DNA of 64,000 nt from Parazoarcus communis. GTDB taxonomy: Bacteria > Pseudomonadota > Gammaproteobacteria > Burkholderiales > Rhodocyclaceae. Below, one piece after another: positions 1 to 64,000 of the stretch. The DNA is taken from positions 3,162,001 through 3,226,000 of the forward strand of contig NZ_CP022187.1 in the NCBI RefSeq assembly GCF_003111645.1, given 5' to 3'. Position 1 is the first letter of the stretch; each line of letters begins with the position of its first letter. The notes beneath the pieces are model-generated. The model saw only the letters and a program-made list of their open reading frames with translations. It made no database searches and had not been told where the DNA came from. A program made the position numbers and the translations under genes.

Positions 1-441
1 ATTGTGCGGGCAGTCGATATCCCGGTGATTGCAGCGGGCGGTGTCGCCGACGCCGAAGGTGTGGCTGCGGCGATGACGCTCGGGGCGGCAGGGGTGCAGA
101 TCGGCACCGCCTACCTGCTGTGCCCGGAAGCCAGCACCAGCGCTGTTCATCGCGCCGCACTGCAAAGCCCTGATGCCGCGCACACTGCGCTCACCAACCT
201 GTTCAGCGGCCGGCCAGCACGCAGCATCGTCAATCGCTTCATCGCCGAACTGGGGCCCCTGTGCCGCGCTGCACCAGCGTTTCCGCTGGCATCGACTGCC
301 ATCGCGCCACTGCGTGCCGCGGCCGAGGCGCTCGGCAGTGGCGCGTTTTCGCCGCTGTGGTGCGGCCAGCACCCACCGCGCTACGCGGATCTGGATGCTG
401 CCAGCCTTACCCGGGCTCTGGCGTCCATGACGCAATCCTGA
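1..441 (+). CDS. Nitronate monooxygenase family protein, C-terminal part (cut by window edge)
   Basis: The reading frame is open from the first base, so the 5' part lies outside the window. The visible ~146 residues have the second half of the FMN-binding TIM barrel of the nitronate monooxygenase / 2-nitropropane dioxygenase family: the phosphate-binding strand 'IPVIAAGGVADAEGV' followed by 'GAAGVQIGTAYLLCPE'. The family oxidises alkyl nitronates with FMN; the substrate here is unknown. A later 'NLFSGRPARSIVNRF' segment is also typical of the family. The stop is at 439-441 and the next gene follows after a ~175 bp gap with no feature I recognise. Confidence 0.85.
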   Translation: MVRAVDIPVIAAGGVADAEGVAAAMTLGAAGVQIGTAYLLCPEASTSAVHRAALQSPDAAHTALTNLFSGRPARSIVNRFIAELGPLCRAAPAFPLASTAIAPLRAAAEALGSGAFSPLWCGQHPPRYADLDAASLTRALASMTQS

Positions 442-616
442 GCAGGCCGGAAGCGGGCGCTTGAATCCCGCACCCTGTGGACTAGCTTTAACGCATCAGC
501 CCGGACAGCCCCGTCGGCGCCCCCGAAGCACGCCGGCAGGCGTTACGCGCGGTGCAGCATCCGATTCATGCCCGGCGCCGTCCCGCACCGCGCGCTTTGC
601 GCCTGGAGAAGCAGTC

Positions 617-1591
617 ATGCCGCAACTCGACGATCTGCCGCCACTTGCCGTCCAGTCCGACATCGCCGCCCTGCACGCGCATCTTGACGACGTGATTCCA
701 TCAAAGCGTCTGGATGAAAACCTGCTGATCGCGACCTGGAACATCCGCGGCTTCGCCTCGCTCACCCGGGAATGGACCGCGGGCGAACACGACTCCCCCA
801 AGCGTGATCTGCGCGGATTGCTGGCGATTGGCGAGATCGTCCGGCGCTTTGACGTGATCGCGCTGCAGGAACTCAAAGGCGATCTCAGGGCGCTGCGCGA
901 TCTGATGAAATGGCTGGGCCCGAACTGGGCCTTCCTGATGACCGATGTGACTGCGGGTCCGCAGGGCAATGGCGAGCGCATGGCCTATCTGTTCGACCGG
1001 CGCAGGGTGGAGCTGTCGGGCCTCGCCTGTGAGCTGGTGGTGCCTCAGGAGTGGCTGGATGAGATCCGGCCCGACGCACTGCAACGCCAGTTTGCCCGCA
1101 CACCCTATGCAGTCAGCTTTCGCTCCGGGCCCGCCACCTTCATCCTCGCCACCCTGCACGTCACCTACGGCGCGAGCGCCGCCGGCCGTATTCCGGAACT
1201 GCGCGGCATTGCGCGCTGGATGCGCAAGTGGGCAGACAGCACCAACGCCTGGTCGCAAAGCCTGATCGCACTCGGCGACTTCAACATCGACCGCCGTGGC
1301 GACCCGCTGTGGCAGGCCTTCACCTCGACCGGACTGACGACGCCGCCAGATCTCGACGCAGTGCCGCGCTCGATCTTCACTCGCGCGGAAAATCCCTCAA
1401 CGAACAAGCATTACGATCAGGTCGCCTGGTTCACCGGCGACGACGGCAAGGCCCAGCTCAACATGACTTACCGCCGCGGTGGCTACGTTGATTTTCTGCC
1501 GTTCGTGTACCGGGAGCTCGATCTGAGCAAGAGTGCGGTGTCGTATCGCGTCTCCGACCACTACCCGCTGTGGGTTGAATTCGGTCTGTGA
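617..1591 (+). CDS. Endonuclease/exonuclease/phosphatase family protein
   Basis: 324 residues with the full set of EEP-fold motifs: 'ATWNIRGF' (Asn42), 'IALQELKGD' (Glu85, metal ligand), 'ALGDFNID' (Asp221, Asn223) and a C-terminal 'SDHYP' (Asp314-His315 catalytic pair). These are Mg-dependent phosphodiesterases acting on DNA, phosphoinositides or other phosphoesters; the sequence does not tell which. No signal peptide is visible, so it is probably cytoplasmic. I chose ATG 617 because GGAGA lies 7-8 nt upstream; the frame is open back to 461 but that extension is low-complexity Arg/Pro-rich and has no ribosome site. Confidence 0.85.
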   Translation: MPQLDDLPPLAVQSDIAALHAHLDDVIPSKRLDENLLIATWNIRGFASLTREWTAGEHDSPKRDLRGLLAIGEIVRRFDVIALQELKGDLRALRDLMKWLGPNWAFLMTDVTAGPQGNGERMAYLFDRRRVELSGLACELVVPQEWLDEIRPDALQRQFARTPYAVSFRSGPATFILATLHVTYGASAAGRIPELRGIARWMRKWADSTNAWSQSLIALGDFNIDRRGDPLWQAFTSTGLTTPPDLDAVPRSIFTRAENPSTNKHYDQVAWFTGDDGKAQLNMTYRRGGYVDFLPFVYRELDLSKSAVSYRVSDHYPLWVEFGL

Positions 1592-1614
1592 CGCGAACCC
1601 GACACTGAATGCGT

Positions 1615-2232
1615 TCAGTGTGCCGATGCGCGCGCCGGCGCCGACACATCGAGCGGCTTGTGCTCGACCCAGATCAGTCTGCTCGTATCGAAGCCAAGCG
1701 CACTCGCCTTGCTCACCAGACGCTCGCGCACCTCGGCGGGGAGTTCGGGGGTGCGCGCCAGAATCCACAGGTAGTCGCGGTCGGGCCCGGTGACGAGCGC
1801 CCAGCGATAGCTCGGCTGATCGAGATCGGCAATGTGATAGCCACCATAGAAGGGCCCGAAAAAGGACACCTTCAGCGAGCCGACGTCGCGCTCACCGAGA
1901 AAGACGGCCCGGCCCACCGCCTCACGCCACTCGGCCTTTTTGCCATCGTAACCACGGTTGATCACCTCGACGCTGCCGTCCGCCTGCAGGCGGTAATCGG
2001 CAGTCACGTCGCTGAGCTCGCGCTCGAAGGAATGGTCGAGACGCGCGATTTCATACCAGCGTCCGAGATAGCGATCGAGCTCGAAGGGCGACACCGGCGT
2101 CACCCCATCCGGTACCGACGTGCATGCACTCAGCGCCGCAACGCTGAGCAGGAGCAGGGCGGCACGCTTCAGGCCTGCGCCCGAAAGGTGCTGGCGCAGG
2201 GAGCGCCCTGCCACCCGCAACCCGGCGCTCAA
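1615..2232 (-). CDS. blc: Lipocalin-family outer-membrane lipoprotein (Blc-like)
   Basis: 205 residues. An N-terminal hydrophobic segment ends in the lipobox 'LSAC', so the mature protein is lipid-anchored. The first lipocalin motif 'YLGRWYEIARLDHSFE' (Gly-x-Trp) and the beta-strand pattern through 'SLKVSFFGPFYGGYHI' and 'YRWALVTGPDRDYLWILAR' fit the bacterial lipocalin Blc, which binds lysophospholipids or fatty acids in the envelope. Its ATG overlaps the stop of the upstream membrane-protein gene by 4 nt (ATGA), so the two are translationally coupled. Confidence 0.9.
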   Translation of the reverse strand: MSAGLRVAGRSLRQHLSGAGLKRAALLLLSVAALSACTSVPDGVTPVSPFELDRYLGRWYEIARLDHSFERELSDVTADYRLQADGSVEVINRGYDGKKAEWREAVGRAVFLGERDVGSLKVSFFGPFYGGYHIADLDQPSYRWALVTGPDRDYLWILARTPELPAEVRERLVSKASALGFDTSRLIWVEHKPLDVSAPARASAH

Positions 2233-2546
2233 GGCCGGTCGCCCTCACGCGGGTCCACTTCGCGAATCACCTCGCCCTCGATAACCAGCCCCTCTGCGGC
2301 CGCATCGCGGCCCTGCTGCTCGCGCATCTGCTTGCGCAGATCGCGCGACTTCCACCACAGATAGCCCCAGGCGGCCACGCCGACGGTCAGTACGACGGCG
2401 AACAGAAACACCGAAAACATCAGGGCAACGGCAAACAGGCCGACGGTGGCAACGAGCGCCACCGCCTTCTGCAACAAGGTGCGGGGTTGGGCAGGCGAAC
2501 GCGAGAACTGCTGGAAGAAATTTGCCCGGCTCTTGTCGGTATACAT
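2229..2546 (-). CDS. Small membrane protein, coupled to the lipocalin gene
   Basis: 105 residues from ATG 2546, which has GAGGA 6 nt upstream. A polar N-terminus is followed by one long or two short hydrophobic segments (~residues 27-60, 'ALVATVGLFAVALMFSVFLF' onward), then a basic stretch ending in 'KSRDLRKQMREQQG' and an acidic tail. I do not recognise a named family with certainty; short proteins of this shape are common in betaproteobacteria. The 4-nt overlap with the lipocalin gene suggests an envelope-related role, but that is only inference. Confidence 0.7.
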   Translation of the reverse strand: MYTDKSRANFFQQFSRSPAQPRTLLQKAVALVATVGLFAVALMFSVFLFAVVLTVGVAAWGYLWWKSRDLRKQMREQQGRDAAAEGLVIEGEVIREVDPREGDRP

Positions 2547-2633
2547 GGAGTTCCTCGGGCAGCAAGGGCTGCCAGTCAATGATAGGTTCAACAGTCAGAT
2601 TGAAAGCGACGGTAAAGATTCCCCACCCCCTGC

Positions 2634-2840
2634 TCAAGCTGGAAAACAGGGGGAGGATCGCTGCGTCAGCGCCCGGCGCCGAACCATTGCCGGCAGATCC
2701 GCAACAGCCGGCAGCGGCAATGGGCGACGCGCATACGAGACCATCTGTGCCCGGGCGCAGCCCTCGCCCGCGCTCACATCCGCCTTCGCCCCTGCATCCG
2801 GGGCGGACACAGGTGCTTCGTACCGGGTCTGGTCAGCCAT
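2634..2840 (-). CDS. Possible small hypothetical protein (68 aa)
   Basis: An ATG at 2840 has GGAGA 7 nt upstream and opens 68 codons, Ala/Arg-rich, without recognisable domain or membrane segment. It occupies the ~390 bp gap between the lipocalin pair and the diguanylate cyclase gene. High GC makes spurious open frames common here, so this is a weak call resting on the ribosome site and the lack of any competing gene. Confidence 0.25.
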   Translation of the reverse strand: MADQTRYEAPVSAPDAGAKADVSAGEGCARAQMVSYARRPLPLPAVADLPAMVRRRALTQRSSPCFPA

Positions 2841-2987
2841 CGATGTTCTCCGGGACAGGAATAGCAGCCATCGCAATCCGCACAGCCGAGCAGGGCTCAA
2901 GCCCGCAACCATGCCGCACATCGCGCACAGGGGCAAGACTGCCGCCGCAACCGCCCGCTCTCGACGCACACACACGGCCGCAGAGAC

Positions 2988-4877
2988 TCAGGTACTCCAG
3001 GTCGCGCGCCCCATCTCCTTGGCACGATACATGGCAACGTCCGCCTTGTGCAGCAACACCGCTGCGGTGTCGCCATCGTCAGGGAAACGTGCGATCCCGA
3101 CACTGCAGGAAATTTCGAGCGACTGTTCGCCGATCTGGAACGGCCGCGACAGGCTCTCGACGATCTTGGTCGCCGTTGCCTCAACCGCCGCCTTGTCGGC
3201 ATTGCGCGGCATCAGCACCACGAACTCGTCGCCCCCCATGCGCGCCACCGTATCCTCGTCCCGGAACAGGGCTTCGAGCCTGCGCGCCACCTCGCACAAC
3301 AGCAGATCCCCGGTGTCGTGCCCGAAGTTGTCGTTAACCGGCTTGAAACGATCGAGATCGACGAACAACACCACCACCATCGACGGATGACGCCGGGCAT
3401 GGCTGATCATGCGTTCGAGGCGGTCCATCATCAAGGCCCGGTTGGGCAGGCCGGTGAGAACGTCGAAGTTGGCCTGACGCCAGATTTCCTCGTCCTTGCG
3501 CCGCCGCTCGGTGACATCGGCAAGCAGCACGATTCGATTCGCCATCCTGCCGTCCGCGCCGCGCACCACGGAAAGCGTTGCGTGGCCGGTATAGGTTTCG
3601 CCGTTCCAGCGCAGCCCGTCGAAATCGTCTTCCCAACTGCCGGCCGGGTGACGACCGATGATCGCACCCAGGTTGCGCGCCCCCGGAACACTCGGCGACA
3701 GCAGGGCCGGACTGCGCCCCACGACTTCATCCAGCCCATAACCGGTGATCGCAGTAAACGCAGGATTGATGCCGGAAATCCGCTCATGATCGTCAACGAT
3801 CATGATGCCTTCGGCCATGTTATCGAACACGCTGCGATAGTGTGCCTCCCGCTCCTGTGAGGCCTCCACCACCTTTTCGTAACGCCCGAGCGCAATCACC
3901 AGGGCCGCACTGGCCAGCACCAGCAGACTGCTCAACAGAAGGGCGCGCAACAGGGACCGCTGGTTGAGCGCCTTGACCGGCGCCAATGCTTCCTCCAGCC
4001 CGATACCCATGACAACAATCAGCCCGGAAGGCAGGCGAACCCAGGAAAACTGCCGCTGTATGCCGTCGAGCGCTCCCGATGTGACGTAATCACCTTCCCT
4101 CTGCTCAGGGTGCTGAAGGAAGGGCCTGTCAGGCGGCACGTATTTGCCGTAATGCCCACCACCATAGAGCGTTCGCATCAGATAGGCACCATCGGCACCG
4201 AGCACCGCGAACAGGTCGCTGCTGCCGACCTCGAATGACTTCAGCTTTGCCACCCAGGCGTCGGGAGACACGGCGAGCGCCACCACGCCCTTGAACGCGC
4301 CATCCGCGCTCCGCACACCGCGAGCAAACTGGATGCTCCACTTGTTGGACAGGCGCCCAAGCACCACATCGCTGATCACGAGCTTGTCTTCAGTGGCCCC
4401 GGCAAGCAACCTGAAATAGGCCCGGTCGCCAAGAAAATTCATCGGTGCCCGCCCCAACGATGAATAGGAAAGAAAGCCATCTTCACTCACATGAAACAGC
4501 TGAATGACGATGTCCTGCGCCATCGATGCAGTAACGATCCGCCCCAGCACATCGAGCGACTTTGGTCCGGTAAGAATCGCCTCACGTGCAGAGCGCAAAA
4601 CAAAATTGAAACTATCGATCGTGGCCTGAATCGAGCCCGCAGCAGCACGCACATGCACCATTGCCTCAACACGGATGCGCTCACGCTCCGCGGCCTCCGT
4701 CGACGCCTGTGTCGCGATCAGGTCACGCCAGAGCAGCGCAAGCACGACCACGCAGGCAAGACCGATCACGACCCGCATCGATTGCAGCGGTCGTCGCGTG
4801 CAGGCAGCTAGAACACTCGGCAGAAATCGCGCCACAAAACGACATCTCCAAGGAGGACGTGCCAAGTATGGCATCAC
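2988..4877 (-). CDS. Membrane diguanylate cyclase: periplasmic sensor - PAS - GGDEF
   Basis: About 629 residues. A transmembrane helix (~35-52) is followed by a ~250-residue periplasmic domain resembling a dCache ligand sensor, a second transmembrane helix (~310-330), a PAS domain ('YRSVFDNMAEGIMIVDDHERI', ~350-460) and a C-terminal GGDEF domain with intact 'RMGGDEF'. An RxxD inhibitory site (RDED) sits exactly five residues before GGDEF, so product inhibition by c-di-GMP is expected. There is no EAL domain. The start is uncertain: GTG 4877 is followed directly by ATG 4874, and an internal ATG at 4778 just before the first helix is also possible. Confidence 0.88.
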   Translation of the reverse strand: MMPYLARPPWRCRFVARFLPSVLAACTRRPLQSMRVVIGLACVVVLALLWRDLIATQASTEAAERERIRVEAMVHVRAAAGSIQATIDSFNFVLRSAREAILTGPKSLDVLGRIVTASMAQDIVIQLFHVSEDGFLSYSSLGRAPMNFLGDRAYFRLLAGATEDKLVISDVVLGRLSNKWSIQFARGVRSADGAFKGVVALAVSPDAWVAKLKSFEVGSSDLFAVLGADGAYLMRTLYGGGHYGKYVPPDRPFLQHPEQREGDYVTSGALDGIQRQFSWVRLPSGLIVVMGIGLEEALAPVKALNQRSLLRALLLSSLLVLASAALVIALGRYEKVVEASQEREAHYRSVFDNMAEGIMIVDDHERISGINPAFTAITGYGLDEVVGRSPALLSPSVPGARNLGAIIGRHPAGSWEDDFDGLRWNGETYTGHATLSVVRGADGRMANRIVLLADVTERRRKDEEIWRQANFDVLTGLPNRALMMDRLERMISHARRHPSMVVVLFVDLDRFKPVNDNFGHDTGDLLLCEVARRLEALFRDEDTVARMGGDEFVVLMPRNADKAAVEATATKIVESLSRPFQIGEQSLEISCSVGIARFPDDGDTAAVLLHKADVAMYRAKEMGRATWST

Positions 4878-5008
4878 CGCGCTGACCCACCGGATTCGGC
4901 AGAATCAGCGCGCCATGAGCAGTCATCTTACACTGCCCCCAGCACCTGAACTCAGGGTCGCAACTCAGACTTCATGCCCGCTGCGTCAGCCTCGGTACCT
5001 CGCCCGCC

Positions 5009-5959
5009 TTACATCAGTTGCAGGCCTTTCAGCACCACGATCCCGATGCTGGTACAAAGGATGGAGCCCAGCGTGGTCAGGGCGATGATGTTGGCGGCAA
5101 GCACCGAATTGCCGCCCATTGCACGCACCATGACATAGCTCGCCGCGGCCGTTGGTGCCGACGACATCAGCAACAGCACGCCCAGATCAACGCCGCGGAA
5201 GCCCACGACAATGCCGCCCAGCGCAAAGAGCAGCGGCACCAGCACCAGCTTGCTCGACGCCGCCAGCAAGGTGTTGCTCATCTCAAGACGCAGACTGCGG
5301 AAATTGAGCGTCGCGCCGGTGCACAACAGGGCCAGCGGCAGGGTGAGGTCGGCAAAATACTGGGCCGACTGCACCGCGACCTTGGGCAGGGGAATCTGCA
5401 GCCAGGATACGGGCAGGGCGAGCACGATGCCGATGATCAGCGGGTTGGTGACGATTCCCTTCACCATCCGTCCTGTGCCCTGGCGCCGGTGCAGCGACCG
5501 ACTCAGGGTAACGACGGCCAGAACGTTGAAGAGGATGGTGACCAGCCCGAGATAGAGTGCCGCCGCGACCAGCCCGGCATCGCCATAGGCATTGACACAG
5601 TAGGCGAGGCCAATGATCCCCATGTTCGAGCGGAACCCGCCCTGAACCACCACGCCCCGGTCTTCGGCTGGCTCCACCCACCGTGCAGCAACCCACTCCA
5701 GCAGCAGAAAGACCAGAAAAGTACCGATCAGTCCGAAGGCGATCAGTCCCAGATTGGTCGCCTCGCCGAACTCGGTCTTGGCGATGCTGAGAAACAGCAC
5801 CGCCGGCAGGCCGATGGAGAAGACAATTCGCGAACCGCCCTCGATGAAGCCGTCGTTGAGCATGCCCGTGCGGCGCAGCCAGATGCCGAGCGCGAGAATG
5901 ATGAAGATCGGCCCGGTGACCGAGAAGGAAAAACTCAGCACCGCCAGAAACTCGGTCAT
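5009..5959 (-). CDS. AEC-family (auxin efflux carrier-like) transporter
   Basis: 316 residues from ATG 5959 (GAGGCGGG upstream), with about ten hydrophobic helices and the family pattern of glycine/proline-containing re-entrant helices ('GSRIVFSIGLPAVLFLSIA', 'LPLALLCTGATLNFRSL', 'SSAPTAAASYVMVRAMGGN'). AEC carriers move organic anions such as malate or malonate across the inner membrane; the substrate is not readable here. The DUF2798 gene ends 10 nt upstream on the same strand, so they probably form one transcript. Confidence 0.87.
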   Translation of the reverse strand: MTEFLAVLSFSFSVTGPIFIILALGIWLRRTGMLNDGFIEGGSRIVFSIGLPAVLFLSIAKTEFGEATNLGLIAFGLIGTFLVFLLLEWVAARWVEPAEDRGVVVQGGFRSNMGIIGLAYCVNAYGDAGLVAAALYLGLVTILFNVLAVVTLSRSLHRRQGTGRMVKGIVTNPLIIGIVLALPVSWLQIPLPKVAVQSAQYFADLTLPLALLCTGATLNFRSLRLEMSNTLLAASSKLVLVPLLFALGGIVVGFRGVDLGVLLLMSSAPTAAASYVMVRAMGGNSVLAANIIALTTLGSILCTSIGIVVLKGLQLM

Positions 5960-5969
5960 GAATCCCGCC

Positions 5970-6197
5970 TCACCGCGCCAGCCAGGCAAGAATCTTCACT
6001 GTCGCGCGCTGCGCAATCGGAATCGCCATGAAGGCGGCAATCGCAGCCAGCGGCCAGGCCACGATGAAGGCCTTGACCCAGCGCAGAAAAAAGTCCGGCG
6101 GAAAACCGAGATTGAGCCAGGTGATGATCGCGGTCATCAGGAAGGCCATGATGCCCGCCATGATCACGGGCTGAACGTGTTGAGGTTTGAGTCGCAA
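5970..6197 (-). CDS. DUF2798 family small membrane protein
   Basis: 75 residues with two transmembrane helices ('VIMAGIMAFLMTAIITWLNL' and 'AFIVAWPLAAIAAFMAIPIA') joined by 'GFPPDFFLRWVKAF', the arrangement of the DUF2798 family. Function is unknown. It is the first gene of a probable two-gene transcript with the AEC transporter. Upstream (6198-6336) I see no gene. Confidence 0.75.
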   Translation of the reverse strand: MRLKPQHVQPVIMAGIMAFLMTAIITWLNLGFPPDFFLRWVKAFIVAWPLAAIAAFMAIPIAQRATVKILAWLAR

Positions 6198-6336
6198 TGT
6201 CCTGATCCCGGTGCGTTTGGCGGGTTGAGCCGCGTGGCTGCATGAATCTCCTGATTGTCAGCCATCTTCGCCGTTTCGTGTGCACCTGCACAATACGTTC
6301 AATCCGCAAGGACGCGGTGAACGCACGCCGCTGCGG

Positions 6337-7824
6337 TCAGCCACAACCGCGACGCTTACGCTCGGCTTCGATCAGGCGCACCAGCTTGAGTGCAGGTGCT
6401 TCGATCTGCTCGACCGGAATGGCCGCAAAGCCGAGATTCATCCCCTGCAGCCGGTTTTCGGCCGCGACCGAGTACAGCGACAGCGCACGCAGCACCACAC
6501 CATCGCGCAGGGCATCCGAGGCCAGTTGAACATCGTCGATCGGAAAGTTGAAACGCACCGGGAGGTGCAGCCCGGCCAGGCCACCCAGCGAGGTGATCGA
6601 ATCGCCAAGTTTCGCTTCGAGCAGGTCGCGCAGGCAGTCGCGCCGCTCCTCGTAGATGCCTCGCATGCGACGGATGTGTGCGGTGAAGTGGCCACCCTCG
6701 ATGAACTCGGCCAACGCCGCCTGCTCAAGCATTCGCCCCTCGCGGTAGAGCTCGGCATTGCCCACCGTAAATGGCTCGATCAGGTCTTCGGGAACGACCA
6801 GATAGGCAAGTCGCAGCCCCGGATACATGACCTTGCTGAAGGTGCCGACATAGATCACCCGCTGCGCGGTGGACAGGCCGAACAGTGACGCCACCGGGTG
6901 CGAGTGGTAGCGCACCTCGTTGTCGTAATCGTCCTCGATCACCCAGGTGCGGTTGCGCTCGGCGAACTCAAGCAGGCGCAGGCGTCGCTCAAGCGAAAGC
7001 ACCGCACCGGTGGGATACTGGCTTGAGGGTGAGACGAAGATCATGCGCGGCGGCTTGAGCCAGTCTTCCTCGCGCGGATTGATGCCATTGTCGTCGACCG
7101 GTACCGGGTGAATGCGCAGATCGGCCGCGGACAGCACGTTGCGCGCGCCCCAGTAGCCGGGGTCCTCCATCCACACGGAATCGCCCACATCGGCCAGCAT
7201 GCGCGCGCACAGATCAAGCGCCTGATGCGAACCGTTAAGGATGAGAATCTGCCGCGGCGAGCACGACATCATCCGTGTCACCTTGAGGTAATCGGCGAGC
7301 ACCATCTTCAGCGGGCCGTAGCCGCCGTAGCCATATTGCGCCAGATGACGCTGCTCGCGCCGCATCTGCTTTGCCAGCAACCTGCGCCAGGTGGGGAAGG
7401 GAAAATGCCCCACATCCGGCAGGCCGGGCATGAAGGCGCCCGACTGCACGCGACTGCTCAACGCCTTGCCGGCGATCGCATTACCGCGCCGCGACATGCC
7501 CTCCTGACGCGTACCCACCAGGCGTCGCGGCGGCTGTGGCGAGGCAATCTGACTGACTGCATCCGACACGAAAGTCCCCGATCCGACTCGGCTCTCGAGG
7601 TAGCCCTCGACCAGCAACTGATCATAGGCACGCACTACCGTATTGCGGCCCAACTCTAGCTCTGCCGCGAGCACACGTGTTGGCGGAACAGCAGTGCCGG
7701 CATCGAGACTGCGCGCCAGAATCGCCTCTCGAATGCTCAGGTAGAGGCGCGCCCTGCTGCTTGCAGATGCCGCCTGCTTGCGATACGCCTGAATAATGAC
7801 TTCACAGCTCAAATGGTTATCCAT
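6337..7824 (-). CDS. MocR/GabR-type regulator: GntR helix-turn-helix fused to aminotransferase-like domain
   Basis: 495 residues. Residues ~20-90 form a GntR winged helix ('LSIREAILARSLDAGTAVPP', 'LELGRNTVVRAYDQLLVEGY'). The rest is a fold-type I PLP domain with the Schiff-base lysine in 'VGTFSKVMYPGLRLAY' (~Lys329) and the Asp-containing 'WVIEDDYDNEVRY'. Proteins of this group (GabR, PdxR, TauR) use PLP, sometimes with an amino substrate, to control transcription. It diverges from a GABA-type transporter-gabD-gabT operon across ~140 bp, so control of that operon by GABA plus PLP is the natural reading. Confidence 0.9.
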   Translation of the reverse strand: MDNHLSCEVIIQAYRKQAASASSRARLYLSIREAILARSLDAGTAVPPTRVLAAELELGRNTVVRAYDQLLVEGYLESRVGSGTFVSDAVSQIASPQPPRRLVGTRQEGMSRRGNAIAGKALSSRVQSGAFMPGLPDVGHFPFPTWRRLLAKQMRREQRHLAQYGYGGYGPLKMVLADYLKVTRMMSCSPRQILILNGSHQALDLCARMLADVGDSVWMEDPGYWGARNVLSAADLRIHPVPVDDNGINPREEDWLKPPRMIFVSPSSQYPTGAVLSLERRLRLLEFAERNRTWVIEDDYDNEVRYHSHPVASLFGLSTAQRVIYVGTFSKVMYPGLRLAYLVVPEDLIEPFTVGNAELYREGRMLEQAALAEFIEGGHFTAHIRRMRGIYEERRDCLRDLLEAKLGDSITSLGGLAGLHLPVRFNFPIDDVQLASDALRDGVVLRALSLYSVAAENRLQGMNLGFAAIPVEQIEAPALKLVRLIEAERKRRGCG

Positions 7825-7885
7825 TGCACCGCACCAAGAATTGGACCCAGTAATATCGAATGAATTGGTTCGTACATAATCCGAT

Positions 7886-7903
7886 TCTATCCCCTAGGAT
7901 AGA
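7886..7903. promoter_or_regulatory. Perfect 7-bp inverted repeat in the divergent gabR-like / ABC operon gap
   Basis: TCTATCC-CCTA-GGATAGA lies in the intergenic region between the MocR-type regulator and the ABC operon. The same gap has AATTGG twice (from ~7839 and ~7863). MocR regulators bind direct or inverted repeats near their divergent promoters, so this is a candidate operator; no further evidence is in the sequence. Confidence 0.4.
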
Positions 7904-7968
7904 GACAACACGAATTCGACCCATCCAGCAGCAGGGACAATAGCTGCTTGCCAACAAATGAGGACAGG

Positions 7969-9075
7969 ATGACGAACCAAAATGCTTCCGCACCCCACGT
8001 CAGCTTCCGCAACGTGCAGAAGTCGTATGACGGTGAGACGCTGATTGTCCGCGATCTGAACCTCGACATCCGGCGCGGCGAATTTCTCACTTTGCTCGGC
8101 CCTTCCGGATCGGGCAAGACCACCTGCCTGATGATGCTGGCCGGCTTCGAGACCCCGACCAGCGGCGAGATCCGCCTCGAAGAGCAGATCATCAACAAGC
8201 TGCCCCCGCACAAGCGCAACATCGGCATGGTGTTCCAGAACTACGCCCTGTTTCCGCACATGAGCGTACTGGACAATCTGCGCTTCCCGCTCAAGGTGCG
8301 CAAGCTGCCGGCAGCAGAGGTGGATGCCAAGGCCAAACGCGCACTCGACATGGTGCAACTGGGCAGCTTCGGCAGCCGCTACCCGCAGCAGCTCTCCGGC
8401 GGCCAGCAGCAGCGCATCGCCCTGGCCCGCGCACTGGTGTTCGAGCCGCAACTCGTGCTGATGGACGAGCCGCTGGGCGCGCTCGACAAGAACCTGCGCG
8501 AACAGATGCAGCTCGAGATCAAGCACATCCAGCAGAACCTCGGCGTCACCGTGGTCTTCGTCACCCACGACCAGAGCGAAGCACTGACCATGTCGGACCG
8601 CATCGCGGTATTCGACAAGGGCATCATCCAGCAGATCGACTCCGCGGAGCGCCTGTACGAAGAGCCGACCAACGCCTTCGTCGCCAACTTCATCGGCGAG
8701 AACAATGCGCTGGTGGGCAAGGTCGAGCGCATCGAGGGTCATCACTGCGATGTGCGCCTGGATTGCGGCACCCTGATCCGTGCCCGCACCGGCAATGTCT
8801 CGACCGGCGACCGCACCCTGGTATCGGTGCGCCCCGAGCGCGTCGTGCTCGACGAGTCTGCCAACAGCTGCGCCAATTTCCTCGACGCCGTGGTGAAGGA
8901 GTTCATCTACCTCGGCGATCAGGTCCGCATTCGCGTCGACCTGTGTGGCAATCACGATTTCACCATCAAGACCCCGATCTCCAATCTCGATCATTCGCTC
9001 AGGAGCGGAGACCGGATTCGCATCGGCATGGACGCGGCACACATGCGTGCGCTCGAGCCCCTGCCGGCAGCCTGA
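7969..9075 (+). CDS. ABC transporter ATP-binding protein, spermidine/putrescine (GABA) type
   Basis: 368 residues. Walker A 'GPSGSGKTT' (~residue 44), signature 'LSGGQQQR' (~142), Walker B 'LVLMDEP' (~163) and switch His in 'VFVTHDQ' are all intact. The C-terminal ~120 residues form a TOBE/OB regulatory domain as in PotA. It energises the importer encoded by the next three genes. I chose ATG 7969 (GAGGACAGG just upstream) over the in-frame TTG at 7948. First gene of a six-gene operon ending with gabT. Confidence 0.92.
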   Translation: MTNQNASAPHVSFRNVQKSYDGETLIVRDLNLDIRRGEFLTLLGPSGSGKTTCLMMLAGFETPTSGEIRLEEQIINKLPPHKRNIGMVFQNYALFPHMSVLDNLRFPLKVRKLPAAEVDAKAKRALDMVQLGSFGSRYPQQLSGGQQQRIALARALVFEPQLVLMDEPLGALDKNLREQMQLEIKHIQQNLGVTVVFVTHDQSEALTMSDRIAVFDKGIIQQIDSAERLYEEPTNAFVANFIGENNALVGKVERIEGHHCDVRLDCGTLIRARTGNVSTGDRTLVSVRPERVVLDESANSCANFLDAVVKEFIYLGDQVRIRVDLCGNHDFTIKTPISNLDHSLRSGDRIRIGMDAAHMRALEPLPAA

Positions 9076-9110
9076 GAAACACCACACCCACTGCTTTACA
9101 AGGAGTCAGC

Positions 9111-10157
9111 ATGAAAATGAAGCTCAGCAGGACCCTGATTCAAGGCGCTATCGCCACCGCAGCACTGGTCATGGCCGGCAGCGCGGCCGCCGATGTCACC
9201 GTGATCTCGTTCGGTGGTGCCAATCAGAAGGCCCAGGAGAAGGCGTTCTACGGCCCCTTCGCCGCATCCAAGGGTGGCAACGTGACCCCGGGCGAGTACA
9301 ACGGCGAACAGGCCAAGATCAAGGCCATGGTCGAAGCCGGCAACGTGACCTGGGACGTGGTGGAAGTCGAATCGCCCGAACTGCTGCGCGGCTGTGAAGA
9401 AGGCCTGTACGAGAAGATCGACTACAGCAAGGTTGGCGCAAAGTCGGAATTTCTCCCGAAGACGGTTTCGGAATGTGGCGTCGGCATCTTCGTGTGGTCG
9501 ACCGCGCTGGCCTACAACGCCGACAGGCTCAAGACGGCACCGACCTCCTGGGCCGATTTCTGGGACGTGAAGAAATTCCCCGGCAAGCGCGGTCTGCGCA
9601 AGGGCGCCAAGTACACCCTCGAATTCGCACTGCTGGCCGACGGCGTCAAGGCCGACGACGTATACAAGGTATTGGGCACCAAGGCGGGCGTCGAGCGTGC
9701 GTTCAAGAAGCTCGACCAGATCAAGGGCGACATCCAGTGGTGGGAAGCCGGTGCACAGCCGCCGCAGCTGCTCGCATCGGGCGACGTGGTGATGAGCTCG
9801 GTCTACAACGGCCGTATCGCCGCCGCGCAGAAGGAAGGCAAGAACCTGAAAATCGTGTGGAACGGCAGCATCTACGACGTCGATTCGTGGGCCATCCCGA
9901 AGGGTTCGCCGAAGCGTGACGAGGCCTACCGCTTCATCAAGTTCGCCAGCCAGGCTGAGAACCAGCGCGTCTTCTCCGCCGAAATTCCTTACGGCCCGAC
10001 CAACGCCAAGGCTGTGAGCGGCATGGATCCGAAGGTCGCAGCCGACCTGCCGACCGCACCTGAGAACCTGAAGGGCGCCTTCGCCACCGACACCGAATTC
10101 TGGGTCGAGCATGGTGAAGACCTCGAACAGCGTTTCAACGCCTGGGCTGCACGCTAA
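9111..10157 (+). CDS. ABC transporter periplasmic substrate-binding protein, PotD/PotF-like
   Basis: 348 residues with a signal peptide (basic start, hydrophobic 12-26, cleavage near 'GSAAA'). The mature start 'DVTVISFGGANQKAQEKAFY' and 'YGPTNAKAV' near the C-terminus are typical of the spermidine/putrescine-binding class of extracellular solute-binding proteins. Start ATG 9111 has AAGGAG 6 nt upstream. The neighbouring gabD and gabT suggest that the ligand is GABA or a putrescine-derived amine, as in the rhizobial Gts system; this is inference from context. Confidence 0.9.
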   Translation: MKMKLSRTLIQGAIATAALVMAGSAAADVTVISFGGANQKAQEKAFYGPFAASKGGNVTPGEYNGEQAKIKAMVEAGNVTWDVVEVESPELLRGCEEGLYEKIDYSKVGAKSEFLPKTVSECGVGIFVWSTALAYNADRLKTAPTSWADFWDVKKFPGKRGLRKGAKYTLEFALLADGVKADDVYKVLGTKAGVERAFKKLDQIKGDIQWWEAGAQPPQLLASGDVVMSSVYNGRIAAAQKEGKNLKIVWNGSIYDVDSWAIPKGSPKRDEAYRFIKFASQAENQRVFSAEIPYGPTNAKAVSGMDPKVAADLPTAPENLKGAFATDTEFWVEHGEDLEQRFNAWAAR

Positions 10158-10173
10158 GCGCTCAGTGACAGAA

Positions 10174-10208
10174 CCGCACCGGCTCCCCTCCCTCCCTGGC
10201 CGGTGCGG
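10174..10208 (+). promoter_or_regulatory. Intercistronic hairpin after the binding-protein gene
   Basis: CCGCACCGGC at 10174-10183 and GCCGGTGCGG at 10199-10208 form a perfect 10-bp stem with a 15-nt loop and no following T-run. Hairpins in this position commonly stabilise the upstream message so that binding protein is made in excess over permeases. Confidence 0.6.
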
Positions 10209-10250
10209 AACTGCCACCCCTGCAAGCCCCTGAATCGAACGGAAATTGCC

Positions 10251-11525
10251 ATGACTGCTGCCTCCAACACTGCTGATGCGCTGGTAAGCCCTGCTGTCGC
10301 ATCCGTGCCGTCGCTGAAGAAGCGCCTGCGGCGTGCCGAGATGCGCAAGAAGCTCCTGTATGGCGCGCTGATTCTGCCTCTCGCCATCTTTCTGCTGGTG
10401 GCCTTCGTATGGCCAATCGCATCGCTGCTGACACGCAGCGTGGACAACCCGGAAGTTCATGACAATCTGCCGCTCACCCTGCGCGAACTGAAGACCTGGG
10501 ACGGGAAGGACATTCCCGCCGCCGCGGCATTCGCGGCACTTGCCAACGAGCTTGAGTCGGCAAAGGGCAGCCCGGCGATTGCCGAAATTGCCAAGCGTCT
10601 TAACCGTGAGGAAACCGGTTATCGCAGTCTGATCATGAAAACCGCGCGCAAGCTTCCGCTTGAGGCTGACACCAACATACAGTCCGCCCTGATCGACATC
10701 GATGCGCGCTGGGGCGAATCCGACATCTGGCAAGCGATCCGCCGCTCGGGTGGCGCCACCACGCCGTTCTACCTGCTCGCCGCCATCGACCGCAGCATCG
10801 ATTCCAACGGTGACATCGTTACCGCGCCGCCCGAAGAAGCCGTCTATGTGAATGTGCTGTTACGTACCTTCTGGATGAGCATGATCGTGACCGGCCTGTG
10901 CCTTGTGCTCGGCTTCCCGGTCGCCTATCTGATGGCCAAGCTGGCGACCAGGCAAAGCAACATGCTGATGTTCTTCGTGGTGCTGCCATTCTGGACTTCG
11001 GTGCTGGTTCGGGTCGCCGCCTGGATCATCCTGTTGCAGAACGAAGGCCTCATCAACAAGATCATGATGGCCGTCGGCCTCACCGACAGCCCGCTGCAGT
11101 TGCTGTTCAACAGTGTTGGCGTCTATGTGGCAATGGTCCATATCCTGCTGCCCTTCATGGTGCTGCCGCTGTACTCGGTGATGAAGGGCATCTCGCCGGT
11201 CTATGTCCGTGCCGCGATCTCGCTCGGCTGCCCACCGTTCAAGAGCTTCTGGAAAGTCTATTTTCCGCAGACCCTGCCCGGCATCGGTGCCGGCGCGCTG
11301 CTCGTCTTCATCATGTGCATGGGCTACTACATCACCCCCGCACTGCTGGGCAGCCCGCAGGAACAGATGGTGAGCTACTTCATCGCCTTCTACACCAACC
11401 AGACCATCAACTGGGGCATGGCTGCCGCACTGTCCGCCGTGCTGCTGGGCGCCACTCTGGTGCTGTACATGGTCTATGCCCGCTACCTTGGCCCCACCCG
11501 GGTCAAGATGGTCAAGCCGCGCTAA
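10251..11525 (+). CDS. ABC transporter permease, PotB-like, with large periplasmic insertion
   Basis: 424 residues; classical PotB is ~275-300. A first transmembrane helix (~residues 41-62, 'LYGALILPLAIFLLVAFVWP') is followed by a ~140-residue hydrophilic, presumably periplasmic segment rich in Ala/Glu/Lys, and then by the standard five-helix permease core with the EAA-like loop 'VYVRAAISLGCPPFKSFWKV'. The insertion is the odd part; such 400+ residue permeases do occur in this subfamily. It pairs with the next gene in the inner membrane. Confidence 0.88.
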   Translation: MTAASNTADALVSPAVASVPSLKKRLRRAEMRKKLLYGALILPLAIFLLVAFVWPIASLLTRSVDNPEVHDNLPLTLRELKTWDGKDIPAAAAFAALANELESAKGSPAIAEIAKRLNREETGYRSLIMKTARKLPLEADTNIQSALIDIDARWGESDIWQAIRRSGGATTPFYLLAAIDRSIDSNGDIVTAPPEEAVYVNVLLRTFWMSMIVTGLCLVLGFPVAYLMAKLATRQSNMLMFFVVLPFWTSVLVRVAAWIILLQNEGLINKIMMAVGLTDSPLQLLFNSVGVYVAMVHILLPFMVLPLYSVMKGISPVYVRAAISLGCPPFKSFWKVYFPQTLPGIGAGALLVFIMCMGYYITPALLGSPQEQMVSYFIAFYTNQTINWGMAAALSAVLLGATLVLYMVYARYLGPTRVKMVKPR

Positions 11526-11535
11526 GGAGATCAAG

Positions 11536-12360
11536 ATGCTGCAACCCTACGCATCCCCGCTGGAACGCGCATGGCACTACGGCCTGCGAGGCATGGTCGG
11601 CATCGTGCTGTTGTTCCTGATCCTGCCGATCCTGGTCATCGTGCCGCTGTCTTTCAGCTCCGATACCTTCCTGATGTACCCGATGGCGGGTTTCTCGATG
11701 CGCTGGTACGAGGAGATCTTCACCTCGGGCGCATGGCAGAACGCAATGATGAACAGCCTGATCGTATCGCCGCTGTCGACCCTGCTCGCCATGGTGCTCG
11801 GCACGCTTGCGGCAATCGGCCTTGTCCGCACCGACTTCCCGGGCAAGGCGCTGCTGACCGCAATCCTGATCTCGCCGATGGTGGTGCCAGTGGTGATCGT
11901 CGGTGTCGCGATGTACATCTTCTTCGCCCCGCTCGGCCTCACCGGCAGCTATACCGGCCTGGTCATCGCGCATGCGGTGCTTGGCGTGCCCTTTGTCGTC
12001 ACCACTGTCACTGCCACGCTGCAGGGCTTCGACTTCAATCTGGTGCGCGCCGCCTCCAGCCTCGGCGCCAACCCGGTCATCGCCTTCTTCAAGGTCACGC
12101 TGCCGCTGGTCGCGCCCGGCATCATCTCCGGCGGCCTGTTTGCGTTTGCCACCTCCTTCGACGAAGTCGTGGTCACGCTCTTCCTTGCCAGCCCCGAGCA
12201 GACCACGCTGCCACGGCAGATGTTCTCCGGCATCCGCGAGAACATCAGCCCCGCGATTGCTGCCGTCGCCACCATCCTGATCCTGCTGTCCACCCTGATG
12301 CTGGTCACCCTCGAATGGCTGCGCCGCCGCAATGAACGCATCCGCGGCAAGCGCGCCTGA
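11536..12360 (+). CDS. ABC transporter permease, PotC-like
   Basis: 274 residues, six transmembrane helices starting at ~20 ('GMVGIVLLFLILPILVIVPL') with the cytoplasmic EAA loop 'NLVRAASSLGANPVIAFFKV' that docks to the ATPase. ATG 11536 follows AAGGAGATCAAG and lies 10 nt after the stop of the previous permease gene. Forms the heterodimeric pore of the GABA/polyamine-type importer. Confidence 0.9.
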   Translation: MLQPYASPLERAWHYGLRGMVGIVLLFLILPILVIVPLSFSSDTFLMYPMAGFSMRWYEEIFTSGAWQNAMMNSLIVSPLSTLLAMVLGTLAAIGLVRTDFPGKALLTAILISPMVVPVVIVGVAMYIFFAPLGLTGSYTGLVIAHAVLGVPFVVTTVTATLQGFDFNLVRAASSLGANPVIAFFKVTLPLVAPGIISGGLFAFATSFDEVVVTLFLASPEQTTLPRQMFSGIRENISPAIAAVATILILLSTLMLVTLEWLRRRNERIRGKRA

Positions 12361-12388
12361 TCCCGACTTCCCCAACCGGAAACACACC

Positions 12389-13849
12389 ATGCCCCTTACC
12401 CTCAAAGACCCGAGCCTGCTCCGTTCCAGCTGCTACATCGACGGCGAATGGATCGCCGCCGACGCCGGCGCCACCATCACCGTCACCAACCCCGCCACCG
12501 GCGAGACCGTCGGCACCGTGCCCAAGATGGGCCAGGCCGAAACCCGCCGCGCCATCGAAGCGGCCAACGCCGCATGGCCCGCATGGCGCAGCCTCACCGC
12601 CGGCGCGCGCTCGAAGATCCTGCGCCGCTGGTTCGAGTTGCTGCTCGAGCACCAGGACGACCTGGCCGTGCTGATGACCTCAGAGCAGGGCAAGTCGCTC
12701 ACCGAAGCCAAGGGCGAGATCGGCTATGCCGCCTCCTTCATCGAGTGGTTTGCCGAAGAGGGCAAGCGCATCTACGGTGACGTGATCCCCGGCCATCAGC
12801 CCGACAAGCGCATCGTCGTCACCAAGGAGCCGATCGGCGTGTGCGCCGCGATCACGCCCTGGAACTTCCCCTCGGCGATGATCACCCGCAAGGCCGGACC
12901 GGCGCTCGCCGCCGGCTGCACCATGGTGCTCAAGCCCGCCAGCCAGACCCCGCTGTCCGCACTGGCGCTGGCCGTGCTCGCCGAGCGCGCCGGCATTCCG
13001 AAGGGTGTGTTCAGCGTGGTCACCGGCTCGGCCGGCGAGATCGGCGGCGAACTCACCGCCAACCCCATCGTGCGCAAGCTCACCTTTACCGGCTCGACCG
13101 AGATCGGCATCAAGCTCGCCGCCCAGTGCGCACCCACGATCAAGAAGCTCTCGCTCGAGCTCGGCGGCAACGCGCCCTTCATCGTCTTCGACGACGCGGA
13201 CCTCGACGCCGCCGTCGAAGGGGCGCTCGCTTCCAAGTACCGCAACAGTGGCCAGACCTGCGTGTGCGCCAACCGCCTGCTGGTGCAGGACGGTGTGTAT
13301 GACGCCTTCGCCGAGAAGCTCGCCGCCGCCGTGGCCAAGCTCAAGGTCGGCAACGGGCTGGAAGCCGGCACCACCCAGGGCCCGCTGATCGACATGAACG
13401 CGGTGGAGAAAGTCGAAGAGCACATCGCCGACGCACTGTCCAAGGGCGCACGCCTGATGACCGGCGGCAAGCGCCATGCGCTCGGCCACACCTTCTTCGA
13501 GCCCACCATCCTCGCCGACGTGACGCCGGCCATGAAAGTGGCGAAAGAAGAAACCTTCGGCCCTGTTGCCCCGCTGTTCCGCTTCAAGGACGAGGCCGAG
13601 GCCATTCAGATGGCCAACGACACCGAGTTCGGCCTCGCCGCCTACTTCTACGCCGCTGGCATGAACCGCGTGTGGCGCGTCTCCGCTGCCCTTGAGTACG
13701 GCATCGTCGGCATCAACACCGGGATCATCTCCACCGAGGTCGCCCCCTTCGGCGGCGTGAAGTCGTCCGGTCTCGGACGTGAAGGTTCCAAGTACGGCAT
13801 CGAGGACTACCTCGAGATCAAATACCTGTGCATGGGCGGCGTGCAGTAA
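12389..13849 (+). CDS. gabD: Succinate-semialdehyde dehydrogenase, copy 1
   Basis: 486 residues, aldehyde dehydrogenase superfamily. The general base is in 'LELGGNAPF' (Glu257) and the nucleophile in 'NSGQTCVCANR' (Cys291); 'TPWNFPSAMITRKAGPALAA' and 'FTGSTEIG' belong to the NAD(P)-binding region. GabD oxidises succinic semialdehyde to succinate, the second step of GABA catabolism; gabT follows directly. From about base 12481 to the stop it is identical, as far as I can read, to a second gene at 44027-45487 on the other strand; nine substitutions are confined to the first ~92 bases. Confidence 0.95.
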   Translation: MPLTLKDPSLLRSSCYIDGEWIAADAGATITVTNPATGETVGTVPKMGQAETRRAIEAANAAWPAWRSLTAGARSKILRRWFELLLEHQDDLAVLMTSEQGKSLTEAKGEIGYAASFIEWFAEEGKRIYGDVIPGHQPDKRIVVTKEPIGVCAAITPWNFPSAMITRKAGPALAAGCTMVLKPASQTPLSALALAVLAERAGIPKGVFSVVTGSAGEIGGELTANPIVRKLTFTGSTEIGIKLAAQCAPTIKKLSLELGGNAPFIVFDDADLDAAVEGALASKYRNSGQTCVCANRLLVQDGVYDAFAEKLAAAVAKLKVGNGLEAGTTQGPLIDMNAVEKVEEHIADALSKGARLMTGGKRHALGHTFFEPTILADVTPAMKVAKEETFGPVAPLFRFKDEAEAIQMANDTEFGLAAYFYAAGMNRVWRVSAALEYGIVGINTGIISTEVAPFGGVKSSGLGREGSKYGIEDYLEIKYLCMGGVQ

Positions 13850-13885
13850 GCACCGTCGCCAGAACAATACCCTAGGAGAATCAGC

Positions 13886-15196
13886 ATGAACGCAACCACC
13901 CTGCCTGCAGGACAAACCAACAGTGCGCTGATGGCGCGTCGCGCCGCGGCCCTGCCGCGCGGCGTCGGCCAGGCTCACCCCCTGTTCGCATCCAAGGCCC
14001 TGAACGCCGAGATCTGGGACGTTGAAGGCCGTCGCTACATTGACTTCGTTGCCGGCATCGCCGTGGTCAACACCGGCCACTGCCACCCCAAGGTGATCGC
14101 CGCTGCCCAGGAGCAGATCCCGCACTTCAGCCACACCTGCTTCCAGGTCGTGGCCTATGACGGCTACCTGACCCTGGCCGAGCGCCTCAGCGCACTGGCC
14201 CCCGGCGATGCCCCGAAGAAAACCTTCTTCGTCAGCACCGGTGCCGAAGCCGTCGAGAACGCGGTCAAGATCGCGCGTGCCTTCACCGGTCGTCCAGGCG
14301 TGATCGCCTTCAACGGCGCCTTCCACGGCCGCACGCTGCTGACGCTCGGCCTCACCGGCAAGATCGACCCCTACAAGCTCGGCGTGGGTCCCTTCCCGGC
14401 CGAGATCTACCACGCGCCCTATCCCTGCGAACTGCACGGCACGAGCGTGGATGACGCCATCCACGGCATCGAGCTGCTGTTCAAGAACGACATCGAGCCC
14501 AAGCGCGTCGCCGCCTTCATCGTCGAGCCGGTTCAGGGCGAGGGCGGCTACTACCCCGCACCGGCCGAGTTCATGCAGCGGCTGCGCGCACTGGCGGACA
14601 AGCACGGCATCCTGCTGATCGCCGACGAGATCCAGAGCGGCGTCGGCCGCACCGGCAAGATGTTCGCCATGGAGCACAGCAATGTCGTGCCCGACCTCAT
14701 CACCATGGCCAAGGGCCTCGGTGGCGGTTTCCCGATTGCTGCCGTGGTTGGCCGCGCCGACATCATGGATGCGCTCAACCCGGGCGGCCTCGGCAGCACC
14801 TACGCCGGTGCGCCGATGGCCTGCGCAGCAGCGCTTGCCGTGCTCGACGTGGTCGAGTCCGAGAACCTGTGCCAGCGCGCCGCCGACATCGGCGAGCACA
14901 TGCAGGCCCGTCTGCGTGAGGTCGCGGCCAAGCAGAAGAGCATCGGTGATGTGCGCGGCCTCGGCGCAATGGTGGCGGTCGAGTTCTTCCACGACGGCGA
15001 CCACGCCCGCCCGGCGCCTGAACTGGTGAAGGCCATCATCGCCGAAGCGCTCAAGCGCGGCCTGCTGCTGCTGTCCTGCGGCAGCTACGGCAACGTGCTG
15101 CGTCTGATGGTGCCGCTGACCATTGAGCAGAACGTGCTCGACGAAGGTCTGGACATCCTCGCCGCCTCCATCGACGCAGTCATCGCTTCGGCCTGA
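13886..15196 (+). CDS. gabT: 4-aminobutyrate--2-oxoglutarate aminotransferase
   Basis: 436 residues of the class III (fold type I) PLP aminotransferases. The Schiff-base lysine is in 'ITMAKGLGGGFPIAAVVGR' (Lys276), preceded by 'LLIADEIQSGVGRTGKMFAM' with the PLP-ring aspartate; 'VSTGAEAVENAVKIAR' binds the cofactor phosphate. It converts GABA plus 2-oxoglutarate to succinic semialdehyde and glutamate. AGGAGAATCAGC precedes the ATG. Last gene of the operon; a strong terminator follows. Confidence 0.95.
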   Translation: MNATTLPAGQTNSALMARRAAALPRGVGQAHPLFASKALNAEIWDVEGRRYIDFVAGIAVVNTGHCHPKVIAAAQEQIPHFSHTCFQVVAYDGYLTLAERLSALAPGDAPKKTFFVSTGAEAVENAVKIARAFTGRPGVIAFNGAFHGRTLLTLGLTGKIDPYKLGVGPFPAEIYHAPYPCELHGTSVDDAIHGIELLFKNDIEPKRVAAFIVEPVQGEGGYYPAPAEFMQRLRALADKHGILLIADEIQSGVGRTGKMFAMEHSNVVPDLITMAKGLGGGFPIAAVVGRADIMDALNPGGLGSTYAGAPMACAAALAVLDVVESENLCQRAADIGEHMQARLREVAAKQKSIGDVRGLGAMVAVEFFHDGDHARPAPELVKAIIAEALKRGLLLLSCGSYGNVLRLMVPLTIEQNVLDEGLDILAASIDAVIASA

Positions 15197-15221
15197 AACC
15201 TGCGCTGATCGAGGGCAGACA

Positions 15222-15257
15222 AACGCCGCTTGCTGATAACGCAAGCGGCGTTTTTCG
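15222..15257. terminator. Rho-independent terminator between gabT and pxpA (convergent)
   Basis: AACGCCGCTTGC (15222-15233) pairs perfectly with GCAAGCGGCGTT (15241-15252) around a 7-nt loop, followed by TTTTT. It ends the GABA operon on the plus strand and may also serve the convergent pxp operon. Confidence 0.9.
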
Positions 15258-15315
15258 TTTACCGCAATGATTACCGATCAACCTGAACGACCGGTCGCGC
15301 GTTGGCGACAGCGAC

Positions 15316-16080
15316 CTAGAGCACGTCGGGCAAACCCACCACTTCCCGACCACCCGCCTCGAGGGCGGCGCGCAACCTGCGCGCGTTGTCCACCGCACCC
15401 GGCGTATCCCCATGCACGCAGATGCTGTGCATGACGGCCGGCAGCACTTTGCCGCCTTGCGACACCACGCCGCCAGCGTCGAGCATGCGCAGCACGTGTG
15501 CGACGAGCTCGTCGTGGTCATGAATGACCGCGCCGGGCTGGCCACGCGGCACCAGCATGCCGGCGTCGGTGTAGGCGCGATCGGCAAAGATCTCGGCCGC
15601 AACCCTCAGCCCTGCGCGTTCACCCGCCTTGTACAGCTCCGACAGCACCGGCGCGAGCAGAATCAGCCCGGGGTCGATTGCACGCACCGCACGCGCCACC
15701 GCGTCGGCCAGCGCCGCGTCCTCGCAGGCCTGGTTGTTGAGTGCGCCATGCGGCTTGACGTGGGTCACACGCCCGCCTTCTGCAGCGGCCATGCCGGCCA
15801 GCGCCCCGACCTGGTAGATCACCATCGCTTCGAGCTCGTTCGGGGCCATCTTCATCGGCCGCCGGCCGAAGCCCTGCAGGTCGGGATAGGACGGATGGGC
15901 GCCGAGACTCACGCCGGCGGCAAGGGCCGTGCGCACCGTATTGCGCATCACCAGCGGATCGCCGGCATGAAAGCCGCAGGCGATGTTGGCCGAGCGCACT
16001 ACCTGCAGCAGGGCATCGTCCTCGCCCATCTTCCAGGCGCCGAAGGATTCGCCGAGGTCGGCATTCAGGTTGATCTTCAT
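15316..16080 (-). CDS. pxpA: 5-oxoprolinase subunit A (LamB/YcsF family)
   Basis: 254 residues beginning 'MKINLNADLGESFGAWKMG', the hallmark of the LamB/YcsF family, with 'ANIACGFHAGDP' and 'VKPHGALNNQ' also present. Together with PxpB and PxpC it forms the ATP-dependent 5-oxoprolinase that opens 5-oxoproline to glutamate. Gene order on this strand is pxpB-pxpC-pxpA with overlapping ends. An alternative ATG at 16101 would overlap pxpC by 8 nt; I prefer 16080 by family length. Confidence 0.92.
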   Translation of the reverse strand: MKINLNADLGESFGAWKMGEDDALLQVVRSANIACGFHAGDPLVMRNTVRTALAAGVSLGAHPSYPDLQGFGRRPMKMAPNELEAMVIYQVGALAGMAAAEGGRVTHVKPHGALNNQACEDAALADAVARAVRAIDPGLILLAPVLSELYKAGERAGLRVAAEIFADRAYTDAGMLVPRGQPGAVIHDHDELVAHVLRMLDAGGVVSQGGKVLPAVMHSICVHGDTPGAVDNARRLRAALEAGGREVVGLPDVL

Positions 16081-16093
16081 GTCGGGTTCCAGG

Positions 16094-17149
16094 TCAGTCA
16101 TCGCCCGCGGTCAGCGGCCGGTATTCGGGCGAGCGCGCATTCACCACGCCGCCCACCAGGTTGGCGGAATACAGGGCAGTCAGGTCCACACCTTCCGCCA
16201 CAAACGGGCGGATCGCCGCGAGCAGGGCAAGGGTTTCGGCTTCGGTCTCACGTGCGATGCGCTCGCCCTCAGCCGCGCTGACGGCGGCAAAGCGCAGTGT
16301 CTGCCCGGGACGACAGGCGGCAAGCCGGGGAATGTCGCTGCCGATCACGGTCGCGATCTTGGGATAGCCACCGGCCGTCTGCGCATCGGCCAGCAGCACA
16401 ATGGGCTGGCCCTTGCCCGGCACCTGGATGGAGCCCGGCACGGTCGCATCGGAGATGATCTCTGCCGGGCCGAGATGCCCGAGCACCGGGCCCTCCAGCC
16501 GCACCCCCATGCGGTCGGCCTCGGCCGTGACGCGGTAATCGCTGCCCAGAAAGGTGTCGAATGTCTCCGCCGAAAAATGGTCTGCCTGCGGGCCGAAAAC
16601 GACGCGAATCGGACGCTCGTCGACCTCAGGCGGCTCGGGCAGGATGCGTTCGGCACCGCTGGCTGGCTGCGCCGGCACGCATACCCCGGCTGCAAGTGCG
16701 CGTCCATCCACACCGCCGAGGGCTGCGCGCGCATAGGTCGACGCACTGCCCAGCACCTGCGGCAGCGCCAGCCCCTCGAGCGCAAGCGCTGCGATGCGGC
16801 CGCTGCCCATGCGGCGGATGCGCAGGATGTCGCCATCGGCCAGCGTGACCGAGCGCCATGCCGGCAGCGGCTTGCGCTCGCCATCGTGTTCGATCTCGAG
16901 CACGGCATCGCCCGCCACGGCAACACGCACGGCGGCCCCACGCGCAAGCACCTGCAGGCCGCCGTCAAAGCACTCGATGACCGGCGCGGTGCCGGGGTTG
17001 CCGACCAGCGCATTGGCGATGCGCATCAGCCGGGGGTCGAGCACGCCGGCCCACGGCACGCCGATACGACGGAAGCCCCTGCGCCCGATGTCCTGCACCG
17101 ATGCATAGGCACCGGGTGAAACGATCTCGAGACTGGCCGGGCTGTTCAT
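16094..17149 (-). CDS. pxpC: 5-oxoprolinase subunit C (biotin-dependent carboxyltransferase-like)
   Basis: 351 residues. 'ASVQDIGRRGFRRIGVPWAG' and 'DPRLMRIANALVGNP' at the N-terminus, plus 'ILLADAQTAGGYPKIATVI'-type sequence near residue 255, mark the KipA/PxpC (AHS2) family. It starts inside the end of pxpB (4-nt ATGA overlap), so translation is coupled. The gene product works in complex with PxpB and PxpA. Confidence 0.92.
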   Translation of the reverse strand: MNSPASLEIVSPGAYASVQDIGRRGFRRIGVPWAGVLDPRLMRIANALVGNPGTAPVIECFDGGLQVLARGAAVRVAVAGDAVLEIEHDGERKPLPAWRSVTLADGDILRIRRMGSGRIAALALEGLALPQVLGSASTYARAALGGVDGRALAAGVCVPAQPASGAERILPEPPEVDERPIRVVFGPQADHFSAETFDTFLGSDYRVTAEADRMGVRLEGPVLGHLGPAEIISDATVPGSIQVPGKGQPIVLLADAQTAGGYPKIATVIGSDIPRLAACRPGQTLRFAAVSAAEGERIARETEAETLALLAAIRPFVAEGVDLTALYSANLVGGVVNARSPEYRPLTAGDD

Positions 17150-17910
17150 CGCGATACCTCCGCTTGCTCCGCACCGCGACGCGTGAGCCAGTGTTGCGGC
17201 TCGATGTCACCCGATTTGAGCGAGCGCTCAATGCGCTCGTATTCGGCCATCGAGACCGGGACGAAGCGCACATGGTCACCCGCGGCCAGCAGCGAGGGCG
17301 ATTCACGCCCGGCGTCGAACAGGGTGACCGGACAGCGCCCGAGCAGGTGCCAGCCGCCAGGACTCTTCCACGGGTAGATCGCGGTCAGCCCGGTCGCGAT
17401 CGCCACGCTGCCGGGGGGCACGCGCAACCGCGGCTCCGGGCGACGCGGCAGGCGCAGCGCCTTGGGCAGATCGCCCATGAAGGGGAAACCGGGCAGGAAA
17501 CCCAGCATGTACACCAGGTATTCACTGCCGCTGTGCAGTGCCACGACTTCGTCCTCGCTGACCCCGAGACTGCGCGCGGTCTCGGCCAGATCCGGCGCAA
17601 AGATGCCCTCGTAACATACCGGCAGCTGCCACAGCCGGCCATTGTCGCCACCGCTGTGCCCGCTCGCTGCAAACAGCGGGCGCAAGGCCTCGAGCAGAAT
17701 CTCGCGCCCGGTCTGCAGCGGGTCGAAGAACACGGTAAGCGAGCGAAAGGTCGGCATGGTCTCGATCACACCGGGCAGACCACCCTCGGCCTGCAGGCGC
17801 GCAATACCGACATCGAGGGCATTCACTGCGGCAAGCAGATCCGGGTCGATCGCATCGCCGAACTCGACGGTAAAGGCAGCATCACCAGCATCCAGCACAC
17901 ACATGCTCAC
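17146..17910 (-). CDS. pxpB: 5-oxoprolinase subunit B (KipI/AHS1 family)
   Basis: 254 residues; 'YVMLGFLPGFPFMGDLP'-like core (here 'YLVYMLGFLPGFPFMGDLP') and 'VPPGSVAIATGLTAIYPW' are diagnostic of the AHS1/KipI family. I start it at GTG 17910, which has AGGA 8 nt upstream; an ATG two codons later is too close, and the longer frame to 18033 would add an Arg/His-rich tail overlapping the regulator gene. First gene of the pxpBCA run. Confidence 0.9.
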   Translation of the reverse strand: MSMCVLDAGDAAFTVEFGDAIDPDLLAAVNALDVGIARLQAEGGLPGVIETMPTFRSLTVFFDPLQTGREILLEALRPLFAASGHSGGDNGRLWQLPVCYEGIFAPDLAETARSLGVSEDEVVALHSGSEYLVYMLGFLPGFPFMGDLPKALRLPRRPEPRLRVPPGSVAIATGLTAIYPWKSPGGWHLLGRCPVTLFDAGRESPSLLAAGDHVRFVPVSMAEYERIERSLKSGDIEPQHWLTRRGAEQAEVSR

Positions 17911-17929
17911 GGGCTTGTTCCTTGCTTGA

Positions 17930-18472
17930 TCAGGGTGCGGATGTCGAAGCGGCGCGTGCAGCCTGGTCGTAACGCCCCGAAAGGGTGCGAAGCAGGCGTG
18001 CCAGATCACCGATCTGTGCGTTGTCTTCGGCACTGCCGGTGAAACCGGGCATCAGGCAGGCTTCGCGCACATCGCGGTAAGCCACGCAAGCCTCGCGTCC
18101 AGCATCGGTCGTTGCGAAGAAGGCCTCCTTGCCCAGCTTCCTGCTGTGCACGAGTCCGAGTGCGGCGAGCTTGCGCAAGGAGTAGGACACCACGTGAGTG
18201 TCCTCGACGTTGAGCACGAAACAGATGTCAGCAAGGCGCTTTTCGCTGTCGCGGTGAGCAACATGATGCAGCACCAGCACGTCGATGGGCGTCATGTCCT
18301 TGATCCCGGCAGCGGTCATGCAGCGCGTCATCCAGCGCGAAAACGCGTGCCACGCAATGATCATCCCGAACTCGAACTCGGACAGTTCGGGCGATTTCGG
18401 CGACACCAGATGCTGGGAGGAAACGATCCGTCCTCCGTCATGCCCGACCAGCGGCACAAGTTGCTTGGGCAT
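17930..18472 (-). CDS. MarR-like winged-helix transcriptional regulator
   Basis: 180 residues. A central winged helix ('MTPIDVLVLHHVAHRDSEKR', 'VVSYSLRKLAALGLVHSRKL') is followed by a wing segment and a helical C-terminus, as in MarR-type dimers. It lies directly upstream of pxpBCA on the same strand and diverges from the TRAP transporter genes, so it is the obvious candidate to regulate both, probably in response to 5-oxoproline (inference). Confidence 0.8.
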   Translation of the reverse strand: MPKQLVPLVGHDGGRIVSSQHLVSPKSPELSEFEFGMIIAWHAFSRWMTRCMTAAGIKDMTPIDVLVLHHVAHRDSEKRLADICFVLNVEDTHVVSYSLRKLAALGLVHSRKLGKEAFFATTDAGREACVAYRDVREACLMPGFTGSAEDNAQIGDLARLLRTLSGRYDQAARAASTSAP

Positions 18473-18494
18473 TTTTTACTCACATTTCGTTTAC

Positions 18495-18529
18495 GATTTC
18501 TTGACAATTTATAGATGAAATCCCAATCT
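18495..18529 (+). promoter_or_regulatory. Candidate promoter/operator for the TRAP operon
   Basis: TTGACA (18501-18506) is a perfect -35 hexamer; the best -10 at 17 bp spacing is poor (CAATCT). The -35 is bracketed by GATTTC (18495-18500) and GAAATC (18517-18522), an inverted repeat of the size expected for a MarR-family operator. This lies in the AT-rich gap between the regulator and dctP. Weak without experiments. Confidence 0.4.
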
Positions 18530-18622
18530 TTCAATAACGCTGACTTCGACCATCATGGTTCACGCGTTTGCTGCGCCCCCAGGAATCCGACCCTTCCGCA
18601 CTTTTTCACGGAGAACTTCACG

Positions 18623-19612
18623 ATGAACATGAAGCACCGAATCCTCAGCACGCTGGCTGGCTCGCTCGTCGCATTCGGCGTGACGACCGCCGCACACGCT
18701 CAAACGGCGTGGGACATGCCGACGCCTTACCCGGTCGCCAACTTCCACACCGAAAACATCCAGCAGTTCGCCGATGAAGTGAACAAGGCCAGCGCGGGCA
18801 AGCTCAAGATCACCGTGCACTCCAACGGCTCGCTGTACAAGTCCAACGAGATCAAGCGCGCAGTGCAGGGCGGTCAGGCGCAGATCGGCGAAGTGCTGCT
18901 GTCCAGCCTCGCCAACGAGGACCCGCTCTATGCGCTGGACACCGTGCCCTTCCTCGCCACCAGCTATGGCGAGTCGCAGAAACTGTGGAAGGTGTCGCGC
19001 GATGCGGTCGAAGCGCGTCTGGCCAAGAACGGCCTGAAGCTGCTGTACTCGGTGGCATGGCCGCCGCAGGGCATCTACTCCAAGACCGCGCTGACCTCGA
19101 TGGCCGATCTCAAGGGCATCAAGATCCGCTCCTACAGCCCGACCGTTGCGCGCATGATCGAGCTGATGTCGGCACAACCGGTCACCGTGCAGGCCGCCGA
19201 TCTGACCCAGGCCCTGTCCACCGGCGTGGTCTCCGCCAACATCACTTCATCGTCCACCGGCTACGACACCAAGAGCTGGGAGCAGCTCGATTACTATTTC
19301 GACGTTCAGGCCTGGCTGCCGAAGAACATCGTGTTCGTTTCCCAGAAAGCGTTTGACGCGCTCGATCCGGCCACCAGGGACGTCGTGCTCAAGGCGTCGG
19401 CTGCGGCAGAGACGCGCGGCTGGAAGCTCTCGGAAGAGAAGACTGCCTGGTACATCGGCCAGCTCAAGGCCAATGGCATGAAGGTGCTGCCCGCTTCCGA
19501 CGTGCTGCGTGCAGACCTGGTCAAGGTGGGTGAGAAGATGACCGCCGAGTGGCTGGAGAAGACTGGCGCCGACGGCCAGAAGATTCTCGACGCCTACCGC
19601 AAGGCCAAGTAA
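18623..19612 (+). CDS. TRAP transporter substrate-binding protein (DctP family)
   Basis: 329 residues from ATG 18623 (GGAG 9 nt upstream), with a Sec signal peptide ending near 'AHAQTAWDMP'. 'GQAQIGEVLLSSLANEDPLY', 'ADLKGIKIRSYSPTVARMIE' and 'DLTQALSTGVVSANI' match the DctP fold, including the conserved Arg that binds the ligand carboxylate. It delivers a carboxylate to the DctQM membrane subunits encoded next. Adjacent 5-oxoprolinase genes point to 5-oxoproline as ligand (inference). Confidence 0.9.
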   Translation: MNMKHRILSTLAGSLVAFGVTTAAHAQTAWDMPTPYPVANFHTENIQQFADEVNKASAGKLKITVHSNGSLYKSNEIKRAVQGGQAQIGEVLLSSLANEDPLYALDTVPFLATSYGESQKLWKVSRDAVEARLAKNGLKLLYSVAWPPQGIYSKTALTSMADLKGIKIRSYSPTVARMIELMSAQPVTVQAADLTQALSTGVVSANITSSSTGYDTKSWEQLDYYFDVQAWLPKNIVFVSQKAFDALDPATRDVVLKASAAAETRGWKLSEEKTAWYIGQLKANGMKVLPASDVLRADLVKVGEKMTAEWLEKTGADGQKILDAYRKAK

Positions 19613-19626
19613 GCACCAATCCCATC

Positions 19627-19652
19627 TGGCCCGGCATGCCGGGCCATTTTTT
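19627..19652 (+). terminator. Terminator-like hairpin between dctP and dctQ
   Basis: TGGCCCGG (19627-19634) and CCGGGCCA (19639-19646) flank CATG and are followed by TTTTTT. It sits inside the operon, so it probably acts as a partial terminator giving more binding protein than permease. Confidence 0.8.
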
Positions 19653-19667
19653 CGTCCGGAGTCCGCC

Positions 19668-20186
19668 ATGCGAGCACTGCTCGATTCCCTTTACCGCCTG
19701 TCGGGTGCGCTTGCCGCAATCGGCATGGTGGCCACCCTGGTCATGGTCTCGGCCGGCATCTTCAGTCGCCCGCTCGGCATCTACCTGAGCGGCACCGACG
19801 ACTATGCCGGCTACTGCATGGCCGCCTGCGGTTTTCTCGCCCTCGCCTACACCTTCAAGCACGGCGAACACATCCGCGTAAGCCTGGTGCTCGAACGCGT
19901 CGGCCCGCGCCTGCGCAAGGCGCTGGAGTGGTTCTCGCTCGCGGCGGCCACCACGATTGCCATGACACTTGCCTGGTATGCGGTGCGTCTGGCGTGGCAG
20001 TCACACGAATTCGAGGAAGTGTCCCAGGGTATCGATGCAACGCCGCTGTGGATTCCGCAACTGACGATGGCCATCGGCACCGTCGTGCTGGTGATCGCGC
20101 TGCTCGACGACCTCATCCTCACCACCCTCGGCCGTACTCCGCGGCGCCTCGCCGGCGCGGGCAACGAAGCCGTCCGCATGGAATGA
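19668..20186 (+). CDS. TRAP transporter small permease subunit (DctQ family)
   Basis: 172 residues with four transmembrane helices ('LAAIGMVATLVMVSAGIFSR', 'YAGYCMAACGFLALAYTFKH' and two more) and the family signature 'HGEHIRVSLVLERVGPRLRK' on the cytoplasmic side. It assembles with the large DctM subunit, whose gene starts 10 nt downstream. Confidence 0.88.
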   Translation: MRALLDSLYRLSGALAAIGMVATLVMVSAGIFSRPLGIYLSGTDDYAGYCMAACGFLALAYTFKHGEHIRVSLVLERVGPRLRKALEWFSLAAATTIAMTLAWYAVRLAWQSHEFEEVSQGIDATPLWIPQLTMAIGTVVLVIALLDDLILTTLGRTPRRLAGAGNEAVRME

Positions 20187-20196
20187 GAGAAACATC

Positions 20197-21495
20197 ATGG
20201 AACTGACCATAGCGGCCCTGCTCATCGGCCTGATGCTCGTCCTGCTCGCCGGCGGCGTCTGGATCGGCCTTGCCCTGATGGCCATCGGCATTCTCGGCAT
20301 GCTCGGCTTTACCCCACGACCACCGGGCGACGGCATGGCGGTCGCGATCTGGGGTGCCGGCTCGAGCTGGACCCTGACCGCACTGCCACTCTTCCTGTGG
20401 ATGGGCGAGATCCTGTTTCGCACCAAGCTCTCGGAGGACATGTTCAAGGGCCTCGCGCCCTGGCTGGAGCGCCTGCCGGGACGCCTGCTCCACACCAACA
20501 TCATCGGCTGTACGCTGTTCGCGGCGGTGTCCGGCTCGTCGGCAGCCACCTGCGCCACCATCGGCAAGATCTCGATGCCCGAGCTCACCCGCCGCGGCTA
20601 TCCGGAGTCGATGATCCTCGGCACGCTCGCCGGTGCCGGCACCCTCGGCCTGCTGATTCCGCCCTCGATCATCATGATCGTGTATGGCGTGTCGGCCGAC
20701 GTGTCGATCTCCAAGCTCTTCGTCGGCGGCGTGCTGCCCGGCATCCTGCTCGCGTCGCTGTTCATGGGCTGGGTCATCCTGTGGTCGCTGCTCAACAGCA
20801 AGCGCATCCCGCCGGCCGACCTGAAGACGAGCCTGCTGGAGAAGTTCTCCGCCTCGCGCAATCTGATCCCGGTCGTGCTGCTGATCGGCGGCGTGCTGGG
20901 TTCGATCTACAGCGGCATTGCCACTGCGACAGAAGCCGCGGCAATTGGCGTGATTGGCAGCCTGATCATCGCAGCGAGCCAGAAGTCGCTCAGCAAGGCG
21001 AGCTTCATCGCCGCGCTGATGGGCGCCACCCGCCTGTACTGCATGATCGCACTGATCCTGGGCGGCTCGGCCTTCCTCACCCTGGCCATGGGCTACATGG
21101 GCCTGCCGCGGCATCTGGCCGAATGGATCGGCTCGCTCGGCCTGAGCCCGGCCATGCTGCTGCTGGCACTGGCCGTGTTCTACATCCTGCTGGGCTGCTT
21201 CCTCGACGGCATCTCCATCGTGGTGCTGACCATGGCGGTCCTGCTGCCGACCATTCAGTCTGCCGGCATCGACCCCCTGTGGTTCGGCATCTTCGTCGTC
21301 GTCGTGGTGGAAATGGCGCAGATCACGCCGCCGGTCGGCTTCAACCTGTTCGTGCTGCAGGGGCTGACAGGGCGCCAGATCACCACCATTGCGCGCTATG
21401 CCATTCCCTACTTCCTGCTGATGGCACTGGCCGTCGTGCTGCTCTACGTGTTTCCGGGCCTGGTGACCTGGTTGCCGGGCAAGATGATCGGCTGA
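20197..21495 (+). CDS. TRAP transporter large permease subunit (DctM family)
   Basis: 432 residues, about twelve transmembrane helices. 'GSSAATCATIGKISMPELTR' and 'LLIPPSIIMIVYGVSADVSI' are characteristic of the Na+-coupled DctM subunit, as is 'EMAQITPPVGFNLFVLQGLT' near the end. It drives substrate import with a sodium or proton gradient. The operon ends in a strong hairpin shared with the convergent dps gene. Confidence 0.92.
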   Translation: MELTIAALLIGLMLVLLAGGVWIGLALMAIGILGMLGFTPRPPGDGMAVAIWGAGSSWTLTALPLFLWMGEILFRTKLSEDMFKGLAPWLERLPGRLLHTNIIGCTLFAAVSGSSAATCATIGKISMPELTRRGYPESMILGTLAGAGTLGLLIPPSIIMIVYGVSADVSISKLFVGGVLPGILLASLFMGWVILWSLLNSKRIPPADLKTSLLEKFSASRNLIPVVLLIGGVLGSIYSGIATATEAAAIGVIGSLIIAASQKSLSKASFIAALMGATRLYCMIALILGGSAFLTLAMGYMGLPRHLAEWIGSLGLSPAMLLLALAVFYILLGCFLDGISIVVLTMAVLLPTIQSAGIDPLWFGIFVVVVVEMAQITPPVGFNLFVLQGLTGRQITTIARYAIPYFLLMALAVVLLYVFPGLVTWLPGKMIG

Positions 21496-21500
21496 CGCAC

Positions 21501-21534
21501 AAATGAAACGGGCCCACGCGGGCCCGTTTCATTT
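21501..21534. terminator. Bidirectional terminator between dctM and dps
   Basis: AAATGAAACGGGCCC (21501-21515) pairs with GGGCCCGTTTCATTT (21520-21534) around ACGC. The A and T runs at the two ends make it work on both strands, fitting the convergent genes. Confidence 0.9.
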
Positions 21535-21556
21535 ACTGCAGCACTGCTCAGTGCTG

Positions 21557-22027
21557 TCACTTTTCCAGCAGACTGCGCAGCATCCAGGCGTTCTTCTCGT
21601 GAATCTGCATGCGCTGGGTCAGCAGATCGAGTGTCGCCTCGTCGCTCACCTTGTCGGCCAGCGGTGCCACGCTGCGTGCAGTTTTGACGACTGCCTCCTG
21701 GCCTTTCACCAGCGCACGGATCATGTCTTCCGCACTGGGCACGCCCTCCGGTTCCTTCATGCTGGTGAGCTTCTGGAACTCGCGATAGGTGCCGGGCGCC
21801 GGAAAACCGAGCGCGCGGATGCGTTCTGCGATCAGATCCACGGCCAGCGCCAGTTCGGTGTACTGCGCCTCGAACATCAGGTGCAGCGTGTTGAACATCG
21901 GGCCGGTCACGTTCCAGTGGAAATTGTGCGTGGTCAGGTACAGCGTATAGCTGTCGGCCAGCAGACAGGACAGACCGTCTGCGATCTTTGCGCGCTCTTT
22001 CTTGCTGATGCCGATATCCATTTCCAT
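21557..22027 (-). CDS. dps: Dps-family DNA-protecting ferritin-like protein
   Basis: 156 residues from ATG 22027 (AAGGAG 7 nt upstream). The ferroxidase motif is present: '[21 protein letters not shown]' onward to '[20 protein letters not shown]', including the His/Trp and Asp/Glu ligands at the dimer interface. Dps forms dodecamers that bind DNA, oxidise Fe(II) with H2O2 and store iron. oxyR lies just upstream on the same strand, in keeping with peroxide control. Confidence 0.93.
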
Positions 22028-22180
22028 GTCATCACTCCTTGTCTCGCGACTGTTCATCGACGGGCCGTAGTGCACCCTTCACAACTCCATACTAGGCGTT
22101 TCCCTGGCATCGATCTAATTGAAACTCGGTATCGGTGGCATCGGCCAGGGCTATGCAATGCGCTTGAGGCGCACAAGCAC

Positions 22181-23119
22181 TCACGCAGCGTCGAGCGAGG
22201 GAAGACGACCGACCGGCTTCACACCGGGCAGGCTGCTCTCAAAAATTGCCGTGCGCAGAATGTCGATCGCGCCACTGCGGGGATAGGTCACGCGCCAGGC
22301 CAGCGCAACCCGTCGCGACGGCTCCGGCTGGGTAAAGGGTCTGACCGCGACCAGGGGGTTGTGCGCGTCGAGTTCGTCCGCAGCCGAACTCGGCACCACG
22401 GTCACGCCAAGACCGGTCGCAACCATGTAGCGGATGGTTTCCAGCGAACTGCCTTCGAGCGTGCGCTGCAGCCCCCCCACATTGCGGCACTGCGGACACA
22501 CCTCAAGTACCTGATCGCGAAAGCAGTTGCCGGAACCGAGCAGCAGGAGCTGATCATCCGCGAGATGCTCAGCATCGATCGTCCGGTGTGCGGCCCAGGG
22601 ATGGCTCGACGGCAGCAGCACCCGAAACGGCTCGTCATAGACCGGCTGGGTCACGATACCCGGCTCCTCGAACGGCAGGCTGATGATGATGACATCAAGT
22701 TCGCCACGCTTGAGCGCTTCGGCCAGCCGCGTGGTGAAGTTCTCCTGGATGATCAGCGGCATGCGCGGTGCCAGCTGATGTACGCGCGGAATCAGCCGCG
22801 GCAGCAGATAGGGCCCGATGGTGTAGATCACGCCGACGCGCAACGGTCCCGCAAGCGGGTCCTTGCCCGCGGCCGCAATCTCGTGAATCTGGCTGGCCTC
22901 GACCATGACCTTTTCTGCCTGGGCGACGATGCGCCGGCCGGTTTCGGTAATCTTCACCTCGGACGCACTGCGCTCGAAAAGCTGGATACCGAGCTCTTCC
23001 TCCACCTTCTTGATCGCAACCGACAGGGTCGGCTGCGATACATGGCATTTTTCCGCCGCACGTCCGAAATGACGTTCATGGGCAAGTGCTACGAGATATC
23101 GAAGGTCAGTCAGCGTCAT
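22181..23119 (-). CDS. oxyR: Peroxide-sensing LysR-type regulator OxyR
   Basis: 312 residues. N-terminal LysR helix-turn-helix ('HFGRAAEKCHVSQPTLSVAI'). The regulatory domain has 'GSGNCFRDQVLEVC', placing cysteines at exactly positions 199 and 208, the disulfide pair that senses H2O2 in E. coli OxyR. It should activate antioxidant genes, plausibly dps 150 bp downstream. Confidence 0.93.
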   Translation of the reverse strand: MTLTDLRYLVALAHERHFGRAAEKCHVSQPTLSVAIKKVEEELGIQLFERSASEVKITETGRRIVAQAEKVMVEASQIHEIAAAGKDPLAGPLRVGVIYTIGPYLLPRLIPRVHQLAPRMPLIIQENFTTRLAEALKRGELDVIIISLPFEEPGIVTQPVYDEPFRVLLPSSHPWAAHRTIDAEHLADDQLLLLGSGNCFRDQVLEVCPQCRNVGGLQRTLEGSSLETIRYMVATGLGVTVVPSSAADELDAHNPLVAVRPFTQPEPSRRVALAWRVTYPRSGAIDILRTAIFESSLPGVKPVGRLPSLDAA

Positions 23120-23251
23120 GGTGTTTTTCTACCGAAAGCGTGCGCAGGGCGGACGAGGCGACGACGGCCGGAAACGCAGTAATCGCCTTATAATATGCAT
23201 CATTCATCCATCGGATGACTAGTTACTTTGGCGCATAACAAGACACAAGAA

Positions 23252-25363
23252 ATGAAGTGGATGCAGATCCGACTCATCGCCCGATACATGGCAGGATGCC
23301 TGCTCACTGCGCCGGCTGCAACCGCGTCGGCGTTCCACGACACCAGTGAAGACCCGTTCTTCGAACCGCTTCCCGTCGTCCTCACGGTGTCGCGCCTTCC
23401 TCAGCCCATGCAGGATACGCCGGGCGCAATCAGCGTAATCGACGCCGGGCTCATCGCCGCAACCGGATACCGCGACATCGCCCGCCTGCTGCGACTGGTG
23501 CCGGGCATGCAGGTTGCGCAGGAGCGTGGCAATGATCAGTGGGTGAGCTACCACGGCCTGGGTAGCGACTTTCCGAACCAGATGCAGGTGCTGATCGACG
23601 GCCGTTCGGTGTACTCGCCGTATTTCTACGGTGGGGCCGACTGGGGTGCATTGGGCATCGGTATCGACGACATCGACCGCATCGAGATCGTGCGCGGATC
23701 CGATTCCGCCGCCTATGGCTCCAACGCCTTTCTCGGCGTGGTCAACATCATTACCAAGCATACCGCTACGGAGGCGGGCAGCACGGTCGGCGTCACACTC
23801 GGCAATCAGGGCGTCGCGGATGTCAGCGCACGCATGGTGACCCACGACGGCCCCCTGGGCCTCCGCATCACCGCCAGCCACCTGCAGGACGACGGCTCTG
23901 CCGAGCTCAAGGACGGTCGCCGGATCGGCACACTGAACCTGCGCAGCGACATTCGACTCGGCAACATCGACGAACTCACCCTCAACGCGGGGTTCAGCAA
24001 CGGGCATCGCGGTAACGGTTACGAAGGCACGCTGTTCGATGGCAGTGAGCCCCGCAGCAGCGAGCACCAGAACAGCCACCTTCACGCACGCTGGCTGCAC
24101 AGCCCCTCGCCTGACGAGGAATGGTCGCTATCGTGGTACCACAATAGCGAGAGCGCCCGCGAGTCCTGGAGCGCCGACTCCCACAGAAATCTGGACGGCA
24201 CGCTGGGTGCCTACCCGGGCCTGCGTGCGGCCCTGCTTGCGGCACCCCGACTCGTGATCGACGTCGATCAGGATCGCGACAGCCAGCGTGACAACGTCGA
24301 GTGGCAGCACCGCCTGCGCACATCGGAGCAGCTGCAACTGGTGTGGGGTCTGGAATGGCGGCGCGATGAGCTCAAGGCACAAGCCCTGTTCAACGACAAC
24401 CACACCCGCAGCCAGCAGGAATGGCGCCTGTTCGGCAACGCTGAATGGCGCATGGCGCCACAATGGCTTTGGAACGCCGGCACCATGGTGGAGCAGATCG
24501 AAGGCGACAGGCTTCGACTGGCGCCACGTCTCTTCCTGAACTGGCAACCCGATTCCGCCACCACCTTCAAGGCCGGATACTCACGTGCCTGGCGTCAGCC
24601 CACCCTGTTCGAGCGCGAAGCCGATACCCGCGTCATCCACCCGGTCTACGGTCTGCTGCAGCAACGTCATCAGAGCAATCCCGACCTGAAACCGCAGCGT
24701 ATCGACGCCTTCGAACTCGGATTCATCCGCTTGCTGCCCCGGGCGCGGGGCAGCCTGGATGTCCGTCTGTTCCAGGAGCACATCCGCGACTACATCATGC
24801 GCGAAGGGCTCCCTCCCATGCTGAGCGCTGCGGACAACACGCTCGCCGACCCCAATTTCTTCCAGCGCATCCTCGGTGGCACGCGCTGGAGCAACAGCAC
24901 GGATACGGTGCGGCTCACCGGTATCGAATATCAGCTGCGCGTTCGCCCGTGGGCGGACGGCGACATCATCTTCAACCATACGATGATCCGGGCCCGGGCT
25001 GCCGACCCGGCCCTGGAAGCCACCGTCGCCCCCTACAGCGCGAGCCTGACCTGGATGCAGCACCTCGGCGCCTGGCACACCACAATCAGCATCCTGCGCA
25101 TGGGCCCTTCCGAGGCCGGTACGGGCTATGCCGGCAGTCAGCGCTTCAAGGTCGACGCCTACACCACGCTGGACCTGAGCCTCGCCCGCAGCCTGCGACT
25201 GCGAAATCAGACGGTGGAGTTTCGCCTCAGCGGCATCAATCTGCTCGGCCGGCATCAGGAACTCGTGCACCGCCCGGTCGAACGCTTGCCCCAATACAGC
25301 GGCAGTAAAATCGCCAACCCGATCGAACCGCAGATCTACCTGAGCATGCGCACGCGCTTCTAG
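23252..25363 (+). CDS. TonB-dependent outer-membrane receptor
   Basis: 703 residues with an N-terminal signal peptide, a TonB-box-like 'PVVLTVSRL', a plug domain ('PGAISVIDAGLIAATGYRDI', 'NQMQVLIDGRSVYSPY', 'DDIDRIEIVRGSDSAAYGSN') and a 22-strand barrel ending in a C-terminal phenylalanine. The plug resembles the cobalamin/siderophore class (BtuB/CirA-like); the ligand cannot be read. Start is uncertain: ATG 23252 or ATG 23261 are likelier than the in-frame TTG 23228. A TATAAT box is at 23189-23194. Confidence 0.88.
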   Translation: MKWMQIRLIARYMAGCLLTAPAATASAFHDTSEDPFFEPLPVVLTVSRLPQPMQDTPGAISVIDAGLIAATGYRDIARLLRLVPGMQVAQERGNDQWVSYHGLGSDFPNQMQVLIDGRSVYSPYFYGGADWGALGIGIDDIDRIEIVRGSDSAAYGSNAFLGVVNIITKHTATEAGSTVGVTLGNQGVADVSARMVTHDGPLGLRITASHLQDDGSAELKDGRRIGTLNLRSDIRLGNIDELTLNAGFSNGHRGNGYEGTLFDGSEPRSSEHQNSHLHARWLHSPSPDEEWSLSWYHNSESARESWSADSHRNLDGTLGAYPGLRAALLAAPRLVIDVDQDRDSQRDNVEWQHRLRTSEQLQLVWGLEWRRDELKAQALFNDNHTRSQQEWRLFGNAEWRMAPQWLWNAGTMVEQIEGDRLRLAPRLFLNWQPDSATTFKAGYSRAWRQPTLFEREADTRVIHPVYGLLQQRHQSNPDLKPQRIDAFELGFIRLLPRARGSLDVRLFQEHIRDYIMREGLPPMLSAADNTLADPNFFQRILGGTRWSNSTDTVRLTGIEYQLRVRPWADGDIIFNHTMIRARAADPALEATVAPYSASLTWMQHLGAWHTTISILRMGPSEAGTGYAGSQRFKVDAYTTLDLSLARSLRLRNQTVEFRLSGINLLGRHQELVHRPVERLPQYSGSKIANPIEPQIYLSMRTRF

Positions 25364-25494
25364 GACTCGCGCACACGGATCTTGATCGACAGCCGAACCG
25401 CCCCCATGTCGCGAACACGATCTCAAGCGGGAACGCATCGCGGTCTTGCGCGTCAACCGAGAGTCGATTTGCCTTCCACAACACAGGAACGCCC

Positions 25495-26937
25495 ATGAGA
25501 AACAGCCTCGCTGCCACCACGCTGGCGCTTGCCCTCGTCGCCTTCTTACCCGAAGGAACACTCGTCTCGACCACCCAGGCCGCGCCTGCTGTCGCTGCGG
25601 TCGGTAGCAACCGTTTCGGACTCCCCGACTTTGGCGATCTCGTCGAACAGGTCGGCCCCGCCGTTGTGAACATCAGCGTGGTCCAGGAGCAACGCTTCGG
25701 CAACGATGACAATCCCTTTGCCAACGACCCCTTCTACGATTTTCTGCGCCGCTTCGGCGTACCCATGCCCAACATGCCCGGACAACAGGGCGGTGCGCCA
25801 CGGATCAGCCGCGGCATCGGGTCCGGCTTCATTGTCAGTGCCGATGGCTATGTCCTGACCAATGCCCATGTCGTTGATGAGGATGGCGCAGAGGTCACCG
25901 TACGGCTGATCGACAAGCGCGAATTCAAGGCCAAGGTGATCGGCATCGACAAGCGCACCGACGTCGCCGTGCTCAAGATCGATGCGAAGAATCTGCCGGC
26001 GGTTACGATCGGTGACCCCGATCGTGCCCGCGTGGGCGAATGGGTCGTGGCCATGGGCTCGCCCTTCGGCTTCGACAACACCGTGACCGCAGGCATCATC
26101 TCGGCCAAGGCGCGCCGCCTGCCGGATGAAAACTACGTCCCCTTCATTCAGACCGACGTCGCAATCAACCCGGGCAACTCCGGTGGCCCGCTGTTCAACC
26201 TTGCCGGCGAGGTGGTCGGCATCAATTCCCAGATCTATTCCCGGTCGGGCGGCTTCATGGGAATTTCCTTTGCCATCCCGATCGACGTCGCGATGAAGGT
26301 CAAGGACCAGCTCGTCACCCATGGACGGGTACAGCGCGGCCGTCTCGGCATTGCCATCCAGGGCGTGGACAAGGAGCTCGCGCAGTCCTTCGGCCTGTCC
26401 GACGCGCGCGGTGCGCTGATCGCCAGCGTCGAACCGGGCAGCGCTGCGGACAAGGCAGGACTGCAGGCGGGCGACGTCGTGCTTGGTGTGGACGGCATTC
26501 GCGTCGCTGACTCTGCGGACCTGCCGCGAATCATTGGCGAGAAGCGGCCGGGCACCAAGGTGAGGCTCGATGTCTGGCGTGACGGCCGGAATCGCGAAGT
26601 GACCGCAGTGCTGGACGAACTCAACCCCGAACTCGGCAGCACCGTCAAACCGGGTGGCAGCGAGAGCACCACCGGCAAGCTCGGCCTCAAGGCGCGACCG
26701 CTGACCGGGCAGGAAGCGGCCCAGATCGGTCTGAGCGGCGGTCTCGTCGTCGAAGGCGCTACCGGCCCCGCAGCACGCGCCGGTCTTCAGCGCGGGGACG
26801 TGATTCTGGCACTCAACAATCAGCCGGTGAATTCGGTCGAGCAGTTCCGCCAGTACCTCGATCGCGCAGGCAAACGTTTTGCACTGCTGATCCAGCGTGG
26901 CGATGCACGCATCTTCGTGCCGGTCCGCATGGATTGA
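25495..26937 (+). CDS. degQ: Periplasmic Do-type serine protease (DegQ/MucD)
   Basis: 480 residues: signal peptide (1-30), trypsin-like protease with triad His125 ('LTNAHVVD'), Asp156 ('RTDVAVLKID') and Ser229 ('NPGNSGGPL'), then two PDZ domains (~285-375 and ~395-475). HtrA-type proteases degrade or chaperone misfolded envelope proteins. ATG 25495 gives the complete signal peptide. Downstream of the TonB receptor by ~130 bp, probably its own transcript. Confidence 0.93.
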   Translation: MRNSLAATTLALALVAFLPEGTLVSTTQAAPAVAAVGSNRFGLPDFGDLVEQVGPAVVNISVVQEQRFGNDDNPFANDPFYDFLRRFGVPMPNMPGQQGGAPRISRGIGSGFIVSADGYVLTNAHVVDEDGAEVTVRLIDKREFKAKVIGIDKRTDVAVLKIDAKNLPAVTIGDPDRARVGEWVVAMGSPFGFDNTVTAGIISAKARRLPDENYVPFIQTDVAINPGNSGGPLFNLAGEVVGINSQIYSRSGGFMGISFAIPIDVAMKVKDQLVTHGRVQRGRLGIAIQGVDKELAQSFGLSDARGALIASVEPGSAADKAGLQAGDVVLGVDGIRVADSADLPRIIGEKRPGTKVRLDVWRDGRNREVTAVLDELNPELGSTVKPGGSESTTGKLGLKARPLTGQEAAQIGLSGGLVVEGATGPAARAGLQRGDVILALNNQPVNSVEQFRQYLDRAGKRFALLIQRGDARIFVPVRMD

Positions 26938-27104
26938 GCACGCACGGCGGTGGTGGCATGCGGTTATCCGCTTGTCGCCACGCCTTTTCCTGCGCTTCCC
27001 GGGGACGCTTCGTGCCAATCGGGACGTAATCGATATACCCACGTCCGCCATGCGTTTATTATGCCCCGCTACTGGACAGGACCCCCGCTCGCACGGGGAA
27101 CGCG

Positions 27105-28409
27105 ATGCCGCTTTCCAACGCCGATAACTCACACGCCGTTCTTCAAGCGGTGTTCGATGCGCTGCCCGACAGCGTCTTCCTGATCGATCCCGCCAGCTCA
27201 GGCATCGTCTATTGCAATCGTGCGGCCTGGTCCGGTCTCGGCTACAGCCGCGCGGAAAACCTGCTCGAACATTCGGTGCTCAGCCTGCAGAGAGATGTGA
27301 TCGGCCCGGAGCAGTGGCTCAGCATCGCGGCCGAGATCCGGGCGCGCGCCCCGTACGTGTTCATCGGCTGCCATCGACACCGGCTTGGTCGAGAAATACC
27401 CGTAGAGGTGCATACCAGCTGCTTTCAGTTCCAGGATCGGGAGTATTTCCTGTCGGTCGCACGCGACATCACCCTGCGCACGCAGCTCGAACGCGACCTG
27501 AGCGCGCGCGATGCCCAGCTTCGCTTTGCGCTCAACGAGGCCAGTGACGGGCTGTGGGACTGGGAAATCGGCAGCGACAGGGTCTTTTTCAGCCCCCAAC
27601 TCAAGCGCATGCTGGGATACGGGCCGGACGAACTCGAGCCCACGCTGTCGAGCTGGACCGACAATATCCATCACGACGACGCCGCCCAGGTCCACCGTAT
27701 TCTTGAGGACCACCTCAGCGGCGAGCGCGAGCGCTACGAGGCCGAATACCGCCTGCGCAACCGCAACGGACACTATCTGTGGGTGCATGACCGCGGGAAG
27801 ATCTGCGAACGTGATGAAAACAGCCGACCCTCAAGAGTCGTTGGCATGGTGCAGAACATCACCGATCGCAAGAACCTCGAACTCCGCCTGCAGCAACTCG
27901 CATCGCACGACAGCCTCACCGGCCTGCTGAACCGCCGCGAAGCCGAGATCGTGCTCGACACCCAGCTGGGGCTTTGCGAACGTCTCGGCGTGCCGCTCGG
28001 CATCTGCCTGTTCGACCTCGACAACTTCAAGCAGATCAACGACACGCACGGGCACCAGTGCGGTGACAAGGTGCTGACCGGCGTCGCCCAGCTGTTCGGA
28101 AGACACATCCGGCGCTCGGACTTTCTTTGCCGATGGGGAGGAGAAGAGTTCATGCTGATTTGCATGGACAGCAACCTCGAACAATTGCGTCACCGCATCG
28201 AAACCCTGCGCCATCTGCTGGCCGCGCATCCATGGGAGGGTATCGATGCGCTCGAGCAGGTCACCGCCAGCTTCGGCATCGCCTCCTGTCCCGAGCACGG
28301 CAGAGATGCCCGGGAACTCTTCATCGCAGTGGATGAGGCGCTCTACCGCGCCAAGGCGGCAGGGCGCAACCGGGTGGAACCGGCCCTCATCAAGCCCCTC
28401 ACACCCTGA
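27105..28409 (+). CDS. PAS-PAS-GGDEF diguanylate cyclase, cytoplasmic
   Basis: 434 residues without membrane segments. Two PAS domains (~10-130 and ~135-262, the second with the PAC pattern '[20 protein letters not shown]') precede a GGDEF domain with intact 'RWGGEEF' and an RxxD inhibitory site (RRSD) five residues before it. It should make c-di-GMP in response to an intracellular cue. Its 3' end overlaps the convergent chemoreceptor gene by 11 bp. Confidence 0.9.
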
Positions 28410-30021
28410 AGCGGGATACCGATTCCTGCAGGCGCGACGCCAGTTGCTCCATCTCGCGCGCCGCACCGACCGTGTGCTCGATCGCGGCATTGTTGTCGCG
28501 TGCCATGCCGGCAATCTCGTCGATGCTGCTGGTCACCGACTCGCTGGCACGGCGCTGATCCTCGGTCGCAGTCGCGATCCGGTCCAGACCTTCGCCCACA
28601 TCGCTGACTGACGCATTGGCTGCAACCAGCACGCCCGACACCACGTCGGCGGCATGGCGGCTGGACTCGAGATGACTCAGACCGCGGGCAATGGAATCCT
28701 GCACCGAAACCGACTGCCGGCTGATCTCATGGGTGATGGTGTCGATTTCGCCCGCTGAGCGTGCAGATTTCTCCGCCAGCTTGCGCACCTCGTCTGCGAC
28801 CACCGCAAAACCCCGACCCTGCTCACCGGCACGCGCAGCCTCGATCGCTGCATTGAGTGCAAGCAGATTGGTCTGCTCGGCAATCTCGCGCACTTCCTGC
28901 GTCATGCTGGTGATGGCCCGCGTCGAATCGACAAAGGCACTCACCGATTCTGCCATGTGCTGCACGGCGGTTTCGACATGTGCCACTTCGCTGATCAACT
29001 CTCCCAGACTGCGCTGGCCTTCCTGCGAGCGGGCAAGACTGTCGCGGGATCGCACGCGCACCGACTCGGTACTTTCAGCGATGTGCAGGATCTTGACGTT
29101 GAGTTCATCAACCGATTTGGCCGCTTCCATCGAACTGTCGTTCTGCCGGTGCGAACCTTCGGCCAGCTGCGAGGCGCCTGTCACCAGGTTGCGTGCCGAG
29201 CCCGTGACTGCCTCCGCCGAGGCGCCCACCTGGCGCACCAGGTCGGCAATCGTGGCCATCATGCGATTGAAGGTCTCGGCGGTGCGACCAATTTCATCCC
29301 GACCCGGTGCATCAAGCCTGCGCGTGAGGTCACCGCCGCCCTGGGCAATCTCCGCCAGACTCGCGGTCATGTGCGACAGCGGCCGGGTAACGAAGCGACG
29401 GATGAACAGGTAGATGAACGCAGCCAGCGGCAGGGACGCCAGGAACGCGAACAGGATGCTTTCGTTACGGAAATCGGTCACCGCGGCATTGACCTTGTCG
29501 AGCGAGACCCGCATGCTCACCGCACCAAGCGTGGCGCCCACATCCACCTGGTGACAAAGCGTGCAGTCCTTGCCGAGATAGTTCTTCGATGCCGGCGACG
29601 GGATCACCACCCTCAGGTGCTCACCGTAGCGGTCGTCGGTCTCGACCTGCAGAATTGCCGGACCGCCTGCCATCACTGCCTTCTCGGCCTCATCCAGCGA
29701 TGTCTCGGCGGCCGTGCCCGGACCATAGACCTTGCTCACGGCTTCGCCACGAATCACCTTCAGATCCCGCACCGAAGACAGCTCCTTGATCTGGTCGAGA
29801 AACACGTCGCGCTGCGCCACGGTGCCGGTAATCATCATTCCGGTCAGCCCTGCCATGGTCATTTCGTTGACCGAACTGGCAAAGTCACGCGCCTGATCGA
29901 TCGCGGTATCGCGATTCACGCGGGTCTCCCACACGATCATGCTGCCCCACGCAATCACAAGCATCAGCCAGATTGCGCCGGTGAGGCGCACCCATATCGG
30001 CGTGTCGGCTAGACGACGCAT
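28399..30021 (-). CDS. Methyl-accepting chemotaxis protein with c-type haem motif in its periplasmic sensor
   Basis: 540 residues from ATG 30021 (AAGGAG upstream). Transmembrane helix 1 (~10-30), periplasmic domain (~32-185) containing '[10 protein letters not shown]', i.e. a CxxCH haem-attachment motif at Cys153-His157, transmembrane helix 2 (~188-208), HAMP, and the MCP signalling hairpin '[35 protein letters not shown]' (quoted in part: hairpin tip residues all present). A covalently bound haem would make it a redox or gas sensor. The neighbours are cytochrome c' and cytochrome b561. Confidence 0.9.
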
Positions 30022-30273
30022 GATTCTCTCCTTGCCTGTGTGCCCGACATCCGGGCCCATTCTGTAGTCACTTGAAACATCGGCTGATCTGATGCAAAGC
30101 TTTAGCCATTTCTTCGGACGAAAAGCCCGGCACGTGGCACCAGCCTTGATTTGTCACCTGATACGAATATCATGCAACCCTGATAGACACAGGGAACCAA
30201 GATATTCAGGCCCTGTCCGAGCACGGGGTCCCTATCCGAATTTCATCATCATCATCAACCTGAGAGGTCACAC

Positions 30274-30735
30274 ATGAAGAAATCCATCGCCCGCGCAACA
30301 CTCGGTATTGTCGCACTGTCGCTCGCCACCATCGCGTCGGCCCAGGTCAAACCGGAAGATCAGATCAAGTTCCGCAAGGCCGGATACAGCTTCATGAGCT
30401 GGAACATGGGCAAGATCAAGAGCAACCTCGAAGGCACCTACGACGCAGCCCAGGTCACTGCGGCCGCCAATGCCATCGCCGGCATCGCCAACTCGGGCAT
30501 GGGCGCGCTGTTTGGTGCGGGTACCGACAAGGACGTCGGCAGTCAGAAAACCCGTGTAAAGCCGGAGCTGTTCCAGAACATGCCGGAAGTCGGCAAGCTG
30601 GCGGGTGACTTCAGTGGCGCCGCGAACAACCTGGCGAAAGTCGCTGCAACCGGCGATGCTGCTGCAGTCAAGACCGCGTTCGGTGACCTTGGCAAGACCT
30701 GCAAGGCCTGTCACGACAAGTTCCGCGAGGAGTGA
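30274..30735 (+). CDS. Cytochrome c' (periplasmic)
   Basis: 153 residues: signal peptide cleaved near 'ASAQ', then a four-helix bundle with the haem motif CKACH at the C-terminus (Cys143, Cys146, His147), the placement typical of class II cytochromes c'. These five-coordinate haem proteins bind NO and CO and protect against nitrosative stress. An upstream gap of ~210 bp (30061-30273) holds no gene; a strong terminator follows. Confidence 0.93.
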   Translation: MKKSIARATLGIVALSLATIASAQVKPEDQIKFRKAGYSFMSWNMGKIKSNLEGTYDAAQVTAAANAIAGIANSGMGALFGAGTDKDVGSQKTRVKPELFQNMPEVGKLAGDFSGAANNLAKVAATGDAAAVKTAFGDLGKTCKACHDKFREE

Positions 30736-30765
30736 GTCTGCACCGCATCTGACCTGACCGCAGAC

Positions 30766-30801
30766 ACGGAAAAGCCGCATCACTGCGGCTTTTCCGTTTT
30801 T
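30766..30801. terminator. Terminator between cytochrome c' and cytochrome b561 genes
   Basis: ACGGAAAAGCCGCA (30766-30779) pairs with TGCGGCTTTTCCGT (30784-30797) around TCAC, then T-run. It separates two convergent genes. The TAA that would end an in-phase b561 gene (30800-30802) abuts it. Confidence 0.9.
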
Positions 30802-31494
30802 ACCAGGCGGGCGCGGACTGAGGCGGCGGCGGGGAGGTGGCGAAACCAGCCCACCCGTCGCCACCCACACTGTTGCAGCCGCAACGGCCAGCGCCACCAC
30901 GAAGGACACCAGTCCACCGCCTTGCGCAGGCCTGGGTGCCGGTTCGGGAAACTCCTTCACCCCGGTGATCATCGGCTTCACCAGGTTATCCTTCTTGACG
31001 TGTGCGTAGTACAGGATCGCCAGCACATGCAGCGCAATCAGCCCGCCGATGATCCAGATGTTCTGCCGGTGCAGACTGCTCATCCAGTCACTGGTGCTCT
31101 TGCTCACGATGGCATACAGCGGTCCCTCGAAGGCGATATCGTCATTCGCCACCAGCCCGCTCACCACCTGAAATATCATGACGCCGAGCAAGCCGAGCAC
31201 GGACAGCGCCCCAAGCGGATTGTGGCCCGGCTCCCTCCACTGACCGCGCAGATACGCCCTGATGCGACCCGGTCCCGGCACGAAGTGGGTAAAACGCGCA
31301 TAGGTCGAGCCCAGCACGCCCCAGACCAGACGGAACGCCAGCAAACCGGCAATGGCCACGCCCAGCCGGCCATGCCACACGATCAGGTTGCCACCGATCA
31401 GCCCGCTGGCAAACACACCCGCGGTCAGCACCACCAGCGCCCAATGGAAGACGCGGGTAGGCAGATCCCACACCCGCACAACTTGCTTGCTCAT
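30800..31494 (-). CDS. Cytochrome b561-type membrane protein, apparent frameshift near its C-terminus
   Basis: The first ~227 residues are a standard di-haem cytochrome b561 of the bacterial type: 'VWDLPTRVFHWALV' with the first haem-ligand His, 'WHGRLGVAIAGLLAFRLVWG', 'LHRQNIWIIGGLIALHVLAI' and four transmembrane helices. It probably passes electrons from the quinone pool to a periplasmic cytochrome, for which the adjacent cytochrome c' is a candidate. As written, the frame misses the expected stop and runs on to 30268, antisense across the whole cytochrome c' gene. One extra C in the run near 30833 would give '...PPPPQSAPAW' and stop at 30800. Confidence 0.85.
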
Positions 31495-31542
31495 AAAACC
31501 ATCCCTGCAATACGACTATCCATTATGCCTTCAGGGACCGGA

Positions 31543-34500
31543 TCAGGCTGGTTTCGGTTCCGCAGTGCCGCACCGCGCAGCGAGAAACTCCACCAGGTGG
31601 CGGCCGGTATGCGATGCGGGATTGTCCATCGCGACCTCGGGCGGCCCTTCGGCCACGATCTGTCCGCCGCCATCCCCCCCCTCGGGGCCAAGATCGATCA
31701 GCCAGTCGGCCTCAGCCATCACGTCGAGGTCGTGCTCGATCACCAGCACCGTATGACCCGCGTCGGTCAGCCGGTGCAGCACATGAATCAGCTTGTCCAC
31801 ATCGGCCATGTGCAGGCCCACGGTGGGCTCGTCGAGCACGTACAGGGTGTGGCGGTCGGCGGGCAGGGGAAGGCCCGTTGCTGCAGCCGCATCGCCCGGA
31901 CGGTTGCGTACCTTGGACAGCTCGGTCACCAGCTTGATGCGCTGCGCTTCGCCACCCGACAGCGTCGGGCTGGGCTGGCCCAGGGTCAGATAGCCCAGAC
32001 CCACATCCTGCAGCAACTGCAGTGGATGGGCGATGGACGGATGGGCGGCGAAAAAGCCCACCGCTTCGTCCACCGGCATCGCCAGCACCTCGGCCACCGT
32101 CTTCTCGCGCCAGCGTACCGACAGGGTTTCGGGATTGAAGCGCGCACCACCACAGGCCTCGCACGGCGTCTTCACGTCGGGCAGGAAGTTCATCTCAACC
32201 GTGGTCTGCCCGGCCCCGTCACATGAGGGGCAGCGGCCAGCACCGGTGTTGAAGGAGAAGCGCGATGCGCTCCAGCCCCGGGTGCGGGCATCGAACGTAT
32301 CGGCAAACAGCTTGCGGATCGCATCCCAGAAACCGACATAGGTCGCCGGGCAGGAGCGCGGCGTCTTGCCGATCGGGGTCTGATCCACCTCGAGCACCCG
32401 GCCGACCTGCTGCCAGCCTTCCAGGCTGCGACAGCCCACCAGGGTCTGATCCACCTCTTCCGGCTGTGCCTTGCCACGACGGCGTGCGCGCACCGCCTCC
32501 GGGTCGCCCAACCGGGCCCTCAGATTGGCGTGAATCACATCGCGTGCGAGCGAAGACTTGCCCGATCCCGACACCCCGGTCACCACCGTGAGCCGGGCCA
32601 GCGGGATGCGTGCATCGATATTGCGCAGGTTGTGCAGGCTGGCACCTTCGACGCGGATCGCCGGGTGGTCTTCCGCCACCGGCCGCCGCGGACGCATCGG
32701 ATGCTGCAGCGGATTGCGGAAGCAGGCGCCGGTAGCCGATTCCGGCGCCGCCAGCAGCGCCGCCACATCACCTTCGGCAACCACCCGGCCACCGCGCACG
32801 CCGGCCCCCGGACCGAGGTCGATGACATGGTCGGCACGGCGGATGGTGTCCTCGTCATGCTCAACCACCAGCAGCGTGTTGCCGCGGTCGCGCAGTGCCT
32901 CAAGCGTGTCGAGCAGCAGGCGGTTGTCACGCGGATGCAGGCCAATGGTGGGCTCGTCGAGGATGTAGCACACGCCGCGCAGGTTGGAGCCCAGTTGAGC
33001 CGCCAGCCGGATGCGCTGCGCCTCGCCACCGGACAGGGTCGGTGCGGCACGGTCGAGCGCGAGGTAACCCAGTCCCACATGCTGGAGGAAATCGAGACGG
33101 CCGCGAATTTCACTCACCAGATCGCGCGCGATGTCGTTTTCACGCTCGTTCAACACCAGTTCGCCGAAGAAGTCCGCAACCTTGTTCACTGCCAGCTTCG
33201 CCAGCTGATGCAGGCCACGGTCGCGGAAACGCACCGCACGCGCGACCGGATTGAGCCGCGCGCCCTCACACGCAGGACAGGGCTCGTCTCTGCTGACACT
33301 GTCTTCGGCGTCACCAAGGTCGAGCGCATCCGGGTCTTCCACCCGCGCCGCCGTCTTCAGGCCCGTCCCGAAGCATTTTGGACACCAGCCATGCTTGGCG
33401 TTGTACGAAAACAGACGCGGATCAGGCTCCGGAAAGCCGGTCCCACAACTCGGGCACGCCCGAAGCGTCGAAAACGTAATTTCAAAGGGGTCAGAGTCGT
33501 TTGATAGTTTCAAAGGGGTCAGAGTCGTTTGATCAAGGGGATCAAACGACTCTGACCCCTTTGAAACTGACCCCTTTGAAACAAGTCGCAGCACCTTGAG
33601 TACGCCTTTGCCATGCTCGAGCGCGGCACGAACGAACTCGCGCAGGGTCGCCTCATGTTCCGGCTGCACCATCACCATGCCGAGCGGCAGTTCGATGGTG
33701 TGCTCCTTGTAGCGGTCAAGGCGCGGCCATTTGGCGGTCGGCAGATACTCGCCATCAACGCGCAACTGCGCATGGCCCTTGCCCCGCGCCCATTTTGCGA
33801 GATCGGTGTACAAACCCTTGCGGTTGGTGACCAGCGGCGCCAGCACTTCAACCGATGCGCCCCGCAGTTCGCGCTGGATCTGCGCAACGATGGCCTCGAA
33901 GCTCTGCGGTGTCACTGGTACCTGGCAGTCCGGGCAGTACTGGGTGCCGAGCTTGACGTACATCAGGCGCAGAAAGGGGTGGATCTCGGTCAGGGTCGCT
34001 ACCGTGCTCTTGCGCCCGCCACGACTGGTACGCTGCTCGATCGCGACAGTGGGCGGAATGCCGAAAACGCCGTCAACATCCGGCCGGCTCGATGGCTGCA
34101 CGAACTGTCGCGCATAGGCGTTGAGCGACTCCAGATAGCGGCGCTGGCCCTCGCCAAACACGATATCGAACGCCAGGGTCGACTTGCCCGAGCCCGACAG
34201 GCCGGTGACCACGGTGAAGCGATCGCGCGGAATCGACACGCTGATGTTCTTCAGGTTGTGCTCACGCGCATGATGAATCTCGATCGCCGGTGCCGTCAGC
34301 GCACGGTAAGCCGCCGGCGCCTCGGCCACCATCGCCGGTGCCGCGCGGGTGCGTGCCAACGCTTCCGCATACTCGCGCAGCGCAAGTCCGGTGTGAGATG
34401 AGGGATGTGCCCGCACCTGCTCCGGACTGCCCTCGACCACGATTTCGCCACCGCCGTCGCCGCCTTCCGGGCCAAGATCGATGATCCAGTCGGCCGCTGC

Positions 34501-37293
34501 GATCACATCAAGGTTGTGCTCGATCACGATCAGCGAATTGCCCGCTTCGAGCAGCTTGTTGAACGCACCCAGCAGGGTGGCGACGTCTTCGAAATGCAGA
34601 CCGGTCGTCGGCTCGTCGAACAGAAAGAGCAGACCAGGCGCGGCATCCCCCGCCTTATCCACGGACTTGCCAACAGTTTTATCCACAACTTTCGACGCGC
34701 GGCCGCCCTTCTTCTGCGCAGCTGCGGCCAGATGGCCGGCCAGCTTCAGTCGCTGCGCCTCACCACCCGACAGCGTCGGCACTGGCTGCCCCAGACGCAG
34801 ATAATCGAGGCCGACGTCGGACAGGGGTGCGAGCGCGGCCAGCACCTTGGGCTGATCGGCGAAGAAGCCCAGCGCCTCGCGCACCGTCATCTCCAGCACA
34901 TCAGCCACGGAATGGCCACGCCATTGCAGCTCAAGCACTTCAGGGCGATAGCGCTTGCCGTCGCAATCCGGGCAGCGCAGCCAGACATCCGACAGGAACT
35001 GCATCTCGACGTGCTCGAAGCCCGAGCCGGTGCAGGTCGGGCAGCGCCCGTGGCCGGCGTTGAAGCTGAAGGTGCCGGGCGAATAACCGCGCTGCTTGGC
35101 CTCCGGCAGGGCGGCAAACAGATTGCGGATCGGATCCCAGGCGCCAACATAACTGACCGGGTTGGAGCGCGAGCTCTTGCCAATGGCCGACTGATCGACC
35201 ATGACCACGCCGCGCAGTCCGTCCACGCCCTCCAGCCCGTCGAAGGCGCCCGGCGTGTCCACCGCCTCGCCAAAATGCTTTGCCAGCGCAGGATAGAGCA
35301 CATCCTGGATCAGGCTCGACTTGCCCGAACCCGACACCCCGGTCAGGCAGGTCATGCGCTGCAACGGGAAAGACACGCTGATTCCGCGCAGATTGTGCTC
35401 GCGCGCGCCGATCAGCCTCAGCCGTGGGGTCGCGGTATCGACCGGACGCGATGGACGCTCCACATCGATACGTTTCCTGCCCGCCAGCCAGGGACCTGTC
35501 ACCGAATCCGGATTTGCGGTGATCTCCGCCGGCGTGCCGCGGGCGACGATATTGCCGCCGCGCTCGCCAGGGCCGGGCCCGATCTCCAGCAACTCGTCCG
35601 CCGCCACCATGACCTGTGGATCGTGTTCGACCACCACCAGCGTGTTGCCCGCGTCGCGCAGCCGCGTCATCACCCCCAGGATGCGGCCGATATCGCGCGG
35701 ATGCAGGCCGATCGAGGGTTCGTCGAGCACGAACAACGTATTCACCAGCGAGGTTCCGAGTGCAGTGGTCAGGTTGATGCGCTGCACCTCGCCGCCGGAC
35801 AGCGTCCGCGACTGCCGGTCAAGCGTCAGGTAGCCCAGCCCAACATCGGCAAGATAGGTCAGCCGGCTGCGGATCTCGCCCAGCACCAGTTCGGTCGCCT
35901 CGTCTGCCACCCCGGGCAGCTCAAGTGCGGTGATGGCTTCGCGGATGCGATCGACCGGCATCGCCATCAGCTGGTGGATCGCCAACCCTCTTTTTTCAAA
36001 GGGGTCAGAGTCGTTTGATCGAGCAGTCAGATCAAACGACTCTGACCCCTTTGAAACAGGCAAGCGCCACAGCAAGGCATCGGGCTTGAGCCGCGCGCCG
36101 TGGCAGGAGGGACATTCGGTGTAGCTGCGGTAGCGCGACAGCAGCACCCGGATGTGCATCTTGTAGGCCTTGGTCTCGAGCCAGACAAAGAAATGGCGCA
36201 CGCCGTACCAGTAGCGCGGCCATGAGCTGTCCCAGTTCTTCCACTTGGCGTCGCCTTCGAGCACCCACTGCCGGTGTTCCGGCGGCAGGTCGCGGAAGGG
36301 GACGTCCATCGCCACCCCGGCCTTCTTCGCCATCTTTGCCAGATCCTGCTGGCACTCGCGGTAGCTCTCTGTCTGCCACGGCTTGATCGCGCCTTCGGCC
36401 AGCGTCTTCGATTCGTCCGGGATCACCAGGCCGAAATCCACCCCGATGACACGGCCGAATCCGCGACAGGTCTCGCACGCCCCGATCGGCGAATTGAAGG
36501 AGAACAGGCCCGGGGTCGGATCGCTGTAGTGGATGTCGCAGTCGGCACAATGCAGACCCTGCGAATAGCGCCACTCAGCCTCTTCGCCATCGCCGGCGGC
36601 AAACACACGCAAGCGGCCATGGCCCAGACGGAGTGCCGCTTCCAGCGCTTCAGCCAGACGCGAGGGCTCGGCCGCCGAGAAGCGGAAGCGGTCCTGCACG
36701 ACCTGCAGCACATCGGCGTCCACACCCTCTTCGCGCCGATGGATGCGGGTATAGCCCTGTGCGTTGAGCAGCGCGGTGATCTCGGCCTCGCTGTAGGTTT
36801 TCGGCACGGTGAGCGGAAAGCAGACCATCAGTCGCGGATCGCCCGCGGCCGCAGCGCGACGGCCGAGGTCCTCACCGATGCTGTCCACCGAGTCACGCTT
36901 GACCGGCTTGCCGCAGCAGCGGCAGTGCAGGTGCGAGGCGCGGGCGTAGAGCAGCTTGAAGTGGTCCGCAAGCTCAGTCATGGTCCCGACCGTGGAGCGC
37001 GAGGTGCGCACCTGGCTGGTCTGATCGATCGCGATGGCCGGCGGCACGCCCTCGATGCGGTCGACCTGAGGCTTGTCCATGCGGTCGAGAAACTGACGCG
37101 CGTAGGGCGAGAAGGTCTCGACGTAGCGGCGCTGCCCCTCAGCGTACAAGGTGTCGAATACCAGCGAGGACTTGCCCGAACCGGATACCCCGGTCACCAC
37201 CGTGAGGCGGTTCAGCGACAGGTCGAGCGAGAGATTGCGGAGATTGTTCTGACGTGCGCCGCGAATGCGGATGCTGTCTTTGAGGTCGGGCAT
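31543..37293 (-). CDS. uvrA: Double-length UvrA-type excinuclease ATPase (four ABC cassettes)
   Basis: ~1916 residues, twice the usual UvrA length (~940). There are four Walker A motifs 'G(V/L)SGSGKS' at about residues 35, 651, 1031 and 1572, and CxxC zinc-module pairs in both halves, so it is two UvrA units in tandem. UvrA dimers find bulky DNA lesions; a fused pair would be a covalent pseudo-dimer. The first half has 'RTSRSTVGTMTEL', the second 'GGRKSTVATLTEI'. Two palindromic DNA elements are inserted in frame (residues ~413-433 and ~1238-1271). A 'VVDKTVGKSVDKAG' linker precedes the second ABC signature region. ATG 37293 chosen by family N-terminus; 37326 and 37353 are alternatives. Confidence 0.88.
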   Translation of the reverse strand: MPDLKDSIRIRGARQNNLRNLSLDLSLNRLTVVTGVSGSGKSSLVFDTLYAEGQRRYVETFSPYARQFLDRMDKPQVDRIEGVPPAIAIDQTSQVRTSRSTVGTMTELADHFKLLYARASHLHCRCCGKPVKRDSVDSIGEDLGRRAAAAGDPRLMVCFPLTVPKTYSEAEITALLNAQGYTRIHRREEGVDADVLQVVQDRFRFSAAEPSRLAEALEAALRLGHGRLRVFAAGDGEEAEWRYSQGLHCADCDIHYSDPTPGLFSFNSPIGACETCRGFGRVIGVDFGLVIPDESKTLAEGAIKPWQTESYRECQQDLAKMAKKAGVAMDVPFRDLPPEHRQWVLEGDAKWKNWDSSWPRYWYGVRHFFVWLETKAYKMHIRVLLSRYRSYTECPSCHGARLKPDALLWRLPVSKGSESFDLTARSNDSDPFEKRGLAIHQLMAMPVDRIREAITALELPGVADEATELVLGEIRSRLTYLADVGLGYLTLDRQSRTLSGGEVQRINLTTALGTSLVNTLFVLDEPSIGLHPRDIGRILGVMTRLRDAGNTLVVVEHDPQVMVAADELLEIGPGPGERGGNIVARGTPAEITANPDSVTGPWLAGRKRIDVERPSRPVDTATPRLRLIGAREHNLRGISVSFPLQRMTCLTGVSGSGKSSLIQDVLYPALAKHFGEAVDTPGAFDGLEGVDGLRGVVMVDQSAIGKSSRSNPVSYVGAWDPIRNLFAALPEAKQRGYSPGTFSFNAGHGRCPTCTGSGFEHVEMQFLSDVWLRCPDCDGKRYRPEVLELQWRGHSVADVLEMTVREALGFFADQPKVLAALAPLSDVGLDYLRLGQPVPTLSGGEAQRLKLAGHLAAAAQKKGGRASKVVDKTVGKSVDKAGDAAPGLLFLFDEPTTGLHFEDVATLLGAFNKLLEAGNSLIVIEHNLDVIAAADWIIDLGPEGGDGGGEIVVEGSPEQVRAHPSSHTGLALREYAEALARTRAAPAMVAEAPAAYRALTAPAIEIHHAREHNLKNISVSIPRDRFTVVTGLSGSGKSTLAFDIVFGEGQRRYLESLNAYARQFVQPSSRPDVDGVFGIPPTVAIEQRTSRGGRKSTVATLTEIHPFLRLMYVKLGTQYCPDCQVPVTPQSFEAIVAQIQRELRGASVEVLAPLVTNRKGLYTDLAKWARGKGHAQLRVDGEYLPTAKWPRLDRYKEHTIELPLGMVMVQPEHEATLREFVRAALEHGKGVLKVLRLVSKGSVSKGSESFDPLDQTTLTPLKLSNDSDPFEITFSTLRACPSCGTGFPEPDPRLFSYNAKHGWCPKCFGTGLKTAARVEDPDALDLGDAEDSVSRDEPCPACEGARLNPVARAVRFRDRGLHQLAKLAVNKVADFFGELVLNERENDIARDLVSEIRGRLDFLQHVGLGYLALDRAAPTLSGGEAQRIRLAAQLGSNLRGVCYILDEPTIGLHPRDNRLLLDTLEALRDRGNTLLVVEHDEDTIRRADHVIDLGPGAGVRGGRVVAEGDVAALLAAPESATGACFRNPLQHPMRPRRPVAEDHPAIRVEGASLHNLRNIDARIPLARLTVVTGVSGSGKSSLARDVIHANLRARLGDPEAVRARRRGKAQPEEVDQTLVGCRSLEGWQQVGRVLEVDQTPIGKTPRSCPATYVGFWDAIRKLFADTFDARTRGWSASRFSFNTGAGRCPSCDGAGQTTVEMNFLPDVKTPCEACGGARFNPETLSVRWREKTVAEVLAMPVDEAVGFFAAHPSIAHPLQLLQDVGLGYLTLGQPSPTLSGGEAQRIKLVTELSKVRNRPGDAAAATGLPLPADRHTLYVLDEPTVGLHMADVDKLIHVLHRLTDAGHTVLVIEHDLDVMAEADWLIDLGPEGGDGGGQIVAEGPPEVAMDNPASHTGRHLVEFLAARCGTAEPKPA
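33480..33582. repeat. Compound palindromic (REP-like) element inside uvrA
   Basis: Two direct copies of a ~26-bp arm (33480-33505 and 33508-33534, core GGGGTCAGAGTCGTTTGA) are followed by a full inverted arm (33540-33566) and a partial one (33568-33582). The central pair forms a perfect 27-bp stem with a 5-nt loop. The whole is translated in frame as a Ser/Lys/Gly/Asp-rich insert just before the zinc-module sequence 'TLRACPSCG'. Confidence 0.9.
35994..36056. repeat. Perfect 27-bp palindromic element inserted in frame in uvrA
   Basis: Left arm 35994-36020 and right arm 36030-36056 are exact inverted copies of 27 bp around a 9-nt loop. The arm is the same as that of the element at 33480-33582. 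Total length 63 bp (21 codons), so it keeps the frame; it encodes 'KGSESFD' and 'NDSDPFE' on the two arms, between 'DALLWRLP' and 'GLAIHQLMA'. Confidence 0.92.
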
Positions 37294-37457
37294 GGCTGGG
37301 CTGCTGGAGGGGCGCAAGATGGTCATTGTAGGCTGCAGACCCGATCGCGGCACGATAGGTTCAAGCAGCCATCACAATCATATCGAACGCGCCCGGCAAA
37401 ACCGGATCAGCCGGATCCGGTCCCCGGGTGTCAATGGCGCATGAGCGCCAGTAGCGC

Positions 37458-37889
37458 TTATTCCGCGGGCTTTTCCTGCGGTACCTGCGGTACTTCCTCG
37501 GGCTTGTTACGCACTGCATCAACGACGCCCTTGCTCGCATCCTTGATCCGCTTTGCCGCTTCCAGGGTGGCATCGGCAATGCGTCTTGCGGCCTGCTCGG
37601 TGGCTTCCTTGGCGTCGAGCGCGGTTTCACCCGCCGATTCGACGACCTCAGACGCCTTCTCGCTGCCAGTCTCGGCTTGCTCTGCAGCCTGCTCGGTCAC
37701 GGCCTCGACGACGGCCTTGCCGGCTTCTCCTGCCTTTACGGCTGCTTCACCGGCTTTCTCGATCGCCTCTTTGGCGGCGTCCACCGCCTCGCTGGCAGAT
37801 TGTTCGACCTTGTCGGCCGGCTTGTCCTCGCTACAACCGGCGAGAATAAGGGTGCTTGCAGCGGCCATTGCGGCCAGCAGGGTTTTCAT
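37458..37889 (-). CDS. Small alanine-rich helical lipoprotein
   Basis: 143 residues from ATG 37889. A signal with lipobox 'LILAGC' is followed by ~110 residues of Ala/Glu/Lys-rich sequence with an 11-residue-like amphipathic periodicity ('AKEAIEKAGEAAVKAGEAGK', 'AARRIADATLEAAKRIKDAS'), resembling apolipoprotein/LEA-type helices, and a Pro/Glu-rich tail. No named family recognised; likely an envelope-attached helical protein that binds membrane or peptidoglycan (inference). Confidence 0.7.
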   Translation of the reverse strand: MKTLLAAMAAASTLILAGCSEDKPADKVEQSASEAVDAAKEAIEKAGEAAVKAGEAGKAVVEAVTEQAAEQAETGSEKASEVVESAGETALDAKEATEQAARRIADATLEAAKRIKDASKGVVDAVRNKPEEVPQVPQEKPAE

Positions 37890-37969
37890 CGGTCTCATCT
37901 CATGCATTTGGGCGAATTGAAGCTTGCACCGTCTGACCGGAAAATTCTGTCAGATACTTCCCGTATTGA

Positions 37970-37998
37970 CCAAAACAAAGGGCCCGTGAGGGCCCCTT
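37970..37998 (-). terminator. Terminator of efp
   Basis: GGGCCC (37980-37985) and GGGCCC (37990-37995) form a stem read on the minus strand after the efp stop, followed by TTTGTTTTGG on that strand. Confidence 0.75.
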
Positions 37999-38016
37999 GC
38001 ATTGGATCGGTGCAAA

Positions 38017-38574
38017 TTACTTCACGCGAGCGCGGTATTCGTCAGTGCGGGTATCGATTTCAATCTTGTCGCCGATTTCGACGAAGGCCGGAACCGGCAG
38101 CTCGAAACCGGTCTTGATGCGGGCCGGCTTCATGACTTTGCCCGAGGTGTCGCCCTTCACGGCCGGCTCGGTGTATTCCACTTCGCGCACGACGGCGTTG
38201 GGCAGCTCGACCGAGATCGCCTTGCCGTTGTAGAACACCACTTCGCAGGCCAGGCCGTCTTCGAGGTACTTGAGCGCGTCGGTCATGTTTTCGGCTTCGA
38301 CTTCGTACTGCTCGTAGTCGGCGTCCATGAACACGTACATCGGATCAGCGAAGTAGGAGTAGGTCACTTCCTTGCGGTCGAGCTGGACCACTTCGAACTT
38401 GTCGTCAGCCTTGTAAACCGATTCCGACGGCGCGCCGGTCAGCAGGTTCTTGAGCTTCATCTTCACGACCGCAGCGTTGCGGCCGGACTTGTTGTACTCG
38501 GATTTCTGTACCACCAGCGGGTCGGCGCCGACCATGATGACGTTGCCCGAGCGGAGTTCCTGTGCGGTTTTCAT
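38017..38574 (-). CDS. efp: Elongation factor P, arginine-32 type
   Basis: 185 residues, three beta-barrel domains. The loop that reaches the peptidyl-transferase centre reads '[10 protein letters not shown]' with Arg32 at the tip instead of the lysine of E. coli. In this subgroup Arg32 is rhamnosylated by EarP, which is encoded immediately upstream on the same strand (38638-39807). EF-P relieves ribosome stalling at polyproline; several products here are proline-rich. Confidence 0.96.
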
Positions 38575-38637
38575 GCTGTGTCCTGAACTTGATGCGGCGC
38601 GACCGTAGACGCTAACCCGATACGAAAGCGCGCGATT

Positions 38638-39807
38638 CTACCCTCTCGCGTCGACTATGTGGTTGCAGAATTGCGTCAGACGCATCGCCAGATCCGGCAT
38701 CGCCGCCTGGCTCAGACCCCAGTTTTCCGCGTGTGGACCGATCACCGGAAGGCCTTCGGCAAACGCAGACCACGCGGCAGCAGGCACTCCGCGACCGTTC
38801 CAAGCATGCCAGAACGCTACGAGCGCCTTGGCCGCCGCCGGGTCCAGACCCGCACGATAGCGTTGCAAAAAAGCATCAAGCTTGTCGAAGTGCGCCTCGT
38901 CGTCCTGCGCATAGATGTGCCAGACGAAAGGCTTGCCCGCCCATTGCGCGCGCACAAATGAATCCTCGCCGCGGACGAAATTCAGGTCGCTCACCCACAG
39001 CAGGCGATCGTAAGCGTCCTGGTCGGTGAAGGGCAGCACGGCGAGCGAGAGACTGCCTTTGCGCAGTCGCGCACCCGCGCTCAGCCCGTGCACACCAAAG
39101 GCCCGCGCAAGGTCGCCCAGCACCCGGCCTTCAGGCACCAGCAGCAGCACCGGGCGGCTGCTCCGCGCCCAGATCTCTACAAGATCCGTCAGCCCCGGCT
39201 GCTCGTAGGCAAACAAGGAGACGATCAGCGTATCCGCGCCAGGAAGCGCAACCTCGTTCGTCGCCAGCCATGCGGCCCGCCCGTCTTGCTGCAGAAAGCC
39301 GTCACGGGCCGCAATCAGCCCGGTCTCGCGCAACAGCCCGCCACCGGCGGCATCGAAACCGGGGAAAAAGAAGTGTTTGGTCAAGGGTTGTGAAGGATGG
39401 GGCGAAGCCAGACCATGGCAACCGCTCACCCAGTCCTCGGCCGACAGATACTCGAGGTTGATCCAGACCGGCGCCACAGGCCGTGCAGCCATCGCCTCGA
39501 CGTGGGCCTCGGGCAAGGTACAGGCGAAGGCCTCGATGACCACAGCGGCCGGCTCAAGCCGCTCGAGCGGCATCGTCCACTGCCGGATGTCGACGCCCTC
39601 GACCACCGCCTGCTGCACTGCAGTACGAAGCACCGGACACAGGCGCGAAAACGCGACGAAGTCGTCCACCCAGAGTCGCACCCGAAAGCCGTGATCGCGC
39701 ACGAGTGAGCGCGCAAGTCGCCAGCAGACGCCGATATCCCCATAGTTATCCACAACCTGACAGAAAATCTCGTAGTCAGGCGGGGGAAGAGGCGCGTTTT
39801 CGGTCAT
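38638..39807 (-). CDS. earP: EF-P arginine rhamnosyltransferase
   Basis: 389 residues. 'IFCQVVDNYGDIGVCWRLAR' near the N-terminus contains the Asp that acts in catalysis (DNYGD), and 'LNFVRGEDSFVRAQWAGKPF' near residue 270 is the dTDP-rhamnose-binding region of the EarP (former DUF2331) family. It transfers rhamnose from dTDP-rhamnose to Arg32 of EF-P. efp is the next gene, 63 bp downstream. ATG 39807 fits the family start. Confidence 0.95.
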   Translation of the reverse strand: MTENAPLPPPDYEIFCQVVDNYGDIGVCWRLARSLVRDHGFRVRLWVDDFVAFSRLCPVLRTAVQQAVVEGVDIRQWTMPLERLEPAAVVIEAFACTLPEAHVEAMAARPVAPVWINLEYLSAEDWVSGCHGLASPHPSQPLTKHFFFPGFDAAGGGLLRETGLIAARDGFLQQDGRAAWLATNEVALPGADTLIVSLFAYEQPGLTDLVEIWARSSRPVLLLVPEGRVLGDLARAFGVHGLSAGARLRKGSLSLAVLPFTDQDAYDRLLWVSDLNFVRGEDSFVRAQWAGKPFVWHIYAQDDEAHFDKLDAFLQRYRAGLDPAAAKALVAFWHAWNGRGVPAAAWSAFAEGLPVIGPHAENWGLSQAAMPDLAMRLTQFCNHIVDARG

Positions 39808-39969
39808 CGTCGTGAACAAGTCGGGGGATTAAATCGGGAAAGGATGTGGACAAAGGCTTAGGAAGGAAATGGTCGGAAAAGCATGGACATTTCATGCACA
39901 GCTGATTAGGGGGTTTATCAACCTGCTTATCAGACCGCGAATCTTGCACTGCAGCAGGCGCTATCCGAG

Positions 39970-39978
39970 TTATCCACA
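39970..39978 (+). promoter_or_regulatory. Perfect DnaA box in AT-rich gap upstream of earP
   Basis: TTATCCACA, an exact DnaA-box 9-mer, followed within 15 bp by a ~45-bp AT-rich run (to ~40035) that contains GTTTACTT...AAGTAAAC. The 39820-40050 gap otherwise holds no gene; another exact 9-mer at 39746-39754 lies within earP codons for the conserved VVDN motif. Confidence 0.55.
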
Positions 39979-40051
39979 GATTTTGGCCCACTGTTTACTT
40001 CTTTATCTTTATATTTAATAAAGTAAACAACAAACAAAAGCTCAAACAAAA

Positions 40052-40097
40052 AGGCGGTCCGAGTCCGGCAAACACCTGCCGGAACCCAGGACCGCCT
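40052..40097 (-). terminator. Terminator of the pseudouridine synthase gene
   Basis: AGGCGGTCC (40052-40060) pairs with GGACCGCCT (40089-40097), with an inner stem CCGGCA/TGCCGG. On the minus strand it is followed by TTTTTG. Confidence 0.8.
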
Positions 40098-40106
40098 GCG
40101 GGTCAA

Positions 40107-40832
40107 TCAGGAATAGTTGTTGAGCTGCTCAAGGTCGGCAGCTTCCAGCCAGCGCCATTCACCCGGGGCCAGCTGCGCATCGAGTTCGAGTCCACCGACA
40201 CGGCTGCGGTGCAGGGCTTCCACCCGGTTGCTGGCTGCACCGATCATGCGCTTGACCTGGTGATACTTGCCTTCGCACAGGGTGAGCTGCAGCGTATGCG
40301 AACCGGTCTGAACACAGGCCGTTGCCGCAACCGGTGCGGGTTCGTCATGCATCTGCACCCCGGCAAGGAGCGCCGCGATCAGTTCGGGCGTCACTTCGTG
40401 CTTGAGCGTGACCTCGTAGACCTTGGGCGTGCGCTTCTTGCCCGAACTCCAGTAGTGAATGAACTTGCCATTGTCGGAAAACAGCAGCAGCCCGGTCGTA
40501 TCCTGGTCGAGTCGGCCGATGCTCTGCACACCGCGCAGCAGCATCTGTGGTGGCAGCAGCTTGAAAACGGAAGGGTGAAAAGTCGGTTTCAGCGAACATT
40601 CGTAGCCGACCGGCTTGTGCAGCATCAGGTAAGCCTCGGCGCGGAACTGCCACGGCTGATCGCCGATCGTGAACTCAAGCCCGGGAACACCATCGCTGCC
40701 GCCGGGTTCAAAGTCTGCGAAAGGGTCGTCACACGGAACACCGGCAACACTGACGTGCCCGGCACGGACGAGGGCGCGGCATTCCTTGCGGCTGCCGAAA
40801 CCCTGGGAGTGGAGAAGTCGTTCGATTTGCAT
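40107..40832 (-). CDS. rsuA: 16S rRNA pseudouridine synthase (RsuA family)
   Basis: 241 residues. N-terminal S4 RNA-binding domain ('SRKECRALVRAGHVSVAG') and a catalytic domain with 'SIGRLDQDTTGLLLFSDNG', whose Asp is the nucleophile. 'GKYHQVKRMIGAASNRVEAL' is the second family motif. RsuA isomerises U516 of 16S rRNA. I start at ATG 40832, where the S4 domain begins; ATG 40841 is also possible. Confidence 0.9.
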   Translation of the reverse strand: MQIERLLHSQGFGSRKECRALVRAGHVSVAGVPCDDPFADFEPGGSDGVPGLEFTIGDQPWQFRAEAYLMLHKPVGYECSLKPTFHPSVFKLLPPQMLLRGVQSIGRLDQDTTGLLLFSDNGKFIHYWSSGKKRTPKVYEVTLKHEVTPELIAALLAGVQMHDEPAPVAATACVQTGSHTLQLTLCEGKYHQVKRMIGAASNRVEALHRSRVGGLELDAQLAPGEWRWLEAADLEQLNNYS

Positions 40833-40955
40833 GGCTGGCATGGTATCGCGGATGCCCCCTGCGCTTCATCCCATCTCCACCAGGGCCGGCGCCAGCGCTG
40901 CGACCATCCTCAAGCTCGGGGTAAACTGCGGGCCTGACCGGCAAGGAGACCGTCT

Positions 40956-41426
40956 TTGAAATTCGAACATCTCATCGAGGTCAATGACCTCGCCAATCCG
41001 CTGCTTACCGTGCTTAGCCGCGAAGAAGTCTGGTTCGGGCTGTTGTGCCGCGCCGAGGATTCGCGTGCGTTTCTCCCCGGACTCGAGCGCTGCACCATCC
41101 TCGAACGCAAGGAAGGCGAACTCCTGCGCGAACTCAATTTCGGACAGGTCAGCATTCGCGACCGGGTGCTCTTCAGCGAACTCGAGTGGATCAGCTTCGA
41201 ATCCGAAGCCACCGCAGAGCACGCGGGCGGCAAACTGGTGATCAGCATCGAAGAGCCCGAGGCCGGCGTGCTGTTCCTGCGCTTCGTCTATTCGACCAGC
41301 CTGCCCGACGCCAACGGAAGCGAAGAGGCAAAGTATGCCGATATCGTTCGCTCTGCCTATCATCAGTCCGACATCGACACCATGAAGGTGATCCGCATGA
41401 TCGCCGAGTCGGGACGGCTGCAATAA
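40956..41426 (+). CDS. DUF1857 (SRPBCC-like) family protein
   Basis: 156 residues starting at TTG 40956, which has AAGGAG 7-8 nt upstream and yields the family start 'MKFEHLIEVND'. 'LSREEVWFGLLCRAEDSRAF' and the beta-rich remainder match DUF1857, a small START/Bet v1-like ligand-binding fold of unknown function. Single gene, 66 bp before rdgC on the same strand. Confidence 0.8.
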   Translation: MKFEHLIEVNDLANPLLTVLSREEVWFGLLCRAEDSRAFLPGLERCTILERKEGELLRELNFGQVSIRDRVLFSELEWISFESEATAEHAGGKLVISIEEPEAGVLFLRFVYSTSLPDANGSEEAKYADIVRSAYHQSDIDTMKVIRMIAESGRLQ

Positions 41427-41492
41427 TCCTTTCCATCCGGCGTCCGTTGCCGATGCAGCGGGCGCTTTTTCGTTCACATCAGGAAATAAATC

Positions 41493-42452
41493 ATGTGGTT
41501 CAAGAACCTGCAGTTGTATCGCCTGCCCACAGGGTGGGACATGAGCATCGAGAAACTGGAAGAGCAACTGGCCAAGAAGCCCTTCAACCCGTGTGGCAGC
41601 CAGGACATGGAGAGTCGCGGCTGGCTCTCGCCCCTGGGTAACGAAGTTCTGGTCCATGCAGTGGGTGGCCAGTGGCTGATCGCACTTGGTTTCGAACATC
41701 GTCTGCTGCCGTCCTCCGTAGTCAAGCAGGAAGCCGACGAACGCGCAGCGGAAATGGCCGACCAGCAAGGCTTCAAACTCGGTCGCAAGCAGATGAAGGA
41801 TCTGCGCGAACAGGTCGCTCAGGAACTGATGCCGCGCGCCTTTACCCGTCGTCGTCGCCTTCACGCCTGGATCGACCCGGTTGGCGGTTGGCTGGCGGTG
41901 GACGCGCCAAGTCAGGCTCGCGCCGAAGATGTCATCGAAGAACTGCGTCACTGCCTCGACAGTTTCCCGCTGACGCTGGTGCGCACCGAACGCTCGCCGG
42001 TTTCGGCAATGGCCGACTGGCTTGCAGGCAACGAAGCGCCGGCAGGTTTCAGCATCGACCAGGACTGCGAACTGCGTTCGGTCACCGAGGACAAGGCAGC
42101 AGTGCGTTACGTTCGTCATCCGCTCGAAGGCGACGAGATCAAGGGTCACCTCGAAGCCGGCAAGTTGCCGACACGTCTGGCCCTGACCTTTGACGACCGC
42201 GTGAGTTTCGTTCTCACCGACAAGCTCGAGATCAAGCGCATCGATTTCCTCGACGTGGTGCGCGACCAGATCGACGGTCAGGCGGAAGACGAAGAGGCGC
42301 TTTTCAACGCCGAGTTTGCCCTGATGACCGGCGAGCTGGGTCAGTTGCTGCCTGCTGTCGTTGAAGCACTGGGTGGCGAGTTGAAGCAGGAGGCCACAAC
42401 GGAGGTTCATTCGGCAGTGACGAAGTCAGCTGCAGGTGATCCACCGTTCTGA
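41493..42452 (+). CDS. rdgC: Recombination-associated protein RdgC
   Basis: 319 residues beginning 'MWFKNLQLYRL', with 'FGHRLLPSSVVKQE'-type sequence (here 'FEHRLLPSSVVKQEADE') and 'RRRRLHAWIDPVGGWLAVDA'. RdgC forms a ring dimer that binds double-stranded DNA and modulates RecA. It ends at a strong terminator and is followed by an AT-rich gap with DnaA boxes. Confidence 0.95.
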   Translation: MWFKNLQLYRLPTGWDMSIEKLEEQLAKKPFNPCGSQDMESRGWLSPLGNEVLVHAVGGQWLIALGFEHRLLPSSVVKQEADERAAEMADQQGFKLGRKQMKDLREQVAQELMPRAFTRRRRLHAWIDPVGGWLAVDAPSQARAEDVIEELRHCLDSFPLTLVRTERSPVSAMADWLAGNEAPAGFSIDQDCELRSVTEDKAAVRYVRHPLEGDEIKGHLEAGKLPTRLALTFDDRVSFVLTDKLEIKRIDFLDVVRDQIDGQAEDEEALFNAEFALMTGELGQLLPAVVEALGGELKQEATTEVHSAVTKSAAGDPPF

Positions 42453-42487
42453 GTGGACACGAGGGCGTAAGCCCGAGAGCAGGTCAA

Positions 42488-42520
42488 AGCGCTGTCGCAT
42501 TTGCGGCGGCGCTTTTTTTT
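42488..42520 (+). terminator. Terminator of rdgC
   Basis: AGCGCTGTCGC (42488-42498) pairs with GCGGCGGCGCT (42503-42513) with one mismatch, followed by eight T. Confidence 0.88.
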
Positions 42521-42542
42521 GGGGTGTTCAAAGGGTGTACAC

Positions 42543-42724
42543 AGTATTTAAAGATTTAAAAGACTATAAAGATTATAGTGACCCGAAATCTGTGGATAAG
42601 CACTTTTAACCCATATAAAACAGTTTCTTGGCTATCTGGTAAACGTGTGCACAGCACCCTTGTAAACGACAGGATCATTTGTTGATGAAATTTCTGCCGC
42701 TAGTGTTTACTCAACTTATCCACA
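42543..42724. promoter_or_regulatory. AT-rich island with two inverted perfect DnaA boxes
   Basis: TGTGGATAA (42591-42599) and TTATCCACA (42716-42724) are exact, oppositely oriented DnaA boxes 125 bp apart. A conspicuous AT-rich run (42543-42577, TATTTAAAGATTTAAAAGAC onward) precedes them, unlike the high-GC surroundings. The 42453-42858 gap between rdgC and the catabolic island holds no gene. Confidence 0.55.
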
Positions 42725-42804
42725 ATCTGCACGGTGTCTGAATAACAGCTTATACATGCTGCTTTTCGTGCACTTTCGATGCGGCTGATCATCGCGGTGG
42801 ACGT

Positions 42805-42836
42805 AAAAAAGGGGAGGAATCCATCGGATCCTCCCC
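42805..42836 (-). terminator. Terminator of the catabolic island operon
   Basis: GGGGAGGA (42811-42818) and TCCTCCCC (42829-42836) form the stem; read on the minus strand it is followed by TTTTTT. It lies just past the stop of the last iron alcohol dehydrogenase gene. Confidence 0.9.
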
Positions 42837-42858
42837 TTCCTTGAACACGAAAAACGAT

Positions 42859-44016
42859 CTACAGAATCGATCGATAGATTGCCGTGACCTCTTCCAGGTT
42901 CATGTCGCAAGGGTTGGTGGCGATCAGGCGTTGAATCTGCGTCACCACTTCTTCGGCCATGCCGGGAATGTCGGCTTCACCGACCCCCAGCTGGCTCAGA
43001 CGGGTTTCGAGCCCACCATATCCGGCCATCTCTTCCATGCGACTGACGAAGGCCTCTGCGGCTTCTGCTTCGGACGCGAAGCTGCGGCCAGGGAGTACGC
43101 ACCGCGCCAGCTCGGCGTAGGCGGCTGTGGCAGCCCTGAGATTGAAGCGCAGTACCGGCCCCATAACCAGGGCGTTGGAATGCCCGTGCGGGACGTGGAA
43201 GCGTGCGCCAAGCGGGTAGGCAAGACCATGGATGGCCGCAACGGAAGCATTGACGAAGGCCATACCACCCAGCATTGCGCCTTCCAGCACGGCCGAACGC
43301 GCCTGCAGATCCTGACCGTTCTCGAGAACGAGGGGCAGGTTGCGTGAGAGCAGCTCAAGTGCCTTGCGTGCAAGGGCGTCGGCAACCGGGTTCTTGCGCG
43401 TGCGGCTGGTGTAGGCCTCGATGGCATGCACCATCGCATCCAGCGCGGTTGCTGCGCTGACCTTGGGTGGCATGCCCACGGTCAGTCCGGCATCGAGCAG
43501 GGCGATGTCGGGCAGCAGCTGGGGCGTATAGACGGCCTTCTTCTCACCATTCTCGTTGGTGATGACGGACACCCAGGTGACCTCCGAGCCGGTACCGGCC
43601 GTGGTCGGTACCTGAATCAGTGGCAGGCGGCCGCCAGTGGCCATGTCGACGCCGTAGATCTCTTCGATCGTCTGTGTCGAATGCGCCAGCAAGGCCACGA
43701 CCTTGGCGGTATCCAGTGAGGAACCGCCGCCGAGGCCGATGATGCCGTCGGCCTCGGCGGCTCTCGCCGCTTCCACCGCCTTGCGCACCATCTCCACCGG
43801 AGGATCGGCAAGGACGGCATCGAAGGTCGCGGCTTTCAGCCCCGCTGCAGCGAGGACCCTGCTTGCCCGACCGGCGATGCCGCAGGCGACGATCCCCTGG
43901 TCGCACACGAGCAGCGGCCGTTTGATCGCCAGCTCCTGCGCGAGCTGACCGAGGCATTCGAGACCGTCGATCTCGGAGATGATCCGTGGCGGGGCACGGA
44001 ATACGAAGTCAGTCAT
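42859..44016 (-). CDS. Iron-containing alcohol dehydrogenase, copy A
   Basis: 385 residues from ATG 44016 (AAGGAG upstream). Group III alcohol dehydrogenase: NAD-binding 'GIIGLGGGSSLDTAKVVALL', 'VPTTAGTGSEVT', and metal ligands in 'DAMVHAIEAYTS' and 'HGLAYPLGARFHVPHGHSNA'. It oxidises a primary alcohol or omega-hydroxyacid to the aldehyde; 4-hydroxybutyrate dehydrogenase belongs to this family. It lies 10 nt downstream of gabD copy 2, whose substrate would be the product. Last gene of the operon. Confidence 0.92.
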   Translation of the reverse strand: MTDFVFRAPPRIISEIDGLECLGQLAQELAIKRPLLVCDQGIVACGIAGRASRVLAAAGLKAATFDAVLADPPVEMVRKAVEAARAAEADGIIGLGGGSSLDTAKVVALLAHSTQTIEEIYGVDMATGGRLPLIQVPTTAGTGSEVTWVSVITNENGEKKAVYTPQLLPDIALLDAGLTVGMPPKVSAATALDAMVHAIEAYTSRTRKNPVADALARKALELLSRNLPLVLENGQDLQARSAVLEGAMLGGMAFVNASVAAIHGLAYPLGARFHVPHGHSNALVMGPVLRFNLRAATAAYAELARCVLPGRSFASEAEAAEAFVSRMEEMAGYGGLETRLSQLGVGEADIPGMAEEVVTQIQRLIATNPCDMNLEEVTAIYRSIL

Positions 44017-44026
44017 TTGGGTCTCC

Positions 44027-45487
44027 TTACTGCACGCCGCCCATGCACAGGTATTTGATCTCGAGGTAGTCCTCGATGCCGTACTTGGAACCTTCACGTC
44101 CGAGACCGGACGACTTCACGCCGCCGAAGGGGGCGACCTCGGTGGAGATGATCCCGGTGTTGATGCCGACGATGCCGTACTCAAGGGCAGCGGAGACGCG
44201 CCACACGCGGTTCATGCCAGCGGCGTAGAAGTAGGCGGCGAGGCCGAACTCGGTGTCGTTGGCCATCTGAATGGCCTCGGCCTCGTCCTTGAAGCGGAAC
44301 AGCGGGGCAACAGGGCCGAAGGTTTCTTCTTTCGCCACTTTCATGGCCGGCGTCACGTCGGCGAGGATGGTGGGCTCGAAGAAGGTGTGGCCGAGCGCAT
44401 GGCGCTTGCCGCCGGTCATCAGGCGTGCGCCCTTGGACAGTGCGTCGGCGATGTGCTCTTCGACTTTCTCCACCGCGTTCATGTCGATCAGCGGGCCCTG
44501 GGTGGTGCCGGCTTCCAGCCCGTTGCCGACCTTGAGCTTGGCCACGGCGGCGGCGAGCTTCTCGGCGAAGGCGTCATACACACCGTCCTGCACCAGCAGG
44601 CGGTTGGCGCACACGCAGGTCTGGCCACTGTTGCGGTACTTGGAAGCGAGCGCCCCTTCGACGGCGGCGTCGAGGTCCGCGTCGTCGAAGACGATGAAGG
44701 GCGCGTTGCCGCCGAGCTCGAGCGAGAGCTTCTTGATCGTGGGTGCGCACTGGGCGGCGAGCTTGATGCCGATCTCGGTCGAGCCGGTAAAGGTGAGCTT
44801 GCGCACGATGGGGTTGGCGGTGAGTTCGCCGCCGATCTCGCCGGCCGAGCCGGTGACCACGCTGAACACACCCTTCGGAATGCCGGCGCGCTCGGCGAGC
44901 ACGGCCAGCGCCAGTGCGGACAGCGGGGTCTGGCTGGCGGGCTTGAGCACCATGGTGCAGCCGGCGGCGAGCGCCGGTCCGGCCTTGCGGGTGATCATCG
45001 CCGAGGGGAAGTTCCAGGGCGTGATCGCGGCGCACACGCCGATCGGCTCCTTGGTGACGACGATGCGCTTGTCGGGCTGATGGCCGGGGATCACGTCACC
45101 GTAGATGCGCTTGCCCTCTTCGGCAAACCACTCGATGAAGGAGGCGGCATAGCCGATCTCGCCCTTGGCTTCGGTGAGCGACTTGCCCTGCTCTGAGGTC
45201 ATCAGCACGGCCAGGTCGTCCTGGTGCTCGAGCAGCAACTCGAACCAGCGGCGCAGGATCTTCGAGCGCGCGCCGGCGGTGAGGCTGCGCCATGCGGGCC
45301 ATGCGGCGTTGGCCGCTTCGATGGCGCGGCGGGTTTCGGCCTGGCCCATCTTGGGCACGGTGCCGACGGTCTCGCCGGTGGCGGGGTTGGTGACGGTAAT
45401 GGTGGCGCCGGCGTCGGCGGCGACCCATTCGCCATCGATGTAGCAGCTGGAACGGAGCAGGCTCGGGTCCTTGAGTGCGAGTGTCAT
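44027..45487 (-). CDS. gabD: Succinate-semialdehyde dehydrogenase, copy 2
   Basis: 486 residues, differing from copy 1 (12389-13849) only at a few positions before residue 25 (residues 2-4 and Ile/Val 22). The nucleophile Cys291 and base Glu257 are intact. After ~92 bases at the 5' end with nine substitutions, I found no DNA difference down to the stop. It lies between a thioesterase gene and an iron alcohol dehydrogenase gene. The near-identity points to recent duplication or gene conversion, not to separate ancestry. Confidence 0.95.
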   Translation of the reverse strand: MTLALKDPSLLRSSCYIDGEWVAADAGATITVTNPATGETVGTVPKMGQAETRRAIEAANAAWPAWRSLTAGARSKILRRWFELLLEHQDDLAVLMTSEQGKSLTEAKGEIGYAASFIEWFAEEGKRIYGDVIPGHQPDKRIVVTKEPIGVCAAITPWNFPSAMITRKAGPALAAGCTMVLKPASQTPLSALALAVLAERAGIPKGVFSVVTGSAGEIGGELTANPIVRKLTFTGSTEIGIKLAAQCAPTIKKLSLELGGNAPFIVFDDADLDAAVEGALASKYRNSGQTCVCANRLLVQDGVYDAFAEKLAAAVAKLKVGNGLEAGTTQGPLIDMNAVEKVEEHIADALSKGARLMTGGKRHALGHTFFEPTILADVTPAMKVAKEETFGPVAPLFRFKDEAEAIQMANDTEFGLAAYFYAAGMNRVWRVSAALEYGIVGINTGIISTEVAPFGGVKSSGLGREGSKYGIEDYLEIKYLCMGGVQ

Positions 45488-45508
45488 TGTGTTCTTTCCT
45501 CTTGGATG

Positions 45509-45955
45509 TCAGTTATTGGTCTGGATTGACTGGATTTCGGCCAGTGCTTCACGCATTGCATCGGGTACGCGCACCGGTCGGTTGGTTTTGCGATCGACAT
45601 ATACATGGATGAAGTGACCGGCGGCTGAAACCGTGTCTTCGTCATTGCGGAACAGGCCGACTTCGTAACGAATGCTGCTGTTGCCGATGCGGGCAACGCG
45701 CAGGCCGGCCTGAACCACGTCGGGAAAGGCAATCGGGCTGAAGTAGGCGCAAGACGTTTCGATCACAAGACCGATCACCTCGCTGTTCTGGAAATCGAGC
45801 AGTCCGCGCTCGATCAGCCACTGATTTACGACGGTGTCGAAGTAACTGTAGTACTGGACATTATTTACATGGCCATAGACGTCGTTGTCCATCCAGCGCG
45901 TGGTGATCGCCTGAGTATGCGGGTAGGCGGCGCGGGTTTCTTCCTTTGATGACAT
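45509..45955 (-). CDS. Acyl-CoA thioesterase, 4-hydroxybenzoyl-CoA thioesterase (hotdog) type
   Basis: 148 residues with the motif 'TRWMDNDVYGHVNNVQYYSY', in which the first Asp is the catalytic residue of the 4HBT family, and a single hotdog fold. It hydrolyses an acyl-CoA to free acid and CoA. In this island it could release 4-hydroxybutyrate or a similar acid from its CoA ester, or recycle CoA; substrate is inference. Confidence 0.88.
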   Translation of the reverse strand: MSSKEETRAAYPHTQAITTRWMDNDVYGHVNNVQYYSYFDTVVNQWLIERGLLDFQNSEVIGLVIETSCAYFSPIAFPDVVQAGLRVARIGNSSIRYEVGLFRNDEDTVSAAGHFIHVYVDRKTNRPVRVPDAMREALAEIQSIQTNN

Positions 45956-45967
45956 ATTGGCGAATCC

Positions 45968-47122
45968 TTACAGTACCGAGGCGTAGATCGCGCGTGCATC
46001 CGCTTCGGTCACGTCGCGTGGATTGTTGATCAGCAGGCGCTGAATGTTCATGACGTCGCGAGCGAGCATGTCGAGGTCATCAGCACCGACCCCGACTTCG
46101 CTCAGGCGCTGCTCGAACGGCATTTCGGCGACCAGGGTGCGCATGGCCTCGATGAAGGCGTCTGCCGCTTCTGCGGCGTTGGCAAAGCTGCGCTGGGGCA
46201 GGATGACCTGCGCCAGTTCGGCGTAGGGCGTTTCTGCCGCGCTGCGGTTGAAGGCCAGCACGGGTGACAGTACCAGCGCATTGCTCAGCCCGTGTGGCAC
46301 GTGATAGTGCCCGCCCAGCGGGTAGGCCAGGGCGTGCACCGCTGCAACCGGTGCGTTGGCGAAGGCCATGCCTGCCAGCAGCGAGCCTTGCAGCATCGCG
46401 GAGCGTGCGGGCAGGTCGCTGCCGTCGGCGATCACCTTGCGGATATTGGTATAGAGGAGTTCCAGCGCCTTCACTGCAAGACTGTCCGACAGCGGGTTCT
46501 TCTTGTGGCGCGAGGTGTAGGCCTCGATCGCATGCACCATGGCGTCGATGCCCGTCATGGCGGTGACGCGTGCAGGCAGACCGACGGTCAGCGTGCCGTC
46601 GAGCACGGCGATGTCGGGGTAGAGAATGGGCGATACGACGCCTTTCTTCTCCTGCGTCGGCGTGGTCACAATGGCGATTGGCGTGACTTCCGAGCCGGTA
46701 CCGGCCGTGGTCGGTACCTGGATCAACGGCAGGCGCGGACCGCGTGCAAGCCCGATGCCATAGACTTCGGTCAGTGCTTGAGGTGCGCCTGCGAGCAGGG
46801 CAACGAGCTTTGCGGTGTCCATCGAGCTGCCACCGCCAAAGCCGATGATGCCGTCTGCCCCGGCGGCGCGGGCGGCCTCGGTTGCGCTCAGCACCGACTC
46901 TTCCGGCGGATCGGCCAGCACGTCGGTGAACACGGTGGTGGAAACGCCGGCCGACTTGAAGCCTTCGAGCGCGGAATTCAGCACGCCGGCCTCGATCAGA
47001 CCGCGATCGGTCACGATCATCGCGTGACGCATGCCGAGTTCCTTTGCCAGATCGCCAAGACGCGCTGCAGCGCCTGTTTCGCATACGATCCGGGGCGTGG
47101 TTTCAAACACGAAATTCGTCAT
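45968..47122 (-). CDS. Iron-containing alcohol dehydrogenase, copy B
   Basis: 384 residues, same family as the gene at 42859-44016 but clearly diverged. 'GIIGFGGGSSMDTAKLVALL', 'VPTTAGTGSEVTPIAIV', 'DAMVHAIEAYTSRHKKNPLS' and 'HALAYPLGGHYHVPHGLSNA' carry the NAD and metal sites. The N-terminus resembles ErcA, an iron alcohol dehydrogenase linked to alcohol-oxidation regulons. Two enzymes of this type in one operon suggest two successive alcohol oxidations, e.g. a diol and a hydroxyacid (inference). AAGGAGAAAAGA precedes the ATG. Confidence 0.92.
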   Translation of the reverse strand: MTNFVFETTPRIVCETGAAARLGDLAKELGMRHAMIVTDRGLIEAGVLNSALEGFKSAGVSTTVFTDVLADPPEESVLSATEAARAAGADGIIGFGGGSSMDTAKLVALLAGAPQALTEVYGIGLARGPRLPLIQVPTTAGTGSEVTPIAIVTTPTQEKKGVVSPILYPDIAVLDGTLTVGLPARVTAMTGIDAMVHAIEAYTSRHKKNPLSDSLAVKALELLYTNIRKVIADGSDLPARSAMLQGSLLAGMAFANAPVAAVHALAYPLGGHYHVPHGLSNALVLSPVLAFNRSAAETPYAELAQVILPQRSFANAAEAADAFIEAMRTLVAEMPFEQRLSEVGVGADDLDMLARDVMNIQRLLINNPRDVTEADARAIYASVL

Positions 47123-47143
47123 TCTTTTCTCCTTGAGGCGGAA

Positions 47144-47791
47144 TCAGGCGGCTTCGACCACACCGCGTTCGATGCGATAACTGCGGTCGACGAGGTCGGC
47201 AGAATGGACGTCGTCGGATTCGGAAAGCACCACGGACAAGCCTTCGTTGCCCAGGCTTGCGATGACCTCGGTCAGGCGGCGCGAGAGCACCGGCGCGACG
47301 CCTTCGAAGGGTTCGTCCAGCAACAGCAGGCGTCTTCCGGGCATCAGTGCGCGCGCCAGGGCTACCAGCTTCTGCTGGCCACCACTGAGCTGCAGCGCGC
47401 GGCGATCCCGGAACTCCGCCACTTCGGGCATCAGCTCGTAGATCCATGCCAGGCGCTGAGGCGCGTCCTTGATCCCGTTTGCCCAGGCCGGCATCAGGAT
47501 GTTTTCTTCCACGGTGAGCTGCGGGATCAGGCGGCGGTCTTCCGGGAGATAGCTCACGCCAAGCCCGGCGCGCTTGTAACCGGCCACCTTGCTCATGTCC
47601 TGGTCGTGGATACGGATGGCGCCGGACTCGATGGGCAGCAGGCCCATGATGCTGCGCATCAGCGTGGTCTTGCCCGCGCCGTTGCGTCCGATCAGACCAA
47701 TCATGGCGCCTTTGGGCACTTCCATCGCAACGTCGCGCAGGATGGGAATGCTGTCGATGGACACGTTGAGTCCCCTGATATTCAGCGTCAT
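47144..47791 (-). CDS. livF: Branched-chain-type ABC transporter ATP-binding protein LivF
   Basis: 215 residues, a little short for LivF (~235). Walker A 'GRNGAGKTTL', signature 'LSGGQQKLVALARAL' and Walker B 'LLLLDEP' are intact. Start overlaps the end of livG by 4 nt. One of two ATPases of the LivHMGF importer. The substrate is unknown; this family also moves amides, urea and short-chain acids. Confidence 0.9.
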   Translation of the reverse strand: MTLNIRGLNVSIDSIPILRDVAMEVPKGAMIGLIGRNGAGKTTLMRSIMGLLPIESGAIRIHDQDMSKVAGYKRAGLGVSYLPEDRRLIPQLTVEENILMPAWANGIKDAPQRLAWIYELMPEVAEFRDRRALQLSGGQQKLVALARALMPGRRLLLLDEPFEGVAPVLSRRLTEVIASLGNEGLSVVLSESDDVHSADLVDRSYRIERGVVEAA

Positions 47792-48573
47792 GCCGCGCTC
47801 CTCTCTTTTTCTTCGGTCTTGCGACCGTGGCCGTGACCGATGACGAGTTCCTGCACCTTGGCATCGCCAAACACCTTGGCGGGCGCGCCATCACTGATGA
47901 TTTCGCCGCTGTAGAACGCGAGTACGCGCGAGACGTAGCGCTCGACGATCTCCATGTCGTGTTCGACGAAAAGCACCGTCACCTTGTGGCGTCGAACCGC
48001 AAGCATCACCGTGTCCATCAGCGGAAACTTCTCTTCCACGCTGACGCCGCTGGTGGGTTCGTCGAGCAGCAGCATGCGGGGCTTGCCGATCAGGGCCATG
48101 GCGATGTCGATCAGCTTGCGTGCGCCCTGAGGTACAGCACTGACGATGGCGTCGCGGTACTGCTGAACGGCGAATTCCTCGAGGATCTCGTCGGCCCTTG
48201 CGACCCGGGACTTGCTGCGAAGGCCGCTGAAGAAGGACGGTCGTGGTCCCTCTGCCGCGACGAGCGCAATCAGCAGGTTGTCGAGCACGGTCATTTCGGG
48301 AAAGAGCTGCGCCACCTGAAAGGAGCGCGTCATACCCTTGCGGATGATCTCGCGTGTGCTCTTGCCGACGATGGACTTGCCTTCGAACAGGATCTCGCCC
48401 GACGAAGGTGGCAGATAGCCGGTCACCATGTTGATGAAGGTGGTCTTGCCGGCGCCGTTGGAGCCGATGACGCCGACCACCTCGCCGGATTCGATCTGCA
48501 CATTGAGGTCACGTGCAGCCGTCACCGCGCCAAAGCTGCGATTCAGGCCACGGGTTTCGAGAATGATGCTCAT
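47788..48573 (-). CDS. livG: Branched-chain-type ABC transporter ATP-binding protein LivG
   Basis: 261 residues from ATG 48573, which overlaps the livM stop by 4 nt (ATGA). Walker A 'GSNGAGKTTFINMVTG', 'VPQGARKLIDIAMAL' in place of the canonical signature (LSGGQ-like 'YGDQRRLEIARAL' is usual), Walker B 'MLLLDEPTSGV' and switch His in 'LFVEHDMEIV'. The signature deviates: Val-Pro-Gln-Gly-Ala where Ser-Gly-Gly is expected. Confidence 0.9.
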   Translation of the reverse strand: MSIILETRGLNRSFGAVTAARDLNVQIESGEVVGVIGSNGAGKTTFINMVTGYLPPSSGEILFEGKSIVGKSTREIIRKGMTRSFQVAQLFPEMTVLDNLLIALVAAEGPRPSFFSGLRSKSRVARADEILEEFAVQQYRDAIVSAVPQGARKLIDIAMALIGKPRMLLLDEPTSGVSVEEKFPLMDTVMLAVRRHKVTVLFVEHDMEIVERYVSRVLAFYSGEIISDGAPAKVFGDAKVQELVIGHGHGRKTEEKERSAA

Positions 48574-49514
48574 GCCGCAGCCCTCCGTTTCTCGGCGACC
48601 AGACTCCACAGGCCCTTGGGCAGGAAGACGATGATGGCCAGCAGCACGAAGCCGAGGATCATCTGCCACGAATGCGGAGCCAGTTCGAGCGCATAGGTGC
48701 GTACCAGCGCGAACAGCACGGCGGCGATGAAGGGTGCGGCCACATGTGAAGTGCCGCCGAGCAGGGCAATGAAGACGAACTCGCCCGAGGTGGTCCAGAA
48801 CGCCATTTCAGGGTCGACATGGCCGGTGGCGAGCGCAGTGAATGCGCCACCTACGGCGGAGATGCCGGCGGCAAAGAGGTAATTGGCGTACAGGATCCAG
48901 CGCGGGGAGAGGCCGAGGAACTCCACCCGGATCTCGTTTTCCTTGATGGCCTCGTTGACTCCGCCCAGTCCCGATTTCATGTAGCGGTTGAGCGCGATCG
49001 CGATACCGCCGGCCACGAGGACCGTGAGCACGAAAATGACAAGCTTCTGATCCTCGCCTGCAGGCAACCAGCCGAGGAAGGTGACGTCATGGACGTTGAA
49101 ACCGTCGGTCGATCCCAGAGCCTGGTTCTTGACGATGAGACCGTACAGGATCATCGACAGCGCCAGCGAGAGCATCGCGAAGAAGATGTCGCGATAGCGG
49201 GTCATCAGCAAGCCGAGGATCGCGGCCACGCCCACTGAGGCTGCAACCCCAAGGCCGATCAGCACGAATGCATCGTGGATGTCGAGAAAGGCTCCGCCCA
49301 TGCCGACGCTGTAGCCACCGATGCAGAAGAAGAGCCCTTGTCCGAAGGAGACCAGACCGGCACGCATCTGGATCACGACGCCCTGCACCACCAGTGCCTT
49401 GGCCAGGGCCAGCGTCAGAATGAAGGTCAGCCAGCTCGGCAGCAGGAAGGCGGACGCGACCAGCACGAGTGCCGACACGAGCAGCCAGATTTCTGTCTTA
49501 TCGAGTTTGAACAT
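48570..49514 (-). CDS. livM: Branched-chain-type ABC transporter permease LivM
   Basis: 314 residues, about ten transmembrane helices, with 'RAGLVSFGQGLFFCIGGYSV' and 'KENEIRVEFLGLSPRWILYA' in the order typical of LivM. Its start codon shares one base with the livH stop (TGATG). Inner-membrane half of the importer pore. Confidence 0.9.
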   Translation of the reverse strand: MFKLDKTEIWLLVSALVLVASAFLLPSWLTFILTLALAKALVVQGVVIQMRAGLVSFGQGLFFCIGGYSVGMGGAFLDIHDAFVLIGLGVAASVGVAAILGLLMTRYRDIFFAMLSLALSMILYGLIVKNQALGSTDGFNVHDVTFLGWLPAGEDQKLVIFVLTVLVAGGIAIALNRYMKSGLGGVNEAIKENEIRVEFLGLSPRWILYANYLFAAGISAVGGAFTALATGHVDPEMAFWTTSGEFVFIALLGGTSHVAAPFIAAVLFALVRTYALELAPHSWQMILGFVLLAIIVFLPKGLWSLVAEKRRAAA

Positions 49515-50413
49515 CAGATTTTCCTCGCCAGATCGCGTCCGAAAAGACCTTGTGGCCGCACCGCAAGTACCAGGGCCATAACGCCGTAGATCACGAACAG
49601 TTCAATTTGTGGTGCGAGGTGCACTGCTGCTGCCCGGGTGATCCCGACCAGCAGGGCGCCGACGATCGCACCTTCGATACTGCCCAGACCGCCGACCACG
49701 ACGACGGCAAACGCCAGCACGATCACTTCGACGCCGATGCCGGGCGACACCGAGATTGCAGGTGCGGTCAGTGCGCCGGCGATCGCACCCAGCGTGGTTC
49801 CGACCACGAAGGTCGCGGCGAACATCAACTTCACGTTCACGCCCATGGCGATTGCGATCTCGCGATCCTGAATCACCGCACGCAGGACTTTTCCGGTGTG
49901 GGTCCGGTTCAGCGTGAGCCAGCAGGCGGCACCGATCACGGCCGAAACGGCGATCAGTGCAAGGTCGTAGTTGGCGAAGGTCAGTTCCCCGATCTCGCTG
50001 CGACCGAGCAGGCTGTAGGGCTGGAAGGTGAAATAGGGGTCGACGCCGAAGATGAGCTTGGTAGCATCTTCCAGAATCAGCAGCAGGGCATAGGTGACGA
50101 TCACCATCAGGATCTCGTCGCGCTTGTACATGAACTGCAGCAGGCCTTGCTCGATCAGCAGACCCACCACCACGCCAGACACCAGCGCGGCACCCAGCAA
50201 CAAGGCATAGCTCCAGTAGGGCGCGCCTTCTGCGCCGGAGAAATACCAGCCAACGAGAGATGCACCCGTATAGGCACCGATGGAGTAGAAGCTGCCATGG
50301 GCCATGTTCAGGATGCGCATCACCCCGTAGATCACGGTCAGACCCGCCGCCACCATGAACAACCATGAGGCGTAGATCATCCCGTCGATCAGAATTGCAT
50401 AGAGCGTCGTCAT
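49514..50413 (-). CDS. livH: Branched-chain-type ABC transporter permease LivH
   Basis: 299 residues. 'GLTVIYGVMRILNMAHGSFY' near the N-terminus and 'AFAVVVVGGLGSIEGAIVGA' near the end are the LivH signatures. ATG 50413 has GGAG 8 nt upstream; ATG 50419, two codons earlier, is too close to that site. Confidence 0.9.
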   Translation of the reverse strand: MTTLYAILIDGMIYASWLFMVAAGLTVIYGVMRILNMAHGSFYSIGAYTGASLVGWYFSGAEGAPYWSYALLLGAALVSGVVVGLLIEQGLLQFMYKRDEILMVIVTYALLLILEDATKLIFGVDPYFTFQPYSLLGRSEIGELTFANYDLALIAVSAVIGAACWLTLNRTHTGKVLRAVIQDREIAIAMGVNVKLMFAATFVVGTTLGAIAGALTAPAISVSPGIGVEVIVLAFAVVVVGGLGSIEGAIVGALLVGITRAAAVHLAPQIELFVIYGVMALVLAVRPQGLFGRDLARKI

Positions 50414-50494
50414 GCTCATTGCTCCGATGAGAGAGGGGAAAACACGGAAAGGAGGCCCCGGCGGAATCGCTCCGCCGGGGCAGGTCACGCAGGC

Positions 50495-51802
50495 TTAGTT
50501 ACACTGCGCACCGGGGAAGCCGGCCTTGATCCAGTCGGCCGCAGTGGTGCCGTCCGGCGGGGTCACGCATTCGCCGCTGTAGGATTTCACGTTGGCAATC
50601 GTGGCCTTGTCCGACTTTGCATCGAACTTGTATTCGCCGTAGGCAATGCCCTGCAGCGCCTGATGACCGTTGGCACGCGCCATGCGCACGGTGCCCGATA
50701 CGGACTCGAAGGTCAGACCCTTGAAGCTGCGGGCCACTTCTTCCTTGGCCGGAATGACGCCGGGCTTGCCCGCTGCCTTTTCCACAGCTGCTTTCAGACC
50801 CAGGATGGCCTGTGCCATCTTGAATGCAGGATAGGTCGGGTCCATTTCCGCGCTGCTGCGATAGGCGGTGCGGAACCAGGTGCTCAGCGTGTTTTCCGGC
50901 GCGAAGGCACCGAAAGGACCACGCGCACCGATCACCAGGCCATTGGGCGCCTGGCCCTTGAAACGGTCGAGTGCGGATTCGCCACAGGTCAGGACGGCCG
51001 TACGCTTGTCGAACAGGCCGCGGGCGTTGCCCTGGAGCACGAAGGCTTCCATGTCGCCGCCCCAGAAGCTGCTGTGGATCACGTCGGGCTTGCTGACGCT
51101 GAGCGCGGAAATCTCGGCACCGTACTGGCCCTGGAAGAGCTTGGGCAACTGCTCGGTGGTGACCTTGACGCCGGGCTTGAGCTGCTTGATGGCAGCCGAG
51201 AAGTCGCCCCAGGAGTCGTGGCCCCAGGCGTAGTTCTGCTGGATGCTGGCCACGGACTCGAGCTTGCGCCCGGTATCGATGAGATAGCGCGCGGCGCCGA
51301 TGTTGTCGATGGCGGCATCGAGGCCGGTACGGAAAACATAGGTGGGTGCCTTGTTCTCCTCGAACAGGCGCGAGGTGCCACAGTCGAACAGTACCGTCGT
51401 GAGCTTCAGCTCTTCCGCCACAGGCGCGATGGCCAGGCAGTCGCCGGACGAGATATAGCCGATGACGGCATCAACCTTGTGACGCTCGGCCAGGTTGCGG
51501 AACTCTTCCACCTGTTTGCTTGCACCACCATTCTCGTCGACGATGACGGTTTCGATCTCGAGACCATTGATGCCCTTGAGTCCGTAGGGCGCCGGCACCT
51601 TGCCTTCATTGAGGGCATCGATCACGAGCTTGGCGCCGTTGAGCGACGGTACGCCAAACGGGCCAGCCGCTGCGCCGGACAGGAAGGTCACGATACCCAC
51701 GCGGAATTTTCCGTTTTCCGCTGCGGTGACCGGGGCCGAAAAACCGATGGCCGCGGCAAGTGCGAGGGCGGTGGGTGCGAGATACGATCTTGTTCTTTTC
51801 AT
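50495..51802 (-). CDS. ABC transporter substrate-binding protein (LivK-like), second of two
   Basis: 435 residues, signal peptide ending 'APVTAAENGKF', then a type I periplasmic binding fold ('RVGIVTFLSGAAAGPFGVPS', 'DAVIGYISSGDCLAIAPVAE'). ATG 51802 follows AAAGGAGG. It lies directly before livH and is the likely main ligand-delivery protein of LivHMGF. Confidence 0.9.
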   Translation of the reverse strand: MKRTRSYLAPTALALAAAIGFSAPVTAAENGKFRVGIVTFLSGAAAGPFGVPSLNGAKLVIDALNEGKVPAPYGLKGINGLEIETVIVDENGGASKQVEEFRNLAERHKVDAVIGYISSGDCLAIAPVAEELKLTTVLFDCGTSRLFEENKAPTYVFRTGLDAAIDNIGAARYLIDTGRKLESVASIQQNYAWGHDSWGDFSAAIKQLKPGVKVTTEQLPKLFQGQYGAEISALSVSKPDVIHSSFWGGDMEAFVLQGNARGLFDKRTAVLTCGESALDRFKGQAPNGLVIGARGPFGAFAPENTLSTWFRTAYRSSAEMDPTYPAFKMAQAILGLKAAVEKAAGKPGVIPAKEEVARSFKGLTFESVSGTVRMARANGHQALQGIAYGEYKFDAKSDKATIANVKSYSGECVTPPDGTTAADWIKAGFPGAQCN

Positions 51803-51833
51803 CTGGTGTTGCCTCCTTTGGTAAAGCTTTGTT

Positions 51834-53156
51834 CTACGGAAAGTAATCCGCCGTTCCTGCCGCTCGTGAGCGACGTTCGCGGACAAGGGCGGGCGGCGGT
51901 GAAAGGTCTTCCGCCCGATATACGGTCCAGTTGCCGACCATGACCCGTGCGGGCGGGAAGCGGTCGTCCGGCACGACTTCGCCGACGGCCTGCATCTGCA
52001 CGATCTGGTGGGTGTCCGGGTCGATATATGAAGTGAAACCGTCGGGATCTTCGGGTAGCTGCAGGTGCAGCCCCTCCAGCGCGGCCACGATGGCGTCCGT
52101 GTCCGTCGCGCTGCCGGCTTTTCTGATCGCTGCAGCGATCATCATGATTCCGCTGTATGCGCCTTCGGCTGCATAGGTCGGGAAGCGGCCTTCGGCCTTG
52201 TGGAAATCGTTTACAAAACGGCGGTTGCGTTCGGTCTCGGGCCAGTTGTTGTGATGGCGGGCGGAGACGATCAGGCCTTTTGGCGGTTTGTCGCCGAGGG
52301 CGACCATGACCTCGTAATTGGCGCCGGTATCGAAGTTCGCCAGTCGCGTGCGGTCAAAGAAGTCGGTGCTTGCCGCCTGCTTCATGAAGGCGATGAAATC
52401 TCCGCCCCACAGCGCGGTGACGACGATCTCGGGTTCGGCCTTTTGCAGCGCGTCGATATAGGGGGAGTAGTCCGGCTCGTAGAGCTTGGGCCAGAACATG
52501 CCGACCAGGTCGAACTTGACCCCGAGCCGCTCGAAGTTGCTGCGCAGGTCGATCCAGGAGACGTGACCGTAGTCGTAGTCGGGGGCAATGAACGCGAGGC
52601 GCTTCCAGCCGGTCTTGCGCTGCAGTTCTGCAAGGTAGCGGGCACCGGCCGCCATCGAGGTGTAGGAGTCGTTCGACACCCGGAAGTAGTACTTGTGAAA
52701 GGCTTCGATGGTGAGGCGCGATGACGCGTGGTCGGTGCCGACCATGATCACCCGGTTGCGCTGGGCGGTCTGGCTCACCGCATGCGCTACACCTGAGCTG
52801 ACCATGCCACACAGAAAGCGGGCGCCATCGCGGTGGATGAAATCCTCCGCAATTCGCACCGCATAGGAGGCTTTCGAGCGGGTGTCGTCGATCAGCACCC
52901 GCAACGTCGGTGCAGGGGTGCCATCGCGGGCAAGGTCGGCAAGTGCCAGCTTCATCCCGGCAATGCTGTCGCGACCGTAGATCGCAGCGCGACCGGTCAT
53001 CGGGAACATGCAGCCTATCGTGGCGTCTGCCTTGCCGGCAGGCGCACCAAGCTCCACTCGAGCCCATGAGGTCAACGGCTCGACCGCGGCACAAAGTACC
53101 AGCAGTGAACATGCTGCCCGGGCTGCAAAACGGCGCCCTGTATGGAACTGGGTCAC
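51834..53156 (-). CDS. ABC transporter substrate-binding protein (LivK-like), first of two
   Basis: 440 residues beginning at GTG 53156, which has AGGAG 8 nt upstream; ATG 53195 would lie ~14 nt after the predicted transcript start and lacks a ribosome site. Signal peptide (~9-33), then a type I periplasmic binding fold with 'ATIGCMFPMTGRAAIYGRDS' and 'MVGTDHASSRLTIEAFHKYY'. Sequence is only distantly like its neighbour at 50495-51802. First gene after the sigma-54 promoter, so it could bind a second ligand or serve signalling by the adjacent kinase. Confidence 0.88.
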   Translation of the reverse strand: MTQFHTGRRFAARAACSLLVLCAAVEPLTSWARVELGAPAGKADATIGCMFPMTGRAAIYGRDSIAGMKLALADLARDGTPAPTLRVLIDDTRSKASYAVRIAEDFIHRDGARFLCGMVSSGVAHAVSQTAQRNRVIMVGTDHASSRLTIEAFHKYYFRVSNDSYTSMAAGARYLAELQRKTGWKRLAFIAPDYDYGHVSWIDLRSNFERLGVKFDLVGMFWPKLYEPDYSPYIDALQKAEPEIVVTALWGGDFIAFMKQAASTDFFDRTRLANFDTGANYEVMVALGDKPPKGLIVSARHHNNWPETERNRRFVNDFHKAEGRFPTYAAEGAYSGIMMIAAAIRKAGSATDTDAIVAALEGLHLQLPEDPDGFTSYIDPDTHQIVQMQAVGEVVPDDRFPPARVMVGNWTVYRAEDLSPPPALVRERRSRAAGTADYFP

Positions 53157-53218
53157 GACGGTGTCTCCTCTCGATGTCGTTTCGGATGCATGCATCCTTA
53201 CGACTTTGGTTCAATAAC

Positions 53219-53234
53219 AGCAAAGCCCATGCCA
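53219..53234 (-). promoter_or_regulatory. Sigma-54 (-24/-12) promoter of the catabolic island
   Basis: Read on the minus strand: TGGCATGGGCTTTGCT. It matches the RpoN consensus TGGCAYG-N4-TTGCW at every defined position, with GG and GC at the required spacing. It precedes the first binding-protein start (GTG 53156) by ~65 bp and lies ~85-160 bp downstream of two palindromes, next to a gene for an NtrC-type activator. Confidence 0.85.
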
Positions 53235-53330
53235 GCCCGGCGATTTGATCGCCAGGGGGCATGGATGCTGGGTTTCAGGGGGTTTTGATCGAGTTGATGC
53301 GAACTCGAAGCGCGCATGTGAGCGCTTTAT

Positions 53331-53345
53331 GAGCGGATTCCGCTC
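53331..53345. promoter_or_regulatory. Upstream activating site 1 (palindrome)
   Basis: GAGCGGATTCCGCTC, a perfect 7-bp inverted repeat around one base. It is ~100 bp upstream of the sigma-54 promoter. Confidence 0.7.
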
Positions 53346-53362
53346 GCCGTGCGCGCGTGTCT

Positions 53363-53377
53363 GAGCGGATTGCGCTC
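53363..53377. promoter_or_regulatory. Upstream activating site 2 (palindrome)
   Basis: GAGCGGATTGCGCTC, the same palindrome with one changed base, 32 bp (three helical turns) from site 1. Just past the stop of the NtrC-type regulator gene. Confidence 0.7.
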
Positions 53378-53379
53378 GC

Positions 53380-54747
53380 TTACAGGCCGAGCCGCTGCAG
53401 TCGTCGTTTCAGCGCATGGCGCGAGATGCCGAGAATGTCTGCAGCGCGGCCTTTCTGACCGCCGGCTTCACTGAGCGCCGCTTCCACAAACTGACGCTCG
53501 GCTTGTGCCAGCTGGCCGGTGATGGGTCCCACAGACGCCGGTTTTTCCCTTTCCGCAGGTGTGTCCGCGTCCGGACTCGCCGTGCCGACAGTCATCTCCT
53601 TTGGCAGGTCGGCAGGCACTATGCTGCGTCCGGGCGTCAGGATGGTGAGCCGCTCGATGGTGTTCTTCAGTTCGCGAACATTGCCCGGCCATGGATAGCG
53701 CAGGAAGATCTCCCGCACCTCGTCTGACAGCCGGATCGGTGTGCTGCCTTCCTCGCGCGCATAGCGCTGGCAAAAGTGGGTTGCCAGTTCGATGATGTCG
53801 TCGCCCCGATCACGCAGGGGCGGTATCCGGAGCTGGATGACGTTGAGCCGGTAATACAGATCTTCGCGGAACCGGCCCCGGCTCACTTCTTCGGCCAGGT
53901 CGCGGTTGGTCGCAGCCACCACCCGCACATCCGTATTCAGTGCCCTTCCGGAGCCAATGGGGCGGTAGCTTCCGTCCTCGAGAAAATGGAGGAACTTCGC
54001 CTGCAATGCGAGCGGGAGTTCACCGATCTCGTCGAGGAACAGCGTTCCGTTGCCGGCCAGGGTGACGAGTCCGGTGCGTTTCTGATGTGCTCCCGTGTAG
54101 GCACCCTTCTCCGCACCGAACAGCTCGGCCTCGATCAGTTGCTCCGGCAGCGAAGCGCAGTTCACCTCGATGAAGGGACCGTCGGCGCGCTGGCTGCATG
54201 CGTGAATGGCGCGTGCAACCAGTGCCTTGCCGGTGCCGGACTCGCCCAGCAACAGCACGCGGGCAGAACTGCTGGTGGCGACGCGGCGCACGATCTGACC
54301 GAGCTCGCGCATCGCGGGACTGTCGCCGATGAGTGATCCCGACCCGAGTGCGGCCTCGCGGTGGAAGCTGAGTTCGCTGCGCATGCGCTTCTTGTCGAGC
54401 ACCGTTTCGATTACGTGGAACAGGTCATCAAGCTCGAAGGGCTTGCTCAGGTAGTCGGCAGCGCCAAGCTTCACCGCCTGAACCGCGGCGCGGGTATCGC
54501 CGTGCGCAGAAATCATGATTACCGGCAAATCCGGTTGGCGCTCGCGCAAACGCTCAAGCACCTCCATGCCTGAAAGATCCGGCAGGCGCAGGTCGAGCAG
54601 CACGACATCAGGTGCGATCCGGGCTGTGGCCTCCAGTCCTTCGACACCGTTGTGTGCGCTGTGCGGAGTGTATCCCGCTTCCTTCAGCGCAAAACTCAGC
54701 GAACGTACCAAGGCGGCTTCGTCGTCGATGATCAGTACTGCACTCAA
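53380..54747 (-). CDS. NtrC-family sigma-54-dependent response regulator
   Basis: 455 residues: receiver domain with phospho-acceptor Asp52 ('PDVVLLDLRLPD'), AAA+ domain with Walker A 'GESGTGKALVARAIH', sigma-54 contact loop 'GAYTGA' (Tyr replaces the usual Phe, a known variant) and Walker B 'GTLFLDEIGEL', and a C-terminal Fis-type helix-turn-helix ('GRAADILGISRHALKRRLQR'). It is coupled by a 4-nt overlap to the kinase gene upstream. Its targets are very likely the palindromes and sigma-54 promoter just downstream. Confidence 0.95.
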   Translation of the reverse strand: MSAVLIIDDEAALVRSLSFALKEAGYTPHSAHNGVEGLEATARIAPDVVLLDLRLPDLSGMEVLERLRERQPDLPVIMISAHGDTRAAVQAVKLGAADYLSKPFELDDLFHVIETVLDKKRMRSELSFHREAALGSGSLIGDSPAMRELGQIVRRVATSSSARVLLLGESGTGKALVARAIHACSQRADGPFIEVNCASLPEQLIEAELFGAEKGAYTGAHQKRTGLVTLAGNGTLFLDEIGELPLALQAKFLHFLEDGSYRPIGSGRALNTDVRVVAATNRDLAEEVSRGRFREDLYYRLNVIQLRIPPLRDRGDDIIELATHFCQRYAREEGSTPIRLSDEVREIFLRYPWPGNVRELKNTIERLTILTPGRSIVPADLPKEMTVGTASPDADTPAEREKPASVGPITGQLAQAERQFVEAALSEAGGQKGRAADILGISRHALKRRLQRLGL

Positions 54748-56429
54748 AGCGTGTCCCCTTGTGTTGGCAGGGTGAGCCTTACCATTGTTCCTTCTCCCAA
54801 GGTGCTGAAGAACTCGAGCCGGCCCCCCTGCAATTCGGCAAGCTGCCGCGCAATGCTCAGGCCGAGGCCCGAGCCTTTGGGTTTGGTGGTGAAGAACGGG
54901 TCGGCCATTCGGGCGAGAACGGCCTCGTCCACGCCGGTGCCGGTGTCGCGTACTTCGATCGCGGCTTCGGACGGACCGGTGCGTGCGACCTGAAGCCTGA
55001 CCGAACCGCCCGCCGGTGTTGCCTGAACCGCATTCAGGATCAGGTTGACGAGAATCTGGATCACCTGGTCTTCGTCGGCATGAAAAGTGACATGATCCTG
55101 ATCTTCGGCCACCTCCAGATCAATGCTGGCCTGAAGGCTCGAAGGGTTCATCAGGGCATACAGACGGGTGAGCAGGGCGCGGGCGGAAACGGCCTGCAAA
55201 TCGGGCGGGCGCGGACGCCCAAATTCAAGCAGATCGCTCATGACACGGTTCAGGCGGTCGATCTCGCGACCGACGTCCTCCAGGAGCTCGAGGCGCTCGT
55301 TGTTCTTTTCGCTTCGGGCCAGCGCCTGTACGGTTGTCTTGATCGTCGCCAGCGGGTTGCGGATCTCGTGTGCGACGCCGGTGGCGAATTCGCCGAGAAC
55401 CGCGAGGCGTTCGACCCGGACCGTGCGTTCGAACATCTCCTGCAACTTGCTTGCCATGCTGTTGAAGCTGGTCGCAACCAGGCTGATCTCGTCATCGCCC
55501 AGCACCCTGATGCGGTAATTCAGGTCCCCCGTCGATACGGCTTCCGCACCTGCAGTGAGGGGTTCGACCCTTCGCCGCAGGCCCTTGGCCAGACGCGCGA
55601 ACAGCACGATGATGACAAGGAGGGCGGTGATGCTGGCGAAGTAGAGTCCGTGGCGTGCGGTCTTGAAGGGTTTGATCAGCTGGTCGGGATCGACGACCAG
55701 CATCGGTTGCCAGCCTGGCAACACCTCGGGGCCCGCAACCATCTGGCGACTGGGGGTGACGGGTTGGCCCACGACGTTGAAGATGCCCGCCGGGGTCTTC
55801 AGCACCGGTTGCAGGATGCCGGCAAGTGAGGCGCCGCCGAGCAACTCCGTTACCGATGCGAGGCGCACATGCAAGGCGATGCTGCCCGCATGGTCACCAT
55901 TGTTGAGGTTACGCAGCGACTGTCGCATCAGGAACCAGCCGGAGGCACCATCTGCCGGTACGACGGGCCCGATTACATCCACACCCGATGCAGGTGTGAC
56001 CGGCAGGGTGGCCACATCGAAGGCAAGATCGCTCCAGTAGGGGGCGCCTGAAGCGGCCTGGCCAGCGATGATTCTGCTGAGCTGTCCGGATGCACCGAAC
56101 ATCAGGATGCCATAGAGGTCCGGGACATCGGCTTCGATGCGCAGCAAGGCGTCGATTTCGGCATCGAGCCCGGTCAGAGGGGCCTGCGCGAGCAGGGGAA
56201 GCGCGGGGTGATTGGACAGGGTTTCGATCTGATAGACGCGAACGTCGAAAAACGAGTTCAGCCGGCTTGCGGTCGATGCCAGCTGAGCCGACAGCCGTTC
56301 GCCGGTGATCTGTTCGAGCAGTGCGCTGGCGTAGCGGTCGTAGAGCGCCGATACGAGCACCATCGGCAACACGGCGCCGAGCAGGGACACCAGAAAATAC
56401 TTCCGGACCAGACTGTTCCGGATCCTCAT
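54744..56429 (-). CDS. Membrane sensor histidine kinase, partner of the NtrC-type regulator
   Basis: 561 residues: transmembrane helix 1 (~10-28), ~245-residue periplasmic domain of Cache type, transmembrane helix 2 (~275-295), HAMP, HisKA with 'GVAHEIRNPLATIKTTV' (His ~353) and HATPase_c with 'NLILNAVQATPAGGSV', 'DTGTGVDEAV' and 'GSGLGLSIARQLAEL'. Architecture as in DctB/NtrY-type sensors. The periplasmic domain presumably senses the substrate of the island. Confidence 0.93.
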   Translation of the reverse strand: MRIRNSLVRKYFLVSLLGAVLPMVLVSALYDRYASALLEQITGERLSAQLASTASRLNSFFDVRVYQIETLSNHPALPLLAQAPLTGLDAEIDALLRIEADVPDLYGILMFGASGQLSRIIAGQAASGAPYWSDLAFDVATLPVTPASGVDVIGPVVPADGASGWFLMRQSLRNLNNGDHAGSIALHVRLASVTELLGGASLAGILQPVLKTPAGIFNVVGQPVTPSRQMVAGPEVLPGWQPMLVVDPDQLIKPFKTARHGLYFASITALLVIIVLFARLAKGLRRRVEPLTAGAEAVSTGDLNYRIRVLGDDEISLVATSFNSMASKLQEMFERTVRVERLAVLGEFATGVAHEIRNPLATIKTTVQALARSEKNNERLELLEDVGREIDRLNRVMSDLLEFGRPRPPDLQAVSARALLTRLYALMNPSSLQASIDLEVAEDQDHVTFHADEDQVIQILVNLILNAVQATPAGGSVRLQVARTGPSEAAIEVRDTGTGVDEAVLARMADPFFTTKPKGSGLGLSIARQLAELQGGRLEFFSTLGEGTMVRLTLPTQGDTL

Positions 56430-56433
56430 GCGC

Positions 56434-56952
56434 TCATTCCGGCGCCCGCAGGATCAGCGTATCCCCGCGCTGCACGAACTCGAGGTGCTTGAGCACGCTC
56501 ATGCCGAGCAGGATCTGGTCGTCGCGCATTCCCGGGTTGAGATCGCCACGGATCTGGCGGGCCACGAAGGGGCCGAGCGCGAGTTCGTCGATGAGGGTCA
56601 TGCGCACGGTGACGTTGCCGTTGGCCGTGATCACCTGTGCCGGTGCGCCGGCCTGCAGCCCGAGAACGGGGCCGAGATGGGCGGGGATGGAAACCTGGGT
56701 TGCGCCGGTGTCGAGCAGGAAGCTGACCGGCTGGCCGTTGATGGTGCCGGGGGCGACGTAATGCCCCATGCGGTTGCGCTGGAGCACCAGTTCGCGGCTA
56801 CCCGGCGCAACTTCCAGGTAGCGGTTGGGGTTGAGCCTGCGATCGACCTGATCGGCAAAGAACAGCCACAGTACGCCGAGCAGCGCCAGCGCCGACAGCC
56901 ACGACATGATGCGACCGAGTCTGCGGGTGCTGTGCTGCCCGGGCGTGTTCAT
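56434..56952 (-). CDS. Retropepsin-like aspartic protease, membrane-anchored (TIGR02281-type)
   Basis: 172 residues: one N-terminal transmembrane helix (~14-32), then a single retropepsin-like domain with the active-site motif 'FLLDTGATQVSIP' and a later hydrophobic 'DDQILLGMSVLKHLEFV' that completes the fold. As a half-pepsin it should act as a homodimer in the periplasm. Substrate unknown. Only 4 nt separate its stop from the kinase start, so they may share a transcript. Confidence 0.85.
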   Translation of the reverse strand: MNTPGQHSTRRLGRIMSWLSALALLGVLWLFFADQVDRRLNPNRYLEVAPGSRELVLQRNRMGHYVAPGTINGQPVSFLLDTGATQVSIPAHLGPVLGLQAGAPAQVITANGNVTVRMTLIDELALGPFVARQIRGDLNPGMRDDQILLGMSVLKHLEFVQRGDTLILRAPE

Positions 56953-56972
56953 CGCTCAGCGTGCAGACCGGT

Positions 56973-58580
56973 TCAGGCGAGGACCTGGCCGTGCTCGCGG
57001 GTGGCATGGAAGCCGACCTTCGGCCACTTTTCCATGGTCACTGCGAGGTTGTAGCGGCTGGTGGCGAGATAGACCATGTTGCCATCCACATCCTTGCCCA
57101 GGCGCAGCGCCTGCTCATACTCGAAATTGCGTCGGGTAAGGTCGTCGGGGAAGGTCAGCCAGCGCGCGGTGTGAATGTCGGCCGACTCGAAAATCGCATC
57201 GACCTTGTATTCATCCTTCAGGCGCTGGGCCACCACCTCGAACTGCAGCTGTCCGACGGCGCCGAGCAGCATCTGCCCGCCTTCCTGTTCGAACACCTGG
57301 ATGGCGCCTTCTTCGCCAAGCTCCTGCAGGCCCTTCTGCAACTGCTTGGACTTGAGCGGATCGCGCAGGCGTGCGGCACGGAACATTTCCGGCGAGAAAT
57401 ACGGAATGCCCTTGAAGCCGAGGATTTCGCCTTCGGTCAGGGTGTCGCCGATCTGCAGCTGGCCGTGGTTGTGAATGCCGATGATGTCGCCGGCCACGCC
57501 ATCGTCCTTGAGCACGCGCTCGTTGGCCATGAAGGTCAGCGCGTTGGCCAGCTTCATGTCACGCCCTGCCCGTACGTGCTTCACCTTCATGCCCGAGCTG
57601 TAGCGCCCGGAGCAGATGCGGAAGAAGGCGATGCGGTCACGGTGCTTCGGGTCCATGTTGGCCTGAATCTTGAACACGAAGCCGGAGAACGGGGCCTCGG
57701 CAGGTTCCACCAGGCGCTTGCCGGCGTCGCGCGGCTGCGGTGGCGGAGCCCAGTCGATCAGTGCCTGCAGGATCTCCTGCACGCCGAAGTTGTTGATACC
57801 CGAGCCGAAGAACACCGGGCTCTGACGCCCGGCAAGGAACTCGTCGAGCTCGAACGGGGGCGAGGCATCGTTGAGCAGTTCGACGTCATCGCGGACCTGC
57901 TTGATTTCCATCGGAAACAGCTCGTCGAGCAGCGGATTGTTGATGTCCTTGATGACTTCGGCATCGCTGCGTTTTTCCTCGCCGGAGGTAAAGCGCAGCA
58001 CGGCATCGTTGAGCAGGTGATAGACGCCGCGGAAGGCCTTGCCCATGCCGATCGGCCAGCTCACCGGTGCGCACTGGATCTTGAGCACTTCTTCGATCTC
58101 GGACAGCAGTTCGAAGGGCTCACGCACCTCGCGGTCCATCTTGTTCACGAAGGTGATGATCGGCGTGTTGCGCAGGCGGCAGACGTCGAGCAGCTTGATG
58201 GTCTGTGCTTCCACACCCTTGGCTGCGTCGATCACCATCACTGCGGCATCGACGGCGGTCAGCACGCGATAGGTGTCTTCGGAGAAGTCTTCGTGACCCG
58301 GCGTGTCGAGCAGGTTGATCGTGTTGCCCTGGTACTCGAACTGCATCACCGAGCTGGTGACCGAGATGCCACGCTGCTTCTCGACTTCCATCCAGTCTGA
58401 GGTGGCATGGCGGGCCGATTTGCGTGCCTTCACCGTGCCGGCGAGCTGAATTGCACCGCCGAACAGCAGCAGCTTTTCGGTCAGCGTGGTCTTGCCGGCG
58501 TCGGGGTGGGAAATGATGGCGAAGGTGCGGCGCTTCTGGACATCGCGCAGCAGTTCGGGCGGGAAAGGGGTATCGGCCAT
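56973..58580 (-). CDS. prfC: Peptide chain release factor 3
   Basis: 535 residues from ATG 58580. Translational GTPase: G1 '[13 protein letters not shown]', switch region '[16 protein letters not shown]', G3 'DTPGHEDF', G4 'VNKMDRE'. '[20 protein letters not shown]' and the C-terminal domains match RF3, which recycles RF1/RF2 after termination. Monocistronic-looking. Confidence 0.95.
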
Positions 58581-58751
58581 GGGAGATCCGCAAAAAACAA
58601 AGCCGCCGGCCCGATGGGGCGAGGCGGGAACAGGCACGATTCTAACAAGGAACCGGGCCCGATCGTGGCGATCGGCACCGCCCGGATGAAGCGACAGGGC
58701 CTGCAGCGTGGCGGCGTGCTTGCACGCCTGCGGTCACAGGCCCTGTCGTGG

Positions 58752-61355
58752 TCAGGCGGATTTCTTCGTCACGCGCTTGCGTGGCGCCGGCTTCGCCGCA
58801 GCAGCTTCGCCTTCCTCGTCCGTCTTCTTGGCGCTGGTTCTGGTGGCGGCGGTCTTGCCCGCTGCAGTCTTGGCTGCGCCGGCTTTGGGCGTCTTGGCTT
58901 CAAACTCGAAACCGACCTTGCCGTCCTTGCCGCGTACCAGGTAAGCCGAGAACTTGCGCCGTGTGCGTGCGGAGACGAAGCCCTTGAGCAATTCGGTCTT
59001 GCCCTCGGTCAGCAGCTTGCTCATCTGCTCGCGTTCGATCGGCTGCTGCAGGATGACCTTGCCCGAGCGGAAATCGCAGCTCTTGCCCCGCCCCACGGCT
59101 TTCTCGCAGACATAGGCCATGCCATGCTCGAACACGCGCGCCTGACATTTCGGGCAGCTGCCGAGGCTTTCCTGAGCGGAAAAGTCGACCGGTTCGGCTT
59201 CCTCGCCTTCCTTGGGCTGACCAAAGTCGAAAGTCGGCTGCTTGTCTTCGTTGAGCACGATGTCGGCGTTGAACAGCCGGCCCATCTTGTTGCGGAACCC
59301 GAGCAGCGGGCCGACCTTGCCTTCGCGCAACAAGGTCTCGATCTCGTTGTACTCAAACTGGCGGCCGGCAACGATTTTCCACGTGCTCCAGTCGCAGGAC
59401 TGGCAGGCGAACTTCTTGTAGTTCTCCTTCACCACCCCACCACATTTCGGGCACGGCGTGCTCAGGGTGACGAAATCGCCCGGTACGGTATCGGACTCGA
59501 AGCTCTTTGCGCGATCGACGACTTCGCGCGTCATCTCGGCGATCTCGTTCATGAAGGCTTCGCGCGACAGCTCGCCGCGCTCCATGAGCGAGAGCTTGTG
59601 CTCCCAACCGCCGGTCAGTTCCGGCGAGGTCAGCGCGGACACGCCGAGGCCCTTGAGCAGCGTGATCAGCGAGAACGCCTTGGCGCTCGGGATCAGTTCG
59701 CGCCCGTCACGATGGATGTACTGCTCGGCGATCAGACCTTCGATGATCTGTGCCCGTGTGGCTGGCGTACCGAGGCCGCGGTCGGCCATGGCGGCGCGCA
59801 GCTCTTCGTCGTCGACCATCTTGCCCGCGCCTTCCATCGCCGAGAGCAGCGTCGCTTCGTTGAAGCGTGCCGGCGGCTTGGTCTGCAGCGCCTTGACCAG
59901 GAGGTCCTCGGTGGACACCGTCTCGTTCGGCTGCACCGCAACCAGCTGGGCGCCGCCGCCTTCCTTGCTGTCCTTGCCGCCTTCGTCCGACGTGCCTTCC
60001 TTGCCATACACGGCAAGCCAGCCTGCGTTCACCAGCACCTTGCCCTCGGTCTTGAAGGCTTCGCCCTCGACCCGGGTGATGCGGGTGGTGATCTGGTATT
60101 CGGCGGCGGGGTAGAACACCGCCAGGAAGCGCCGGGTGACCAGGTCGTAAATCTTCTGCTCGGCTTCCGACAGCGACTTCGGCGCCGCGCCAGTGGGAAT
60201 GATCGCGAAGTGGTCGGAAATCTTGGCGTTGTTGAAGATGCGCTTGTTCGGCTTGACCCAGCCCTTTTTCGCAATCTCGTTGGCGAAGGGAGCGTACTCG
60301 ATCGGCAGCCCCTTCATCACCTCGGGTACGGTGCCGACATAGTCTTCCGGCAGCGCACGTGCATCGGTACGCGGGTAGGTCAGCACCTTGTGCTTCTCGT
60401 ACAGTGCCTGGGCGATCTGCAGCGTGACCCGGGCCGAGAAACCGAAGCGCCCGTTGGCCTCGCGCTGCAGACTGGTGAGGTCGAACAGCATCGGTGACAT
60501 CTGGCTGGAAGGCTTGGCCTCCTCGCTGACCTGTCCCGGCTTGCCTTCGCACTTGGCGCGGATGGCTTCGGCACTTGCCGCATCCCACAGGCGGTGCGCG
60601 TTGGCGTGTTCGTCGCCTTCGACTTTCTTGAACTTCTCGTCGAGCCAGCGCCCGGTGTACTCGCCCGCCTTGCAGCCGAACGTGGCTTCAAGTTCCCAGT
60701 AGTCGCGCGGCTTGAACTTGCGGATGCGGTCTTCGCGCTCGACGACGATGGCCAGCGTCGGGGTTTGCACCCGGCCGACCGTGGTGAGGTGGAATCCACC
60801 GGTCTTGGAGTTGAACGCGGTCATCGCACGCGTGCCGTTGATGCCGATCAGCCAGTCGCTCTCGGCGCGGCAGATCGCGGCATTGCGCAGGCCTTCGACG
60901 TCGCGGGCGGCGCGCAGGTTGGCAAAACCGTCGCGGATCGAGGTGGCGGTCATCGATTGCAGCCACAGGCGCTGCATTGGCTTGCCGGTGCCGGCATGCT
61001 GGGCGATGAAGTTGAAGATGAGCTCGCCTTCGCGTCCCGCGTCACATGCGTTGATCAGGCCGGTGACGTCCTTGCGCTTGATCAGCCGCGTCAGCAGCTT
61101 GAGCCGATCCTCGGTCTTCTCGATCGGCTTGATGGCGAAGTGCGGCGGAATGACAGGAAGATGGGCAAACGTCCACTTGCCGCGCTTGACTTCGTATTCC
61201 TCCGGCACGGCGAGTTCAAGAAGATGGCCCACGGCCGACGACAATACGTAGTCATCGGACTCGAAGTAGTCCTTCTCCTTGGTAAAGCCGCCCAGCGCAC
61301 GGGCGATATCCTGCGCAACGGAGGGTTTTTCCGCGATGATTAGTTGCTTGCTCAT
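58752..61355 (-). CDS. topB: DNA topoisomerase III
   Basis: 867 residues from ATG 61355. TOPRIM domain at the N-terminus ('LIIAEKPSVAQDIARALGG', 'INACDAGREGELIF'), type IA core with active-site Tyr in 'VLTYPRTDARALPEDY' (~residue 325), and C-terminal zinc-ribbon modules ('CPKCGGVVKENYKKFACQSC', 'CPKCQARVFEHGMAYVC') plus a Lys/Ala-rich tail. It decatenates DNA by single-strand passage. Follows smg in the common betaproteobacterial order. Confidence 0.94.
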   Translation of the reverse strand: MSKQLIIAEKPSVAQDIARALGGFTKEKDYFESDDYVLSSAVGHLLELAVPEEYEVKRGKWTFAHLPVIPPHFAIKPIEKTEDRLKLLTRLIKRKDVTGLINACDAGREGELIFNFIAQHAGTGKPMQRLWLQSMTATSIRDGFANLRAARDVEGLRNAAICRAESDWLIGINGTRAMTAFNSKTGGFHLTTVGRVQTPTLAIVVEREDRIRKFKPRDYWELEATFGCKAGEYTGRWLDEKFKKVEGDEHANAHRLWDAASAEAIRAKCEGKPGQVSEEAKPSSQMSPMLFDLTSLQREANGRFGFSARVTLQIAQALYEKHKVLTYPRTDARALPEDYVGTVPEVMKGLPIEYAPFANEIAKKGWVKPNKRIFNNAKISDHFAIIPTGAAPKSLSEAEQKIYDLVTRRFLAVFYPAAEYQITTRITRVEGEAFKTEGKVLVNAGWLAVYGKEGTSDEGGKDSKEGGGAQLVAVQPNETVSTEDLLVKALQTKPPARFNEATLLSAMEGAGKMVDDEELRAAMADRGLGTPATRAQIIEGLIAEQYIHRDGRELIPSAKAFSLITLLKGLGVSALTSPELTGGWEHKLSLMERGELSREAFMNEIAEMTREVVDRAKSFESDTVPGDFVTLSTPCPKCGGVVKENYKKFACQSCDWSTWKIVAGRQFEYNEIETLLREGKVGPLLGFRNKMGRLFNADIVLNEDKQPTFDFGQPKEGEEAEPVDFSAQESLGSCPKCQARVFEHGMAYVCEKAVGRGKSCDFRSGKVILQQPIEREQMSKLLTEGKTELLKGFVSARTRRKFSAYLVRGKDGKVGFEFEAKTPKAGAAKTAAGKTAATRTSAKKTDEEGEAAAAKPAPRKRVTKKSA

Positions 61356-61469
61356 GCCGGCTTGGCCGCTGCGGAGCACCCCGATGGGCGTCCGTCCCAT
61401 AGGTTGTAGAGCGGCGGATGATAAAGAGCCCGCCGGATGACTTGCAAGGGCGCCGAGTCCGCTCCGGAC

Positions 61470-61937
61470 TCAGTGGAAGACTGGCTGATACTCTTCATCG
61501 TCGCCCGATAGCAGTTCGTCGATGATGAGACCATCCACAGGTTGTTCCTGTTGCCACAGAACCATCAGCACGATGACCTTGAGCCGGTTCAACGTGATGT
61601 TGAAGTCGCCCAGTGCCATCGCACGCTCGACAATCAGCTCGCGCTTGCCGGCATCGAGTACGCCAGCGGCTTCGAGAAAGGCGATGAAGCCACGACATTC
61701 GGGGCTGAGCTGGGCGTGTTCTTCTTCGGCATAAATCCGGATCGAACCCGCGCTCGGCGGCGTGCATGGCTGGCTGGTATCGGCGACGCGGCGCAGACCG
61801 GCGAGCCAGTCGAGCGCCTCATTGATTTCTTCGTCTTCGAACCCGGCGGCCGAGAGCTTGCGGGCAAGCTGATCGGACGCGGGGCAGGCGTCGGCGTGAA
61901 TATAGCTTTCGAAGAGGTATACAAGAACGTCGAACAT
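61470..61937 (-). CDS. smg: Smg family protein (DUF494)
   Basis: 155 residues beginning 'MFDVLVYLFESYIHADACP', the Smg signature, with acidic helical middle and C-terminal 'DEEYQPVFH'. GGGAGG lies 7 nt upstream of ATG 61937. Function unknown; conserved between dprA and topB in beta- and gammaproteobacteria. Confidence 0.92.
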   Translation of the reverse strand: MFDVLVYLFESYIHADACPASDQLARKLSAAGFEDEEINEALDWLAGLRRVADTSQPCTPPSAGSIRIYAEEEHAQLSPECRGFIAFLEAAGVLDAGKRELIVERAMALGDFNITLNRLKVIVLMVLWQQEQPVDGLIIDELLSGDDEEYQPVFH

Positions 61938-62005
61938 GATGACCTCCCGGAATGAGCTTGACGGTTCAACAGGCCGCACAGCGCGGCACTCGCGAACGTT
62001 GGGCA

Positions 62006-63187
62006 CTAGTCCCGAACGGGCGCTCCCTCTTTATGGAGGCGCTGGAACCGGTTGCCTGGCAGGCGAACGAGCACGGCCTCCAGTTCCATGGGCAGCAGGA
62101 TGGCGTACAGCGCATCGACCGTCAAGCCGCAACGGAGCGCAAGGGTATCGATATCCATGGCCTCGTCACCCAGGGCCGCGAGCAGTTTCGAGGCCTCGGG
62201 CGTGAGTGGCAATTGCGGCTGAGAGGGGGTGATCGGGGCCGCCGACGCGGCTTTTCGACGTGGTCGTGCGTGCGCGGGCGGCAGCGTATTCACTCGTCCC
62301 CGCAGCTCCTCTAGCACGTCCTCGGCGGTCTCGACCAGTTTTGCCCCTTCCCTTATCAGGCGATGGCAGCCGCGCGCCAGCGGCGAGTGGATCGAGCCGG
62401 GAATGGCAAACACTTCACGTCCGATCTCGGTGGCAAGTCTTGCGGTAATCAGAGAGCCGCTGCCGATTGCGGCTTCGACGACCAGCACGCCATGACTCAG
62501 TCCGGCAATCAGGCGGTTTCGACGCGGAAAGTTGTGCCGCAAGGGCGGGGTGCCGAGGGCAAACTCGCTGACGATGGCACCGCTGGCAGCGATTTCGCGC
62601 GCAAGCGCGGCGTTGCCGGCGGGATAGATGCGATCGGCGCCGGTACCGATCACCGCCACCGTGCTGCCCTCGCCGCTCGAGAGTGCGCCCCGGTGGGCCG
62701 CGGCGTCGATACCGAGGGCCAGGCCGCTGATGATGGTGAGCTGTGCCTCGCTCAGGCTGCGGGCAAAGGCTTCCGCGTTTGCCACGCCCTGGGCAGTGGA
62801 CGAGCGCGCGCCGACAATGGCCAGCCCGGGACGGTTGAGCAGTGCCGGATCGCCCTTCACGTAGAGCAGGATGGGGGGATCGGCGGTGTCGAGGAGTGAC
62901 TGCGGATAGGCGCTGTCGGCCAGCGTGAGAATGTGATTGCCGGCTTCGGCGGACCACGCCAGTGCGGCATCGACTGCGGTGCGCTCGCACGGGGCCAGGA
63001 GCAGATCGGCGCCCTCGCCACCGATCACCGCTGCAATCGAACTGCGGCTGTGCGCGAAGATCCCCGATGGGAGACCGAATGCGGCCAGCAGCTTGCGCTG
63101 GCGCTCAGGGCCCAGGCCGGGCACCAGCGCCAGTCTCAGCCAGGCGGCCAGCTCTGCGCTGTCCGCCGTTAGAGCGTTTTCGGTCAG
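62006..63187 (-). CDS. dprA: DNA processing protein DprA, probable CTG start
   Basis: Rossmann-like DprA domain with 'AIVGARSSTAQGVANAEAFA', 'GLALGIDAAAHRGAL', 'GTGADRIYPAGN' and 'NFPRRNRLIAGLSHGVLVVE', then a C-terminal winged helix. DprA loads RecA on incoming single-stranded DNA in transformation. The first ATG/GTG/TTG is GTG 63124, which begins inside the conserved N-terminal 'WLRLALVPGLGP'. The frame upstream encodes that conserved part back to an in-frame stop, with no standard start; CTG 63187 overlaps the stop of the LysM gene by 4 nt and is my preferred start. Confidence 0.85.
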   Translation of the reverse strand: MTENALTADSAELAAWLRLALVPGLGPERQRKLLAAFGLPSGIFAHSRSSIAAVIGGEGADLLLAPCERTAVDAALAWSAEAGNHILTLADSAYPQSLLDTADPPILLYVKGDPALLNRPGLAIVGARSSTAQGVANAEAFARSLSEAQLTIISGLALGIDAAAHRGALSSGEGSTVAVIGTGADRIYPAGNAALAREIAASGAIVSEFALGTPPLRHNFPRRNRLIAGLSHGVLVVEAAIGSGSLITARLATEIGREVFAIPGSIHSPLARGCHRLIREGAKLVETAEDVLEELRGRVNTLPPAHARPRRKAASAAPITPSQPQLPLTPEASKLLAALGDEAMDIDTLALRCGLTVDALYAILLPMELEAVLVRLPGNRFQRLHKEGAPVRD

Positions 63188-64000
63188 GGTTTGCGAGCGC
63201 CGTCAGCGATTGAAACCTGCCCGTCGGAATCCATCACCAGGGCGTAGGAAACACGTTCGAAGGTGCGGAACACGAACACCAGGCCATAGCGTTTCTCGGG
63301 AAGCTGATAGGTCTCCTTGACGCCGTCTTCCTTGTACTCGGCAATACCCCGGTTGCGATACAGGGCCAGCACATGACCGCGTTCAATACCGTCACGCTCA
63401 CCGACGTTGAGGGAGACCACGTTTAGCCTGCCGGTTTCGGCCACGCCGCGGTAAATCGACATGACGCGACCGTCGACAGGATTCTCCGGCGCATGCGGAA
63501 CAAAGGAGAACACGTTCGGGCGTTCGCTCGGCAGCATCAGGTCGCCGACGCCGATCTCCTCGACGGAATCGACGATCTCGAGAGTGACCGGATCGCTGCG
63601 CTCGGAGACGCGCGCGGCACCCAGATAGGCTGCCTCGTAGGCGACGATCTCACCGGTGATGGGATCATTCAGCGGCGTGGCCGGGCGAAAGATCTGCCAT
63701 ACATCCGCATCGTCGCTGACGTTCTTGGCAAAGACGGTGTCACCGGTGCCCGTGAATACGCGATTGGTTTCGGTCGCGATGATCGTGGCCGCGCCCTGCA
63801 GACGGGCCTCGTCCACGACGAGGGGCTTGTTCAGGAAGGGCTCGATCACATTCAGCGGAATGCTGGGGAGCTCGTTGCCGAGCGTTTCCTCGTAGATCTG
63901 CGGCAGGCGCTTGTCGATGCCCAGGCGCTTGCCGATGCTGAGCCACGGGCCGCTGCGATCGAGGTGCACGATCTGGCCGGGATAGATCAGGTGCGGATTG
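63184..64000 (-). CDS. LysM-domain peptidoglycan-binding protein, C-terminal part (cut by window edge)
   Basis: The visible 5' edge reads 'NPHLIYPGQIVHL', the second half of a LysM repeat, followed by ~250 residues with beta-rich segments ('VGDLMLPSERPNVFSFVP', 'GRVMSIYRGVAETGRLNVVS'). Proteins of this build lie upstream of dprA in many betaproteobacteria and are exported peptidoglycan binders. The N-terminus, including signal peptide, is outside the window. Confidence 0.88.
   Translation of the reverse strand, partial: NPHLIYPGQIVHLDRSGPWLSIGKRLGIDKRLPQIYEETLGNELPSIPLNVIEPFLNKPLVVDEARLQGAATIIATETNRVFTGTGDTVFAKNVSDDADVWQIFRPATPLNDPITGEIVAYEAAYLGAARVSERSDPVTLEIVDSVEEIGVGDLMLPSERPNVFSFVPHAPENPVDGRVMSIYRGVAETGRLNVVSLNVGERDGIERGHVLALYRNRGIAEYKEDGVKETYQLPEKRYGLVFVFRTFERVSYALVMDSDGQVSIADGARKP

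Follow-up and report, generated by a model that had tools for sequence, protein, structure and literature searches.

Evidence for concerted evolution of two inverted gabD copies in Parazoarcus communis

Results

The gabD pair

The window (the whole stretch of 64,000 nucleotides that was analyzed) contains two copies of gabD, referred to as A (12389-13849, forward strand) and B (44027-45487, reverse strand). Copy A lies in a GABA operon and is predicted to code for an NADP-dependent succinate-semialdehyde dehydrogenase (NCBIfam NF008415, 905 bits versus a cut-off of 828). Copy B is part of an operon on a variable island, and its product differs from that of A at three residues (2, 4 and 22). 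Both genes have 1461 bp. A base-by-base comparison revealed nine substitutions (nt 4, 6, 9, 10, 12, 18, 54, 64 and 90) and not a single difference over nt 91-1461, so that the initial annotation, which had listed genes of equal length with nine substitutions in the first ~92 bases and none later, proved exact. It was also right that silent changes are lacking after the 5' part, as dS is 0 over nt 91-1458. The copies form the arms of an inverted repeat (12384-13850 and 44026-45492, 99% complementary, spacing 30,175 nt), and the search that recovered it (seed 16, minimum 60) returned no further inverted pair in the window.

In the genome of this strain (G000; one contig, 4.57 Mb), 10 protein matches were found: A, B, a third gabD-like gene with 73% amino-acid identity and seven others with 31-54%. 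Among plasmid records there was no match above 90%, and among the matches listed for named genomes the best protein identity is 83%. A survey of 199 genomes from the family (117 with a match; E up to 1e-200, two candidates scored per genome) found two places with at least 80% identity to the query gabD only in G000 and in its sister species, G002; this survey gauges likeness to the gabD of G000, not the likeness of copies to each other elsewhere.

Gene neighborhoods of the two copies

The neighbors of the two copies differ, as had been noted initially (permease-gabD-gabT for A; thioesterase-gabD-iron alcohol dehydrogenase for B). The exception is the 12-nt leader of B, which resembles that of a GABA-operon gabD (see below). 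Upstream of A is a polyamine-type ABC permease (11476-12360, forward strand; best match PotC, below cut-off), the real start of which may be downstream of the ORF start. Downstream is gabT (13886-15196, forward strand; TIGR00700, above cut-off), coding for 4-aminobutyrate aminotransferase. The arrangement permease-gabD-gabT is also present at 10 of 28 loci examined from further members of the genus and family (L013 and L125-L151, many with short flanks), and we therefore take A to occupy the ancestral place.

Copy B belongs to an island of 13.7 kb (42757-56439, reverse strand), the annotated genes below being encoded on that strand. Downstream of gabD is an iron-containing alcohol dehydrogenase (42859-44016; Pfam PF00465/PF25137). 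Upstream are a 4HBT-type thioesterase (45509-45955; PF13279) and a second iron-containing alcohol dehydrogenase (45968-47122; PF00465/PF25137), which is 55% identical to the first. These are followed by a branched-chain/urea-type ABC transporter (47788-53195), with one recognized ATPase, two permeases and two binding proteins, and by a sigma-54-type response regulator with a histidine kinase (53380-56429). The ORF at 47103-47894 matched no Pfam family. Neither of the island dehydrogenases scored above the NCBIfam cut-off for 4-hydroxybutyrate dehydrogenase. Guessing from gene content, the combination of iron alcohol dehydrogenase and succinate-semialdehyde dehydrogenase might allow the B operon to oxidize 4-hydroxybutyrate or a like compound. 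Growth of Pseudomonas putida on 4-hydroxybutyrate needs an iron alcohol dehydrogenase, although the cell-extract assay failed (PMC7090098).

G003 and G004 lack the island; in these genomes, ~295 and ~340 nt, respectively, separate the two flanks. The corresponding slot of G001 holds a 74% identical gabD in the same orientation as B, without the rest of the island. The slot is thus empty in two genomes, has a lone gabD in one and carries the full catabolic operon in G000 and G002; it is a possible insertion hot spot. No border repeat was recognized at the island ends when the printed sequence was read by eye, and the window contains no tRNA genes. The gene for the recombination-associated protein RdgC (41493-42452, forward strand) directly adjoins the variable slot.

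Two other features of the region between the copies may be mentioned. A single ORF of 1936 aa (31543-37353, reverse strand) has three segments with a match to UvrA (together 1979 bits; the best covers residues 25-995) and apparently codes for a double-length UvrA; direct repeats at 31.9-37.2 kb fall inside it. The GC skew turns from negative to positive at about 38000-44000.

Among the 199 family genomes, eight match the upstream genes of the B operon and five match the downstream dehydrogenase (E up to 1e-60; both counts include G000 and G002). Six of the eight were inspected (G000, G002, G052, G057, G144 and G179; the remaining two are G074 and G195). In G052, which belongs to a different genus, the block recurs at about 76-77% identity and gabD occupies the corresponding position, but there is no thioesterase at this place. 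The downstream dehydrogenase is lacking in G057 and G144, where the order is dehydrogenase-thioesterase-gabD, and in G179 thioesterase and gabD are adjacent, with a dehydrogenase about 6 kb off.

Both copies predate the split from the sister species

All five genomes of the genus sample (G000 to G004) were searched for gabD. In the single-contig genome of the sister species, G002, A and B are both present, with location and orientation as in G000. G003 has one close copy (91%), and there is none above 76% in G001 and G004. The window is collinear with G002 over 1-53869 at about 94%, and this continues to 63867. About 0.8 kb is additional in G002 just past gabT (near 15303-15306 of the window), which interrupts the collinearity.

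The two copies of G002 differ at 29 sites: nt 4, 6, 9, 10 and 12, as in G000, and 24 scattered ones. The 9 and 29 differences within the pairs contrast with 63 (A) and 61 (B) differences between orthologs, of which 60 and 56 are beyond nt 100; chance likeness of A and B, which do not differ at all beyond nt 90, is therefore out of the question. Paralogs are thus closer within each species than orthologs are across species, with conserved synteny of both copies, and these are two marks of concerted evolution. Because the copies share places and five copy-specific sites with those of G002, the duplication must predate the species split. The initial proposal of a recent duplication of the coding sequence is hence not supported, and it is only the homogenization that is recent.

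Site patterns and the conversion tract

Among the four copies (A and B of G000 and G002), 81 sites vary. Five group by copy, 48 by species, none crosswise, and 28 are private to one copy (1 in A and 3 in B of G000; 14 in A and 10 in B of G002). The copy-grouping sites are all at nt 4-12 (12392-12400 in A, 45476-45484 in B), while the species-grouping sites are at nt 36-1419, which gives a tract-like border (Fisher p 3.5e-7 for a cut at nt 12 that was picked post hoc). When the 48 species-grouping sites are polarized by the outgroup G003, 30 are derived in the lineage of G000 and 17 in that of G002, with one undecided. As derived sites occur on both sides, both lineages were homogenized after the split. 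Trees constrained to unite the A copies (p-AU 3e-5) or the B copies (p-AU 6e-7) are rejected; these tests were run after tree inspection, on groups that were themselves taken from synteny.

In G000, all four private differences are within nt 13-90 (p 8e-6 if evenly spread over nt 13-1461, the cut again being picked post hoc). This suggests that the last tract ran from about nt 91 to the gene end (12479-13849 in A, 44027-45397 in B), while nt 13-90 (12401-12478 in A) apparently stayed outside of it. This supports the initial proposal that gene conversion was recent and left a sharp border on the 5' side: the differences end at nt 90 and the gene bodies group by species. No patchiness was detected in the pair of G002, with 219 nt as the longest clean stretch (p 0.43).

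Within the pairs, dS is 0.017 in G000 (0 beyond nt 90) and 0.079 in G002, compared to 0.163-0.166 for the orthologs. Assuming equal rates, no more than roughly a twentieth of the time since the split may have elapsed after the last event in G000 (0 differences in 1371 nt, with an upper bound of ~3, versus ~60 between orthologs).

Some limits apply to these signals. Polarization of the last conversion by G003 conflicts, as five sites private to B and three private to A of G002 match the outgroup, which reflects either opposite directions of conversion or repeated mutation. Values of dS between G000 and G002 were obtained for 17 of 20 genes of the locus (all except the permease and the ORFs at 21503 and 30268). 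The 15 ORFs other than gabD range from 0.055 to 0.45, and 13 of them are below gabD. Several are comparable to the gabD pair of G002 (SBP1 0.055, earP 0.063, ATPase 0.072, regulator 0.074). The highest value comes from an ORF (16094-17149) that is perhaps no real gene.

The tuf pair, a textbook case of gene conversion, served as a control. Of its 1191 sites, 6 distinguish the copies in G000 and 19 those in G002 (gabD: 9 and 29 of 1461), and 16-25 differences separate the two species. One orthologous tuf pair has 16 differences, below the 19 within G002, and the copies of G002 do not group by species. The concerted pattern in these two genomes is clearer in gabD than in tuf.

The island operon probably lost its native gabD

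A clade distinct from the GABA-operon type comprises the gabD genes of G052, G057, G144 and G179, that of the G001 slot and that of G193 (SH-aLRT 96 in a first tree, 100/100 in a second). The first tree covered 21 of the 27 loci L125-L151 (all but L135, L137, L142, L146, L149 and L150) and one of 80 named loci listed; the second used 17 of the 39 rows of the first. The gabD of G136 is identical to that of Tepidiphilus margaritifer. Both B copies are inside the GABA-operon clade, and forcing them into the clade of the operon relatives is rejected (p-AU 1.6e-4).

The 12-nt leader of B agrees with that of the GABA-operon copy of G003 at 9 of 12 positions in G000 and at 10 of 12 in G002. Of the 39 rows, 28 yielded a leader, and 9 of 378 leader pairs agree at 9 or more positions. 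The remaining seven pairs either join equivalent copies in G000 and G002 or come from within one genus.

As four operon relatives carry the other clade, the GABA-operon type probably took the place of the native gabD of the B operon prior to the species split, although this is less sure than the later homogenization. Homologous recombination with a target that is ~24% diverged would not easily give a displacement with its end precisely at the stop codon.

Discussion

Duplicated gabD genes under concerted evolution are, taken as a whole, very probably the best explanation for A and B. As a process, this is the ordinary gene conversion known from tufA/tufB; what is unusual is the gene. We envisage two steps. 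Before the species split, to judge from the tree, a copy of the GABA-operon gabD would have displaced the gabD of the island operon (alcohol dehydrogenase, thioesterase, gabD, alcohol dehydrogenase), the displaced stretch apparently extending from the ribosome-binding leader to the stop codon. After the split, the copies would have been re-homogenized within each species, as is evident from the site patterns, with the latest event in G000 over nt 91-1461. The likely machinery would be RecA-dependent, non-crossover gene conversion between the inverted copies of 1.46 kb. The extreme 5' end presumably stays copy-specific because it is the edge of the shared sequence, which tracts would seldom reach, and this would account for the survival of the 5' edge sites in both species. 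Succinic semialdehyde is, on paper, a product of both operons, so that either gabD copy could serve either operon. We cautiously favor the further idea that conversion acted as a capture device: the GABA-operon gabD may have overwritten, from leader to stop, an island paralog that was ~24% diverged, and one enzyme sequence may have been shared since then, across speciation, with each operon keeping its own translation start.

Near-identity of the proteins, with three differing residues in G000 and two in G002, is what strong purifying selection without recombination would also leave behind. This explanation is, however, as good as refuted by the silent sites, which are identical over the tract while ortholog dS is 0.16. 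If the coding sequence had recently been duplicated into the island in each species independently, the copies would likewise be most alike within each genome, but such events would have to hit the same place in the same orientation and to arrive twice at the five copy-specific sites of nt 4-12; we consider this extremely improbable. It is somewhat less far-fetched, yet still very unlikely, that the copies of G000 really differ and that assembly or polishing wrote a single consensus twice. The differences survive only beside one unique flank. Such an artefact should, however, also have spared real differences beside the other unique flank, where there are none; the same homogenization is seen in G002, with scattered differences, and the G000 genome is a single contig. 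A contribution of assembly or polishing to the perfect identity over 1371 nt is also unlikely.

A more serious alternative concerns only the first step. The island, which is missing from G003 and G004, might have arrived by horizontal transfer already equipped with a GABA-type gabD, so that homogenization followed without any displacement in this lineage. This remains doubtful, given that the four operon relatives and the G001 slot have a gabD of the other clade, and that the leader of B resembles the one in the GABA operon of G003. Concerted evolution after the split, our preferred reading of the gene bodies, is common to both versions of the first step.

It had also been suggested that the inverted copies could recombine and flip the ~30 kb between them. 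This is possible in principle, as is a minority inversion isomer, but none was seen. An inversion between G000 and G002 is rejected by their common gene order, the segment has the same orientation in both genomes that carry the two copies, with one orientation per assembly, and both junctions are of kinds seen in relatives. Inversions between inverted copies made up as many as a quarter of tuf events, and in a cassette system they occurred in 5 of 59 clones (PMC8262849). With inversions being a minority of events there, a few conversions without inversion are unremarkable.

Gene conversion between tufA and tufB of Salmonella, as described in PMC5485169 and PMC8262849, is a like process, and the tuf pair of G000 and G002 has a spread similar to that of gabD. 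Unlike tuf, gabD codes for a catabolic dehydrogenase in two unrelated operons, one of them in a variable island, and its B copy seems to have replaced a diverged paralog. The tuf pair of the two genomes is in direct orientation and lacks a clean grouping by species, whereas the gabD pair is inverted. Long-lasting concerted evolution in prokaryotes is described for amoCAB, haoAB and cycAB, among others, in PMC6053082, where the same test was applied (syntenic duplicates that are more alike within than between species). Compared to the cases covered there, the gabD case is much younger, being confined to one genus, and the main text mentions neither gabD nor a dehydrogenase (PMC6053082). A literature search for gabD with gene conversion gave no title on this subject among the matches listed, and one for succinate-semialdehyde dehydrogenase with concerted evolution found none. 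To our knowledge, most descriptions of bacterial concerted evolution concern translation genes, rRNA or certain multi-copy operons.

The gabD pair, coding for a peripheral catabolic enzyme, provides a clean and roughly dated case that offers two informative species, an outgroup and a comparison to the native paralog. It suggests that genes of variable islands can be rewritten by resident homologs, which would mislead gene trees that are used for tracing horizontal transfer.
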